A stretch of DNA of 64,000 nucleotides from Nereocystis luetkeana (Eukaryota > Sar > Phaeophyceae > Laminariales > Laminariaceae), in contig JARUPZ010000007.1 of the NCBI GenBank assembly GCA_031213475.1, forward strand, positions 3,033,586 through 3,097,585, in the 5' to 3' direction. The position numbers and the translations under genes were made by a program. The notes below the pieces were generated by a model. It did not search any database, had not been told where the DNA came from, and saw only the letters and a list, made by a program, of their open reading frames with translations. Shown here one piece after another: positions 1-64,000 of this stretch. Numbering within the stretch: the first letter of the stretch is position 1; each line of letters begins with the position of its first letter.

Positions 1-794
1 GCTTCATGTATTTAATAGTTGTCGTGATGTGTACTCTTTTTTTGTTTTCTGCCTGGTATGGTCACAGCAGTCTCTACAGCACCATGGTCTTTGCCTGCAC
101 CACCCCGCGTCGAGGTGGTCGCAGGTTTGGTACGGCAAGATAATTTCGTGCCGAGCAGGCGGTTCCGCGAGGACGGTCTAGAAGATTTAAAGCTGTCAAC
201 GGGGGGAGGGGGGGGGCAGAGTAAAACCTCGGCGCCCCGCCGTGGCGAAACAAGCGGAGCCTAATAATAGTGACTCTCTGCAGGTCCAAGTGGAGCCTGG
301 AATGTCATGTGCAACTGACCTAGGGAAAATAAACTCGTGTCCTCTTTGGACGTCATCATAAATCTTCGACTTATAATATCACTATTATACGGGGCGATGC
401 TCCGGTGGTTGTCGCGTAGCGTGACGCTACCTGAACGTCGGCCTCGCCCGTCACCTGCATAGGAACGCCCTTGTCCAGTACGGTTATTGCTATATAGCTG
501 CTCGTCTCGTGGGAAGCATTTGACACGCCCACAACAAACCAAAACCGGACGACGGCTACTCGGGCACGTGGCAACTGCCGGGCCGTCTCGACTGCTTTTG
601 TAACGCGTCAAATCGGAGGCCGTTGATACGAATCGAAAACAAAAATATATGCTTGGGGTGTAATGCTTGGGGTAAAAACACCCCAACCAAGCATATATTT
701 GTGTGTTGCGGACTACCAGTTACGTATCGCGATAATATCGCCTAATAATACCCGACGTTCGTGTAAAACTCGAGAGGCACATATTTTGGCTTTA
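1..794. other. Intergenic stretch, no gene supported
   Basis: No reading frame here looks like a conserved protein. Overlapping frames on both strands are short and unbiased. The only structure seen is the inverted repeat at 643-700. Confidence 0.5.
643..700. repeat. Short inverted repeat (hairpin)
   Basis: Arms at about 643-660 and 681-700 read ATATGCTTGGGGTG and the imperfect reverse complement. They flank a short A-rich loop that itself contains a second copy of TGCTTGGGGT. It may be a MITE relic. Confidence 0.55.
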
Positions 795-798
795 TTAA

Positions 799-887
799 CC
801 CTTTTAGAACCGCAGTCCCGATTTGGGGGCAGACTACTTGAAATTTGAGTGGATTGTCCCCAAAATGAGACTGCAGTTCTAAAAGGG
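799..887. mobile_element. piggyBac-like MITE, copy P1
   Basis: An 89-bp near-palindrome flanked on both sides by TTAA (795-798 and 888-891). It begins CCCTTTTAGAACCGCAGTC and ends with the inverse. TTAA target duplication with termini starting CCC is the hallmark of piggyBac-type cut-and-paste elements. It has no coding capacity, so it would be a non-autonomous derivative. Seven relatives occur in the window. Confidence 0.85.
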
Positions 888-973
888 TTAAACGTCAAAA
901 TATCGCGCGATATATTCGTGAGTTTTATACTTCGAGGTACCAGTTATATATGTCTAAGAAGTGGCCTAGAAGG

Positions 974-989
974 TACCTGGTACCTGGTA
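974..989. repeat. Double TACCWGGTA scar
   Basis: TACCTGGTACCTGGTA: two copies of the 9-mer share the central TA. A third copy lies at 1007-1015, with further copies at 1174-1182 and 1231-1239. The doubled form is what repeated events at the same TA would leave. Confidence 0.85.
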
Positions 990-1239
990 TGTGCGCTTGT
1001 TTCATGTACCTGGTAAACAGAAGTCCAAACAATAAATCGTAGTGAAAAAAAAGGCGTATTGTTATATAGGAAAGGCACGTCGAAGAACGGATTTTTGTAC
1101 ATTTATTTGCCTTTATTTCAAGACGTAAAAATTTAAGGCGTGCCCAGGGCCCTCACGCGCTCTGGCTTTATCCTACCTGGTATGCCCTTATACCCTGCCT
1201 GGTGCTACCAGAGGGTGGGACTCTATTAAATACCTGGTA

Positions 1240-1344
1240 TTACGGGGGACCATAGTTAATAGGACCAAATATTGTTAGTAGAAATTGTCAAATATATAGG
1301 TGTTTATGTATACCACAGGTCCTATTAACTATGGTCCCCCGTAA
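1240..1344. mobile_element. TA-flanked MITE, copy M1 (105 bp)
   Basis: Starts TTACGGGGGACCATAGTTAA and ends with the inverse, so nearly half of each arm is terminal inverted repeat. It is flanked by TA on both sides. A TA duplication points to the Tc1/mariner superfamily. Copies M1, M2, M3, M7 and M8 are all exactly 105 bp. Confidence 0.9.
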
Positions 1345-1885
1345 TAGTACTTGTGGGCCTTGTCGTGAACCGGTTATTGGCATCGAGCCCGATCAACCCA
1401 CTTCGGCGATCGTGCGTGCGACTGACTGGCGAGAGGCGCGCAACGCGCATGCAAAGATTATACTTTTCGAGAAGAAGAAACCGGAACAAGTCTGATGATA
1501 CCAGGTGCTTTCACTGCTGTACAACAAAACAGGACGGAAAAATATTAACATCTACATACAGCAGCAGCTGCAGTACATCATCTATTTGTCTGCATCTGCA
1601 CCCAAAAAGAGCCAGCAGGGTTTTTTTATTGTTTTTCGTTGAACCTGCGGGCAGTGCATGGGAGCTGTGCGTCATTTCTGCGATACAGGTGCATAGAGCA
1701 GCATAGACTACATACATTACCGGCCCTACCGCTCAGACCAGGCGTTATATACCTGGTGCCTACTCGTCCTGCTGTTGTAGCAAGAGAGAGGCCCACAAGA
1801 CCCTTTCCGGGGCAATAATAATGAGAAATTCGGGAGCGGATTAAATAAAAAAAGCTTTAAAGAACACACCCGGTAAAGATGCGTA

Positions 1886-1901
1886 TACCTGGTACCTGGT
1901 A
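1886..1901. repeat. Second double TACCWGGTA scar
   Basis: TACCTGGTACCTGGTA again, in unrelated flanking sequence. It is an independent instance of two scars sharing one TA. Confidence 0.85.
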
Positions 1902-2002
1902 TGTCACATCACAGCCTGGGCCGATATCCTGACACATCCTGACCCTGCACGACCCGTTGGTTTTACCACTCTTGGTTACTCAGCCAAAGTGGATAGATAC
2001 TA

Positions 2003-2107
2003 TTACTGGGGACCATAGTTAATAGGACCTATGGTATACATAAACACCTATACATTTAACAAGTTTTACTAAGAATATTTGGTCCTATTAACTATGGTCC
2101 CCCGTAA
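2003..2107. mobile_element. TA-flanked MITE, copy M2 (105 bp)
   Basis: Same family as M1, in opposite orientation. The left end carries TTACTGGGG (one change from consensus) and the right end CCCCCGTAA, with TA on both sides. Confidence 0.9.
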
Positions 2108-2171
2108 TATTATTAATAGTATTAATAGTACCAGTATTATGAACAGCAGTGGTTGTAGAGACTATTAACTA

Positions 2172-2300
2172 CTCTGTGACGTAGCTTTGTGACCACAGAA
2201 CTTGTATCTCTTCTATTAATAGGATTAAAGAATCGGCACGGACACTGGTTGTGCTGGATGTCGACGGGTACCAAAGAACGTTTAACGTGAAGAACACACA
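2172..2300. repeat. Unclassified 0.13-kb repeat, copy 1
   Basis: Closely similar to 62148-62275 (shared ATCGGCACGGACACTGGTTG-like core). This copy carries an extra ATTAATA at about 2214-2220 that the other lacks. No coding frame is conserved between the two. Confidence 0.7.
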
Positions 2301-4328
2301 CACACCTGTTACAAAATAGTGTCTTGTTTTTTGGGGTTTTTTCAAGTACTCGTTTTACACGTTATACGATTATTCATAACTTCCCGGACCAGCGGGTAAT
2401 AATAAAGGACCGAAAAAAACTGGAACCCACACCGTCCATCCAGGTCGCAGTCGCGGATATTATAGCACTCACTCGTGGCATCGCCGTGTTCAAGCTGCAT
2501 CAGACGACAGCAGACAGCATGATGACAGCATGACAGCACTGCAGAATATAGGGACGGGTGTAGAATAGGGAGTGCCTCAAGATCGACAAGATCGTCAAGC
2601 TCGGTAAACTCCAACAACTGCAGACTACTATGCACATCATATGGGAAAAAAATAAAGTAAAAACCACTTGTTTGACGGCTTTTTATGCCGTCGGCCGATT
2701 AAACAAGCAATCTGTTCGATCCGAGAGGGGACGCCAACAGGCTTGGCGGTTGGAAGAGTAACGTGCAATGCCCGCGCGCTCATGTCCGCGTGCCATCTAT
2801 GCTGTTGCGTGGGTTACACGCGCAGCATGGGCGCGGCAAACCAACTCATTCAATCCTCTCTGCTGCTGTGGAATGCTCACGAACATAGAGCTTGTTTGTA
2901 CAGCAGTAGTAGTAGTAGAGAAGACACATGTACGAAGTCTCTCGAATGAATGATGATGCAACCCACAACCAACATGCACGTTCACGTTCTTCTGCCCAAC
3001 CGCTTTTTTTGAGGAACACGCTGCAACGACGCGATGCCGAGGCAAACTTTGGGCCGGCTGTGCATGGCACAACCGCCGGGTGCTCGACACGCATGCATGC
3101 TCGAGAGGGTAGAGTTGCACAGACGGTTTCCCCGCGCAGGTCATGATGTCACGAGATAGATGACGAAGCGCGGGAAAGCCCGGAGACGGAAAAGAGACGG
3201 CGTAGCAACTCGTACACCCCGACCTGATACTGCTGCTGTAGCAGTCGTTTTTAATTTTCGAAAACAGAAGAAGCGCGCGCAATACCCGTTCGTCGCGTAT
3301 ACACGTACCGGCTGCCACCGTGCGCTAAATCCAGGCGTGCACTACGTGCGGGAGGCCTTGACGATCGCGTGCTTTCCCTCGAGATTGCCCTGCGCCTAGA
3401 TGCATGAGCCGGTCGCTGCAATATGCTGGTTCGGAGCAACGCGTATGCGTGTGTGTTGGGTCCCACAGAAGAAGACGTAGGTTGAAAAAATTGAACACAG
3501 CAACAACGCACGTGGTTGCACTTGGACGAGCCACAACAAACACGAAGGTGTGTGTGGTGGAACAAGCTCAGAGCCTATCTATCCGCCTACCTTAGAAGGC
3601 GCAGAGGAGACCACAGCAAAGAAAAGGAGCAAGCAGCAAGCCCGTACGTAGAAGATAGAGATATAGATGCAATCCGCCTTCCGAAGGCAAAACGCGGCTG
3701 GCTGCGCTTGACCTGGTTGTGGGGGAGCGTGGGCAAAGGTAAGGTCGTGTAGGTCTGCAAATAATTTAATTTGTACCATGGTATTTCATTTTGGTCCACT
3801 GCTTTACTATGACGATGAACGCTGTAATAAGTACTCGTACTATTTAAATATTTACTATTTAATAACTGCTTGCTGCATGATTTTGTCCGGAAATGTAAGT
3901 AACATATTAAAACAAAAGTAATATCAAAACAAGCATTATGTATCCGGACATAGTTGGTGCTTTTTTTTGCTGAATCGCGTAATATCATCGATCGTAGATG
4001 CTTTTTGCTTTTTACTTGTACTCGTATACTCGTACTCGTATACGTAGCATGCTGGGAAGTTTCTGCTGGTGGTCGAAATCTCGGCTTTTCCGCCCGAAAA
4101 TTGAAAAGTCTAAAGTCTAAAGTCAAACTAAAAAATGGAATTAATTGTTCGGATTTGATATAAATCGCCGGGGACAAAGGATCGAGGGCCGAAGCCTCTC
4201 ATCAAAGGCGAGGATCCGTCTGGTCTGCACGTTTGCCAAAGCAACCAGGAAGAAGTGAATCGCCTTTCTTTGCATGTATGTACGAATATTATGTGGTGCG
4301 ATGAACTACTGCTTGCTGTTGTACACAA
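2301..4328. other. Intergenic stretch, no gene supported
   Basis: Several frames of 60-200 codons exist on both strands, but they overlap each other. The longest (minus strand, 3587-4177) lies in A+T-rich DNA and looks like chance. No splice-consistent exon was recognised. Confidence 0.45.
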
Positions 4329-4416
4329 CCCTTTAGAACCGCAGTCCCGTTTGGGGACAAAACTACTTGAAATTTGACTGGTTTGTCCCCAGAACGGGAC
4401 TGCGGTTCTAAAAGGG
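4329..4416. mobile_element. piggyBac-like MITE, copy P2
   Basis: Palindromic element starting CCCTTTAGAACCGCAGTCCC. The right side keeps TTAA (4417-4420). The left target site has decayed to ACAA. Confidence 0.8.
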
Positions 4417-4772
4417 TTAATAGCGTACGTGCATTTATATCGTCTGATTTCATCTATCCATTCCATATCCTTCCCTGCCTGTACTCACTTGCACCCCCAC
4501 CATTTACCGAGATATTTTACCTACTATGTATCTATACGCCACGCTTCGTACTCCGCATCTACCACCTCCATTCCATATTGTTATTAGGGTTGCCATCCGA
4601 CAATGTGCAGCATGAGCTTTCGCGTTGATCAATCAAAACATCCCTGAAAAAAGAAATCTCCGTATGTATAGGAAGGAAACCTATACACCAAGTCTAGCTA
4701 CCTTCTACTACAGTATGTCTACTTCCTTTTATGTTTTATCACGATACTCTGTGTGTTGTCTTTGCTCCCTCC

Positions 4773-4781
4773 TACCTGGTA
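4773..4781. repeat. TACCWGGTA scar inside retrotransposon 3' UTR
   Basis: Lies in the 3' UTR of copy A. The equivalent part of copy B (about 42455-42475) can be aligned without the CCAGGTA, so this 9-mer looks inserted. A second, longer length difference nearby makes this comparison weaker than those at 18052 and 34333. Confidence 0.7.
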
Positions 4782-5110
4782 CATCTTAATATGTATGTAC
4801 TTGTTTTAGCTCTACTCTTGAATCCTAACCCTCATCCAAGCTCCATCCACACGACATCGGTGTGTGCCTGTCATCTCCTCCCCCCCTGTGCTCCTTCTCG
4901 ATTCCTGACGACCCCTAAGCTGGAGTCTAAATAAATCGTGATACCCTCCTCGAAAAGGCGATACGTGTAGTCACCGAGACGATTTGGAGCAGGCGTTCCT
5001 TCACCAATCATGTCCTTCCCATCGACCATCCCTCCCCCCCACTACGCTAGCAGCCAGCTGGTTGATGAACTTACTACCCTCTACCCCGTGACGCCCAAAG
5101 CTTTCCAATG

Positions 5111-5806
5111 CTAAAGTGGAAAGTTTGTGACTCCGTTCGTCAAAGGACACACGTCCCGGACGAGCGTATAGTGCTGGCGCTTGCGCGCCTCGGAGATAGA
5201 GGCAGCTGATCCATCTTGATCGGCACTGCCTCCTCGCAGGTGTATCTGCGCTTGAGGGCCCGCATGGGTGACGTCCAGCAGGATGGACTTCTCCCTATAC
5301 CCCCTATTAGGAGCATCCCGTAGACCTCCTCTCCGGACGACTATGTCCATCCATCCGCAGATTTCGGTCTGCGGTGAACGTTTCGCCGCTTTCCACTTGG
5401 TGTGGAATTCCCAGCCGCTTCTACAATCGGGGCATCGCGTGGACGAGCGGTTGGTGTTGATTTACCACGCCCCTGCTCTGGGACAGATGCGCGCGTGGGG
5501 AGTGTCCACGTCCACTGCATCGCAGCAGGGGCACCTCACTGCCACGTGTTCCTCTATCCCAATGAACCGCCTTCCCATGCCCACAATTTTTGCTGCGGGT
5601 ATGACCCGGAGTGAGTCCGTTGGTCTCGCCCGAAGGCATGCCGTAGCTCCTCCCCCCTGCAGGCTCCTATAGCGAGCCTTGGCGAGGGCTTTGGTTTCGG
5701 CCCCACCCATCGGGTCGCCCGGTCTGGGGGGGCGTGCTGTCTCCGGGAGCTCCTCCAGCGAGGCAGCGTGGGCTGCGTGCCGACGTTGGTTTACCAACTT
5801 GCCCAA
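5111..5806 (-). pseudogene. Zinc knuckle and restriction-like endonuclease, copy A
   Basis: Minus frames at 5806-5462 and 5350-5111 carry the C-terminal part of the retrotransposon protein. The zinc knuckle reads RCPCC...HARIC (C-x2-C-x8-H-x3-C). The nuclease frame holds MDIVVRRGG and LLDVTHAGP, matching the two acidic motifs of the restriction-like endonuclease, then RKRQHY for the Lys/Tyr motif. In R2-type elements this nuclease nicks the target DNA to prime reverse transcription. The frames are out of register with each other and with the RT, so no continuous protein can be made. Confidence 0.85.
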
Positions 5807-5914
5807 CTTATTGTAGGACTTTGCGTGAGTTCGTGGTTATGGCGTCGTGTGCAGCCGGCATGTCGGTCTCTGGGGGTCTTGGGGGCCTGTCCTCCTCTGC
5901 GCCTAGACCCCATT

Positions 5915-7424
5915 CTAACCAAGATTCGGGGACGATGCTCGCCATCGCTTCCTGTGACACCCCCCATGTATCCCTAATCTCCCGCAAGTTGTCTCCCAGC
6001 TGAGCAAAATGCTCGATTCTGGGAGCCCCCTCCTCAACTTATCGCCTAACCGGCCTGCGAGGCCTGCTAGGACCTCCGGCAAGGCCCCCACACTGCTCCC
6101 GATGGATGCCGACATTCTCCTTGCTTCTGTCGACGGCAGCCCGAACCCTCCTGCCCCCATAGAAAGGCGTGCTTGGGCTTGCTGGTAAGGTTTGAGAGTC
6201 AGCCGACTATCCGGGCACCCCTCCTGGAAAAACGGTAGTGCCTCCACCGCTCCCGGTAGTTCGAGGGTTTTCTCGTACGCCCACTGGGCCCCGTTGTCTG
6301 CTCTTTTACATGCTTCGATGGACAACCCCGGCTCCAGAGCCCTTTCAAGGTAACTCATCCGTTGCCCGAGAGATTCGACGGTGATGAGGGCCGTCGCCTG
6401 TTTGTCGGGCATGTTAGCGAGGCAGCGCGCAAGGTGGTCCGCGCCCCCATCCCTCACTACCTCCATTGCTCGTCCCCGCACGTACTCTTCCGTGCCGATC
6501 GGGACACCCACCTCCGTCACCCCTCCTTCGTCTTCAATGCGGACCTCAACGCTTTCAAGGAGCGAAATCTCCTCCATCGTCGGGGCGTGCCCTTTGGGTG
6601 GTAGTGCCACTGTTTTGGCGGCGTCGACCACAATGCCGATGTCATCTAGCTCTCGTCGGAGGAAGGCGAATGCTCTAATCGTGTTGGACGTAATCCCTGT
6701 AAGGCCGCGAGAGGCATCGCCCATGTACGTGAAGGCTTCCACTCCTTCTCTCTCGAATTCCTGCCGGAATCGCTTCAGCCCCGGTCGTAACGCCAGGCAA
6801 AACATTGCTGGTCCCATGGGATCCCCTTGCTGGACACCGCTGGGGCAAGCGATCGTCCTGATATCTCCTGAGTCCATCCAGAAAAACACGTCGGCTGGTC
6901 TTGTGACGCAGCACTTGGCCACTAAAGGCGTGAGCGCTGGCACGCATTTTGGCCACCTCTCCTAGCACCGCCGTCCTTTTTACGGTGTAGAAGGCGTTGG
7001 AGCAGTGCGTGAGAACAAGCCAGTTGCCCGTCCCGTGTAGCATCCTAGCCCTCAATCCCACATGCTTCACTCCTCCGGGTACGGCGACCCCAAACTGCCT
7101 CACCTTTCGGTTTACCTCCTCCAACGGCGGTCGCCATTGTCGCATAGCCCCTGCGGTGATGAGCCTCCTTCAGGTCATACCCACGCAGGCCGGCCGGCAC
7201 TTTTCCTCCAAGGCAATGAAGCTCGACTGCAGGAAGAGCTGCCAGACCTCTGGTGGGAACGCGTCCGGCTCATCAACGATTCTCCGCCAGAAGGCTGCCA
7301 TACCACTTCCGAACCCCTCTCTGCCGATATCGGTTTGAATGATGAATTGTAGATGAGCAAATCGTTGACCGTCGTTTCCGGGGCCTGAGAGGGCGTTCCG
7401 GGAGTTGATAACGTCGAAGAGCAC
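5915..7424 (-). pseudogene. Reverse transcriptase, copy A
   Basis: Minus frames at 7424-7170, 7145-6675 and 6943-5915 together cover the RT and the segment before it. Motif B is intact (QQGDPMGPAMF). Motif A reads THCSNAF, where copy B has TDCSNAF. Motif C reads YMGD (about 6716-6727), where copy B has YMDD. Both metal-binding aspartates are therefore lost. The thumb region (SIEACKRADNGAQWAYE) is still recognisable. Confidence 0.9.
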
Positions 7425-7533
7425 CTCGGAGGCGTACTCATCGTCAGGGCGCCACGTGGAGGCGTTTCCATCTTACACCTCGGTGCCACTCGCTAGCACT
7501 GCGGCCGCCGCCGCGGACACGGCGGCATGGTCT

Positions 7534-9583
7534 TCATGGGGAAACTTGACCATCAAATGTGTTCCACGTTTCCTCGTTCCCCGCTGATCGTGGTTCTCCC
7601 AGAAGGTTGCGTGCTGCCACTTTGACCCCTCCCGCGTGGTGGCACGCCGACGACACTCGTTCAAGTTTCGCCTCTTCCGAAGCTTCCTGGGCGGTATCCC
7701 GTTGTCTCAAGCCCTCTCTCCTGGTGTACGCTATCAGCCGTGGGAGCAGGAGCACTATGTCCCCGCCCTCCACCAGCGCGAACCTCTGGCGCTCCTCTAT
7801 CAAGCCGTCCGGTGAGTGGAACAGGGCTGGCATGAGGTACCACAACTTTATCACCCGCAGGAGCGAGTTCGGTGTCGCCGAGTCCCGGTGCAGCCAGTGC
7901 TCTCCCATAGCGTGGTTGAGGATGTCAAGGGCGTGAACGCCCAAGCGCGCATGTGCTCCTGCCAGCTGCGGCTGTACTGTCTTCCCGGTTGCGAAACGTT
8001 GCCCCAGGTCCTCCAAGGAAACGCCATCGAGTGGTGGCCCTATGCCCAGGCTGTTTAGGTCCCATCCGTACCAAAGCCGCCGGCTGCGTAGGTCCTCGTC
8101 ACCTATGGTCCCCCCTCCCATCCGCGCCGCCCGATTGCGAAGACCCGGGTCAGCTTGGACCGCTGCCTCCAGTGCGTACCGTCTCCGATGCCGGGCTCCG
8201 CAGTCGGCGGCTGGACAGCGGAGTGGTGCCCGTGCCGTACCTCTCGCTAGGGCCTCTATCACACAACGAGCGTGGAGCACGTGGCGCCCTTGCCCACATG
8301 GAAAACGCACCGCTCGGTGCCCTGGCTGACGTGTTTCACCGTAGATCCTGCATGCCCCTCCACCTGTGGTGTTGCCAATGAAGGCCCGGAGGTGCGTCCC
8401 GTTCCCTGTTCTCTGCCCCTGCGACCTGGGAGATCCTCCTGCCGGAGCCTCGCCATTTGGCGTCCGACGCCCCCTGTCGTTCTCTGTTCCTCTCTCTCCA
8501 CTTCTTTGGCTCATTTCTCTCCCTACGCCTCTCTCTCCACCACTAGTTTGCGTTCCTCCGGTTTCCTCTTCTCCTCTACCTTCCCTATACAGCCCCCGAT
8601 CTCCGCTAGTTTTGCTCCTTGTACCCGTCCCCGCCTCTCTCGTCCTCTCCACCCCTCTCGATCCCTCGGTCCGCCTTGCTCTCTCCGCTCCCCGCTCCCT
8701 CCACAGTCCCCCTGCTCCCCTTGTTCTCTCAGCTACTTTCACACCTCCCACTCCCCCCTGTCCCGCCGTTCCCCCCGCTTCTCCTCCCCCCCCCGTCCTT
8801 CCTGCCCCCCTCTCCCTCCCCCGACCTGCTAGCGGGGGCGCCGCCCTATCTCCTCCCGCCGTTTCCCCCGCTCCAGCCGCGCCCTCCATTCCCTCCCCTC
8901 CCCCCGTCCCTCCCACTCTCCCTGCCCCCCCTGTTCCACTTGCTCCCCCCGTTCCCCTGGCTCTCCCCGCCCCCTCCCTCTACCCGTTCCCCTTGCTCCT
9001 TCCGTCATCCTTTCTCCCCGCCCCCCCCCGCCACCCCTGTCCCCCCGCCCCCTTCCTGGCCAGCCAACAAGCGCGCTGCACTATCCCTTCCCCCCGATAC
9101 CCCCTCTCTCGTCGCTCCCCCCTCTCCCTCTGCTCCCCCCGCTCTCCTCACCTCCCCCATTCCACCCGCCCCCCCTTCTCCCCCCACTCCCCCGGCTCCT
9201 CCCGCCACCCCCACCCCCCCCCCGCCCCCCTCGCTTCTTCCGCCCCCCCCCCCCCCCCCCCGGCCTGCTGATGAAGGTGGCATACTACCCCTCTGCCTAG
9301 GGTTTCGCTCCGTACTAGTGTCCGCCCCTCTTCCTGCGCTGGCTGCTCGTGATCTTCCCCCAGATTCCCTCGATCGACCTCTTCTATCCCTTACGACCCC
9401 CCCCCCCCGCACCCCCCCCCCCCGGTTTCTTGGAACTGTCACCTCGGGTGTTGTCGACACGGTCTCTGCCCTTGCTCGGGGCGCTCCGAGCTGTTCCTCT
9501 GGTATGGTATCTCTGTTTCCCTCGTTCTGGTCGTTGTCTGAGGAGCCCGGAGCTTCGTCCTCTTGCTCCGGCTTCCTTCTCAA
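7534..9583 (-). pseudogene. N-terminal region with RING-like zinc finger, copy A
   Basis: Frame 9583-9005 starts MRRKPEQEDEAPGSSDNDQN and becomes Gly/Arg-rich. A frameshift in a C/G run moves it to 8916-7534. Around 8190-8380 comes a zinc-finger-like block: CRIY, CGQGRHVLHARC, then CPAADCGARH. Copy B keeps CGVC where this copy has CRIY, so the ancestral spacing C-x2-C...H-x3-H-x2-C...C-x4-C resembles a RING-type finger. The rest is a conserved domain of unknown role (IGDEDLRSRRLWYGWDLNSL). The antisense reading is a proline-rich frame and is taken to be a shadow. Confidence 0.8.
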
Positions 9584-10141
9584 GAGCGGATCGTTCTCAA
9601 TCGTCGACTCCGTTCCTCTCGGCGGGGGCGCCGCCTGCCCCGGAAAGGGAGGGGGCGCTTATATAGTATGCCCTACGATACAGCAAGCAGTGTTCATGTA
9701 CATTCGCTCATGCAGCGAACCCAAGGGCGAGCACAAAGTAGCAACCACTTGAGTATCACTTTACACTACAAGTACGTCGTACCTGGTACGATATACTGCT
9801 GCGTGCGTTGTGATGTACAGCAGTTAGTGGTATTAATATTAATATTAGTAGTATTATTGCGTACTACCAGGTACGATAATAGTTGATCGGGTGTGCACGC
9901 GATGCTACCGGACGCTATACATTTTTTTGTAGGACGAAGTTTTTTGCAGCAGCGACCAAAATTTCATCATCATAGCTAATTGCTGTACTCCTGGTAGACG
10001 CTACGGTATAGCCGGGGGTAAAAGGTTAACCGATTGGTACCACAGTACCAGGTTGTATTACCCAATCCAGCGTGGATATATATACACTCTCTCGTAGCAC
10101 TTGGATCGGAAGAAACGATATATTATATAGTAGTAGCAATA

Positions 10142-10246
10142 TTACGGGGGGCCATAGTTAATAGGACCCATGGTATACATAACAATCTATATGCTTAAAC
10201 ATGTTTACTAACAATATTCGGTCCTATTAACTATGGTCCCCCGTAA
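10142..10246. mobile_element. TA-flanked MITE, copy M3 (105 bp)
   Basis: Same termini as M1. TA is present on the left, and the right flank reads AA. It is directly followed by an AGT microsatellite. Confidence 0.88.
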
Positions 10247-10247
<1 letters not shown>

Positions 10248-10285
<38 letters not shown>

Positions 10286-10313
10286 CAGTAGTAGTAGTAG
10301 TAGTAGTAGTAGT
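10248..10313. repeat. AGT trinucleotide microsatellite
   Basis: About 20 units of AGT with one AGC interruption. Confidence 0.95.
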
Positions 10314-10413
10314 GGTTGCTGTCAAAAAGTTAAGTGTGTTGCGGTGCGTTCTCGCCAGGATTACCCCGACGACGTATTCTGCCATTCTGTGATATAGTGT
10401 TGGGCTCTGGGAT

Positions 10414-11556
10414 GTGAGGCCTCCAGTTGCTGCTGGGGACTCTCATGCCGGATTACCACCCTGCGTCGAGCATCCGTTTTGGGCCCTGGCCGCGACCATT
10501 ACTGGCGGGCCGGAGCCCCGACGGGGCGTGTTAAGTGTAAGGCGCCCTCCAACCCAAGCTCAGGTGGACCCCGGCCGACGCGCCACCGTCTTTGAGCCTT
10601 CCCCATCTCCCACCAACGGCGACGCGCCGCAATCTAGCTCTGTAGCAGTCCCCGTCTCATCCACGGTCACCCTTAACAAAGCAGCGTCGGAAACCCTCCC
10701 TTCTGCTCTGCCTGTCCATCACGACTCAGCCGAGCACCGAACGGATTTAGGTCCTCAGGAGCCCTCTGCTGTGTCTCATTCAGCCTTGCGTGTCGCCCGG
10801 ACCAACCGTGATCAAGTCTCGGTTGTGCCCGCGGCTCCGCCTCTGCTGCCTTCATCTTCACAGGCGGCTCTGCCGTCCCTTCCCGCGTCGGGGCTCATTT
10901 CGTCTCGGACCCGCCGTCGCCAAGCTGCCGCTGCTGGTAAGCCTACCGTGGATTATGGTTTCGCTCTTTCGCATCCCACTCCACCCACGGCGCGCAAGCC
11001 GCGCCAGCCTCGGACTATCTCCCCTTCAGAGGATTATCCCCGGCCCTCCATCGACCCTGTTCCGACAATGCCGATTCGATCCACCACCGATGCGGTCACA
11101 CCTGCCCCGCCCTTGCTTGGTACCATCCCTCCGGAGGCTCCTCGGCGTGCTAGCACTACAGCCGCTCTCCCCGAGATACCGTCACCGGCAGAGATCGAGT
11201 TCATCGAATCTGTCAAGCGATGCTCACATTCCGATTGGGCGTGGGAACAACGCGCTGAACCGGTTCGTAACGCCGCTATTCGGTATCTTCTTCTCGATAA
11301 TCCCTCCGTCCTCCCTAACGATTTCCTCTTGCACCTGGCGCCTCATAAACGCCCCCCGCTGCTCGAAGTGCGCTCCTTAGCCGATCAAGGACGAGTTTAC
11401 ACAGACGACGACGGCGTCCTCCTGCTCGTACGGAAGTTGACGCCCCCACTCTGGCTTGGTCCGACAAGCCTGGCGGACGTGCCGCCCGCCTTGTGTACGA
11501 CGAATTTACGTCCCGCTGCATATGCGTCCGTGGATTATGCAAGCCTGCCAAGCTAA
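10414..11556 (+). pseudogene. Linker between RNase H and integrase, LTR element G1
   Basis: A 380-codon open frame, rich in Pro, Ser, Thr and Ala for its first 270 residues, with a basic patch (SSRTRRRQAAAAG). Its last 110 residues (EIEFIESVKRCSHSDW, then GRVYTDDDGVLLLVRK) resemble the segment that precedes the integrase zinc finger in Ty3-type polyproteins. The integrase zinc finger follows in another frame from 11456, so a frameshift near 11450-11550 separates them. The start codon has no support beyond being the first ATG. Confidence 0.65.
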
Positions 11557-12530
11557 GGCCTCCCGCCACCTCGGCGTTGCCCGAACGCTATCGATGCTCG
11601 AACGCTGTTATTGGGGGATTGGCGTGAGCATCTGCACGCGATGTTGGCTTCGTCGATATCTCCAATGCCAGGCACGCCAGTCTTCCCGACAGACGGTACG
11701 TTGACACATTCTCTCCCTTCCGTTACCATTCGGCCCTGGTGTCGCGGTGAGCGTCGAAAACTTCGGTCCCCTTCCCGTCACACCTCGGGGCAACTGCTAC
11801 ATTCTACTCTTCACGGATAGATTCTGCCGGCGTGCAGACATGTACGCCGTCTCGGCTGCGGAATACTCGGCTGAAGGCACCGCCGACATCCTGGTCAATC
11901 AATAAGTACATACCTCTTTGGGGGTGTCCGGTCAGCCTCCTCTCCGACAATGGACTGCACTTCTGCTCCAAGCTGTCAAACTGCTGTGTACAAACTTCTG
12001 AGAATGCGAAAAATCGCCATAAGCGCCTGCTATCCCAACGGCAACGGCGGCGTCGAGCGCGTAAACTACACCATGGCTCAGATGCTAGCGATGGTCTGCA
12101 ACGAACGACAGGACGACTGGGACATCCATTTGCCGAACGTGGAATTTGCTTACAACACCATCAGCGCCGCCATCGGGTTGGTTTGGGGTGCACATTAATC
12201 GCCTCCCTCGCCTTCCCCTCACCCGTTTCGAACAACAGTACGCCCGAGGCCATCGAAGCCTCGCCCGCGACCAGCTGGAACACTGCGTCCTCGCCGCCGA
12301 CCGCCAACGGCGTGCGTATGCGCTGGTACGTGAACAACACGCTAGCACGGTCTCTCGTGTGGAGCGCCGTGACTCAGCGCTCTCAGACGAATTTCAAACA
12401 ACGCCCTACCTGCACCATCGGTAACTGGGTATGGATCTACAACACCGCTGCCAACATTCGCCAGGGTGCGAAATATGGCACAGATGCCAAGGCTCTCAAG
12501 GCGAAGCTATCGCTCAACTAAACGAGTCCT
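11456..12530 (+). pseudogene. Integrase (zinc-binding domain and catalytic core), LTR element G1
   Basis: The zinc-binding part reads ASRHLGVARTLSMLERCYWG followed by CTRCWLRRYLQCQ, a decayed H2C2 finger. The DDE core is spread over three frames: LLFTDRF, LLSDNGLHFCSKL, then YPNGNGGVERVNYTMAQML, giving the Asp, Asp and Glu of the active site. Downstream text (FAYNTISAA, RLPRLPLTRFEQQY) continues the core. G3 at 31745 has the same blocks. At least three frameshifts or stops prevent translation. Confidence 0.88.
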
Positions 12531-12639
12531 TTCAAGATACTAGCTGTCGGCTCCGCGCCCTCTGACTCGACGCCGGACGGCCGTCCTTTAGCCGCCGAAT
12601 TGCTATACTCGGACCTTCCTAACGACACGCCGGGCGCCG

Positions 12640-13430
12640 ATGCCCACTGTCGCGCGTGGGCAGGCCGCTAAACCTTGCACCAACCCACATGACACAACAG
12701 ACCTCCCCCGATACCTCCACGCTGGGCTAACGCAATACGTCCTCAACGCCCATACCACCGAACCCCCCCCCTTTCACGTCACCGCCGACGACGTTTCCGT
12801 GCCCATTGAGCGTTTGGAGGTCGGCAATATTTCTAGCCACCGGTCAGTACGAGGCCGGGGCGGAGTCGTCGCCGTTCTCTACGAAGCACACTGGAAAGGC
12901 CTCCTCCGACCGTCTTAGGAGCGTCAATTGGACCTCCTTCACTCTCGTCAACGCATCCCCAACTACTGGGCCGGCGCGCCTCTGCAACTTCGGCGCAGCG
13001 AACAGGGCGTACCGCCGTATGCGCGTGGGTACCGCTCGATGCGAACTCGCCCGCGACCAGGGCACCCGTTTTCTGCCTCCTGGATACAGCTACGTCGACC
13101 AGAGAACGTGGACTCGCCGGTTCGGCGGCACCACCTTGCCTAGCGGCGCTCACTTTTGGTACAAGGGTCAAGCTCATCTTTAGTGGCTCGGGAAACAATT
13201 CCGCCCACACCCCAAACCCTGCACAGTGCGTCCTTCACTTCTTGGACAACCCCGGACCGGTCTAGCTCGAGCTATTTTCTGCTCGGTATACTACGGCTGA
13301 TGGAGCCGTTCACGGCTCATGGTGCCTGCAAGCGCACCAAGGAAGCTCCCTCCTGCGTGGTGTTGTGCATAACGTTGACGAGTCCCGCGGGGCTGAAAAA
13401 GCTGGCTCTGCCGATTTGAATACGCCCTGG
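12640..13430 (+). pseudogene. Chromodomain and C-terminal domain, LTR element G1
   Basis: RLEVGNISSHRSVRGRGG then VVAVLYEAHWKGLLRPS is a chromodomain of the type fused to integrase in chromoviruses, where it steers insertion to marked chromatin. It is followed by AYRRMRVGTARCEL, RFLPPGYSYV and GAHFWYKG. A WLGK block and a FLDNPGP block follow in other frames. These blocks recur in G2, G3 and G4, so they mark a real conserved C-terminal domain. The reading frame is broken by stops and shifts. Confidence 0.8.
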
Positions 13431-13624
13431 TAGCCAATTTTTGTTTTTCGCATGCGTGTTTCCTGTGGTCGCCGGGGCTGGGGTTGGTATCGTGTCACTG
13501 TTCGTGTGGTTTCCTTGTTTTGTTGTGCTGTAGTTGTACTGTTTGATAAAACTTTTTCACGAACTCTCCCGAAGGTTAACCAATCGTCTACCCAATCTAA
13601 GTCTTGAAACGGAAAGGCTAGGTG

Positions 13625-14100
13625 ATTATCTTTGGCGGCGACCCCCGGTTTGCGATTTAAATACGTATACCCCCTCTAGTAAGGCATGGTATTTCCATTT
13701 TTCCGCCAACCATTGTTTGCGATTTGAATATACCTCCTCTAGTGGGGCATGGTATTTCCTTTCTGCGGCCACCCATTGTTTGCGATTTGAATATACCCCC
13801 TCTAGTAGGGCATGGTGTTTCCTTTCTGCGGCCACCCATTGTTTGAGATTCATATATACCCCCTCTATTTCGAGAGATCCTATTAAATAGGACCTACGGT
13901 ATGCACAAAAACCTACATATTTCCATATTTTCACTTAATGTTTGGTCCTATTTACTATGGCCCCCCGTGATAGTAGCGCATGGTATTTCCTTTCTGCGAC
14001 GGAATCCGTCACTCCTCGTATTTTTCTAGAGAGACGTCGATTCACCACCCACTGTTTGCGAACTGACACCGCGTCCTCTCGCAGGGCGCGATGATTATTT
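13625..14100. repeat. 63-bp minisatellite interrupted by a MITE
   Basis: Units start at about 13649, 13716, 13779 and 13842 (TTTGCGATTTGAATATACCC core), with a 63-bp period between the later units. The array resumes in degenerate form after MITE M4 (13973-14100). A 63-bp period keeps frame, so antisense frames show a repeated 21-residue peptide. I read this as a by-product, not a gene. Confidence 0.85.
13870..13970. mobile_element. TA-flanked MITE, copy M4 (degraded)
   Basis: The right arm is clear (GGTCCTATTTACTATGG to CCGTGA). The left arm is eroded to CCTATTAAATAGGACC. It lies inside the 63-bp minisatellite. Confidence 0.75.
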
Positions 14101-14313
14101 TTCGCGACCATTTGGAACAGATGTCCTGCCGACGACGCCATTGTTAAGTGTAATGCAGTGTGGACCTAGGGGCCGACTACTGCTAGCAGGTTGATGCCTC
14201 TGGCTCTACTCTGGTCACTCACGCGACGTGCTTGACGATGTTGGATGTTATAAGCTCTTGTATTAGTTGCTGCTTGCCTCGCCAGATGTCTTCTGAACGG
14301 AGGGGCGAGGCGC

Positions 14314-15930
14314 TCATCTGAAAAGCACGCGATAACACCCGCCGGGTATGACGAGGGGGCGATTGCTCCAAACCACAACGCCGCAACAGGGGCGAGGGGA
14401 TACCATAACAGGCGGGTGGCCGCGTACCCGTCGAAGAGCAGGCAAGGAAAAATAGTTTCCGCCGTTGATGGCAGATGTCTTGTTTTTCGCTAGAGTCTCA
14501 AAAGCCAACCACATGGCGTCCAAGTGCCAAACGGCCTCGATACCGTAGCCAAAACCCCCTGGTACAGCGTGGGCATCAAGCTGGGGTACTGCTCGTTCTC
14601 TGCCATTCGAGCCACCAACAACAACCTCCACCCCCGGGGCCAAAACACGCTCAGTCCCCGTCGCTGCCGACACCACGCCTCGAAATTCCCGGCTAAAATC
14701 GCCAAAGAGGGTCCCGTTAGACAAGCCAAAATTATGTAGCTAACCCCCGTGTCGGTGCGGTCGAAGCGGCTGCTCAACAACCTCAGGAGGAGCGTGAACA
14801 CCTCCGGTCCCGTGGCCCCGCCTGCGAGGGCGCGCGACACCTGCCCAAAACAATCATCCATCAAGGTAGTAAGGGGGGCGGTCGTGGGCTTGTCAGGCGT
14901 GATGGCACGCGCGAAGGATTTCTGGAGGGAGTACTCCCAACCGGGGACCCGATCGGTAGAACTAAGGCCTTCATGGCTGTCATCGTTGAACATCATGAAA
15001 ATATCTGACGCGGAGGCCTTGACCGAACGAATGAGTTGTTGCAGGGCGTCGGTAAGGGTTGCTCGAAGAGGGAAAAGGGAGGACAGAAATGCGGGAGATG
15101 TCTTTGAGAAACAGGTGTTAGTACGCCCGTATAATGTCGGCGATATGCTTTTTTCGCGGCGGCTGCGGCGGCAGAGTCGATCGCCGATGTTCGGGCATGA
15201 GCAAGGTTAAACGACACGGGCATGGCGCGGTCAACGGGCATGCTCAGGCGGCCAAGAAGCGCGGCTGAAGCAGCAACATCAGCTAGTGAGGGAATCACTT
15301 CTCTCTTACTGGTGATGTCCGTGATCTCGGGGAAGGGGGCTCTTCTGCCGCCGTCCGTGGAGGAGCTGGAGAAGAGCTGGCTCGAAAGGTGTCTCCCCGT
15401 GGGCGGCTTCTCCTGTTGCGCCCGTCGCTCGAGCACTATATCCCCTTCCCTCGGTTTCCCCTACTTCCCGCCCCGTTGTGGCGAGAGGGGCCCCTGCCTT
15501 TTGCGTCACCTGGGCCGCGGCGGGATCCGTCGTCATGGGCGGTAGAGTCCCCTCCAACTCCTCAGCGTCGGTGGTCCCGGTCGCCGGCGCGGCGGTGGGA
15601 GCGGTCATCCCGGGCCGCAGAGCCATCGCCAACTCTTGGGTTCCGGTGGACCCGGTTGTCGGAGGGGCGGCCGAAGTTGTCCTGGTCCAGCTCAGGGTCA
15701 TTTCCCGCGCCTGGGAGCAGGTGACCCTTGTTGGCTGAGAACGTGCGACGTTTGCGGTGGGCGATGTCGGCTTGAGGGTCAGGCCAGCAGACGGTGGTTG
15801 GGGAAGCGTCGTGCGCCTTCCGGAGGCTGACCATCAAGGCCATGGTAAATGCCCGGCGCTGCTGCGCTTCCCAGGAGCCATCGGCCATCTGAATCCGGGC
15901 CACATTGACGGAGAGGTCTTCATCGGGCAT
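14314..15930 (-). pseudogene. Unrecognised protein family, copy 1
   Basis: Read leftwards from ATG at 15930: MPDEDLSVNVARIQMADGSW, then a Thr/Pro/Ala-rich middle. Next come LADVAASAALLGRLSMPVDR and ARTSAIDSAAAAAAKKAYRR. The last parts are VSRALAGGATGPEVFTLLLR (14840-14718) and FRGVVSAATGTERVLAPG. Third codon positions are GC-rich. A diverged second copy at 27430-28305 matches the VSRAL block at 19 of 41 residues. That makes this a genuine former protein on the minus strand and not chance. Frame changes near 15650, 15300, 15130 and 14720 inactivate it. The family is unknown to me. The 5' end abuts LTR element G2, so the true start may be lost. Confidence 0.6.
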
Positions 15931-15936
15931 CTCTTC

Positions 15937-16660
15937 TCGGGGCCAAGCTCCCGTATTTGGATCTTCCTTCCGATATGTCGTTCGCTGACCCTCGCCGACG
16001 CGTATCGGTGAAACGCTGCAAGCCCTATGCCAACCCCCACCACCGTGGCGACATGCCGAAGTACTTGCCAGCGGGGTTGACGCAATACGTGCTCAACAAA
16101 TTCTCCAAGAAATCCCCCCCGTACCACATCACCGAGGACGACGTTTGGGCCGAAGTAGAAAATGTTCACGGACACCAGTCAGTTGGAGGTCAAGGTGGCG
16201 TCATCGCGGTGATGTACGAGGCGCACTGGACAAGACGATCCCGACCATCCTGGAAACGAAAAACGAACCTTCTGATTTCTCGCTAAGAACGTTTGCGCTA
16301 CTGGGCGCGCACTCCGAACCAGCACCGCCAAACCAACCGCCTGTACCGCCGGATGAGAATTGCCGCTGCACCACGGGAGCTTTCTCGGAGCAACGGCGAG
16401 CGGTTTCTGGCACCTGGCTATGGCTGCCTATCGCACGCCTATTGGCTTCGCCAATGCTGCAACACCTTGCTTATTAACGGGGCCCACTTCTGGTACAAGT
16501 GCGGCGACGGTCTGTGGTGGCTCGGGAAAATCAGCGCGACTGCACCAACAATTGGGGTACGTTATTTTTAGCAACTCGAGACCGATCAAGCATCCTCTTT
16601 CCCCGGCACGCTACATGACTTCGACGGGAGCTGTACGAGGTTAATGGTGTCTCCAAATAC
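15937..16660 (+). pseudogene. Chromodomain and Tudor-like C-terminus, LTR element G2
   Basis: Starts abruptly in the polyprotein (LPYLDLPSDMSFADPRRR), continues through MPKYLPAGLTQYVLNK, and reaches a chromodomain (VENVHGHQSVGGQGG, VIAVMYEAHW). After frame changes it gives NRLYRRMRIAAAPRELSR, RFLAPGYGCLSHAYWLRQ and GAHFWYKCGDGLWWLGKI. The last block, with its paired aromatic residues and following FLDDPG in G4, resembles a Tudor/SH3-like barrel. That resemblance is inference. The upstream integrase is absent: a minus-strand pseudogene adjoins. Confidence 0.8.
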
Positions 16661-17663
16661 ACTCAGCTACGTAGCCCGTTTTCACTTGGGGCCCAGAGTA
16701 ACGTAGACAAATCTCGAGGCGCCGCCGTGGATAGCTGAATTTCGCTTCTTGGCTGCACTCGATATTTTTTCTTGCCCTTTCCCTGGACTTAGAGGGGTGG
16801 TCTTCTACTTTTTGACGTTTTCCGAGTATTCGGGTCGGGGGTTTTCTGCTCGGTATGTTCCAGGTTTGTTTTTCTCGGGCTGGGTTGGGGATGGTTTTTG
16901 CGTATTTTGTCCTCCCCCCCCGCTCAGTGTCGGGGCTGGTCTGGGTAGTGGGGACACTCATTTGTGGCACAGGACACGCTTCCGGAGTTGTGGGCTGGGC
17001 TTAGATGGTTCTTGGCGTATTCCGTGTTGATTTTCTTCTCGTCCTTCCTATCCCCCCCCCGCTCGGAAGCTGCTAGCAATCTGAAGAAAAAATGACAACA
17101 CCTACTGGGGAACAGGGCCGCCTCGTTGTTTATGTCAAGATTTCGCTTTTCCGTAGACACTTTCTCGCCCTACCGCCGTTGCGGGTGGCACGGCCATGGC
17201 TTTTGTTGGCGATTTACTCCTGACCCTCAAGGCTAGGCCTTCCTTTCTTTCTCTTTTTTGACGTACCTTGCCGGCTTCTTTACCTTACTATTCAGAGGTG
17301 TGGGAGTGGGTTTTGAGGAGCCGCATCTTCGGCTCATGTTCTTCGTAGCTCGTGGAATCGGGGCTTCCACGAATTTGCCACAATGATGCATATATGGCTC
17401 ATCAGAGTGGGCTAGTGTTATGGTACTGCTTTGAATGAAGCTGAAATCCCGGTAATTACCTGGGTTCAGGTATTGGGGTCGTACTTGTAGTACTTGGGAG
17501 GCGTATGTTAGATGGAAAACCAGGGGTTTTCCAGCGATCCCCGTGCACGAAAGGCATAAAACTGCTCTTCTTATATCTCTACCCGAACAACACACGTGAG
17601 TATCAACGAGTGTCTCTTCAAACCTGTCTAGGGATACAAATTGTCCCGACCTTGATCTTAACA
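16660..17663 (+). mobile_element. LTR of chromodomain element G2
   Basis: About 1 kb of noncoding DNA that follows the G2 C-terminus and is closely similar to 37346-38350 on the other strand. Both copies end in GATCTTAACA, giving the CA terminus typical of LTRs. Fragments of the same sequence recur at 34390-34630 and 29760-29870. The left limit is estimated from where the shared coding frame stops. Confidence 0.7.
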
Positions 17664-17796
17664 CATCGTGTTAGAGACTTGTGGGAGAGGGCATCAACCT
17701 GGGTGCTAACGGCATGAAGATCGTATTTCTAACAATGCCACCCGGGTGAAGTATTTTCAAGCTGTGGAGGGGGTTATATATTCCGGATTACCCTGG

Positions 17797-18130
17797 GCTG
17801 GGTAATCGATCGGTTTTTTACCCATATAACTCAGCGGGCATAGTACCATCACATTTTTCATCGACGACAGGACACGGATTCGAACCGCAATTTGGACGCT
17901 TCCTCTATACAAGCGTTTGCGCGTGCGTCCCCGAACACTTATATCTCCCTGGTTCCGCAGGTATTAAAACGAAGCTGGTAGGTCAGCGTACGGCCGTGTA
18001 CGGTACCGACGCCCCAAATATCCCGCCGTTCAGAGGAGGGGGAGAGTGTCATACCTGGTACGGATTACCCTGGGCTGGTTAATCGATCGGTCTTCTACCC
18101 CTATAGCTCAGTGAATAATATCATCTCAGT
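17797..18130 (+). mobile_element. tRNA-derived SINE family S1, copy a
   Basis: Begins GGATTACCCTGGGCTGGGTA, then tRNA-like promoter boxes: box A ATAACTCAGCGGGC and box B GGATTCGAACC. The body ends near 18050. A second head (GGATTACCCTGGGCTGG with TATAGCTCAGTG) starts at 18062, so this copy is followed by a partial tandem head. The structure matches copies b and c near 35 kb. Confidence 0.75.
18052..18060. repeat. TACCWGGTA scar inside SINE S1
   Basis: Copy a reads GTCATACCTGGTACGGATTA. The equivalent point of copy b (minus strand, about 34885-34905) reads GCTATAAGGATTA. Removing CCTGGTA makes them align without a gap, so this is a direct empty-site comparison. Confidence 0.85.
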
Positions 18131-18929
18131 GAGGGGTGGGATGGTCCATTCTTTTTGTACTCCTACTTTTTCCACATAGTAGTAGTAGATTCCCACGGCT
18201 TTTTTCAAAGCAGACTGCCGAGCTGTGGGGGTAGCCTTTCTACTCTGTTGTCCCAATATAGTGACCTATCTCGCACGCCACGTTTGATTCCATATATTGG
18301 ACACCTAGATTACCGATGTTGTTCTATCATTATCTAAGGGTTGGGTTGGACTGAGGCCTCCGGCCGTTGCTGATAATATCACCCACACGTTGTTTTGGCT
18401 TTGTTCGGATTGTGCTCATCACCTACGTGGCCCGTCTGGTGCCTTTTATATAACTCGTGCCCCCATATTCCTCTGGGTCTCTATACATACCCATGCTTGC
18501 GTACCTTGGGGGTCTCTTCCTCGGAAGGCTGTATATAGTTTTTGCGAACTCTTAGGTTGCGGGCCACTTGTTCGCATGCGCGTTCCCGCTTTCTTTCCTC
18601 GGCGTGGTGGTGTGGAGTAACCCCGATCCTCCTCTGACCTAACCCGGCGCGTTTCCTACTTATCAGTGGCGCTGTAGAGGGTCCGGGTGGCTTACAGTTA
18701 AGGCCCGCTATCAAGAAATGATAGTTTAGCGCTGAGGTTCAACGCCATTTTTTGTAGGTGCACTCCAGCTGTAAGTAAAAAATATCTCACGCGGACGTTC
18801 CCTATTTCTGTGGGCTCTCTTGAACGATTGTGTTTTTTAAACGGGGCATTTAGGATTTTTAGGCGCTTATCAACCTCTGCATTTCTTCAAGGGTAATTTC
18901 TTATCCCAGTTAACTCTAAAACAACCAGG

Positions 18930-19690
18930 GCGATTCGCGAGTCTTGACCCGACCCGCGGGTCGGGTCACGTGGTGTTCAAAATGTCACGGGTCGGGTCGG
19001 GTCGGGTCAAGAGGTGATGAAACTCTCACGGGTCGGGTCAGGTCATGACCCGCGAGAAGCGGGTCACTCGAGGGTCGGGCCAGCATGACCCGCGAGTTGT
19101 TTTCTACTGGCCCGCGGGTCGGACCCGCGCATTCGGCTTGCGGATCCGACATTCGAATCACTTCCCGCCCTCTTACCCTACGGCTTCTCTCATACTACTC
19201 CATAATACCCCTTTGGTATCACATTCAAACATTAATCACGGTCAAATTCGTACACGCATGCCCGCATCCCACTATACCCACTATAGCCAGGTTATATATC
19301 ACTGCGAGGCACTAAGATGAATCTTAAATTGTTTTTGAAGTCCCGACCCACGGGCCAGATCCGCGGGTCGGACCTTCGGGTCAAGATAAATGGTCTCGCG
19401 GGTCAAGGTGACCCGACCCGCATGAAACCCGTGTCTCACGGGTCAATCGGAAGGTGGCGGGTCGGGTCGGGTCGGAACAGGAAGTTTAGAAATCCCGGGT
19501 CGGGTCGGGTCAGGAGATTTTCAAAACTCACGGGTCGGGTCGGGTCAAGACGCTTTCAAAATCACGCGGGTCGGGCCGGGTCAAGTCAGCATGCCTCGAA
19601 CACTTCGCGGGTCGGGTCGGGTCGGGTCAGCTGACCCGACCCGACCCGACCCGACCCGTGAGGTTTGACCTGACCCGCGAAAAGCCCTGA
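18930..19690. repeat. GGGTC pentamer satellite with fold-back structure
   Basis: Runs of GGGTCGGGTC alternate with spacers such as AAGACGCTTTCAAAATC. The complementary GACCCGACCC occurs at the left end (about 18948-18960) and right end (19632-19665). The array could therefore fold back on itself. GGG runs separated by two bases could also form G-quadruplexes. No coding frame is credible. Confidence 0.85.
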
Positions 19691-19712
19691 AAAAAACGGT
19701 TGTGTCCGTTTT

Positions 19713-20450
19713 TCATTGCTCAGCGAAAAATGTGTTACATATTGGTGTTGCCGCCACTATCAATAAGGGACTGCATATCCGGTTGGAATATTTTTTAAGA
19801 AACGAAAAATGGGGAAAAAAATAAACATAGAGGGGAAACCCAGCCAGAAACCTGCACACTCGAAGGGAGAAGTCCTGGGGTGTTGCGCGTTTACGGTTTT
19901 GCTGTACTCCGCGTTTACTCTTTCTTTCGGCGTTTTCCGATTCAACCTCATTTCGTATCTCGCGTAGAGGTCGCTCGCTGGTATTCCTTAAGTTGCTATT
20001 CTCTATCTTGTGGGTCAGTTTAAGCAGCATTTCTTTCGCCGAATTGCTTGCTTTTCGTGCAAGGCCGAGGCTCAATTTCTTTACTGGCGTATTTCTTGTC
20101 GGCGGGCCTTGCCTGTACACAAACCTGCTAAAAGAGACTTCATAAAAAACGAGCATCTCGTTGGCGTTGATGTGTGCCTGGGCCACCAATCTGGGAGATC
20201 CTCCGCGTTCTTCACCTGAAGCAAGGCATGATGAAGACCTGATTTGTCATCCGGAGACCGTTGAAGGGACGCTATCGTAGCGCACCCTCAGGAATGCGTC
20301 GTCAAGTACCCGTGCGTAGGCGTTTTGGAAACGTATACATACGACTTGAAATTGGAGTCAAGGATTTGCAACCATTATCCATATTTCGTGGTTGTAAAAT
20401 GGTTGATGCGAATTTACAAGAACCCTGAGCTTTTTGCCCCTTTTTTTCAC
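19713..20450 (-). pseudogene. Coding-like frame with two in-frame stops, unknown
   Basis: On the minus strand, from about 20450, one register reads HQPFYNHEIWIMVANP, stop, QVVCIRFQNAYARVLDDAFL, stop, LVAQAHINANEMLVFYEVSF, then a basic stretch ending at a TGA at 19713. Both internal stops are TGA. The lysine/glutamate-rich 80-residue stretch (SAKEMLLKLTHKIENSNLRN) looks like protein. The last 50 residues are aromatic and hydrophobic. I do not recognise the family. It may be a transposon relic. Confidence 0.3.
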
Positions 20451-23400
20451 GTTTTAGGGCACAATAACTTACTACCCATCATAGGAACGTATGTTGGCCT
20501 CCCGCAGCATCTTCGACGACGAGTTCCCAAGAGGTATATCATCCGCCTGGAGAACAGCTAAATTTTGGTGAAGGCCAATTCTTCATCGGTGATGGGTTAC
20601 GGCCATTGTGATATGCCCCCTTGCGTGAAAAGAAACATTTTAGCGTTTTTACGAGCTTTTCGTGCTACTCGCTCGCAACTTCGAATACACGAAAACCCCT
20701 CGTGAGTCGTTTCTGGCTGCCTACGACCGCTGTCTGGTGCACCCGGCGCCCTCACACACCCCATCAGGAGCATCCCTCAATTTCGCGGGCTGTAGTTTCC
20801 TGTGAGGAGCTGTAGCTGTCGGCAAGTGAAGTAAGTAAGTGCAAACGGTCAGTGATTGTTTTTTTTTTTGTCTTAATTTTGTTCACCCCGAAATTCGACC
20901 AACTTCGACCGCTGCAGCACCTCTAAGTCGAGGTGTAGGCCTCTGTTGAGAAAGGGCGGGAGATCAATCCCGAGAGAAACCCAAGCTGCTGTGATGAACC
21001 TCTTTGGTGTTACAATCGCTCTCCGGTGAGCACGAACCAGCCGAAGTTCTAAACGCAGCGTGTTAAACTAGCGATGTGTTTTTCTGCTCCGATAAAACAT
21101 CTATAGATTAGTGTGACCGGAAACCCGGGGGCCAGAAGACGCTTGGATGCCAGCGTGGCCTTAACACAAAACCTTAACATTTGTTGCCGACGCTAGCTGC
21201 TCGGGCCACTAACTGTGTCCGTAGTGAGCAGCACTTGCCTGTAGTCGGCGTTATAAGTGTCCATGAATCATGCATACGCCTCAGCTTGGATGGGTCGACT
21301 GCCGAAGCGTGTAAGGTCGAGGGCGCGGGGGGGGCTGAGGTGTCTTCACATCTGCCTACCAGACGAGGCATCCCCTCGCCATAAGACTCTGTACTTTCGA
21401 TAGTACGAACGCCGTATACGTCTGAGGAACCCTGTTCGGGGAAAGTGCTCCTGAGAAAGCGTCGACGTTTTGCGGACGCTCTCGAGATGTTGCTCGAAAT
21501 TCGACTTGAAGGAATCGAACACCAGCACTCCGTCTCTCGTGTAATAGAGGAGTGTCTCTCACTTAGCGGATGATATTGTAAGATATCTTCTGCCCAACCT
21601 GCCGGTGATAGCGAACGAAGCCATCTGCGTAACGCCGCGACCGCTGACCCCTCTATCCTACACCAAGTGTCTCCCAAACGGAAGCAGGTCCCGCAGACCG
21701 CTTCGCGACGTTCGAGGGTCAGAGCTGGTAACCCTAGAAATCTGCTATTTGGTCTACGGTGGGGAGCTCTACTAATAGCATGTTAGCGGATGATGACTGT
21801 CTGTGTACACCGGTCCATGCCCACGTACGTAGAACATACGTACGATATCCATCGGCCTCTGAGAGAGCTCAATTTTCCTTGACACTAGTAGGACTACGAT
21901 CTCGGAAAAACAAAATCCGTCTGTCGTGCCTTTGTGCCGCTCATCTTTGGGATTGTTTCCGAAAAAATATTGCATTTGACCTCTTTATTGCTGCACTGCT
22001 GTACATGTAGCTAAAACTTCCTCTACTTGCAAGTGTTTGGCCTCTAATTCCAACTGTATTGTTCCCACAATGGGAGTGCACTTCCTTTTTACACCGACCA
22101 GCTGAATTTGCGAGCTCGCAAAACTCTTTTCCGCCGCCGTTGTCCTGCATTCGATGCGTTGTCCTACATTCGATGTTGCCCTACCAGCACGGTACAACGA
22201 GACAACGGATGATTTCGCCTAGTGGGCTGCGCGGGGTTTCCAAGGTCACACGCGCCTTCCTCCACTGGTCTGTGAAAGCTTTTGGGCCAGGGTCATCTTC
22301 GGGCGGGCTCTATTGCGCCCAGAGTAGTTCCCAAATCAAACTACGTTTGAAACCGTCATAAAAATGAAAATCGAAGAGTCTGACGTCTGACGTATTATGC
22401 GAGTACGTGGCAATCAATCAGCGCATCAGAGCTACGATGATACCAGGTGTAGGCTTAATGGCATAGGCGCGACTGAGTAGTACATCGACCTCGCACCCAC
22501 CGCACTGCTGTACAGTTGTATCGTACTCATCGGGATACCCAGCTCCCTGCCGTGTTCAGGCTGTTAATGCTTGAAACTCTGCGCAGGGTGTTGGGTAATT
22601 TCGTTATTCCTCTGCCCAACCTGACTCAATTATGAGAAGTTTCTGGATGCACCACTTGGCGGTACTGTCGCATTTATGGCCTCGATTTAGCTACATCCTC
22701 GACCATATGGGCATGCGAAGAGCCGAAGGCGGGCGTCACCTTGCTGCGGCGAGGCCCGCCTGCATGCCATATGATGCCAGGTAATCCTTTCCAGGTTTTC
22801 AGGTCTCGCTTTATCGCTCACGAGCGCTGGTGCTTCGTTCGAAAGGCAGCGTCAAGTATCTAATACATTACAGAGCTCTGGTGGAAGATTATTACCTTCC
22901 AACAGCGGACCTGGCTGTCTCCCTCACCCGTCACCCTACTCCTCCTGCTTCCCATATACGAATAGGCCTTGCGAGGAAAACGTCACCCTTTCTCGTACAG
23001 CATTCCGAACCCCGGGCCTTCAGACACGTTCCCGGCAGTACCGAACCCTACGCAGACCATCCTGATCCACCGTACACGCAGAAATGTTCAAGATTCGAGG
23101 AAACAGCAGTTCCGCAAATCATTAACTCGTAACAATACCCATCGAAACGTGTGGCTCCTTAATTACGAAGGACAAAGGGAAGGGAGCCAACACGTAAGGA
23201 CTCGAAGACCGTGAGTAACACACTGAGGTTACCGCCGCACCCCGAGCATAGTGAGAAAAGGCGGGGGAGGGCGAATGGCCTCGTCCGAAAAAACAGAACG
23301 AAATCACACGATGATCCGGTACTAAATCTGTTTGAGCGGCCGGATTCCCATATCTCCGCCGGTGATAAACGGAGGGGGGTTCGGTCGGACTAAAATTGAA

Positions 23401-24159
23401 AGATAAGAAACCGTGTGACTATCGAACTGCAAAGAACGAAAAGGCTTACGTCAGCTTGAAACTTGACTACAAGCTCCCTTCGGCTCAGCGCTATCGCGGT
23501 TGAACGAACTCAGCGTCGTCGTGCAGGCGTAGGAGCGCGATGTGGACGGCTAAATTAGATCGAGGGTGATGCGGAACACGCGGCGAGGTGCCGGCCCATC
23601 GAAGCGGCAAACTAGGGCCCCCGTCGGGTCCGCGGGCGTATTCAAAAGTGATGTGCGCAATGCTTGTAGCGGCCGCTGTTTGTTGGAGCCTCGGAGTGAA
23701 ATATTTGCCACGATCAGGAGGAGGCTATGATACGTAGCTGGAGGTGATGGAGGGGGCGGCGAGGATGTCACGGTGAGGGTACACCTGAAATTTTCTGGTA
23801 CGTTTCTGAGGATCCACACTTGAGAAGCTCCATATCTCACCCCAAAAACTGTCTTTCGAGACATGTCGTGCGCTTAATCTGATGAGCGATCAAAATCCTA
23901 TCGCCCAGGTCTGCAAGAAAAATACTGGGAATCAAAAACGATGTCGGGTAGTTCTTCTGTCAGGAAGAGCCCCTTCAGTTAGAAATAGTTTGGCCAAAAA
24001 ATGTCAACCCGAACGTACAACGCGTCGCGGAGGGCTAGGGGGGGAGAGCTGATTGCGCAAAGTATAGGGTCTAGCACCCCTTTTATCTTGCGTTGTCTTC
24101 ACAACCATTGCCGTCTCATAGCAAACGACGGCTTGTCCGATTGAGAGAGGTCACAAGGG
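20451..24159. other. Long stretch without a supported gene
   Basis: Frames up to about 170 codons overlap on both strands with no motif I recognise. The MITEs and SINEs common elsewhere are absent, and the TACCWGGTA motif occurs only as one variant (22441). The segment 23550-23864 (minus, VWILRNVPENFRCTLTV) is the most protein-like, but it has no partner. Confidence 0.4.
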
Positions 24160-24348
24160 TCACGACAGCGTCAGGCAACGTGCGTAGTATTCGTTGGTGA
24201 AAGAGGACGCCGGATGATGTCTACCGCGGCAGTGAGAGCTTCTACGGAATCCGTGCGGCCCATCGAGGCCACGGCACAAGCCGAAACGGAGGCGGTGTCG
24301 TTGGCGGACCGAGTACCAGACCACTACCGCGATCACTAGTCGTGACAA
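24160..24348 (-). CDS. Small hydrophobic-start frame, unknown
   Basis: Reads LSRLVIAVVVWYSVRQRHRL then a basic, Cys/His-containing tail. Codon third positions are GC-rich. The start would be TTG or lie upstream, so it may be an exon or a relic. One of several short frames with a single hydrophobic segment between 24 and 28 kb. Confidence 0.2.
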   Translation of the reverse strand: MSRLVIAVVVWYSVRQRHRLRFGLCRGLDGPHGFRRSSHCRGRHHPASSFTNEYYARCLTLS

Positions 24349-24800
24349 AAAGCTGAAACACTAGCAACGGATCTCCCCATAGGACAAAAAAGATCGTCCA
24401 GCCTCACCCATGGCCCGTGCTCGCGAAAACCACGTATCTCAAAAGTGGCGAACGGTAGGCCATCCTAAATGGCACTGTCGGGGTGGGACAGTGGCCTACC
24501 CAAGCCGACGGAGGGAGCCGGAGACGAGCGAGGCCACAGGTGATAGGAGGCTTGAGCCATATAGCCCCATCGTCCACTGGGATGAGTCAACTAGCCTCGC
24601 TGAGGTCGTGCTCGATGGACTGTCGTAGCGGTCAGGAAAAAAAATGGCACTTCCTATAGAGCTACACTTGCGGTCCTAGCGTGCATAGTCAATGCTCGAG
24701 CCACCGCTGGACGCGTGTGTTGTGGCAACCGCCTTTGCCAGAAAGTGTCAGTGCCTTGCGATCCGAACAATGTGAAGAAATTGGTGCCCCGAAGGTAGAC

Positions 24801-25434
24801 TCAGAGACGTTCATACGCCCATACACTGCTGCCGGCATTCCGAACCGAGCGGAGTCCAGTGTTGCTCCGAGTCGAGGGTAGCGCGGCTGACGCAGGCAAT
24901 GGGTCCCCAAGGAGCGATCGGGTTGCTCTGGCCCATGCGAAGCACATCATTGCAAAGGTCACAGTACATCCGAGAAAGACAGTACACACGATAAAGACGA
25001 GGGCTGTCTGCGACCGCATCCTCATCGGAGATGACCAAGATGGACGGAGCGGAGCGTCCGGTGACAATCATGTAAACGATTCTCTCTATGGGGGGTACAA
25101 AAACGTATGTATCACACGCTGTTTGAGAAGTGAGGTGATCAGTCAAGTGCGTTTTTGGAAACACCGATTTGCGGTACCCCGAAAGGTCATCCAAAAAAAG
25201 AGAGTTATTCTGCTCCAGGTCTCGCGGCACGAGCATGTGGGGGTCAAAGTCGACACTTGTTACGCGTTCGGGTGTACCCCCGCGGGAAAAATAGAGTGGC
25301 CTACGAAATCTGCGTCCGTGGAGCCTAACTAGTGCTCGGAGAAGTGGGGACGTGCAGCGTAGCCCCTCGAGGACGCGGAGATTCCGACTCGTGAGAGAGG
25401 TCCGAGCCCACGACTTCCTGCTGAGATGCGTCAT
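24801..25434 (-). CDS. Two overlapping coding-like frames, unknown
   Basis: The longer minus frame (25434-24811) contains VFVPPIERIVYMIVTGRSAP. A shifted frame (25067-24801) has a clear hydrophobic segment TALVFIVCTVFLGCTVTFAM. The plus strand is also open here (24859-25332). These three readings cannot all be real, and I cannot choose between them from sequence alone. Confidence 0.15.
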
Positions 25435-26533
25435 TGCAAGCAGGCTAAAATAGCGGCGTATGGAGTATCAATCTGGAAGCACTGAGCTGCCGGCGAATGG
25501 GGCAAGTCCACTCTCACGAAACCTGACCTGAACACGCCGTCGCAAGCGGGCGAAAAGTAGGGAGCGTGCATCGTGGACACTGAAACGCCGATGACTGAAA
25601 CAGGCCCGCTGTCCCGATTTCCTGCTAAGAGGGGTAATATGCCAGGAGGCGCCAGAAGGCGTTCGGGTGGAGCTCTGAACTGCTTCTCCTTGGCGAGAGA
25701 TGCGAATCATCCGCAATATTGCGGTCGTTTGCAGTCCAGCGAATCCAACCTGACATTGTGGAGTCGCCGCCAGCCCGACGGCACTAGCTCGACGGGCGGT
25801 GTCGGGCGCGCCCATACCACTGTAAGCCGTGTCTGCTGTGAGGAGCTGCGCGTAGGGCAGTGTGCGCGGAGATGAACGCTGCCCGCCTGATCCAACAGTC
25901 GATTTCAATAGCAAGTCTCGGACAGGTGGTAAATAGGTCCCCACGGGAGAAGAGGTCGGCCCTATAGACGCGTAGGACAATGCCAACCGGACATCTAAGC
26001 CCGCCCAAATACCTTTGGACAAGAGAAAGGTGAAACGCGTGCGGTTATTTCGAGGAAACGCCGAAATGAGCGCTATAGGGGGATCCGGGAGTCGGTGGCG
26101 GTCTTGCTTCAAAATCAACCAATCGTCACTGTGTGGTCGTATTCGAGGGAGTGGGCGGTGCGCCGTAGGGGCGTGGGCCATGAGAGTGTTCTCTGTGACG
26201 CGTCGCGACTTGACAAAGGCAAAATGGGCGCTCTAAGCGTAAACTCCCACCGCAAGATGTCTACCAGGTACCATTAAAGCTATTATTAGACGTGGGAACT
26301 ATTATCAGCGTCGGTGGGACGCTAAACAAAGAAGCGGCAGGGGCGGTGCCCATGCTGTGATCTTGGCGGTTTTTCCGCAGGAGCGAGCTTCAACGGAAGG
26401 TCAAGCCTCTCGATGCACGGCGCACAACCTGGATATGCGGCATGGGGGGGCGAAGGTCGATGGCGCTGGGCGGTGGAGGATCCCGACGGCTCACAGCATA
26501 ACAAACATGGCCGCGTCGTTAGGTTGAGAAGGG

Positions 26534-26863
26534 ATGCCGCCGTCGTCGGGCAGCGGTCGGGAGGAATACGCAGCGGTTGTGGAAAGTCGTAGTGGCGCGC
26601 TGGAGGAGCTCGGAGCACAAGCATGTATGTCAAATATATCGGTTTCTCCGGGAAGCTGGCGGCGGACGTATGAAGGTACCGTGCCCCTAGAGCGCATCAG
26701 TTATGACGAATGCGGGGTTTACCAAGCTGGCTGGCGTTCGGGTTTGTTGCCAGATTTATATGGAGGGTTGAATCGGATGCCAGCGGCGGGGGCGCTAGCG
26801 GAAGAGGTAGCTGGGGGCGGTACGCCGCCATGCTGGCTGACAGTTAAAAGAGAAAACTGGTGA
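26534..26863 (+). CDS. Coding-like 109-codon frame, unknown
   Basis: Reads MPPSSGSGREEYAAVVESRS and ends PPCWLTVKRENW. A shifted frame continues to 26959 with a hydrophobic segment (LLLSMVCVSAVVTVVLTM). If a frameshift joined them, the product would be a tail-anchored protein, but that is speculation. The minus strand is open as well. Confidence 0.2.
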   Translation: MPPSSGSGREEYAAVVESRSGALEELGAQACMSNISVSPGSWRRTYEGTVPLERISYDECGVYQAGWRSGLLPDLYGGLNRMPAAGALAEEVAGGGTPPCWLTVKRENW

Positions 26864-27346
26864 AACTGCTGATTCAGGATAGGCGCAGGTTGCTGCTGTC
26901 CATGGTCTGTGTGAGCGCGGTAGTCACCGTCGTACTCACCATGCGTGCTTTCTGAGCTACCATCCTACTTAGCGTTTGCTGGAGTCGCGCCCGTTGATAT
27001 CCAATCGAGTGGCCGGAACGCGAGCGCGACAACCTGTACGCGGACGACTCGAGCGCGAAATCCTGTGCCCACGGCGGTAACGGATCATGCGCTCCTGCCA
27101 CCGTCGGTATGCGCCGCCGTTATCGCTAAGGTGTCCTAGTATTGGGGCTAAGGCAGCCGCTGGCATTAGTAAATGAGTGCTTGTAATATCCTCTTTGAGC
27201 GAACAAATATACTCGCGTAGAGTTTAGGTCGTATCCCTAGTTTTCACGGATCGCAGCAGCGCGAGCGAGCGGCGGGTGCAGGCCTTTCCATACATAGGGG
27301 TCGATGGTCTAATGGTAGTAATGCCTGCAAAACCTTCGTCCCGGTG

Positions 27347-27508
27347 ATGTTCATCAAGAGCCAGCTGTTTTACGAGAGGGTGGAAACGTCCACGAAAAAC
27401 GCTGTAGACGTGTTGATATTCATCGCGATCGGACTGTTGTTGTTTACACTTGTCTGCCATCGGAACGGCTGCGAACGTGCGCGAGGTGGAAGAACGAATC
27501 CCCACTAA
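27347..27508 (+). CDS. 53-codon single-membrane-segment frame, unknown
   Basis: MFIKSQLFYERVETSTKNAV is followed by a hydrophobic segment DVLIFIAIGLLLFTLV and a basic tail CHRNGCERARGGRTNPH. About 65% of third positions are G or C. It lies antisense to the region downstream of the copy-2 pseudogene (27430-28305), so it may be a shadow of that family. Confidence 0.2.
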   Translation: MFIKSQLFYERVETSTKNAVDVLIFIAIGLLLFTLVCHRNGCERARGGRTNPH

Positions 27509-28305
27509 ATAAGGAGGTAAAACAATGAAACGGGTACCATTTGTGGCTCAATCCCGCACTCGGAGCGGTAGCCAAAGCTCCTGAATACAACGTAGGCATC
27601 AGCAGCCGGGGGAATAGTGCTCGTTCATGCTGTTGCGTGCTACCTCTTGTACAAGCACGGCACCCGGCACCTGATGGCGAAACACGCTCACTTCCCGCCA
27701 CTCCCGCCACTAGCCCCCGAAATTGCCGAACTTCGTCGGAAAAAGGGATTATATTTGAAGCACGCTCAAAGGCAAACCAACTTCGCAAAAACTTCTGTCG
27801 TGTCGCCATGGTCAAGATAAGCGTTTAGCCGACGCAAAAAGGGCGCAAAGGCCTCCGCTCCAAAGACTCCCCCTCCCAAGGCTCGGGAAACCTATTTGAA
27901 GCAAACCGTCCGCAACGTGAGTGAGGTCAGCAGTGCCCGGATAGCCTATTGCCTAGTGGGCGGTCTCAGCCTACGATGTACGTAAGGGGAGATCAAACCT
28001 GAAGAGCAGAGCTCGCCGCAAAACATTTAAACGCCGATTTGTTCTAACTTGAATGCACGACAAATTATGACCTGTTGGACAAACGTCCGCCGGACTGACT
28101 GAAGCATTGAAAGGCAACAGAGCTGTGCGCTCGACTTGACGAACACTCCAATTTTGACGTACACACGCTGTACTGCGGTCAGGCGGGAGATTTCGGCAGA
28201 AACAGAAGCAGCGTCCGCGGTGGCCGTACGAGCAAGTGCGACGGCTGGTTGCGTGCGGTAATGAAGCAGCAAAAAATCGTGAAGAACGACCCTCAGAGGA
28301 GGCAA
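27430..28305 (-). pseudogene. Unrecognised protein family, copy 2
   Basis: Read leftwards: VALARTATADAASVSAEISR, then VSRALGGGVFGAEAFAPFLR (27891-27769), then QFRGLVAGVAGSERVSPSG and DAYVVFRSFGYR. Each block has its counterpart in the same order in copy 1 at 14314-15930. Frames change between blocks and there are in-frame stops just before VSRAL and after LVCL, so it is dead. Divergence from copy 1 is high (about half of residues in the best block), so the two inserted long ago or separately. Confidence 0.55.
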
Positions 28306-28379
28306 CGCCCACCGAAGGCGGAAATAACATGTCTGTCGCCTAGTACCGAGAAAATCGTGACGGATGCGTGCTCTTCACA

Positions 28380-28957
28380 TTAAACCGTTCTTCTACTCGC
28401 CGATATATAATACACCCAGTGTCCGTGCTGATTGCTTACCCTAGAGAGATACAAGCTCTGTACACAGATATAGTACATCGCAGCGCAGTACGCGCAAGCC
28501 GATTGGATAACGCAATGGCATGCCACTATCCTGGGTACGACAAGCACAACGTACATGCGCCAGCAACCTACACAGATAGAGAGAGAGCACATTGACACGC
28601 AACTGAACGAAAGCAAAAAACAATAAATAAAAATAAAATAAAATAATTGAAAAGGAAACAAAACAAACAAAAACACGCGAGCGATATCGATGCCGTGCAA
28701 ACCCATCTGCCGCTGGAGGAACTTCGTCCACCCCCCCCCCCCCTCCCCCGCCTCTCATACATATATAGACACACAGTAGCTACATTTCTTCCCATCGCTA
28801 GACCTCGAGGGGGGTCACCTGCACGCGGTCGGTGTCGGTTTACGCTGCCGTTTCCCAACGAGCGTCTTCCGTTGTCCAGGCGTCCCATACGCGGTCCACC
28901 TCCGCGCCACAGGCGAGTTTTCGTGGGCGCCGAACAGACGCCCATGCAGATGATTAG
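28380..28957. other. Intergenic, low complexity
   Basis: A-rich run at 28610-28670 and a poly(C) run at 28729-28742. No supported gene. Confidence 0.4.
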
Positions 28958-29411
28958 ATTTGTTGGCACCTTAGTCCAGTGGGACAGCGCAGAGTAATGC
29001 CGGCAGGGCCGGCGGCCGAGGCGTGGGCGATGCCACACGCGCAGATGGATCCTGCTATCATCGTGGTCGACGAGCGATTCGGCGGAGCTTCCCCGATGAT
29101 GAGGAAAGAACGGCTCAGCCGATTCTCTCGGCTGTGACAAGCGCGGGCCCGCGTTGTCCGATGTAATGCCCAGGACATACACTGGCGACAGCGGGGCTGA
29201 AAGCTCCCCTCCGAACTTGACATGCTCCTAGACACTCTGAGCGGTGGAATGGCGCAGGGCGTATGAAGAGTATGTCAAGGCGGTGTATCGCAAACGAGTG
29301 GCGACTCAAAGTTTCGCCCGTGATTCCGTGCGCTTTTGTGTTGGGTCTGTTGTGGACGAAATATATTATTTACAGCACTCCCTTATTATACTCTTGCAGC
29401 CAGTCGAGCAG
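28958..29411 (+). pseudogene. Coding remnant, unknown
   Basis: First part, from ATG at 28997: MPAGPAAEAWAMPHAQMDPA, IIVVDERFGGASPMMRKERL, then a TGA. The same register continues after it (QARARVVRCNAQDIHW, stop, KLPSELDMLLDTLSG). A shift at about 29238 leads to VEWRRAYEEYVKAVYRKRVA, then TQSFARDSVRFCVGSVVDEI, ending at 29411. GC-rich third positions and amino-acid balance support coding origin. Stops and the shift say it is dead or that introns were missed. Not recognised. Confidence 0.35.
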
Positions 29412-29619
29412 TAAAAAACTGCAAGCGTACGAGCATGAACTTACGACCGCGCCTAAAACCTCTATGGAGAACAGAGAAGGCACAAGGAATCCTAGACCGA
29501 AAAAAAAACGGCTAAGGTCTACCCTCACGCGGTCACGCGGCAATATTATTCAACGATACCCGTCATCGCGGTCTTTTACGTTGGAAGGCGTCAAAGAGGG
29601 GTGGGGTGTAATATTCATC

Positions 29620-29755
29620 AGCTTGACGGAACAGAACCGACCCCAACCGAGCCGAACCGAACCGTAGCGAAACATCGTAAACCGTTGTTGTGGTGGAACC
29701 GAACCGAACCGAACCGAACCCACCCAAACCGAACCGAACCGTAGCGAAACGTCGT
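29620..29755. repeat. GAACC pentamer array
   Basis: Runs of GAACCGAACC. A 35-bp spacer (GTAGCGAAAC then TCGTAAAC then GTTGTTGTGGTG) occurs twice. It resembles the larger array at 55235-55620. Confidence 0.85.
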
Positions 29756-29759
29756 AAAC

Positions 29760-29870
29760 AGTTGTTGTGGTGTACTGCTCTGGAAGACCTGTAAAGACCC
29801 TGGGTGAAGAATACGGAAAAGGGACTTACGATTACTTGGAAGGCGTTAGGGCCTGACCTACTCAGTGTTT
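29760..29870 (+). mobile_element. LTR fragment of the chromodomain element family
   Basis: Weak but collinear similarity to G2 LTR positions 17420-17520 (ACTTGGAAGGCGT and neighbouring blocks) and to 34530-34570. Confidence 0.4.
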
Positions 29871-31522
29871 CTCATTTTTTCGTGCCCACTTTTGCGGAAA
29901 GGCACACGTCCAAACAAGCGATCGATGGCACCAGGTGTTGGTCATTTCCCCACAGTTTGGCCATAGGGTATGGTAACCATGAGCCACCTTCGTTATGGGC
30001 CGTTCGTGCGTTTTTCCTCAGTTTTGCGCAAGAAAGGGAGCTATGCCAGCAGGTTATGCCATTGCAGGAGTATGTTTTAGAGACTGCTATACGTGAGGTG
30101 TATTCAAACATATGAGCGGGGTGTGTGTAGATAAACTATTGAATCAACCAACTTTGATGCTGTTGGCGCGGTTCCCAGTGCCGACTGGGCATCTTACATG
30201 GGCTGTCGACATACCTAGCGCCCAACGTGGAGGTGGCGTAGGTGCCCTATGGCAATTTCCGCTTGTTATACCACCCCCTGTGCCCAAAATTCAATGGCAC
30301 GTGCCACCTCCAGCTTATAGCTTTGCTCGCGGCTCCTACAACCAATTTCGTCAATCGCTATGCCCACAAAGAGGGTCAGGGACTAGAAGGCGCATAGGGA
30401 CAGACGAGGCGAGAGCCGAGTCCCCTCGTCTCAGGCCTTCTCCGCTGCCCCAATTTGATCAAATATTTAAGCTCTTCTAGCCAAAACACACGACACAAGG
30501 AAGGTAACAACGCGGGACCGGCTCAGTAGACACACCTGCAAGGAAAGTGGTGCCGACGCCGTCGCAATCGACTTGAACCCATCTGCTCGCGTCAACATGG
30601 CATGTGCCTTATTCGAACGGCTGCGCATGGTTAATGCATCAAGTCCCCCCCCCCCGGGAGTCTCTGCTTGGTGCGACGGACGCCAGTTTTCTGGGGCGCT
30701 CTACTTTTCCCTCGGGCGTACGCCCGAACCCGGAAAAAAATGTCGGCTTTGACCCTCATGTGTTCATATGTAGGTACTTTGCCACACCAGCAGTAACAAG
30801 TCGCCTACCGAGTCACTGATCGGTAACAATGTCGTGTGCGATAGCAAGTAAGTGTATAAAGCAGCCTCTATATCTAGTAAATACCTGGTGCCGAGTATTC
30901 GTTAGCGTTGAGTACTATTGATTGAAGGGTATACTTAATCAGCCATATTTATTACTTGGTGCTTGATGTCAGGTATTAAATAGTATAGCAAGCGCAACTG
31001 GTTCCTGTTCGGAAGTCGGCCCATTGCGGCACGTACTCGTATACCGTATAGACGCGCGTTACGAGAAGTTTTGTCGGACGGTTAGCGACAGCACGGAGTC
31101 CGTAGCCGATCCACCTCCACAAGCGACCATCCAGGAACATCGCTGTGAGTCGGTGAGCTGTTTGTTGTTGTTGTTGTTCTCACAGTAACTCATCGCCACA
31201 ATAAAATGCAGTCCGTGGTCGCAAGACAGGCTCCAATAACTCTGGAGTGGAAGAAATACCTCGGTGAAAATCAAACAAGCAAAGAGTAGTACACATGATG
31301 ACTGAAGCACATCTACACCTCAAACAAAAAATAAAAAGTGAGGCCCGCACACGTGCGTATCAGATACATGCAGCACGCTGTACAAGTCGCCACAGAAACC
31401 GAGAAGACCACATACCACCCAGAAAAAATAGACAGGATAAAAACAACAAGTCGGAGTCGAAAAATCGAAATCAAAATCGAAAAAATCACAGATCCAAAAA
31501 AGGGAAGAGAGAGAAAAAACGT
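29871..31522. other. Mostly intergenic; two overlapping open frames
   Basis: Plus-strand frames 29804-30115 and 30112-30480 overlap by ATGA. The second (MSGVCVDKLLNQPTLMLLAR) is proline-rich. Neither shows a known motif. Nothing is supported in 30481-31522 apart from an A-rich run at 31420-31515. Confidence 0.35.
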
Positions 31523-31800
31523 TTAATTCAGGCAAGAGTCGGTCAGTACAACGACCCGTAGTAAAGTGCATCTAGCCGTGGAGCCGAGATGATCGAGGAT
31601 CGTTGTTGCGCCCAGAAAGCTCACAACCAATATTCTGAGCTCTGTCTCGCCTTTCCCTTCGTGTTCTTGGTATTGGTCCAAGAGAGCCATAAAAACGTCG
31701 TACGTTTCTTTTGAGCGAAGCTCACAAACCCGTCTAGCATCGGCTCGCGCCAAGTCACGATCAGCGTCGACTACGCACGCCCCTGCCGGTCATGCTCCGG
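31523..31800 (-). pseudogene. Coding-like fragment, possibly PAH-like
   Basis: Minus frame reads LARADARRVCELRSKETYDV, FMALLDQYQEHEGKGETELR, ILVVSFLGATTILDHLGSTA. The spacing of ETY-x2-F-x2-LL-x2-Y and a later leucine-rich helix loosely recalls the paired amphipathic helix repeats of SIN3. That is a guess from pattern alone. It overlaps the start of LTR element G3 on the other strand. Confidence 0.25.
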
Positions 31801-33480
31801 GGTAACATACACATTATGCGCCTCGTCGACCGTTTCAGCCTTCACGCCGCCATGTTTTCCACCACTCCCACCGAATTTACAGCCGAAGTCACTGCCAACA
31901 ACTTTAAAAAACCGGGAAATTCCCCTTTGGGGATTCCCACGCAGTATCATCTCATAAGACGGCCTCCAGGTATGCTCGAAGTTTCGCACGCTGTTTACCA
32001 GCTTCTTGCGCTCGAAACCTAGCCATCAGCGCCTATCGCTCCAACGGCAACGGCGTAGTGGAACGCGTCGATCACACGAGGGCGAAACGCTGGCTACCGT
32101 TGTCACTGTGCGCGTTGATGGCCGGGGTGTGCAGCTTCCTCACGGAGAAGGGGCGTACAACAATTCGGTCAGCGCCGCCACCAGATTAGCTCCAACGTGT
32201 TCCGCATAGGCAGGCTTCTACGTGTTCCTCTTACGGTGTTCCAACGCGTCGAGGTCGCTGGAGGCCAGAGCTTATCCCCCGATCAGCTCGGGCATTGCGT
32301 CATGACGACGGACCGTCAGCAGCCCTCCTACGGCATCGTTCGCGAGCAGCATGCCCTTACAGTTTTTCGTGTAGACCGCTGGAAGTCCGCCCTCTCCGAC
32401 GCCGTGCTCCAGGTTACAAACTTTGTCGCGGGAAAAATTGGTCGTGGGTGTAAAGTACGGCCGCCACTCTCCGTCCAGACGCAAACGCAGGCGCGGACAC
32501 GACAGTTCCCAAAACACGTTTCTTCCCTCAACTGGACGGGCCTCTACAAGAGTCTTGCTGTTGGTCCTTGCTCTTCCGGCGACATACCGGGCGGTTCCCC
32601 TCTTGGCGCTCAGCTCGTGTAACTGTGATCTACCCTTGGACTTGCCCGGCGCGGGCGCACGTCACCGACTCTCTTGTGGCGTGCTGCCAGTTTCAGTGGC
32701 AGCCCCGTACAACGGTGGCGGCATTGCCGAAATGTTCACAGGCGCGGCTGAGGCACTCCGTGCTAGACGGCTTCACCAAGAAGTCCTCCGCGTGTGACGT
32801 CGCAAAAAAGGACGACGGTTTGGCACCCCTCCAACGACTTGAACTGGAGGAGGTCACCGGCCACCAATCGACCCTTGTTCGAGGTGGGACGACCGCGGTA
32901 AAGTACGACACCTAATCATTTGGAGAAACTCTCTCAGCGCCCGTCTTGGGAGAGGGAAACGGACCTCCAGCTCTCTCGCCAGTAGATAACACTCTACTGG
33001 GTCGACAACCCGAACCAGCACCGCCAAAACCAACTGCCCTGTACCGTCGGATGCAAAGTGCCGCCGCACAACGGTGGACGTTCTCGGGGAAACGGCGAGC
33101 GTTTTCCGACAAACGACTGCGAATGCGTGCCGCGTGCGGACTGGCTCCACCGCTGCAGCACTACAGGAAGAGCTTCCCTACTATGTCCGTTTGTTTTTTC
33201 TGTAGATCCAAAGGCGACAACCGTTTCTTGTGCCTAGGAAAAAACCAGTGCTCGTATGTGCAACCACCGATGGGGGTCAATCAGTGCGTTTTATGGGCGA
33301 CCCGGGACTGATCAAGCTGCCTCTCCCTCCGGCTCGTTTCACGACTTCGGAGGGGGTCGCTTGGGGTTCTTCGTGCTCGAAAAATAACCCAGACATACTT
33401 AGCGTGTTTGTACGGCGGGTTCAACTCGACGTAGACGATTCTCGAGCCGCGGACGCGGTTTGCTGACGTTCACGCCACCA
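31745..33480 (+). mobile_element. Chromodomain LTR retrotransposon remnant, G3
   Basis: Collinear with G1 from the integrase core onwards: ISVDYARP, LVDRFSLHAAMFSTT, then TFTAEV-like text, RLLRVPLTVFQRVE, DQLGHCVMTTDRQQPSYG, LNWTGLYKSLAVGP. Next comes a decayed chromodomain (EVTGHQSTLVRGGTTAV at about 32850-32905), then TALYRRMQSAAAQRW and IKLPLPPARFTTSEGVAWG. Every block lies in a different frame from its neighbours, so it is long dead. The 284-codon plus frame at 33460-34314 downstream crosses TA, C and T microsatellites and is fortuitous. Confidence 0.8.
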
Positions 33481-33767
33481 CTGCACTCGGCCGTTTTGTT
33501 TTTCGTCGCTCTTGCGGGATTTTGGGGCCTGGTGTTTCAGGTGGTTATCCTATCCGCAACTCGGTTTCGACCGTCATTTCTCGAGGGTTTCGAACGATGT
33601 ATGTCTATTGCGTTCCGCGCGCCCGTTTCTAGACGTACTGCTATTGAAATACGTCAGTATTTTTTTGCGGCCGCTCCGCGTTTAGTGGCTAGCTTTTTGA
33701 CTGCCGCGTTGTCGCCGTCAGACTTTTCACCCTTCACCGTTAGTCACATGCGTTGTTATAGACCAGG

Positions 33768-33773
<6 letters not shown>

Positions 33774-33800
<27 letters not shown>
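33774..33800. repeat. TA dinucleotide microsatellite
   Basis: About 13 TA units. It is preceded by GACCAGGTATG, a one-base variant of the TACCWGGTA motif at the edge of the run. Confidence 0.9.
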
Positions 33801-33804
<4 letters not shown>

Positions 33805-34275
33805 CGTCCTGTCGATTCCCCCTCCGCCCATCCCTGGGGATACTTCACGTTTATAACCAGCCGCCCGTACTGGGGCACAAAACGATTGTTGTCGTTTGTT
33901 TTGTTGTGCTTACTTTGTACGATGCCATTTCACCCCGCCCCCACCCCCCTCGTGGGGGATGTGGAAATAGATATTGTTCTTCTGTTTTCAAGGATGCACC
34001 CCCTCCCCCCCCCCCCCCCCCCCCCGCCTATTGAGGATGTGTCGGTAACCTGTATGCATGCTTCCGTTTTCAGCATGTTTTTTTTTTACAACCTTGCCCC
34101 GCCCCGCCCCGTCCCGCCCCCCTCTGCCCGCCTAAGCTGGGGATGCGACGGTAGCTTCAATGTCTGGCGTTTTTTTAGCCCCGAAACGGTCAGGCTTCCT
34201 TCTCCTTTTTCCTTTGGCGTTCCTTCGGGGAGATTCGCAGCCTCGCAGGGTAGAGGTAAATGGGTAGGTGTGGTA

Positions 34276-34387
34276 TTACGGGGGACCATAGTAAATGGGA
34301 CCAAATATTGCTAGTAAAAATACCTAAATATATACCTGGTAGTTTTTTGAGTGTATCGTAGGTCCTATTTAATATGGTCCTCCGTAA
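34276..34387. mobile_element. TA-flanked MITE, copy M5 (112 bp, carries a scar)
   Basis: Same family as M1-M8 with TA on both sides. It is 112 bp where the intact copies are 105 bp. The 7 extra bases are exactly the CCTGGTA of a TACCWGGTA motif at 34333-34341: M7 reads AAATATATAGTTTTTTG and M5 reads AAATATATACCTGGTAG then TTTTTTG. Confidence 0.92.
34333..34341. repeat. TACCWGGTA scar inside MITE M5
   Basis: The cleanest filled-site versus empty-site pair in the window: removal of CCTGGTA restores the consensus sequence and the consensus length of the family. Confidence 0.9.
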
Positions 34388-34389
34388 TA

Positions 34390-34630
34390 GTGGGCTTTGG
34401 AAAGCCACATCTTCGATTCATGTTCTAGTTCGTGGAACCGGTGTTTCCCCGAATCTCCCATGATTTTTTATTTTTTCATGACTTATCAGGTGGGGCTTCG
34501 TACTAATAGTATTATGGCCCTGCTCTTCTGGAACGCCTGTAAAAAGCTCAGGATGAGGAATACGGGAAAAGGGTGTCATGTTGCTTGGGGGGCTCGCAAG
34601 TAGTGAGCAGGCCTTCAAGACCTGGCGAGA
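34390..34630 (+). mobile_element. LTR fragment of the chromodomain element family
   Basis: Similar to G2 LTR 17315-17480 and its inverted copy at 37500-37740 (shared AGCCACATCTTCGATTCATG and downstream blocks). No internal region is attached. Confidence 0.6.
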
Positions 34631-34718
34631 GAGCCGACGCCCCCCCCCCCACTTTCAGGCATCCACCATCATCATCGTATATAGCCCCAATAGGCGAACT
34701 GGACTGGAGCATACGTGA

Positions 34719-34806
34719 ACCTTTGAAGACTGCAGTCCCGTTTTGGGGGCACCTACTTAGAATTTGACTGGTGTGTCCCGAAAACAGGACCGCAGTTCTA
34801 AAAGGG
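34719..34806. mobile_element. piggyBac-like MITE, copy P3
   Basis: Arms CTGCAGTCCCGTTTTGGGGG and GGACCGCAGTTCTAAAAGGG. Target sites eroded (GAAC on the left, TTAT on the right). Confidence 0.75.
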
Positions 34807-34839
34807 TTATACCTACTGTCAATGTGTTACCTACTGAGC

Positions 34840-35155
34840 TATAGGGGTAAAATATCGATCGACTACCCAGGCCAGGGTAATCCTTATAGCACTCCCCCCC
34901 CCTCTAAACGGCGGGATATTTGGGGCGTCGGTATCGTATACACTGCCGTACGCTGACCTACCCGCTTCGTTTTAGTACCTGAAACCAGGGGGATACGTCT
35001 TTAGGGACCGCACGCGCAAGCGTTTCTATAAAAGATACTTTCGGTTCCTAGTGAGATTCGAACCCGTGTCCTCGGCGACGTCAAATGTAAAGGTGTTACC
35101 TACTGAGCTATAGGGGTAAAAGATCGATCGATTACCCAGGCCAGGGTAGCGGTTT
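34840..35155 (-). mobile_element. tRNA-derived SINE family S1, copy b
   Basis: Reading leftwards: ATTACCC-containing head, box A TAGCTCAGTAGG, box B GGTTCGAATCTC, body, and the terminal GGATTACCCTGGCCTGG head again near 34885, where a partial second head begins. The A and B boxes fit an internal RNA polymerase III promoter derived from a tRNA. Arranged head to head with copy c. Confidence 0.8.
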
Positions 35156-35156
35156 A

Positions 35157-35440
35157 GGATTGCCCTGGGCTGGGTATTCGATGGGTCTTTTACCCCTATA
35201 GCTCACAGTAGGTAACACCTTTACATTTGACGTCGCCGAGGACACGGGTTCGAATCTCACTTCGAACGTTTATTCTACATTATCATTTGCGCGTGCGTCC
35301 CTAAAAAACAGATCTCCCTGGTCCCCCAGGTAATAAAACGAAGCGGGTAGGTCAGCGTACGGTCGTATACGGTACCGATGCCCCAAAGATCCCGCAGTTT
35401 CTAAGGATTACCCTGGGCTGGGCAATCGATCGATCCTTAC
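35157..35440 (+). mobile_element. tRNA-derived SINE family S1, copy c
   Basis: Head GATTGCCCTGGGCTGGGTAT, box A TAGCTCACAGTAGG (35199-35212, with a 2-base CA insertion), box B GGTTCGAATC (35247-35256). The body runs to GATCCCGCAGTTTCTAAGGA, followed by the start of another head. About ten bases separate it from copy b, which points the other way. Confidence 0.8.
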
Positions 35441-35447
35441 ACGATTA

Positions 35448-35558
35448 TTCCGGGAGACCATAGTTAATAGGACCAAATATTGTTAGTAAAAATAGGGAAA
35501 TATATATATATAGGGTTGTGTGTCTACCGCAGGTCTTATCTACTACGGCCCCCCGTAA
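35448..35558. mobile_element. TA-flanked MITE, copy M6
   Basis: 111 bp, termini TTCCGGGAGACCATAG and CCCCCGTAA. The length differs from 105 mainly because of an expanded ATATATATA run in the middle. Confidence 0.85.
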
Positions 35559-35628
35559 TAAGAAGAAAGTCCTTCGAACCACCAATACGGCACACACACG
35601 TGAGCGACAACGCGGGATCTTTTACGAC

Positions 35629-35714
35629 TGCGGTCAGTCCCGTTTTGGGGGCAATCCAGTCAATTTTAAATTGGTTTTTCCACAGAACGGAAAGGAATTG
35701 TAGTCCTAAAAGGA
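35629..35714. mobile_element. piggyBac-like MITE, copy P4 (degraded)
   Basis: Right arm TGTAGTCCTAAAAGGA is followed by TTAA (35715-35718). The left arm is eroded to GCGGTCAGTCCCGTTTTGGG. Confidence 0.7.
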
Positions 35715-35718
35715 TTAA

Positions 35719-36590
35719 CAAGAAAAACACATGGTACCAGGTATCATCTACGTGTGTCCCAAGTAACATCTTAATAACAACGTCAGTCAACACTGCCTGC
35801 CCAGGGAATAACCAGACAATAACGGGATAATCATCCCCGCCCCCCTCCCGCCCCCCAGCCCGCCGTTGTGCTCGTTCTCTTATTTTGGTAGGATGCGTGG
35901 TTGCGCCTCTCTTCTAGTTTTAGGTGCTTGTTGGTGTAGTGAGACATGAAGCTTTATACCAGGTACGATACTCCCTAGACTCGGGGGAAAATACCCTCCC
36001 CCACCCCACCCACCCTCTTAGGATGAAAAAACGGAGACAGAAGTCTGAGTCCATTATATACCGGTATACATTATACGTCAGGTATACATACATTATATAT
36101 ATATACCTGGTATATTATATGGAAATGTATATAATACTGCCGCGCTTTTGTTCTGGAGAGTTCTTCACTTTACTTTCTTCTGTTATTTTAATATTAATAC
36201 CTGGTAGTCGTTTTTTAGAACAACACTACACACTACACATTGATTGTCGGATGGCAAGCATAATAACATACACTGATCTTGATGTGTATACTCCCGCCGA
36301 GTACAACCCGCCACGTATACGTATGTTTTTCATATACTATAATGCTTGCTGCATGTACCAACCAACCAATGATTGATGCAAGAAAAAGAAAAAGCGACTA
36401 GATTTACCTTCAACCACAACGTAACAACACAGCAGGAGGAGGAGAGTGTGATGATGTGATGAATGAAAAAAAACGATCTCATTCACCAGATCTCACAGCT
36501 GATGATGACGTTTTTCTCTTTCAAAATCTGGCAAACAACCACAACAATAATAATAACACAACAACAACAGCAGGCAGCAGCAGCTGGAGT
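35719..36590. other. Intergenic, several scars
   Basis: Contains four exact TACCWGGTA motifs (35735, 35957, 36104, 36198). At 36242-36257 the last 15 bases of the non-LTR element 3' end recur (TTGTCGGATGGCAAG), followed by CATAATAACA. This may be a minute 5'-truncated insertion. No gene seen. Confidence 0.5.
36104..36112. repeat. TACCWGGTA scar in a TA run
   Basis: TTATATATATATACCTGGTA continues as TATTATATGG: the CCTGG core interrupts an otherwise TA-rich run, as expected for an event at a TA. Confidence 0.8.
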
Positions 36591-36770
36591 TTTTTTTTTT
36601 TTTTTTTCTCATCCCATTCATTATCTTCGCACATCTTCTTCTCTCTCTCCTTCCAACTCGTAACTCAGATCCGGGGTCACATAGCAGGCTCTTCTCCCCC
36701 CTTCCCGCTACGGTACGTGCCTTCATTTTTATCGCGAGAAGATTTCAGCCTTTTCTTTAAGCAGCAGCAT
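36591..36770 (-). mobile_element. SINE family S2, 3' fragment
   Basis: Starts with a T run (the poly(A) tail read from the other strand), then CATCCCATTCATTATCTTCG and AACTCGTAACTCAGATCCGG. It is near-identical to 43868-44040 and to the reverse of 61080-61240. Truncated before the tRNA-like head. Confidence 0.85.
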
Positions 36771-37084
36771 ACATAGCAGAATATCGAGGTTCCAGAAAGT
36801 GCGGGAAGGGCGGGAAAAAGGATTGTCGGTGGAAAATTGAGCCGTTTTTTTTCGCGGTGCGGATTGTATATACCAGATATTGTATTATGAAGTACATGAT
36901 GATACTGATTGATTGTCGGCTCATTATACCCACTCACTCACCACTCACTCTCAATAAATATGTCAGATACCGGTATTATATACACAGCACAGACAGGATG
37001 ACCTGATATGTTATGCATCATCTTCCAAAGAGATACCCACCGCGGTAAACTACTACTAGCAGCTGCTGTATCAAGATACATACA

Positions 37085-37241
37085 AATACATGCATACATA
37101 CATACATACATACATATATACATACATACATACATACATACATACATACATACATACATACATACATACATACATACATACATACATACATACATACATA
37201 CATACATACATACATACATACATACATACATACATACATAC
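37085..37241. repeat. CATA tetranucleotide microsatellite
   Basis: About 38 units with one TATA interruption near 37118. Open frames of repeated YIHT or MYVC peptides across it are artefacts. Confidence 0.95.
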
Positions 37242-37345
37242 AAACCCAGGTACATACTTACTGCTGTACGAGGTGTGTTTTAATAAAAAACTAAAAGAGT
37301 ACGTCAGCTGTGAGTTCAACCGATCGGCAGATCGATCAATACTCA

Positions 37346-38465
37346 TGTTAAGATCACGGAGAGCGGGACACTTTGTATACCTGGACAGGTCTGCCTATTA
37401 AGCCGGCACTCGTTGGTACTCACGTTGATGTTCGCTTAGAGATAGAAGAGCCACTTTATTCCTTTTGTGCACGACGGAGACTGGGACCACGCTCGTGCCT
37501 CTCTGGAAAACCCCTGGTTTTCCACCTAAGATACGCCTTCCAAGTACTACAAATACGTTCCCAGTGCCAGAACCCAGGTAATTACCGGGCTTTCAGCCTC
37601 ATACAAAGCAGTATCATAACACTAGCCCACTCTGATGAGCCGTATATGCAGAATTATGGGAAATTCATGGAAACCCCGATTCCACAACTCACTATAACAT
37701 GAGTCGAAGATGCGGCTCCTCAAAACCCACTCCCACACCTCTGAACGGCAAGGCAACGAAGCCGGCAAAGTACGTAAAAAATAATGAAAGGAAGCGTAGC
37801 CTCAAGGGGCAGGAAGAAATCGTCAACGAAAAACCATCGCCATGTCACCCGCGACGGGGGGGGGCGAGGGAGATACAGGGAAAGTGAAAAGGGAACAACA
37901 ACATAAAAAAAAGACGAGAAGAAAAATATCTCGGAAGATATCAAGAGACATCGCAAACCCAGCCTACTACTCGGGAAACGTATCCTGTGCCACAGTGAGT
38001 GGCACGATTACCCAAACCAGCCCCGACACTGAGCGGAGGGGGGGTAGGCAGGACAGAATACGCAAAAAACATCCCTAACCAAGCGCAAGAAAAACACTCG
38101 AACAAACAACCCAGGAACACACCTGCTAGAAGAAAAAATCGACCCGAAAAGTCGGAAGACGTCAACAACGAGAAAGACCACCGCCCAAATCCAGGAAAAC
38201 GTCAAGAAAAAAAAAATCGAGCGCAGCCAAGAAGCGAAAATCAGCTATCCACGGCGGCGCCTCGAGATTCTTGTCTACGTTACGCTGGACCCCCCGTGCA
38301 TATGCGCTAGCCAAGTGAATTTGGAGACACCAAGAGCCACGTACAGCTCTCGTCGAAGTCGTGTAGCGCGCCGGAGAAAGATGAAGCTTGATCGATCCCG
38401 GGTCGTCCAAAAATCGAACTAAATATACTCCATCCGTGGGCGTAGTCGCGCTGATTTTCCCGTCA
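37346..38465 (-). mobile_element. Chromodomain LTR element fragment, G4 (C-terminus plus LTR)
   Basis: Reverse complement of G2 16510-17663. On the minus strand it opens with a polyprotein tail (38410-38162: IKLHLSPARYTTSTRAVRGS, WCLQIHLASAYARGVQRNVD) followed by about 1 kb of LTR ending GATCTTAACA at 37346. The block VQRNVDKNLEA matches VVHNVDESRGA of G1, confirming that the protein extends past the Tudor-like domain. It is truncated just upstream of GKISAT at 38465. Confidence 0.8.
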
Positions 38466-39149
38466 TAACAATAAACTCAACTTTGCAAGCTGCGTGAACC
38501 GTTCGCGCGTTTTCCATTATTTCCCTAGCGATTGACTGCTGTACTGGCCGGTGACTCCCCTGGATACTACCACCTGCACCAGGCAGGGTCGACGAGACGA
38601 TAATACCTGTACCATTTCGTACACTGAAATAGCAGATCGACACGCGAAGGTTTATAAACGAAAAACACACGTACGTACAGCGTACGTACGTACGAGGTAC
38701 GGTACGAGTTCAATAGTTTGTTGTACAAAAAAACTGGAATCTGCGCCACATATTATACGAGTAACACTTGGCAATTTTGGGCGCCCCCGTCCACAAACGA
38801 AACGGAATGAACGATGAAATAAAAAACAACCGGAGGATCTCCCAGGGCGTCGGGGAGGAGACCCGGGAACGGGACGCGCCCCAGGGCCTTCCTTGGCGAC
38901 ACCACAGGGGAAGTGGCGTGCGGGGTCTGCTGTGTAACGCTACAACTATGGCACCGGGCGGTACGCTTTCCACGTGGACAAGGGCGCCACGTGCTTCACG
39001 CCCGTTGTGTGGTGGAGGCCCTTGCGAGAGGTGCAGCACCCTAACCTCTCCGCTGCCCAGCAGCCAACTGCGGGGCACAACATCCAAGACGGGAAGCACT
39101 GCAGGCAGCGGTCCAAGCGGACCCGGGGCTTCGTAATCGGGCCGCGAGG

Positions 39150-40214
39150 ATGGGAGGGGGGACCATAGGTGACGAGGACCTTCGCAGCCGGGGGCTTTGG
39201 TACGGGTGGGACCAGAACAGCTTGGGCATAGGGCCACCACTTGATGCCGTTTCCTTGGATGACCTGAGCCAACGTTTCGCAACCGGGAAAACAGTGCAAC
39301 CGCAGTTGGCTGGCGCACACGCGCGCATTAGCATTCACGTGCTCGGCATCCTCAACCACGCTATGGGTGAGCACAGGCCGAACCGAGAGTCGGCGACGCC
39401 GAACTCGCTCCTACGGGCGATCAAGCTATGGTACCTCATGCCAGCCCTGCTCCACTCACCGGACGGCCGAATCAAGAGGCGACAGAGGTTCGGGTTGGTG
39501 GAGAGCGGGGATATAGTACTCCTGCTCCCATGGCTGATAGCATTCACCAGGGGAGGGGACCTGAGGCGACGGGATGCCGCCCAAGAAGATTCGGAGGAGA
39601 CGAAGCTTGAACGGGCGTCGTCGGCGTGTCGCCACGCAGGAGGGGTCAAAGTGGCAGCTCGCAACCTGCTAGCAGAGCCACGATCAGCTGGAAACGAAAC
39701 GACGTGGAGCACACTGGTGGCCAAGTTCCTCTCCGAAGATCGCGCCGCAGTGTCCGCGGCGGCGGCGGCTGCGGTGTTGGCGACCGCAACCGAGGTGGAA
39801 GACGGAAACGCCCCTCCGTGGCGCCCTGACGATGAGTACGCCTCCGAGGTGCTCTTCGACGTCATCAGCTCCCGCAGTGCCCTTTCAGGCCCCGGAAACG
39901 ATGGTCAACGCTTTGCGCACCTGCAATCCATCATCCACACCGACATCGGGCGGGAAGAGTTCGGAAAGGGCATGACAGCCTTCTGGCGGAGAATCGTCGA
40001 CGAGCCGGACGCGTTCCCGCCAGAATTCTGGCAGCTCTTCTTGCAGTCGAGCCTCACTGCCTTGGGGGAAAAGTGCCGGCCGGTTTGCGTGGGCATGACA
40101 TGGAGGCGGCTCATCACCGCGGGGGCTATGCGACAGTGGCGGCCGCGGTTGGAGGAGGTCAACCGAGAGGTGGGGCAGTTTGGGGTCGCCGTACCCGGAG
40201 GAGTGGAGGACTGA
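39150..40214 (+). pseudogene. Conserved upstream domain, copy B
   Basis: A 354-codon frame matching copy A residue by residue: IGDEDLRSRGLWYGWDQNSL, RAIKLWYLMPALLHSPDG, LSGPGNDGQRFAHLQSIIHT, then KCRPVCVGMTWRRLITAGAM. The last two blocks resemble the region before the fingers of non-LTR reverse transcriptases. The zinc-finger region lies just upstream (38900-39080: CGVC, HVLHARC, CPAANC) in other frames. The frame ends at a stop caused by a deletion of about 7 bases near 40207 relative to copy A. Confidence 0.85.
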
Positions 40215-41269
40215 GGGCTAGGACGTTACACGAGACGGGCAACTGGGTCGTCCTAACGGACTGCTCCAACGCCTTCTACACGGTTAAACGGACGGCGGTG
40301 CTTGAAGAGGCGGCCAACTGCGTTCCAGCGCTCACGCCGTTTGTGGCGAAGTGCTACGGCACAAGACCCGCCGACGTGTTTTTCCGGATGGACTCAGGGG
40401 AGACCAGGACGATCGCTTGCTCCAGCGGTGTCCAGCAAGGGGACCCCATGGGGCCAGCAATGTTTTGTCTGGCGTTGAGACCAGGGCTGAAGCGTTTCCG
40501 ACAGGAGTTCGAAGGAGAAGGAGTGGAAGCCTTCGCCTACATGGACGATGTATCTCTCGGCCTTATGGGGGTCACGGCCAACACGATTAGAGCTTTTGCC
40601 TTCCTCCGGCGAGAGCTAGACGACATCGGCATTGTGGTCAACCCCGCCAAGACCGTAGCACTACCACCCAAAGGACACGTCCCGACGGCGGAGGAGATAT
40701 CGCTCCTGGAGAGCGTTGACGTCCGCATCGCAGACGAAGGAGGGGTGACGGTGGTTGGTGTCCCGATCGGCTCGGATGAATACGTGCTGGGGCGAGCAAT
40801 GGAGGTAGTGAGGGACGGAGGCTCGGACCGCCTTGCACGCTGCCTCGCTAACATGCCAGACAAGCAAGCGGCGGCCCTCATCACCGTCGAATCCCTCGGG
40901 CAGGGGACGGGCTACCTCGAAAGGGCTCTGGACCCGGGGCTGTCACTCGAAGCATGCCGAAGGGCCGACAACGGGGCTCAGTGGGCCTACGAAAATATCC
41001 TAGAGCTACCGGGAGCGGCGGACGCACAGTCGTTTTTCCAGGAGGGGTGCCCGGCCAGCCAACTGACTCTAAAACCCTACCAACAAGCCCAAGCACGCCT
41101 TTCTACGGGAGCAGGAGGGTTAGGGCTGCCGTCGACGGAAGCGAGGCGAACGTCTGCCTCCATTGGGAGTAGGGTGGGCATCCTGCCGGAGGTTCTAGCA
41201 GACCTCACGGGCCCGCTAGGAGGGAGACAGGGTAAAGAGGGGTCTCCCTCATTCGAGCATCATTGCTGA
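40215..41269 (+). pseudogene. Reverse transcriptase domain, copy B
   Basis: Continues the protein in a new frame: LTDCSNAFYTVKRTAV (motif A), SGVQQGDPMGPAMFCLAL (motif B), AYMDDVSLGL (motif C, YMDD at 40538-40549), then PAKTVALPPKG and the thumb region. All catalytic aspartates are present, unlike copy A. The domain would copy element RNA into DNA at a nicked target. A frame change near 41220-41270 separates it from the C-terminal nuclease. Confidence 0.92.
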
Positions 41270-41309
41270 GCTCGGGGGCAGCCTGCGAGAGATCAGGGAC
41301 ACGTGGGGC

Positions 41310-42437
41310 GTGACAAAAGAAGCAATGGAGGGCATCGTCCCCGAATCCTGGCTGGAATGGAGCATGGGTGCAGAGGGGGACCTGATCCCAGGCCCCCCTG
41401 AAGCCGACATGCTGGCGGCGCATGATGCCGTAACCACCAACTCCCGGAAGGCTCAACAGAGGTTGGGCAAGCTGGTGAATCAGGGTCGACACGCTGCACA
41501 CACAGCTTCGCTGAAGGGGCTACCGGAGATTGCACGCCCACCTGGACCAGGCGACCCGCTGGGGGGGAGCGAGACCAAGGCCTTCGCCAAAGCTCGCTAC
41601 AGGAGCCTACAAGGAGCAGGAGCCACTGCTTGCCTTCGGGCGAGGCCAACAGACTCGCTCCGTGTCATACCAGCAGAGGAGTTCGTGGGCATGGGAAGGC
41701 GCTTCATAGGCATCGAGGAGCACGTGGCGGTGAGGTGCCCCTGCTGCGAGACAGTCGACATAGACACACGCCACGCACGCATCTGTCCCAGAGCAGGGGT
41801 ACAGGTGAACCAACATCAACCGTTGGTTCACGCGATCTCCCGCACGCTGAAGCGGCTGGGAATCCCTCACCAAGTGGAGAGCGGCGAACCGTTCACTGCA
41901 GACCGGAACCTGCGGATGGATATCGTTGTCTGGAGAGGAGGTCTTCGGGACGCTCCTAACAGGGAATACAGGGAAAAGTCCATCCTGCTGGACGTCACCC
42001 ATGCAGACCCGCAAGCGCAGGTCCACCTGCGAGGAGGCAGCGCTGATCATGATGGATCAGCTGCCTCTACCTCCGAGGCGCGCAAGCGCCAACACTACGC
42101 GCGTCCGGGACATGTGTCCTTCGACGAGCGGAGCCACAAGCTAGCCACCTTAGCGGTGGAAAGCTTTGGGCGCCTCGGGGTAGAGGGCAGCAACTTCATC
42201 GACCAGCTGGCAGCTAGCGTCGTGGGGGGGAAGGATGGTGGGTCGATGGCAAGGAAGGGGGTAGTGAAGGAGCGCCTGCTCCAAATCGTCTCGGTGACCA
42301 CTCAGGTCGCCATTTCGAGGAGGGTGTCGAGGTTCAAGTTTCAGCTTAGGGACCGCCAAGAAGGAAGAAGGAACAGGGGAGGGAGGGACGACAGACCCAC
42401 ACCGATGGCGTGGGGATGGAGCTTGGATGCAGTTTAG
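41310..42437 (+). pseudogene. Zinc knuckle and restriction-like endonuclease, copy B
   Basis: A 375-codon frame. Zinc knuckle RCPCCETVDIDTRHARIC (C-x2-C-x8-H-x3-C) near residues 135-155. Nuclease: RMDIVVWRGGLRDA with its Asp, SILLDVTHADPQAQ with the second acidic residue, then ARKRQHYARP supplying Lys and Tyr. The fold is the PD-(D/E)XK type used by R2/CRE-like elements for first-strand nicking. All listed key residues are present. This segment itself is uninterrupted, but upstream frameshifts detach it from the RT. Confidence 0.88.
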
Positions 42438-42628
42438 GATTTAAGGCTAGAACGTAATGAGAAGGAAGGAGCAAATACAGCAAATAGAGTAGACAAGCCG
42501 AAAGTTGGCACGGAAGGGAGGTAGACTTGGTGCATGGGTTTCCTTTTGTTTCCGAGGTTTTCTTCTTTCGGGAAAGTTATGAGTGATCCATGTTGAAGAT
42601 CATGCTGCACATTGTCGGATGGCAAGAG

Positions 42629-42859
<231 letters not shown>

Positions 42860-42860
42860 A

Positions 42861-43867
42861 TGGATGGATGCGAATCGAAAATAAAATCAAGTTCGGATCG
42901 GATATCATAAAATATAACATCACAATCTTATAGTGTACGTATATACCTGTGGTATATATATATACGCCCCGCGTACGCACACGCACACACCCTGGACGAC
43001 TTCCCGAGTCGAATTAGCTAGGAAAAATCTCGTCGATATCTTCTTTCCGTGGGATAGACAGACCAAGCGTACGAGTACCGCTGCTTGTTTGTGTTTGCAC
43101 GCTCTTCTTCTCACCGTTCGTTGTTGTCGAGAAAATCACCTTTTTTTGCTTGAAAATCGTCCGATTTGTTATACTACTTTTTTTTTTTAATCATCACTTT
43201 CCACTTTCCAGCCTAAAAACTCGTACCAGGTACGTCGTAGGAGGTCTTACCCTCGACGACCTTCTTCTGGGTATTGTCAAGCCGTCCGTGGTCACAGAGG
43301 TGTCTATACCCTTTTCTCCCCCCTAGTACGTGCCTTTATTTTTTGTCGCGCATATAGGGCACAGCATTCCCACTGCTCATCGATTTTCATAGCTAACTCA
43401 CGCTCGCGCCGCGCTTTCCGCTTATTAATCAATTTCTTTCATGCAAGAAAAAGCCCTTTCTACGAGCATGCACTCGGTGGGGCTTGAACCCACGAAATTG
43501 ATCTTGATAGGCAGGCGGACCACCTACCAAGCCACTACGTACCAGGTTTGTACCAGGTATTATTATTATAAGAATAATATTATGGCGCGTCGTACTTATT
43601 ACACATCATGCGGGGTATATACACCTGATTGATAGCCTGTGCATAATAATGTGCTGCGCTGCTGTGTACCAGGTATTAGATACGAGCGTCACCCAGGTAT
43701 TCATGTCGTATGTATCATACCAGTACCACCAGGTATAGATACCGGGGCGTGTGGACTACTGTGTGGAGTGGGCCTCGTTGCGATGAGAGTCCCCGTGGGC
43801 CATGCGCATACTACGCGCTTGCATGCGCATCTATAATATCTGGAATCTTCCGAATACATATTCGTAC
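42861..43867. other. Intergenic, with scars and a tRNA-like relic
   Basis: Contains exact TACCWGGTA at 43224, 43551 and 43667 and several variants. A 30-base S2 fragment lies at 43320-43350. No protein-coding exon recognised. Confidence 0.45.
43470..43537 (-). other. tRNA-like sequence (SINE head or tRNA relic)
   Basis: On the minus strand, box A-like TGGCTTGGTAGG and box B GGTTCAAGCCC are at normal tRNA spacing. The T arm pairs perfectly (GTGGG with CCCAC). The acceptor ends do not pair, so I do not call a functional tRNA. Confidence 0.5.
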
Positions 43868-44150
43868 GTTTTTTTTTTTTTTTTTTTTTTTTTTTCATCC
43901 CATTCATTATCTTCGCACATCTTCTTGTCTCTCTCCTTCCAACTCGTAACTCAGATCCGGGGTCACATAGCAGGCTCTTCTCCCCCCTTCCCGCTACGGT
44001 ACGTGCCTTCATTTTTTATCGCGAGAAGATTTCAGCCTTTTCTTCCCTCGTCGACTCGCATCGAATCGTGCCTACCCACGCTGCAAGGCGCTCTCAACAA
44101 TTGAATCCCTTTTTTTTATTTTTGCAAATAAAGTCAAAGTCCGACCCGTG
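43868..44150 (-). mobile_element. SINE family S2, 5'-truncated copy
   Basis: T run at 43868-43895 is the reversed poly(A) tail. The body matches 60960-61240 in reverse up to CAAAGTCCGACCC at 44150, where the tRNA-like head should begin but is absent. Confidence 0.85.
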
Positions 44151-44525
44151 TACGTGAATCGCGCCTGTTCGTGGAACGAGTAAGTTGGAAGTTCCATTTT
44201 AATATACTGTAGGTTCGATCTATTTTGTGATTCGCAGTTTCTTCATCCTTTTTCGTTGTTTTTGTGCGATTTTTTTCGTCCATTCCATTCTCTCTTCTTT
44301 TAATAACGGTCAGTCATAATCATGGGGTTTGCACTTTTTTCGTGGCGCAAGCAGCTGCCTCACAGTTGTCAATAGAACAGACCCAGAGAGAGACAATAGA
44401 CAAGCAACACACCCCCCGGCCAGCACAACCCGTTCAGGGCGCGCGCGCGCATCAGGCACCCAGCTTTCTGCTCCGCCGACTCGCCACGCCAAGCAAGCGG
44501 ACGGCGGGCTGCCTGGTACGTCGCC
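44151..44525. other. Upstream of the TPR gene
   Basis: No exon recognised with confidence. Earlier exons of the TPR gene could lie here, but no splice-consistent frame joins 44526. Confidence 0.4.
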
Positions 44526-44698
44526 ATGACGAAGCAGATGCTGATGGAGATGGTGCGCGAGGCGAAGGCGAAGCGGGACTACCGAAAGGTATAATACTCT
44601 CCTTCTTGCGTTTCCATAGATGACTCTGACTGAGAGACTGCCCACAGCAGTATATATTTTACCGCTTGTTTTCTTTTTCGCACCACACACCACACTGC

Positions 44699-44739
<41 letters not shown>

Positions 44740-45317
44740 GCCGCTGCTGCTGTTTTCTATCATCATTCGGAGAGGACACGATGTCTCGACCCTCTCAGCA
44801 GGACCAAGCAAGGTGCTCCACGAGAGGCAGCATCTAAGTTTTCTCTCCGCACTGCCAGTAGCTCGCAGGTGCAGGCAGCAATCTCTCATCTCTCTCAGCC
44901 CACAACAGCCCTCGGCAATCCAACGGTGGCGAACTGACTGCTCCCGTAGGCTTGTGTGGGCTCGAGTAGCGGAGCCGAATCTTTGTTCAAATAAATGCCT
45001 ACCTCCTGTGCATAGCGAAGACGAAGTCGTGGCGGCAGCCATATTAGAGCTTCATAGCGCTCTCCCGCCCAGGTGCTAACCCGATCTGCTCTGTCGCCTC
45101 CCTCCTGCCTGTCCATCCTCTCTTTCTTGGTGTGATGCATTTGCAGGCCACTGAATACCTCCAGCGTGTTCTGGCAAGGTACCCTGAAGACAAGCAGGCG
45201 TGGGAGGAGCTTGGGCAGTGCTATCTCGAGACGGGAAGCCTGGAGAATTCGCTGGAGGCCTACCGACGAGCGGTGGCTCTAGTGAAAGGCGACGAGGGAG
45301 GTACTTCTGGAAAATAA
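44526..45317 (+). CDS. TPR-repeat protein, two exons
   Basis: Exon 44526-44588 (MTKQMLMEMVREAKAKRDYR then K) ends at donor AAG|GTATAA. Exon 45147-45317 follows acceptor TTTGCAG and starts ATEYLQRVLARYPEDK. Both junctions are phase 0, and together they give 77 residues to a TAA. The product holds two tetratricopeptide repeats. The first spans the junction. The second has the signature W, G, Y, G and A positions in AWEELGQCYLETGSLENSLE. TPRs form helix pairs that bind partner proteins. With no other domain visible, the specific role is unknown. Further exons upstream are possible, since 77 residues is short for this class. Support comes from phase-matched splice sites and helical continuity. 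Confidence 0.75.
44699..44755. repeat. CTG trinucleotide repeat in the TPR gene intron
   Basis: About 14 uninterrupted CTG units, then CCGCCG and three more CTG, inside the 558-bp intron (44589-45146). CTG repeats of this kind are prone to length change. Confidence 0.9.
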
Positions 45318-48300
45318 AAGGTGCAACCAGCACCACCACCACGTGCCACGCCACGCCTCTCCTCTGCTAAACATCGTGGAGGTTGTGTTATTATGGGACT
45401 TTTTATCGTCTATATAGGATAGCATCGTTTGTTTGTGCTGCCGTGTCACTGTTGTTGTTGACGTTTTTCGCTCTGTGAGGCAAGCGGTCCCGGAGAAGAT
45501 TCGATCGACAGGCAGAAGACTGATTTTGGCTGTGGTCTAGGCGTAGAGCAGCAGCAGCAACAGCAGTAGGCACGAACAAACGCAACGGAATCGGAATGCA
45601 CCCGTAGAGAGGTGCGCTTGGTTCGTCGGGTGGTGGGAGCCGCCACGCATGCACGACTCGGCGGATAACATCACGCTCCCTTTCCCCATTTAGGACAGGT
45701 GTGCTCTGCATGACCTCGCGCGGGCCCACGAGGATTGGTTTTTCGGGTCGTGAATTTTCGTGATTTTGGTCATTGATTTGGGTGGACGAGATGAGGAGAA
45801 AACATCACAAATCCCCTGAATTATACTGGATCATTCTTTTTCGGCTGTAGATTGAAAGTCGTCGGATGCCTTCCTGCAAACAAAAAACAAGCAGAGTCTC
45901 TGCCAGGTATATATATTAGCGCGAGACGATGATGATCTATAGATCCGACAGCCAGTAGCAGCAGCAGCAGCAGCACGCAAATAAGGCGGCGTGCTTTCTG
46001 CGAGGAGTGTTGTTTTGGTGTGTTGTGCTGGGGGTAGTTGCGCTTGGAATCCGCGGGTTTATGTTCGCCGGCAGAAATCTGCATCGAGCACGTATCATCC
46101 ACACTACAACTGTAGCGAAAGGAATGTGCTGCTCGTGTTCGATTTTTTCCGTTTGAGCGTCAGGGACCCCCCCCCCCCCCCCCATCAACCCCTCCCTCCC
46201 CCACTACCCTGCTCTTGCGCTGTGATTCGTCGGTGATGTGTGTTTTTCTTTCAGTACTACAGTCTTGTGTCGTTGCGTGTTGTTGTGTCATCTATAGTCG
46301 TGTTGTATTGGTGGGAGTTGTGTGATTGAACGGCTTGCTTGTCGCTACTATTAATACTAGTTTTGGTGCAGGTGGGTTGCGTCTTGTGTCTTGTCTCGAC
46401 AACAAAGCAAGAGAGAGGAGGAACGGCGGCGGTTTGGTGTTGATCATGGATTGATATTTTCGGTCGGTGAACTCCGTGCCCTTGCGATTTATGATTTTTT
46501 TATGTGTTCTGCGTGCCAGAAGAGGAGGAGAGGGGGTATGATATAAAACGGTACGAAGTACTTATCTCTCTCTCTTTTAGAGAGAAAGACATTTTCGGGC
46601 GCCCCAGTTTCGGCCCCGCAGCAGTGTCTTTCTACCGTGCAAGTAACTCTTCTTTTTAGGGCGCGTCTTGGCCCTTCTCGAAGTGGTTCAGAAGGCGGCC
46701 TGGCCGCGGGCTCGTGGGGATATATATGCACGCGTTCTCGCACTCGTGCCCGTAGACGGGGTTTTTTTCCATCTCTTTGTTGCTGTCGTTGTGTAATGTG
46801 TTGTGTGCGCGAGGCAGGCCGCGCCCTTGAGGCGCGGCCGCTTCAGCTGTCGTACCCGTGTGTTGTTCTGTCGCATTGCCTTTTGCTGTTGTTGTCTGTC
46901 GTGGATTGTGGGTGCTTTCCGGCTTCTCAAGCAGCCCCAACGGGGTTTCACATCATCTACCCATGGTTGGCAACGTTTGAAGTTACGATTTTGGATGAGG
47001 AGTAACCTACGAACAACTACGTACAGCAGTATCAGTAACGGTGCAGCTGTCGACGGTGAGGGGGGGGTGCATGGGTTAGGTCTGAAGACTGGCCGGGTTT
47101 GGAGGGGGGATTGTTGCGTTTCGTGATGGTAAACTATTACAACAACAGTAGTACCAGTATACAGACCAAGTATACTACTAGGCAATAGGGTATCGTAGGG
47201 CTAGGCGCGTGGGACGAAGCTTCTAGAGAGAGCTATCGTGATGTGTTGGGGGTGGGGGTGGGAAGAGATGGGGCGTGTGTTAACTTGTACGACTATTGAT
47301 AGTAGCAGCAGCATGTTTTTATTTTTTATAAGTGACTTCACGGGCACCCTCCCTTCGTTTTTGTTGTGTATTTTAATTTGTGTGCGACTTAAGGGGGAAA
47401 AGAAGGGGAGGGGAGGCGGCGGATAGATGCGGAAATGCGCGAAAGAAGCAATAGCAGTACCTTGAGTAGTAGTTTGTGAAAAAAAAAATTAGTCGCCCTA
47501 GTTTGCGTACCCGCGGCCCATAATTTATTTTCGCCACGCAAATGCAGCGTACACGAACTCTCAGCAAGCAATGCTTTTACGTCAAGCATTTACAAACAAG
47601 CAAGCACGTGTGCAGGCAATACCCAAGTGTTTTTTTTCCATCATCCCCCGTAAATTGCTTGAAAAGGAAGCGCAACAGAGTGGAAATGAAATTCTGGATT
47701 TCAACGCCACCTACCTCCCTGGCAGGTTGGTTCTTCGTTCAATTTGTTGACGGACATGCAGCGGTCGGTACAGCGGGCCCAACTTTTGTGGGTCCAGCTT
47801 TTTATTTTTTATTTTTTAACGGAAATATTCCAAACGGTCGTTTTTTAACAGCAAACAGATTGCCACGAATGTGTACGTACGTACTATGGTTGCGCGATCT
47901 CTCTTCTTTCGTCCCCGTGAGATAGATCAGCACCAATTGCCCGCATTTGTCTCCCACATCCGCGTCCGATTTCGATACAACGGACCCCAATTTCGCAAAT
48001 AAATATCGAGTCTGGACCAGTAGGCTGTGGGCTATGACGAATGCCCATATAGCCGGTAGGTGGCTTCACGGTCTCACCGAATACTGTTGTAGTTGCAGCT
48101 CGTTTTTAACCAGGTGTAATATATATATATATACCAGGTATATATATATATATACTGCGTCCAAAGCTTTTTTCCGGTACGTACTATAAATAGGGTACAG
48201 CACTACCAGGTATAGTTGATGCTCGCGTCTGCGGCGCCCTTGTGCACGCCCTCAAGCTTACCCCGCCACGGCCACAGGGCGGCAGGGAACAACTTTATAT

Positions 48301-48528
48301 CCTAGACAATTGAGTTAGATCATGGTCGGAAAAAAAAAAAAGAAAAACTTTAGAGTCTGGACACCAAATTGACGGGCGCCCAGTGTATTGGAGCGGACGA
48401 TGTTGATGCTTGCTCACTCGTTGAAGGCAGCGCAGCTTGCAGTAAATTTGCATGGTGGGTTGGGGGCAGATCTCATCACATGTATGTGTGACTTACATAC
48501 CGGTACGAGTATACGCTCGGCGTAAATT
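45318..48528. other. Long intergenic stretch
   Basis: Holds a poly(C) run (46169-46184), TA runs and exact TACCWGGTA motifs at 48132 and 48204. A short frame after a good acceptor at about 46935 (GFHIIYPWLATFEVTILDEE, stop at 47003) is protein-like but unpaired. Otherwise nothing supported. Confidence 0.4.
48132..48140. repeat. TACCWGGTA scar splitting a TA microsatellite
   Basis: AATATATATATATATACCAGGTA then TATATATATATATA-type sequence: the CCAGG core sits in the middle of a TA run, with TA units on both sides. Confidence 0.85.
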
Positions 48529-48601
48529 ATGGTGTTGGGATTCATCCGCAGCTGTCTGCGGCTTGTTCTGTCCGTCCTGCGTGGCCTCAAAAAAGTGCCA
48601 G
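48529..48601 (+). CDS. Candidate first exon, unknown
   Basis: ATG opens MVLGFIRSCLRLVLSVLRGL then KKVP, followed by a strong donor G|GTAAGG (48602). About two thirds of third positions are G or C. The peptide is amphipathic and could be a signal anchor or targeting sequence. No matching downstream exon was found, so this stays a candidate. Confidence 0.3.
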
Positions 48602-49140
48602 GTAAGGAGTACAATCGGTGTGTCCGGTTCTTTCATTTTCTGCCTCACGAAACTACAGCAACAATAATACCAATTAAATCTCGCGAGAGGTACTTGTGTT
48701 GCTTTATAAGCTACCAGGTACACACCTCAAGCTATATATAGTCGACAGCGGGGCATATTTCAAAGCTGGGGCTCTTTATTTGATTCTGCATCCAGCTTGG
48801 GAGAGGGGCCCGGGATGTCGTTTTCACGTCAGATACTGTTCGTCACAGACAGCCCAGCGGGAAGCGAAACGACACGGCGGTTGTTCCTTCCATTGATAAT
48901 AGTCTTTGAACTGCTGCCTTTTGACTATCAACTAATGGTGACCCCACGATATTTTTCTACAGCTTAGTAGATCCAAGGAAACCTTCTCGAGGAGGTACTC
49001 GCAGGTACCAGATATCATATATCTCGCCTCTTAGGCTCCTCCGAACAATTCGTACGTTCTGGTCCCTCTCCGCATCTACTACTACTGTACGTCTGATCTG
49101 CTTCCGATGTATCTCCGTTCAGCCCTACAGAACAGTTGTA
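48602..49140. other. Intergenic or intronic stretch
   Basis: Exact TACCWGGTA at 48712. No second exon for the candidate at 48529 was recognised. Confidence 0.4.
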
Positions 49141-49144
49141 TTAA

Positions 49145-49234
49145 CCCTTTTAGAACCGCAGTCTCATGTTTGGGGACAAACCAGTCAAATTCCAAGTAGT
49201 GTGTCCCCAAAACGGGACTGCGGTCCTAAAAGGA
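49145..49234. mobile_element. piggyBac-like MITE, copy P5
   Basis: 90 bp with intact TTAA on both sides (49141-49144 and 49235-49238). Arms CCCTTTTAGAACCGCAGTCT and GGACTGCGGTCCTAAAAGGA. Confidence 0.88.
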
Positions 49235-49325
49235 TTAAGATAGCTGTTGATAGTATCAGACTTGACGTATTGCCAAGACATTCTATACGTTCGGGTAAAA
49301 ATCGCCTGATACGTACCGGTACATA

Positions 49326-49535
49326 CTAGGCACGAAGCAAAATCACGTCCGTCCGTCGTTTATTTCTCCACACTATTATATTAAATAACTGCATGCCCTT
49401 AACTTTATCCCGATGTTCGGGGCAACCTTCCTTGTGATCGATTTCTGCCCTAGCCGGGCCGTCGTCGTCGCTGTGCTTCGACAACGTGTACTTGTATCGT
49501 AGCACCAAGCGCGCTTGCCCTTTCATCCCACACAC
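49326..49535 (-). CDS. Candidate exon or small protein, unknown
   Basis: Minus frame MCGMKGQARLVLRYKYTLSK then HSDDDGPARAEIDHKEGCPE, with GC-rich third positions in its first 45 codons, then a more A+T-rich tail ending at TAG. The change in composition near 49420 (at GTTAAG) may mark a splice donor. No family recognised. Confidence 0.3.
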   Translation of the reverse strand: MCGMKGQARLVLRYKYTLSKHSDDDGPARAEIDHKEGCPEHRDKVKGMQLFNIIVWRNKRRTDVILLRA

Positions 49536-51077
49536 CTGCCGAGTCTCTCGGGGGAAGAAACGAAACAGTGATGCGACCCCCCCCCCCCCCCCCCCCCCCC
49601 CGCGCCCCCGCGTTGGACTACATATTCAATAGCCTACCGGTACATACGGCCAGTAGTACTAAATTGCTGTGCTGTACCGATAGACGTCACGACTACCGCT
49701 CGAAAAATAGGGAACGGCAAAAGGCGGTTGGACGGCTGAACATGACGTATGGTATCGTGTAAATACAATATTATTAATAATAGGAACAGGAACAAACACG
49801 GTTGAGGGATTGCAACCAACCGCGATCAAACCAGTGCTCTCTCTTCATCGCTCCTCACTCTTCTGGTGTTCAGTGTTAACTCCATGTGTATATAGTGTGG
49901 GCTTCCCTCTGCCAGCACCACCACACGCTTCGTAAAAACCCTTGTCCGCGCAGGAAAAAAAAACTCCGGTCCTCGTACGGTGTGAGCCGGTCTTCAAAAT
50001 TCGACTCCTCAGGCCGGCCCGCATCCGCACTTCTGCATGGATTTTTTACTGCTTCCTCGGTATATTACAACTGCTGTGCACGGCCTCGCGCGCGTATCAC
50101 ACCGATCGCCACAATGCAGGCACCATGATCTTCCTAAACCCATTTTTTTTTTTTGTTTATTTGTTCTTTCGTTCAGTCGGGGGCCCATTCAGGCCAACAA
50201 TGAGGCGTTATTTCAAGCACTTTTTTGCAGTGCTCCGTAGCACTCGCCCCTCCTTTGCAGACGCCGCGCGGCATGGCACGCGAAAAAAAAAGTCATCCCA
50301 CCCCCGAGACCTGATTTAAGGCCGAGGCCGGTGCCGAACTCACAAATTACAAGATACGGGCGCCGTTGAAAACAGACGTATAATATGATCAATCGCTGAT
50401 CAATGATGGCCCGAAAAAAACGTCACGCGTGACACCTTGGCACTTATATACGTAGGTGAAGTACGGTGATACTTGAAGTACGGTGACTAGGGGGGGGGGG
50501 GGGGACCAGTGCCGGAGACCTCGTGATGTCGGCCGTCGATGACCGAGAAAATACGCAGGAGAATAGAGCTGATTTGAACGCTACCGGTGGCTCGAAACGC
50601 ACGAGAAACTGAAAATATGAGACCCTTGACCAGGGAAAACAGCTCCGAGGTACCCCGCTCCCACCCCGCCACGCGCGAAGCTAAAACGCCATAACCACAC
50701 AAGCCACCAAGCGGGCGGGATTCGCGCCCTCAGAGAACACAGGAGAATGATCGGCGAGCACCGGCCATGGGGTAGTCGCGAGGCAAGTGGAGTGGGCAAA
50801 AAAAACGAGGCTACTGTTGTAGGACAGAAGCGAAGAGCCCAATAACCCGCATCAAGCCGACGTTCTCTCGCTTTATGTAACCGGCATCAGCGTACGTTGT
50901 GACCCGCATCAACGTACGTTAACCCGCACCAACCGACGTTACAAAAAAAAACGTTTCGCTGCCCCCCCCCACCTCCCTCCTCCTGCTCTTGTTATATTGG
51001 TCCTTCTGCCCTCCCCCCCGCCCCATGCCCGAACCGGGCGTCCCAGCTCCTCTAGAACTATGATGGCACCACTTGGG
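49536..51077. other. Intergenic, homopolymer runs
   Basis: Poly(C) at 49577-49602 and poly(G) at 50490-50503. Frames are short and mixed. TTCGCGCCCTCAGAGA occurs at 50725 and again near 54130, the only shared segment noticed. Confidence 0.4.
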
Positions 51078-52038
51078 CTAGGGTGGCACAACAGCCTCCA
51101 AAAAGAGGAGGTTGGGGTCCTGCACGCGCACGTCGCTCACATCGCGATATTTTATTGTCTTTCGCCCGAGCTTCTCGGCGTGCCCAAACGCCCGCGCCGC
51201 GAATCCCTCCAAAAACAACTCGCTAGGGACGTGGGGGGCAGTGGCGCGAAGGGAAAAGGGAAGAGGCGATTCAACGGAGGGGGGGGGGGGTCTCGTTATT
51301 TGCTGACTATTTCTGTGCTTGACACGATGCGGTGCATACGATATGCGCGCAGCGCTGACGTGGCAGTGGGGTAGCGACTTCTCCGACCGCACTACAGTAT
51401 TGAATAGCTATAGTGTCAGCGTGAGTTTGCAAAAAATTGACACGGGTCAACGATGGGAAAAAATGCTGAAGAATTCCCGCGATAAAAATCAAGCCACGTA
51501 CCGTAATGGGGCGGGGAGGGGAGCGCCCGCTATGTGACCCCGGATTTGAGTTACCAGTGGGAGGGAGCTGGAGAGTAGGCCGAGGATAAAAACTGGGATG
51601 GAAAAAAACGTGCCTATTAAAGCGGCTTGCTTGCGGGAGAGACCTTCGCTTGCGCGGTGAACTATCAGTTTTACAGTAGCGGAGCAAACGAGTTGTGCCG
51701 TCGGAACGCAAGAGGTGCGGCAGAAAACCCAGTCCTTTCTGGTCCTTTGCGGTCGGCTTGCCCACAACGACGTTCGTTCATGCAGTTCTCGTGTCAGTTC
51801 TTCAGCCTACCCGTGCATGGCAGAATCTCTACAATAATGAAAAGCCGGCGGAGATGGATTGGGAAAAAAGAGGGGGTCGATGCCGGCGCGTTGGGTGAGC
51901 TCACACATAAATACGACACATACAAGAGCCTCAACCTCACCTCGCTTTGACGACGACAATCAAAGCTTCGTTGGAAACGTTTCGCGTGTCTTCCCCGAGC
52001 TTCATGATCCGCCTAACCATGCTCTTAGGGAGTCCCAC
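51078..52038 (-). CDS. Histone-fold protein (NF-YC / CHRAC / polymerase-epsilon small-subunit class)
   Basis: Two minus-strand exons. Exon 52038-51941 gives VGLPKSMVRRIMKLGEDTRN then VSNEALIVVVKA. Exon 51222-51078 gives ELFLEGFAARAFGHAEKLGR, KTIKYRDVSDVRVQDPNLLF, LEAVVPP and stop. Donor AG|GTGAGG and acceptor CCCTAG|CG join to complete a Ser codon in frame (98 + 145 = 243 bases, 81 codons). The order LP-(K/R)-RIMK, a central helix ELF-E, RKT-x-KYRDV and FLE-x-VVP is the CBFD/NF-YB/HMF histone fold. Such proteins act as heterodimers that bind DNA in transcription factors, chromatin remodelers or replication. Which subclass is unclear; the text is nearest CHRAC1/Dpb3. The first exon was not found: an ATG at 52083 would need a 36-base intron across a T run. 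The 718-bp intron contains a SINE fragment. Confidence 0.85.
51440..51610 (+). mobile_element. SINE family S2 fragment in the histone-fold gene intron
   Basis: CGCGATAAAAATC, then ACGTACCGTAATGGGG, then CTATGTGACCCCGGATTTGA and GGGATGGAAAAAAA: the 3' half of S2, more diverged than the other copies. Antisense to the host gene. Confidence 0.75.
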
Positions 52039-52625
52039 CTTTGACAAAAAAAAAAAAAAAAAAACGAACAATACGGGAGACATGTCGAGCGCGGCGGGCG
52101 GGGGGAACGTAAGGAACGAAAACAAATGAGCTATGTGTCGAGCGTGGCGGCGAATGATGGGGGTACAAAACACAAGCGGAGAGACGAGGGGTGTAAGTGC
52201 AAGCGCACTTTCACGCAATCATCACGTACCACTCTGAACGGAGCTGTAAGGATGGTTGGGGGATAAATCTGAAGACCATGAGGCCCTTGCATTTCCGCCC
52301 AGAGTTGTATCATCATACCATGGGTAAGGTGATCTCGTTCTGGTTTTAGTTGCATCGCCCCCAGCCAAGCACCCTCTTTAAACCCTTGGAGCAATCGCGA
52401 AGCCCGTGTGACCCTTGTGGGCAGGCACTGTGTACCACTACCACGATGTAACAGATTATCACAACAACAAAAATGACCAACAATCTAACCAACCATCTAC
52501 TACTTCTTGTCTTGCGAGCGCGCAGACGTTTTCGAGTGCGCACGTTTATACTGTCAGCCAGTGCATGTGTCGCACATAGCTTGGTTGAGACTTCCACCCG
52601 GAAAAACGCGTCGTAAACAAAACTG
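52039..52625. other. Upstream of the histone-fold gene
   Basis: Should contain its promoter and first exon. A T/A run of 20 bases at 52046-52065 borders the exon at 52038 and may serve as its polypyrimidine tract. No first exon could be fixed. Confidence 0.4.
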
Positions 52626-52763
52626 ATGATTTACGGCATCATGGGCCACACGAAGCCGATCGCGGTGGTGATGGGGCTGCCGAGGGAGTGGATTTACCGG
52701 GAGCTACAGCGCAAGATGACCTCTCCGACACGCACGCAAGCACGCCACTACGTACATCAGTAG
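52626..52763 (+). CDS. Candidate small protein or exon, unknown
   Basis: ATG at 52626 (after an in-frame TAA) opens MIYGIMGHTKPIAVVMGLPR then EWIYRELQRKMTSPTRTQAR, ending TAG at 52763. The first 31 codons have strongly GC-biased third positions, unlike flanking DNA. The last 14 do not, suggesting a missed splice donor near 52720. No family recognised. It is divergent from the histone-fold gene, with about 590 bp between them. Confidence 0.35.
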   Translation: MIYGIMGHTKPIAVVMGLPREWIYRELQRKMTSPTRTQARHYVHQ

Positions 52764-52851
52764 TCGTTGTATATGCTGCCGAGCGCTCCCACTCTCGACG
52801 GCGCGTGGCATGCTACGGTAGTTTATAGGTACAGGGTATGTATCACAATCA

Positions 52852-52942
52852 CCCTTGTAGCACTGCAGTCCTCGTTTTGGGGGCAAAACCACTCTAATTC
52901 CAAGTGGTTCGCCCCCAAAACGGAACTGCAGGCCTAAAAGGG
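52852..52942. mobile_element. piggyBac-like MITE, copy P6
   Basis: Arms CCCTTGTAGCACTGCAGTCC and GGAACTGCAGGCCTAAAAGG. The right flank TTCA is an eroded TTAA. Confidence 0.8.
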
Positions 52943-52988
52943 TTCATTTTCCGAGGCTCCTCGCTTCAAAAGTTGTGTGCTTCCAGTA

Positions 52989-53093
52989 TTACGGGGGACC
53001 ATAGTAAATAGGACCAAATGTTGTTCGTAAAAACAGCGAAATATATAGTTTTTTGTGTCTACCGTAGGTCCTATTTAATATGGTCCCCCGTAA
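52989..53093. mobile_element. TA-flanked MITE, copy M7 (105 bp)
   Basis: TTACGGGGGACCATAGTAAA to CCCCCGTAA with TA on both sides. It is the empty-site reference for the scar in M5. Confidence 0.92.
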
Positions 53094-53344
53094 TAGTATA
53101 CCTCACTTAAAAAAACTGAAAAATTATGATCAGAGAGAAAATAGGTACGCTTCAACCCTAGCAACAATTCCGCGGCCGAGGTGTACGTATGTATGACGAA
53201 TGACGGATGTGGAGCACGATTCAGATTTTGTTCGTAGTCCCTCCATTACAAAAATAAAACTTTATTAGGGCCGAACGATGATGTGAAGCACGATTCAGAT
53301 TTGGTACGTAGCCCCTGCATTACGAAAAAAAAAAGTTTATTAGG

Positions 53345-53425
53345 GCTGCGGCTCCGTTTGGGGGGCAAACTACATACAGAATTTGTGGTTCTGTTCCCAA
53401 AACGGGACTGCAGTTCTACAGTAAA
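53345..53425. mobile_element. piggyBac-like MITE, copy P7 (partial)
   Basis: GCTGCGGCTCCGTTTGGGGG and CCCAAAACGGGACTGCAGTT arms without intact ends. Confidence 0.65.
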
Positions 53426-55234
53426 ACCGTTGAGAGGCCCCGTCAGTCATGTTTGCTTACGTACGCACATACCCCTGCATCCCCCTTCTATCGTATATAT
53501 AGCACGCGGCAGAGGGTTCGTATGGTTGACATGACCGCACCTGAAATAAAAACACTACTGCTGTAGTTTTTTTTTTTGGCCGCTACCCCCTTGGACGCCA
53601 AAAAGGGTAAATATAGTTAGCCCCCTAATGCCAGCAGCCCGGGCTGCTTCATGCGGCTATGTGACGCTGAAACATCGTCGCGTGTTTTTGTTACTTGCCC
53701 CCCCCTCTCTGAAATGCGAAAAATGGTTATAAAGAGGAGACGCCGAGGGCGGGAGGCAGGCAAAAGCCCATTTGCTGACGCCATTTCGGTCCAGCCATCG
53801 CTTCGCGTTTTTGTAAGCCGCTATCGCTCGAGCGCAGGTCCGATGCTGCCGCAGTCGATCGGTCGGTACGCCTGGAGCAACTTACGCACCAACCAGCGCG
53901 AGTTGTGAGACGGATCAATGAGCGGCCGTACGTACTGTATATACGCTAGCGTCTCCAAATTCGTTCCCAAAAAAAAGCGCGGTAGTTGGTGAAACTTGTA
54001 CGTAGGACCGGCACGGCCAGACAGAGCCTTTGCACTACGTACTGCATCGCAGCAAAATTATGGCAGCAGTAGTAGTGTCCCACGTGGATAATCCGTTCAA
54101 GATATGATGCCAAAGAGTCCGGAGGAGCTGGTTCGCGCCCTCAGAGAGCGGGCGTGGGAGTGTCCGGGGGCAACTCATCATCGAGCCTGGATGGGATTCG
54201 GACCCCTGCCCCCTGCCCCCGGAACAAAAAAAAAAAAGCTAGACTGGCGGGAGTGCGACGTGGGACGGCACGCCGTGCGGCAAGCGATTCACGTAGCCGC
54301 GCACACAGCTGTGGCGCCCAGCACCCTACCCGAGAAAAAGGTGTACACGGCGAACGACGCGCTACCGCCGTGCCATATTACGGTAGAAGGCGATGGGCCA
54401 CGACACAAAAGCCCATGGGTCTCTGAGGCGCGTGAAAAGCAATTATAACTTTTTTTTTTCGCTGAGCTGAGCTGATACTGAATTATACCACAACCCCGTC
54501 TCGCTTTTTTTTTCCCCCCACGAAAATTCGACCGCACTTCCGCGAACGAAATTGAAGCCACCGCCGTCACCGTTACATGTTGGCACTTAGCGGAGCCACA
54601 TCGCACGCACGCCCGGTGACGCAGGGCTAAAGAGAGAGGCCTCTCTCGTCGCGAGTTCGTACTGCAAAGTGATTGTTGTGCGTATGGCGAGCGGTGCCTT
54701 CCACACGTGCACTCTTAACCAACGCAGTACCGCGGTACCTAGACGGACTGAATATTGAAGCGGCCATAACCATTCCGATCCTTGTTGTCATGTAACATCT
54801 ACCAAATGTCTGTACACTGCGCTATTAATACCAGGTGTATCGCCGTAGTCGTATGATACGCGCTACGTATATACGAAGTATGCTGCCGTACGGCAGAAAG
54901 GGTAGTAGTGGAGGTTTGCAGTTGCCAGTTATTACGAGCATTTTCGCTTGTTTGTGCTCGGTGGTGCCCTTCCCACCTCGCCTCGCTCACGTCCCGCCCG
55001 GTCCCTGGTACCTGGTATTCAATCGTTATGGTCTGCCTCTTCGCCACTCCGACACACGCGCGGCTAGGCATTGCAGTAGTACAGTACGGCCACATAAGGT
55101 GTGATGCCATACGGTTGGACCGGTTGTGAGTACGTACGTAGTTGTTTCTTTTCGATGGTGCTTTAGGTATCCAAGGATATAAAGCAGCTTGCAAAATATC
55201 AACACAAAAAAATATCAGGGCTGTTTACGATTCC
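53426..55234. other. Intergenic, weak frames only
   Basis: The frame at 54104-54448 starts MPKSPEELVRALRERAWECP, which looks coding, but it runs into an A run and loses bias. The rest is unremarkable apart from an exact TACCWGGTA at 55010. Confidence 0.4.
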
Positions 55235-55620
55235 TCGCTACGATTCGTTTCGCTTGGGTCTGGTTCCGCGGGACCGAACCGAACCGAACCGAACCGAACC
55301 GAACCGAACCGAACCGAACCGAACCGAACCGAACCGAACCGAACGGTGATAATTCTTCGTGAAGAACCGCGTTCCCAAAACGTGAAAATACCTTGATACT
55401 ACATTCGAGCAAATACGAAATAGCCGCAAGGGTTTTCCTACGGTTTGGTTTCGTTTTGCTCGATTTCATCGTTCAATCGGAACCAAACCGAACCGTAACC
55501 TTTCGGGCTTGTGGGGCCCGGACCGAACCGGACCGTAGGGTTTTGAAATGACGAGATATGAACCGAATAGAACCGATCCGTGGCAATGTGCATGAATAAG
55601 AACCGAACCGCAACGAGAAA
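55235..55620. repeat. GAACC pentamer satellite
   Basis: A pure GAACC run at about 55274-55343 (14 units) is followed by degenerate units in both orientations to 55620. The same unit forms the array at 29620-29755. Confidence 0.9.
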
Positions 55621-56751
55621 CCAAGAAAAGTATGGACTGCTAAGTGCAGTGCTATGATGCGAGCACCGACAAATACAGACAAGGCGGTACAAACACAGTC
55701 GTATTATCTACAACTGCATGCGTAGAACGCACTTTTTTAGCACATTGCCAAGCCTTTCTCCCCCTGCCGCGAGTCTTTTCTCGCGCTCTTGGCTCCGACG
55801 CACGCAGGGGGGGCGCGTGTACACTACGGCGCAAGTTCGGGTCCCGGCCGGGCCCCGTGCCTCGTGCTCTACGCAGGCAATTTCGACCATTTACACGGGA
55901 TTGCGTACAGCGACGCCGAGCCGCCCAGGACCATGGAAACCCCACAATTTCAGCTTGTTGCTCTGCTGCTGCTACTCCACACAACCCCTCCAGGCCTCAA
56001 GCTCTCTACTTTGCGGCAGCCACGGCACAACAGCAGTCGCACATCAAGCTCTTCCCATTCTGACGGCCACCGAAGGCGCTCTTGTTTGCGTGTATGTGAC
56101 ATGTGTCCTGTCGTCCTACGAAATAGGAACGAAGACATATCAAGAGCGGGCCAATGAGTTGGACGATGCGCAGGGGGGCAGGACTAGAGGACGATATAAA
56201 CACGTAAACCCACACTTCCTCGGGACGTCAAGAGCAACCGCGCAGCCACCGTACACGCGACAACGACGGCAGCGGTAAAACGACACCCGCGCTCGAAGCT
56301 CTTGCCGTTGTGACAGCCGCGGTGCTTTTCCGCGTATGTGCAAGTATTGGCCAGGGGATGATGCAACCATGATCACATTTTCACCTCCAACTTGAAAAAA
56401 TCAACCACACCTCGTCGAACCTCATCCTGTCATCGTACAGATAGGAACTAGGAACGCCTGATTATCGTTTTTCAACATACGGCACACCCGAAAATTCGAG
56501 CCATCCAAATCCTGAATGAGCACCTTGTCTACCTGGTGTACCTCCAAGGATAGGCCCAAGAGTGACACACTTTCTGAACGGTGCCCGTGTACGAATGAGG
56601 TACTGCTCACGATTCCACCGAGCACCTACCGATACGAAGAGCACCCTACTCGTGTGCCACCTGGGGTACATGGTATTTTTGTTCATGTTGTCTACAGCGA
56701 CCGTACCAGTGTCCCGTTTCGGGTACGAGAACCGGATCGCGGTTTCCGATT
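55621..56751. other. No supported gene
   Basis: Three plus-strand frames overlap at 55644-56278 without a clear winner. One contains APCLVLYAGNFDHLHGIAYS. No domain recognised. Confidence 0.35.
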
Positions 56752-56847
56752 CACCTTTTCAGAACAGCAGTCACGTTTGGGGACAAACCACTCAAATTCT
56801 GATTATTATAAGTTTGTCCCCAAAACGGGACTGCAGTTCTAAAATAG
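56752..56847. mobile_element. piggyBac-like MITE, copy P8
   Basis: Arms AGAACAGCAGTCACGTTTGG and CGGGACTGCAGTTCTAAAAT. Intact TTAA on the right (56848-56851). Confidence 0.8.
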
Positions 56848-56944
56848 TTAAACGACCGGAGATGGGTCTCGGTGCCCACCTCCGCACCTGGGATACAGAT
56901 ATTTTGGTATACTTTGGAAAACTAAAAAACAACAGCTGTGAGAC

Positions 56945-57800
56945 CGGCGTCAATGGGAAAGCGATGTTTCCATTAAAGGTTTGAATTCCAAAAGATATCA
57001 GCCACATTTTTTCATATTTGAAAACGGAAACTTCCAAGCTTGAAGGAAAATCCCGAGAAAAAAAAAAATACTGGGGTCGATGTTGGGCCAACATTTGGCT
57101 CCATAAAAAACTCAGGCGGAAGTGACTTTTAAGCGGCGAGATTCTGAGTCCTCCACAGACATCGATCGACAAAACCAACGACTGCGCTATGAGCCCTCAA
57201 CGGGGTGCGCTCGTTAGAGGCTCCGACCCATCCAAGGGTCACCGTGTTCACGCAATGGCCGGTGATAAGCGGCGGGCGCTGGCCAGGTGTATGACAAAAA
57301 AACAATGGTCGCTGGTGTGCAGAAAAGAGAAGACATTTTTTTCGATCCGTCTCGAAAGGCAAAAACTAGGCTTTCTTTCAGGTTTGGGAGAAGAGCGTAG
57401 GACGCCGCCGGCCAAGCTCTCGCCCCCTATAGACCATGGATCTACCTGATATGCTCGAATCCGTCATCGACACTCGTTGGCCTTGCCCGACACCAAGCTG
57501 ATCGGCCGCCGGCTGAGTCTATGTCGAGGGCGAAGGTCTATCGTCGCACGAGCTGGTTACTATCAGCGTGTTGACAATTTGCAACGAGAAAAAACAAAAT
57601 CGCAGCTTGCCCGCCGTTTGAAAAAACAAAAGAAAAGAAAAAACAAACAAACATTTTCTTTCCTTTTTTCCCCACACGGCGGAACGAGAATATATTCGGC
57701 TGTATTCGGCTGTTTCTTGAAAGCAGTATTTTTGGAAGAACTTTCGAACTTCGCGCTCCCATTGTCGTACGTCTGAGACCGAGGATTTCGTCGAAACTCA
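56945..57800. repeat. 0.85-kb dispersed repeat, copy 1
   Basis: Collinear with 59755-60650. Shared landmarks: TGTTGGGCCAACAT, CGACAAAACCAACGACTGCG, TCTCGCCCCCTA...GACCATGGATC, and TCGGCTGTTT near the end. Antisense frames share TVTLGWVGASNER and FFCHTPG, which could be a relic of protein, but the opposite strand is also conserved. Family unknown. Confidence 0.85.
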
Positions 57801-58399
57801 TCTTGGGAAGCCCTGTGTGAGGGTGTGTCTTAACCTCCCCCACAGAGCATTGGAACGAACCGAATGGAATAATACTAGCCGCTTGAATAGGTGTTGATTG
57901 GCTATGGGAAACGAATAGATTCAGTGCAGCCCGAGAAAAACAGTATATCTAGGAAGAGGGAGAAGACGTGTTGCACCCCTTTTTCTTGTTTGGGAGGACC
58001 GAACGGCCCAACCGATCGGGAACAAATAGCAGATTATTTGATGTAGACGGACACCACCGAAGATGGACGTGGGCAACAATTTACCGTGGCATGTGCAAAA
58101 GATACCGTTCGTGCCGATTCGGCTGGCGGGGCCCAGGATTCTGCATGGACCCGAACACGTTTTTTTAGATAGGAACGGGACGAATGACCACGAACAGCCT
58201 CGTTCCGTTCCGCTCGTTCCCATACTCTCTGGGGGGGGGTTAAGACACACCCTGATACTTCGATGTTGTTCACGTACAGCGACCGTATTATACGTACACT
58301 CCAGGTGCTGTTGTAACCTAATACTGTACCTGGTATCACGCAAGGTAGGTATTAATAGTACGCAACACACAAAACACCCCTCCGAGAAGATTTCCCAGC

Positions 58400-58830
58400 G
58401 AGGATGAGGTTCTCGACGCCAAGGGGGGGCACACACGGTGAAAATGATGCCTTCGGGAAGCTCTCAAACATGATATTTCCATACCGTATCACACTAGGGT
58501 GTTAATACAACACACCCCCTAGGACGTATTTCAGACCCGGTTTCCTCCAAAACTAGGGGGACCACGCACGACGAAAATGGTGGCTTTTGAAAATATTTCG
58601 TCGAGAAGATTGCATAGACGCACCGCTCTTGTCGTATTCAGTACGCCCTCCGCGTTGTCGAGAAACCCAGCTTTCGAAAAATCGTCCGATGAGGGGGTGT
58701 GTTATCTTATCACCCCAGTGTGATAGTGCCATACGGTAGACGCATCGCTCGGCGTTTGCATCTATCTTCCCCATGGTCGAGCAAAATCGGCTTTCGAACT
58801 CTGTCCGAGGGGGTGTGACATTTTACCAGG
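58400..58830. repeat. Degenerate repeats of about 120 bp
   Basis: GTCGAG...CTTTCGAA...GAGGGGGTGTG occurs at about 58655 and 58776. Inverted matches (ATACCGTATCACACT with its complement) link 58479-58520 to 58690-58735. Too diverged to define a family. Confidence 0.5.
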
Positions 58831-58858
58831 TGCTGTATGTACAGATAGTACGCAACTG

Positions 58859-59119
58859 TTGAGTGGAGTGTTTGCGAATTACGGTCTTCAGAAAATCACT
58901 TTCCTTCGGCTAAGAAAACGTGAATTCCCTTCCGATCATGATATGTTTGGTGTGTTTGCGGGCGAGGTAAACCAAAATGCTGCAGGCGATGCCTTCGAAA
59001 CTGAGGAGGGAAGTGGGGACGTGCCGCAACGCGGCGAACCGAAAAAAAGAACGAAAGCACAAAAAAACTGCGTGCGAGTGGCAACGGCAGTCCAGCAACA
59101 GTGTCGGCGGTTTAGTTGA
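58859..59119 (+). CDS. Coding-like frame, unknown
   Basis: LSGVFANYGLQKITFLRLRK, then EFPSDHDMFGVFAGEVNQNA, then a charged tail (PQRGEPKKRTKAQKN). Amino-acid balance is protein-like but codon bias is weak, the start is TTG and no partner exon was found. Confidence 0.2.
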   Translation: MSGVFANYGLQKITFLRLRKREFPSDHDMFGVFAGEVNQNAAGDAFETEEGSGDVPQRGEPKKRTKAQKNCVRVATAVQQQCRRFS

Positions 59120-59279
59120 CCGCAGTGCCGCCACTGCCATCCCACGACCACAAGCAGCAGCACAGCAAGCGGCGGCTAGCGAGCACTAGGGCAGCATCAG
59201 CTTGAACAACAACAAAAAAACAGCATCAGCACCAGCAGCACCAGTACCAGCACCAGCGTCCATTTTTGCATTTTTCTAT

Positions 59280-59416
59280 TGCTGCTGCCGCTGCTGCTGC
59301 TGCTGCTGCTGCTGCGCTCGGCATACGCGCGCCACAGCGCCGGCGCGCTCCGCCGCCGCCACCGCCGCCGCCGCTGCTACTGCTACTGCTGCTGCTGCTG
59401 CTGCTACTGCTACTCC
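59280..59416. repeat. CTG/CCG-rich repeat tract
   Basis: CTG runs at 59281-59311 and 59378-59410 flank a CCG/CCGCCA core. Frames across it encode only alanine, leucine or serine runs. Confidence 0.9.
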
Positions 59417-59754
59417 AACCGCGGTATAGTGGAGTCGAAAAATACACGAGCTGTCATGCTGTTGCGCTCTACAAGCAAGGCGGTACGAGCACGAGCACGA
59501 GTACGAGTCCTTTGGGGACGACGCATCCTCCACGACACCAAGCGGGCGAGAGTGTACCGTAGCAGCGGGCTGCCGGCGGCCCGCTGGCATAATCCAACGC
59601 CGCTAGTCCGCGTCATACTCCAGCTACACCTCTCGAGCCTCTGTGCTCTCAGCGGTTGTCGTGTTGTGTACAGCAAGGAGCATGGCGCGCGAAGGCATGG
59701 AGGATGCCCGGTGTAAGCCGAGCAAAAATGTACAGCACATTTCGTCAAATTCCT

Positions 59755-60650
59755 ACATTTCAAGACCTATGCCCATGGGAAAGCAAAGTATCAACAAAAA
59801 CTTTGAATTTTCAAAGATATCCTCCAAAAAAAAATAGAACACGCTTCCTATGGGCACGTTTAATATAAAAAGTTCCAAGCTTTTGGAAAATCCCGAAAAA
59901 AACAAATCTGGGGCCGATGTTGGGCCAACATCCGCTTGAGAAAAACTCAGGCTGATCTTTGATTCGAAGCGGCGAGATTCCGAGTCCTTAACAGACATCG
60001 ATCGACAAAACCAACGACTGCGTCATGAATTCAGAACGGAGGGCGCTCGTTAGGGGCTCCGACCCACCCTAGGGTCACCGTCTTCACACCATGGCCGGTG
60101 TCATCTGGCGGGAGCAAACCAGGCGTATGACAAAAAAAAACAATTGGGCGCTGGTGTGCACAAAACAGAAGATAAAACTTCTTCATCCGTCTCGAATGGC
60201 GAAAAATAGAGTTTTTTTCAGGTCTGGGAGGATACCGGAGGACGCCGCCGGCAAGCTCTCGCCCCCTAGACCATGGATCCACCTGATATCTTCGAGGCCG
60301 TCATCTATGTTCATTGGCCTTGCCGGACACCGAGCGGGTTGGCCGTGGGCTGAGTCTATGTTGAGATCGAGCGTCGATCGTCGCACGAGCCGATTTTTAT
60401 CACCGTGTTGACAATTTGGAACCAGAAAAAACAAATTGCGCCGCCTGCAGCCGGTGGGGGGAAACAAAAGAAAAAAACAAACATTTTTTCTCTTTTTTCC
60501 AACAGCGGCGGTACGAGGAAATTTTCGGCTGTTTTTCTAAAGCAATATGTTAAAAAAAAAGTTTTGGACTTCGCGTTTCCATTGCGATTACCCAGCCGGG
60601 TAATGTTCGGGACGATAGCTGGTGGGGAGAACCCGACACCAGGCGGACAG
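59755..60650. repeat. 0.85-kb dispersed repeat, copy 2
   Basis: Same order of landmarks as 56945-57800, roughly three quarters identical by eye. The two are direct repeats about 2.8 kb apart. Confidence 0.85.
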
Positions 60651-60683
60651 TAGTGTAAGACTTGGCATAGATGCAAAGTCTAA

Positions 60684-60926
60684 GACCTTAGGGAGTTCCG
60701 AGCCACCGAAGGGTCAACGGAAGTTGCCCCCTTGGTGTTTGGAGTTGAGACCACGTTGTTGTCCACTGCAACCAAAAAGGCGGGGAAGTGGTACCGGGGG
60801 ATCCTTGAAGCAGCCGAACGGTTCATGGTGAGGTGGCACGAGGTTGAGGCTGAGATGAGTAGGCAGCGCCGCGCATCCGCCGTGGATGGTGTCCAAGCCG
60901 GTCGCCCCGGTGGTTCAAGTGGTTAA
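60684..60926 (+). CDS. Candidate exon, unknown, next to a SINE
   Basis: After an in-frame TAA: DLREFRATEGSTEVAPLVFG, VETTLLSTATKKAGKWYRGI, LEAAERFMVRWHEVEAEMSR. The lysine/glutamate-rich helical text and GC-rich third positions suggest true coding. The frame runs into the tRNA-like head of SINE S2 at about 60897 and stops. Either an exon ends shortly before the SINE or the SINE truncated the gene. No family recognised. Confidence 0.4.
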   Translation, partial: DLREFRATEGSTEVAPLVFGVETTLLSTATKKAGKWYRGILEAAERFMVRWHEVEAEMSRQRRASAVDGVQAGRPGGSSG

Positions 60927-61240
60927 CCTCGAATTCTACTTGTTTGAGTCCTGGGTTCGAGCCCCAGGTGGGTCGGACTTTGACTTTATTTGCAAAAATA
61001 AAAAAGGATTCAATTGTTGAGAGCGCCTTGCAGCGTGGGTAGGCACAATTCGATGCGAGTCGACGAGGGAAGAAAAGGCTGAAATCTTCTCGCGATAAAA
61101 ATGAAGGCACGTACCGTAGCGGGAAGGGGGGAGAAGAGCCTGCTATGTGACCCCGGATTTGAGTTACGAGTTGGAAGGAGAGAGAAGAAGATGTGCGAAG
61201 ATAACGAATGGGATGAAAAAAAAAAAAAAAAAAAAAAAAA
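60897..61240 (+). mobile_element. SINE family S2, full-length copy
   Basis: The tRNA-like head has box A TGGTTCAAGTGG and box B GGTTCGAGCCC (about 60910-60970). The body GTCGGACTTTGACTTTATTT to GGGATG is followed by a 24-base poly(A) tail (61217-61240). Internal polymerase III promoter, no coding capacity and a poly(A) tail define a SINE mobilised by a partner LINE. Confidence 0.88.
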
Positions 61241-61339
61241 AGGGAATGGAGGTGGAGGGGGCAACAGGAGAAGTGGCAGAAAGCCCGACCGAGGGAATGC
61301 GGAGAGAGGGGGGAACAGGAGGAGTAGAAGGGAAACTGC

Positions 61340-61745
61340 GGTAGACGAAAGTAGGAAGGAGATGGCAGATAGGGTAGCAAGGCACCAGGCCGACTAGGAA
61401 GTAGAACATGACCATACTACTAGTGCCACCAACTGGTGCAGCTGGTTCGAACGTGGTCTTCCCTTGTCTTCTCTTTTTGTTTTGTTTTCTTCTTTCTTGC
61501 GCTGATTCTCCGTGATTTTCATTTTATTTATTTCTCTTCCTTTTCTGATTGATTAGCCGTACTGAAGGAGTCGTGTGGCGTGGTTGGATGACGAACCTGC
61601 TCTGCTCGTTTCGAATTGTCTGACGCCAAGGGGCTGAGCATAGTTGACAAACGCAGGGCGGAGACGGCAGTCTGGGTAGCAAGGTACCAGGCGGATTAGC
61701 AGGGGGAACCTGGCTATACTACTTGTACCACAAACTGCTGCCGCC
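61340..61745. repeat. Two diverged copies of a 0.1-kb segment
   Basis: GGTAGCAAGG...CAGGC...GACTAG and ...CTATACTACTTGT...CACC...CTGG blocks recur at 61360-61450 and 61660-61755. The second is followed by a T-rich tract. Confidence 0.55.
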
Positions 61746-62147
61746 ACCTGGAGGGTGCTTTGGGCTTTGGTCTGCTTGTTATTTTCCCTTTCTTATTTTC
61801 CCTTTCTTATTTTTTCCCTTGGTTCTGTGTCTTACTCTGTTTACAAGCAATGGTGTTTTTGTTATTTTTTCTTTTTTTTCCAGCTCGTTCTTTTTCAAGT
61901 CTTGGCCACCTCGCCTGCGGGGGGGGGGGCACGACAGATTTTTTCTTTTAGTTTTTGCCTTCATTTTTTTTCTTTTTCTCTTTCGGTTTGTCCACTTTGT
62001 TTTTGTTTTCTCTTTGATTGTGTCCTTTCGTTCCTCTATTTAATAAAATGTGTATGTCGTGCCTGTCTTATCTACATGAAGTATGGTGACATGGCATTGC
62101 ATTGCCCACTGCTGTGCTTACTGCATACGTGGCAACGTAGTATCTCT

Positions 62148-62275
62148 GCTGTGGCGTAGCTTTGTGACCACATAACTTGTATCTCTTCTAGGATTGAAGA
62201 TTCGGCACGGACACTGGTTGTGCTGGATGTCGACGGGTAGAAAGAACGGTTTAATATTAATAACACAGACACATT
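62148..62275. repeat. Unclassified 0.13-kb repeat, copy 2
   Basis: Matches 2172-2300 without the ATTAATA insertion of that copy. It ends just before the TIR element at 62292. Confidence 0.7.
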
Positions 62276-62410
62276 GGCATAGGTCTAATAAGGCTGTTTC
62301 CTATGCGGTTCGATTTTGAGCTTCAGATTTGTGTTTTCGATCTCAAAAACTAATGACCCTGCTTATGCAGTCCAAATATGCAAAATCCGACCGGATTTTT
62401 TTCGAGTTGA

Positions 62411-62473
62411 GAATCCGATGACCCCAGTCGTCGGATTTTGCCCCAAAATCCGACGACCTGGGTCATCAGATTT
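62411..62473. repeat. Strong hairpin in the TIR element
   Basis: AATCCGATGACCCCAGTCGT and the following CGGATTTTG pair with CAAAATCCGACGACCTGGGT and CATCAGATT around a 3-4 base loop, with few mismatches. Confidence 0.85.
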
Positions 62474-62920
62474 TCAAATCGAAAAATTACATGCTCTCTA
62501 AATTCAAGATGTTATCCATGACAGCAAACAGAAGCAGCAGAACGATCGATGAGTTGGATGGTGACAGAGAGGTATAGCGACGTTGCTTCGCGCCCGACGC
62601 TCGGGCGGCGGGCGGTCCGTCCCTCCGTGGCCAGACTACAGTCGCCAGGCGCGGGCTCGGACCTAGAGACCAAGAAAAGTGCCCCAAAATCCGACGACCT
62701 GGGTCATCAGATTTTCAAATCGAAAAATGGCATGCTCTCTAAATTCAAGATGTTATCCATGACAGCAAACAGAAGCAGCAGAACGATCGATGAGTTGGAT
62801 GGTGACAGAGAGGTATAGCGACGTTGCTTCGCGCCCGACGCTCGGGCGGCAGGCGGTCTGTCCCTCCGTAGCCAGACTACAGTCGCCAGGCGCGGGCTCG
62901 GACCTAGAGACCAAGAAAAG
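62440..62920. repeat. 241-bp tandem duplication
   Basis: Units 62440-62680 and 62681-62920, both starting GCCCCAAAATCCGACGACCT, differ at only a few positions. The period is not a multiple of three. Such high identity implies a recent event. Confidence 0.95.
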
Positions 62921-63201
62921 CGCACTCGGCACGTACCTCTCCGTGGATACGTACGAGTACAAGAGCAGCAGTCAGTCACAAAATGGGACACAAAAATCCA
63001 AAACAGGTTCGCTCAAGCGCACTCGCCACGTCTCTTTGCCGCCAGACCAGAGGCAGTCAGCCTTGGCTCGCACGCTTGGGTCCTACGCGCAGGGCAGCGC
63101 ACCCAGCGCGTCTCTTCGCGGCGCCAAATCACCAAAATAGCAGTTGGTCTCGGCGTTTGCTCGAATCTCTACACACCTAATAACTCTGATTTTTCCGCCT
63201 A

Positions 63202-63306
63202 TTACGGGGGACCATAGTTAATAGGACCAAATATTGTTAGTAAAAATGGTTAAATATATTGGTTTTTACGTATACGATAGGTCCTATTAACTATGTTCCC
63301 CCGTAA
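63202..63306. mobile_element. TA-flanked MITE, copy M8 (105 bp)
   Basis: TTACGGGGGACCATAGTTAA to CCCCCGTAA, TA on both sides, inserted inside the TIR element near its right end. It is therefore younger than that element. Confidence 0.92.
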
Positions 63307-63693
63307 TAGGAAGACTGTTTCGATTTGCCAACTTCATATCTGAAAATGCGATCGGGTCAAAATCTGAAGCTCAAAAATCGAACCGCATAGGAAACGGCCT
63401 ACAGTACTTTTAAAAACTATTTTTTTTAATGAATTTTCTTCAAATCCTACCTTCGGTCTTCGGTGTTTATTTTGGGGAAGGGAAGAAACCAAAAAAACAC
63501 TTTCACAAACAGCAGTCACGGACGGTACTATTGCTGTAGCTGCGAGTGTCCCTCTGTTACAGGCGGTACACAGTATCTATCATATACCAGGTATGTACGA
63601 ATACATGCCAACAGTAGTGCTACAGGTACTCGTAGCTATTAATAGTACCTGGTAGTTTCGAATAGCGACAGATCGTTACATTTCTCTTCCAGA

Positions 63694-64000
63694 CGCCGAG
63701 AACATTCAAACACCCCTGGCGGAGCGTGCCCGGTTTCTCCCATCGCTCACCGGGAGAGGAACATCTCTTGGCCTCTTCGCCGGCTTTGATCCTCCCTCTT
63801 TGCTCCCTCCTGCTCCTCCTCCTCCACCTCCTCCTCCTCCTCCTCCTCCTCCTGCACCTCCTCCCCTCCCTCCTCCCTCTATGCCTGGCTCGTCCTTGAC
63901 CGCCCCTGCTGCCACCCCTGTTTCTCCATTCTCCCCTGCTCCTCCTCGATTTTTGTCGGCCATATCAGCGGCAGAAGTAGTTGTCGAGGGTACCTCTGGT
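63694..64000 (+). CDS. Proline-rich exon, runs off the window
   Basis: Acceptor TTTCTCTTCCAG|AC (63693) opens a frame without stops to the window end: AENIQTPLAERARFLPSLTG, RGTSLGLFAGFDPPSLLPPA, a run of about 13 prolines, then PVSPFSPAPPRFLSAISAAE and VVVEGTSG. It needs one base from an upstream exon to complete its first codon. The antisense frame (63963-63706, glycine-rich) is an alternative reading; the splice site and balanced flanks favour the plus strand. The function is unknown. Proline runs usually serve as linkers or SH3/WW ligands. Confidence 0.5.

Follow-up and report, generated by a model that had tools for sequence, protein, structure and literature searches.

The window, a 64-kb stretch of the genome of a brown alga, carries a LINE copy at 4576-8439 with a paralogue at 42639-38832, a tRNA-SINE-like repeat and copies of a MITE family that inserts at TA. 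Pfam recognised RVT_1 on two of ten window ORFs, one of these under the curated cut-off, and gave no match on two read-through frames of 15 kb; Rfam gave no match at gathering scores. The LINE protein had no match in the PDB. In IMG/VR the LINE protein and its alignment returned 5 and 16 pattern-matching stretches, none of which encodes a relative, and the MITE core returned 0 matches. Distributed over this DNA are 27 exact copies of the palindrome TACCWGGTA (Table 1), whereas dinucleotide shuffling yields a mean of 0.41 and a largest value of 3 in 100 shuffles. The over-representation described in the first-pass annotation is confirmed, as are 26 of its 27 start coordinates, the remaining one, given as 55010, being really 55009.

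Table 1. Exact motif copies and candidate minor joint forms, in window coordinates.
Feature	Position	Strand	Evidence
two nested/tandem motifs TACCTGGTACCTGGTA	974..989 (974-982, 981-989)	.	exact match
TACCTGGTA	1007..1015	.	exact match
TACCTGGTA	1174..1182	.	exact match
TACCTGGTA, directly adjoining MITE end	1231..1239	.	exact match and context
two nested/tandem motifs	1886..1901 (1886-1894, 1893-1901)	.	exact match
TACCTGGTA within LINE copy 4576-8439	4773..4781	.	alignment to paralogue 42639-38832 ambiguous here
TACCTGGTA	9780..9788	.	exact match
TACCAGGTA	9865..9873	.	exact match
TACCTGGTA	18052..18060	.	exact 7-bp gain at TA relative to paralogue 34833-35148 (-) and to L019
TACCAGGTA	26262..26270	.	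exact match
TACCTGGTA within MITE copy	34333..34341	.	exact 7-bp gain at TA relative to other copies
TACCAGGTA	35735..35743	.	exact match
TACCAGGTA	35957..35965	.	exact match
TACCTGGTA, TA-rich DNA	36104..36112	.	exact match and context
TACCTGGTA	36198..36206	.	exact match
TACCAGGTA	43224..43232	.	exact match
TACCAGGTA	43551..43559	.	exact match
TACCAGGTA	43667..43675	.	exact match
TACCAGGTA breaking up (TA)n microsatellite	48132..48140	.	exact match and context
TACCAGGTA	48204..48212	.	exact match
TACCAGGTA	48712..48720	.	exact match
TACCTGGTA	55009..55017	.	exact match
TACCTGGTA	58327..58335	.	exact match
TACCAGGTA	63585..63593	.	exact match
TACCTGGTA	63646..63654	.	exact match
candidate minor joint form TACCATGGTA	3774..3783	.	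form enriched genome-wide
candidate minor joint form TACCGGTA	36059..36066	.	sequence match
candidate minor joint form TACCGGTA	36968..36975	.	sequence match
candidate minor joint form TACCGGTA	48498..48505	.	sequence match
candidate minor joint form TACCGGTA	49314..49321	.	sequence match
candidate minor joint form TACCGGTA	49635..49642	.	sequence match

In motif density the window is typical of the genome. Its own assembly (465,085,209 bases) contains TACCWGGTA 182,395 times against 1,744 occurrences of the reversed pattern, a frequency far above control and not at the random expectation; this corresponds to about one site per 2.5 kb, and to one per 2.4 kb in the window. Three of the 27 window sites belong to repeats of which the window has another copy, namely the LINE (4773), the tRNA-SINE-like repeat (18052) and the MITE (34333). 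The other 24 lie in no such repeat, and the flanks of the window sites appear unrelated to one another. As to the earlier statement that most copies are noncoding, avoidance of ORFs is mild at most: in 314 kb, mechanically called ORFs with a minimum length of 150 aa contain 27 of 107 sites, compared with 33% of the TA dinucleotides overall.

Between repeat copies that have the motif and those that lack it, the length differs by 7 bp, at a TA, and therefore the motif is a gain, as the first-pass annotation had proposed. A relative spanning the site existed for 18 of the 88 single-motif units queried; seven of these were cleanly empty, six were empty with a nearby gap, four were filled only and one was unclear. 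In the MITE family 7/7 other window copies are without the motif, and the copies at window position 34333 and at L020:6298 carry it, oppositely oriented, within the same short run of TAs. A 94% relative of the TACCGGTA unit L011:3827 is without exactly 6 bp, and three of the five TACCGGTA units for which a relative exists are occupied in the relative as well, all three from one array of L023. The brown-alga genome has received the same 7 extra bases at TA approximately 180,000 times.

The motif could instead belong to an ordinary repeat consensus, or arise by slippage or tandem duplication, as would suit the four units common to paralogues and the clusters at 974-1893. The seven empty MITE copies, the seemingly unrelated flanks and the 24 sites outside window repeats argue against it. 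Nested doubles, of which 8 occur among the first 100 genome places listed, are of mixed orientation in 6 of 15 cases (these places together with the 314-kb material), and tandem duplication cannot yield mixed orientations. Furthermore, slippage would produce TACCAGGGTA and TACCTGGGTA equally, but the genome contains 11,422 of the first and 1,578 of the second. On the empty-site comparison and the polarity of the minor forms this origin is rejected as a general explanation, and we regard it as very improbable.

The same polarity is seen in TACCATGGTA (3,002 copies) versus TACCTAGGTA (175). It speaks against slippage and against a symmetric binding site, and fits the joining of 5'-CCA(GG) ends. 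TACCTGGGTA is itself about 4-fold over its own control (1,578 versus 362), so some longer forms have another origin. The informative evidence is this polarity and not, as first suggested, the A/T ambiguity at the motif centre, which had been attributed to mismatch repair: TACCAGGTA is the reverse complement of TACCTGGTA, and whatever inserts in either orientation will yield the two, so that the ambiguity carries no weight.

The sites also share a symmetric target signature. Position +7 is A/T in 46/50 half-flanks of the exact window copies and in 112/128 of an independent 200-kb sample (p 2e-14). TA occupies +6,+7 in 53/178 half-flanks, against 7%, and the commonest first trimer is TAT (21/178). 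The minor forms share the signature in part, with A/T at +7 in 18/24 (TACCGGTA), 13/18 (TACCAGGGTA) and 4/4 (TACCATGGTA). It is not shared by the own target of the local TA-inserting MITE family, where +7 is A/T in only 27/50, and in contigs of a second alga the value is only 11/16 half-flanks.

The excision footprint of Sleeping Beauty is TACWGTA. The 7-bp gain at TA, its genome-wide number and the cut-and-paste-like target and joints make it probable, on balance, that TACCWGGTA is likewise the scar left by excision of a Tc1/mariner-like transposon that targets TA, some 5 bases having been retained. The first-pass annotation had proposed such an excision scar; of its case, the A/T argument is not supported, and the parent element was not found in the 264-314 kb searched. 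In the proposed mechanism, a Tc1/mariner-type cut-and-paste transposon would insert into a TA, which becomes duplicated; the surrounding target would be symmetric, having A/T at +7 on either side and a TA-TAT-like core. A transposase would be the source of the breaks, and we infer the terminal sequence TA-CCAGG... for the parent. On exit, staggered cuts would leave, on either flank, the ~5 outermost bases of the departing end (5'-CCAGG) as a 3' overhang, of which both the length and the strand chemistry are presumed. The two overhangs could then base-pair, four G:C pairs flanking an A:A mismatch, and repair would give TA-CC[A/T]GG-TA; two 5-nt ends after fill-in would read TACCAGGCCTGGTA, versus the comparison form TACCTGGCCAGGTA. 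Joining out of register or after trimming would create the minor forms TACCAGGGTA, TACCATGGTA and TACCGGTA.

Known Tc1/mariner footprints (Sleeping Beauty; ZB, in PMC7913693) resemble the motif in the duplicated and retained TA, which here is seen in the 7-bp difference between filled and empty paralogues, in the palindromic remnant between two TAs, in one dominant joint with minor variants, and in the palindromic AT-rich target core, stated in PMC7913693 for ZB, SB and Bari. They differ in length: PMC7913693 gives 2-4 bp for Tc1/mariner footprints, and the dominant form here has 5 bp between the TAs. Further differences are the sharp A/T demand at +7, the occurrence of ~180,000 identical copies within a single genome, and the parent element, which was not found here in the 264-314 kb searched. 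Misjoining would fit the polarity that the minor forms show, although the ends of a parent were not seen. Searches for TACC/GGTA end pairs with inverted repeats (window and sample), for a common sequence 3' of TACC with unrelated upstream DNA and for extensions of TACCWGG (264 kb), and for de novo TA-flanked inverted repeats (314 kb) gave no parent. The TA-flanked CCAGG.../...CCTGG elements that had been predicted, with inverted repeats at TA-CCAGG ends, were absent from the 264-314 kb covered of 465 Mb. The better candidates examined belonged to MITE arms, to the tRNA-SINE-like repeat or to local arrays, or did not rise above chance. One pair, 10046-13432 (10/14 end bases alike), encloses a putative LTR-retrotransposon fragment, judged from translation; Pfam gave no match on ORFs 10393 and 11751 inside it. 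According to PMC12477816, Mariner-Tc1 elements are common in the brown alga Ectocarpus. The Tc1/mariner MITEs of brown algae, such as TcMar-N1_Ec32, are numerous non-autonomous copies that could supply excisions, but they are whole elements, and the main text of that paper has 0 occurrences of footprint, excision or palindrom.

The absence of a parent from the 264-314 kb examined would also suit direct one-step insertion, in which an enzyme breaks TA in W-N6-TA-N6-W with no element ever resident, and CC or CCA is added to both 3' ends prior to joining, giving the 7-bp gain. The motif's own TAs would then be good targets, so that it would breed near existing copies, in keeping with the nested doubles and with the clustering of window sites (12/26 gaps of at most 300 bp, 3.7 expected of random TAs). 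The CCA polarity fits CCA addition to both ends equally well. However, nesting is also expected from target preference, because of the T at +7 of the scar's own TA; CCA addition does not readily explain TACCAGGGTA, and we know of no enzyme that performs such insertion at chromosomal TA sites. We consider this route unlikely. Slightly more room, though still not much, is left for the wider proposition of either a self-propagating or one-step brown-algal CCA(GG)-adding system at W-N6-TA-N6-W or a class of elements excised so fully that the assembly retains their scars only.

The one-base variants mentioned in the first-pass annotation are indeed in excess in the window (24 versus 11.7 expected), but as a class they do not show the flank signature that exact copies have, with A/T at +7 in 125/226 half-flanks (264 kb). 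A divergence of 5-6% estimated from their excess was rejected on this ground, and splice donors may account for some of the TACCAGGTG-like excess. By rough arithmetic, decayed scars are at most ~21 of 113 one-mismatch copies, against 95 exact copies. This is fewer than expected of old neutral scars and is one weak point of the excision-scar explanation, beside the missing parent in 264-314 kb and the footprint length. Given so few decayed copies, the scars would be young (~2% divergence or less) or kept, and 180,000 excisions would be a very high rate. If kept, the motif might be a selected palindromic site for a transcription or chromatin factor, 23 bp of W-N6-TACCWGGTA-N6-W, perhaps spread by mobile DNA, and its clustering and the 11-bp spacing, roughly one turn of the helix, between the central A/T position and the outer ones would be in harmony with this. 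Nevertheless, paralogues that differ at TA in having or lacking the 7-bp unit, minor forms of other lengths with a polarity that has no reason in a symmetric site, and ~180,000 sites, some within repeats of differing kinds, render it improbable.

Among the literature matches listed, in a coverage that excludes subscription papers and preprints, no such 9-mer repeat appears, and those on footprints and brown algae give no account of TACCWGGTA scars. Cyanobacteria have HIP1, a highly iterated palindrome, which is similarly short and of very high genomic density; the present motif differs in being eukaryotic, in having a target signature and in its nature as a 7-bp unit inserted at TA. To our knowledge, no footprint count as large as ~180,000 in one genome has been described. 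Should the excision-scar explanation be wrong, some other route of short-DNA insertion at TA sites operates. If it is true, a single genome preserves the traces of ~180,000 excision events by one type of element, and excision rates, target choice and end-joining fidelity would be readable directly from the natural genome of a brown alga.

Exact TACCWGGTA occurs 27 times in the window, against a mean of 0.41 and a maximum of 3 in 100 dinucleotide shuffles, and 182,395 times across the whole 465-Mb assembly, where the window is G000:C7:3033586-3097585, versus 1,744 for the backwards pattern. The over-representation reported in the first-pass annotation is thus real, genome-wide and not ordinary. 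In a negative control, the 3.8-Mb bacterial MAG to which contig L001 belongs, the counts were 20 versus 13, with 8 of the 20 on two algal-looking contigs.

Three of the 27 window sites lie inside repeats with a second copy there. In the alignment of a MITE family, the motif-bearing copy has exactly 7 bp more at a TA. These columns are missing from six of the family's seven other copies in the window; the remaining one shows a TA expansion of 6 bp at this place. The same exact 7-bp difference separates copies of a tRNA-SINE-like repeat, while a motif-bearing LINE copy aligns ambiguously. The two flanks of each motif in the window, 250 kb more of the genome and L001 were joined, and relatives were scored for whether they match the form with the motif (filled) or without it (empty), after removal of units that had flanks of low complexity or lay within 100 bp of the end of a stretch. 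A spanning relative was found for 18 of 88 single-motif units and for 0 of 6 double-motif units. Seven of the 18 scored as clean empty and six as empty but with a gap close by; four were filled only and one was unclear. The 7 clean-empty units are spread over six repeat families, one of them in L001. Because the MITE is a palindrome in its own right, part of its alignments match the opposite arm. Judged by alignment, its copy at 34333 is clean; the copy in L020, a sampled stretch of the same genome, would count as less than clean, its forward empty alignments having a 1-base gap beside the site. In both copies the motif interrupts the same short stretch of TA, oriented one way in one copy and the opposite way in the other, hence the two gains were probably separate events. 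These comparisons bear out the earlier proposal that TACCWGGTA is, as read from the alignments, a gain of 7 bp at a TA.

Repeats, elements and contigs considered in the analysis
Feature	Location	Strand	Remarks
MITE family, ~110 bp	34271-34391, 52986-53097, 1235-1349, 1998-2109, 63199-63309, 10140-10251, 35446-35560, 13865-13972		window copies; ends TA-TTACGGGGGACCATAG...
LINE copies	4576-8439; 38832-42639	-; +	82% alike
tRNA-SINE-like repeat	17785-18112; 34817-35435		tandem and inverted arms; contains GGATTACCCTGGGCTGGGTAATCGATCGAT
ORF	11751-12521	+	candidate LTR-retrotransposon integrase core, read from translation
L001	JALZUP010000195.1		7.7-kb contig filed under bacterial MAG; brown-alga-type LINE at 62%; 5 exact motifs
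L027	same assembly as L001		3 exact motifs in 6 kb; GC 51.6%, no long intact ORF

The reverse-transcriptase element of the window matches RVT_1 (Pfam) and is called a LINE here; the candidate integrase ORF has no Pfam match. The LINE reverse transcriptase is nearest to brown algae, the top two matches being nameless and the named relatives belonging to Laminaria digitata (76 and 85% identity), Scytosiphon (63%), Ectocarpus (44-51%) and Undaria. Therefore, the source organism is a brown alga, by the LINE evidence near the kelps.

The gain has a target of its own. Outward position 7 from the TA is A/T in 46 of 50 half-flanks in the window (25 merged units). Since this position was chosen by inspection, it was tested on 20 fresh 10-kb stretches, where it is A/T in 112 of 128 half-flanks versus 56% expected (p 2e-14). 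The pooled consensus reads outward Y, R, W, A, N, T, W, with TA at +6,+7 in 53 of 178 half-flanks versus 7%, and little signal past +7. The MITE, which also inserts at TA, makes no such demand (+7 A/T in 27 of its 50 ends in 314 kb) and favours outward G,T,A beside the TA; hence the signature belongs to the agent making the motif. A symmetric target is of the kind that DDE transposases show, and AT-rich palindromes around TA are described for ZB, SB and Bari (PMC7913693).

The first-pass annotation took the A/T centre as a trace of mismatch repair; that argument falls, because TACCWGGTA is its own reverse-complement class. The longer joint forms, unlike the main motif, are not symmetric. Two 5'-CCAGG-3' ends annealing one base out of register would yield either CCAGGG or the complementary sequence, but not CCTGGG, and 5'-CCA ends filled and joined would give CCATGG, never CCTAGG. 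Both pairs of forms were spotted in the 314-kb sample (TACCAGGGTA versus TACCTGGGTA, 9 to 0; TACCATGGTA versus TACCTAGGTA, 2 to 0) and then counted across the genome. Slippage within the motif would predict equal numbers of TACCAGGGTA and TACCTGGGTA, but these stand at 11,422 (control 409) and 1,578 (control 362); as TACCTGGGTA is itself about 4-fold over control, part of the longer forms arises otherwise. TACCATGGTA reaches 3,002 (control 623) versus 175 (control 182) for TACCTAGGTA, a contrast of which the scarcity of CTAG relative to CATG (Markov expectation 0.07 versus 0.28, 264 kb) accounts for part, not all. At G000:C1:1305185-1308362, in the window's own assembly, TACCAGGGTA, the 6-bp joint form, is part of a tandem satellite and recurs there every 528 bp; its genome-wide total therefore includes counts that are not independent. 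The 6-bp form could also result if an end CCAGGG were cut one base further in, a route not separable here from out-of-register annealing. TACCGGTA is likewise in excess (12 versus 2.4-3.5 expected, 264 kb); a relative of one copy, 94% alike, is without precisely these 6 bp, and 3 of 5 units with relatives are filled only. Position +7 is A/T in 18/24 half-flanks for TACCGGTA, 13/18 for TACCAGGGTA and 4/4 for TACCATGGTA, but in 7/14 for TACCSGGTA.

Double motifs such as TACCTGGTACCAGGTA would be later insertions at the TA of an existing scar. Six of 15 doubles (8 pairs among the first 100 genome places listed, 7 in 314 kb) are of mixed orientation, incompatible with tandem duplication.

One-mismatch copies number 113 versus 59 expected in 264 kb, and as a class lack the target signature (+7 A/T in 125/226); it is clearest in TATCAGGTA (11/14) and TACCAGATA (12/12). 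These two, outer C-to-T and G-to-A changes, exceed expectation, inner C/G transitions being at or below it; the excess perhaps represents variant element ends. By rough arithmetic from these counts, at most ~21 decayed scars stand beside 95 exact copies, so scars would be young or maintained. This scarcity strains the excision reading without breaking it, and is the reason for keeping alive two others, insertion in one step and a selected site. TA-flanked elements with matching CCAGG-type ends, for which the first-pass annotation had suggested a search, were absent from 264-314 kb, or 0.07% of the genome, a sample that a parent of a few thousand copies could escape.

Excision of a TA-targeting cut-and-paste element is most likely, and is our working explanation. 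Such an element would leave CCAGG-type ends that anneal and are then sealed. Gain, target, number and polarity are observed; the transposase, overhang length and parent element are what we infer. The motif works like Tc1/mariner excision footprints, but membership among them is not established, because it exceeds the 2-4 bp given for such footprints in PMC7913693 and its parent, ends and transposase are putative. In Ectocarpus, a 2025 study of mobile DNA gives ~12,000 Mariner-Tc1 copies, mostly non-autonomous (PMC12477816), and its main text contains "footprint", "excision" and "palindrom" 0 times. L001, within which one 7-bp gain is visible, and L027 are probably brown-algal contaminants of the MAG, an origin that for L027 is an inference only; their half-flanks (+7 A/T in 11/16) are too few for the signature. 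If both are algal, more than one species has the motif.
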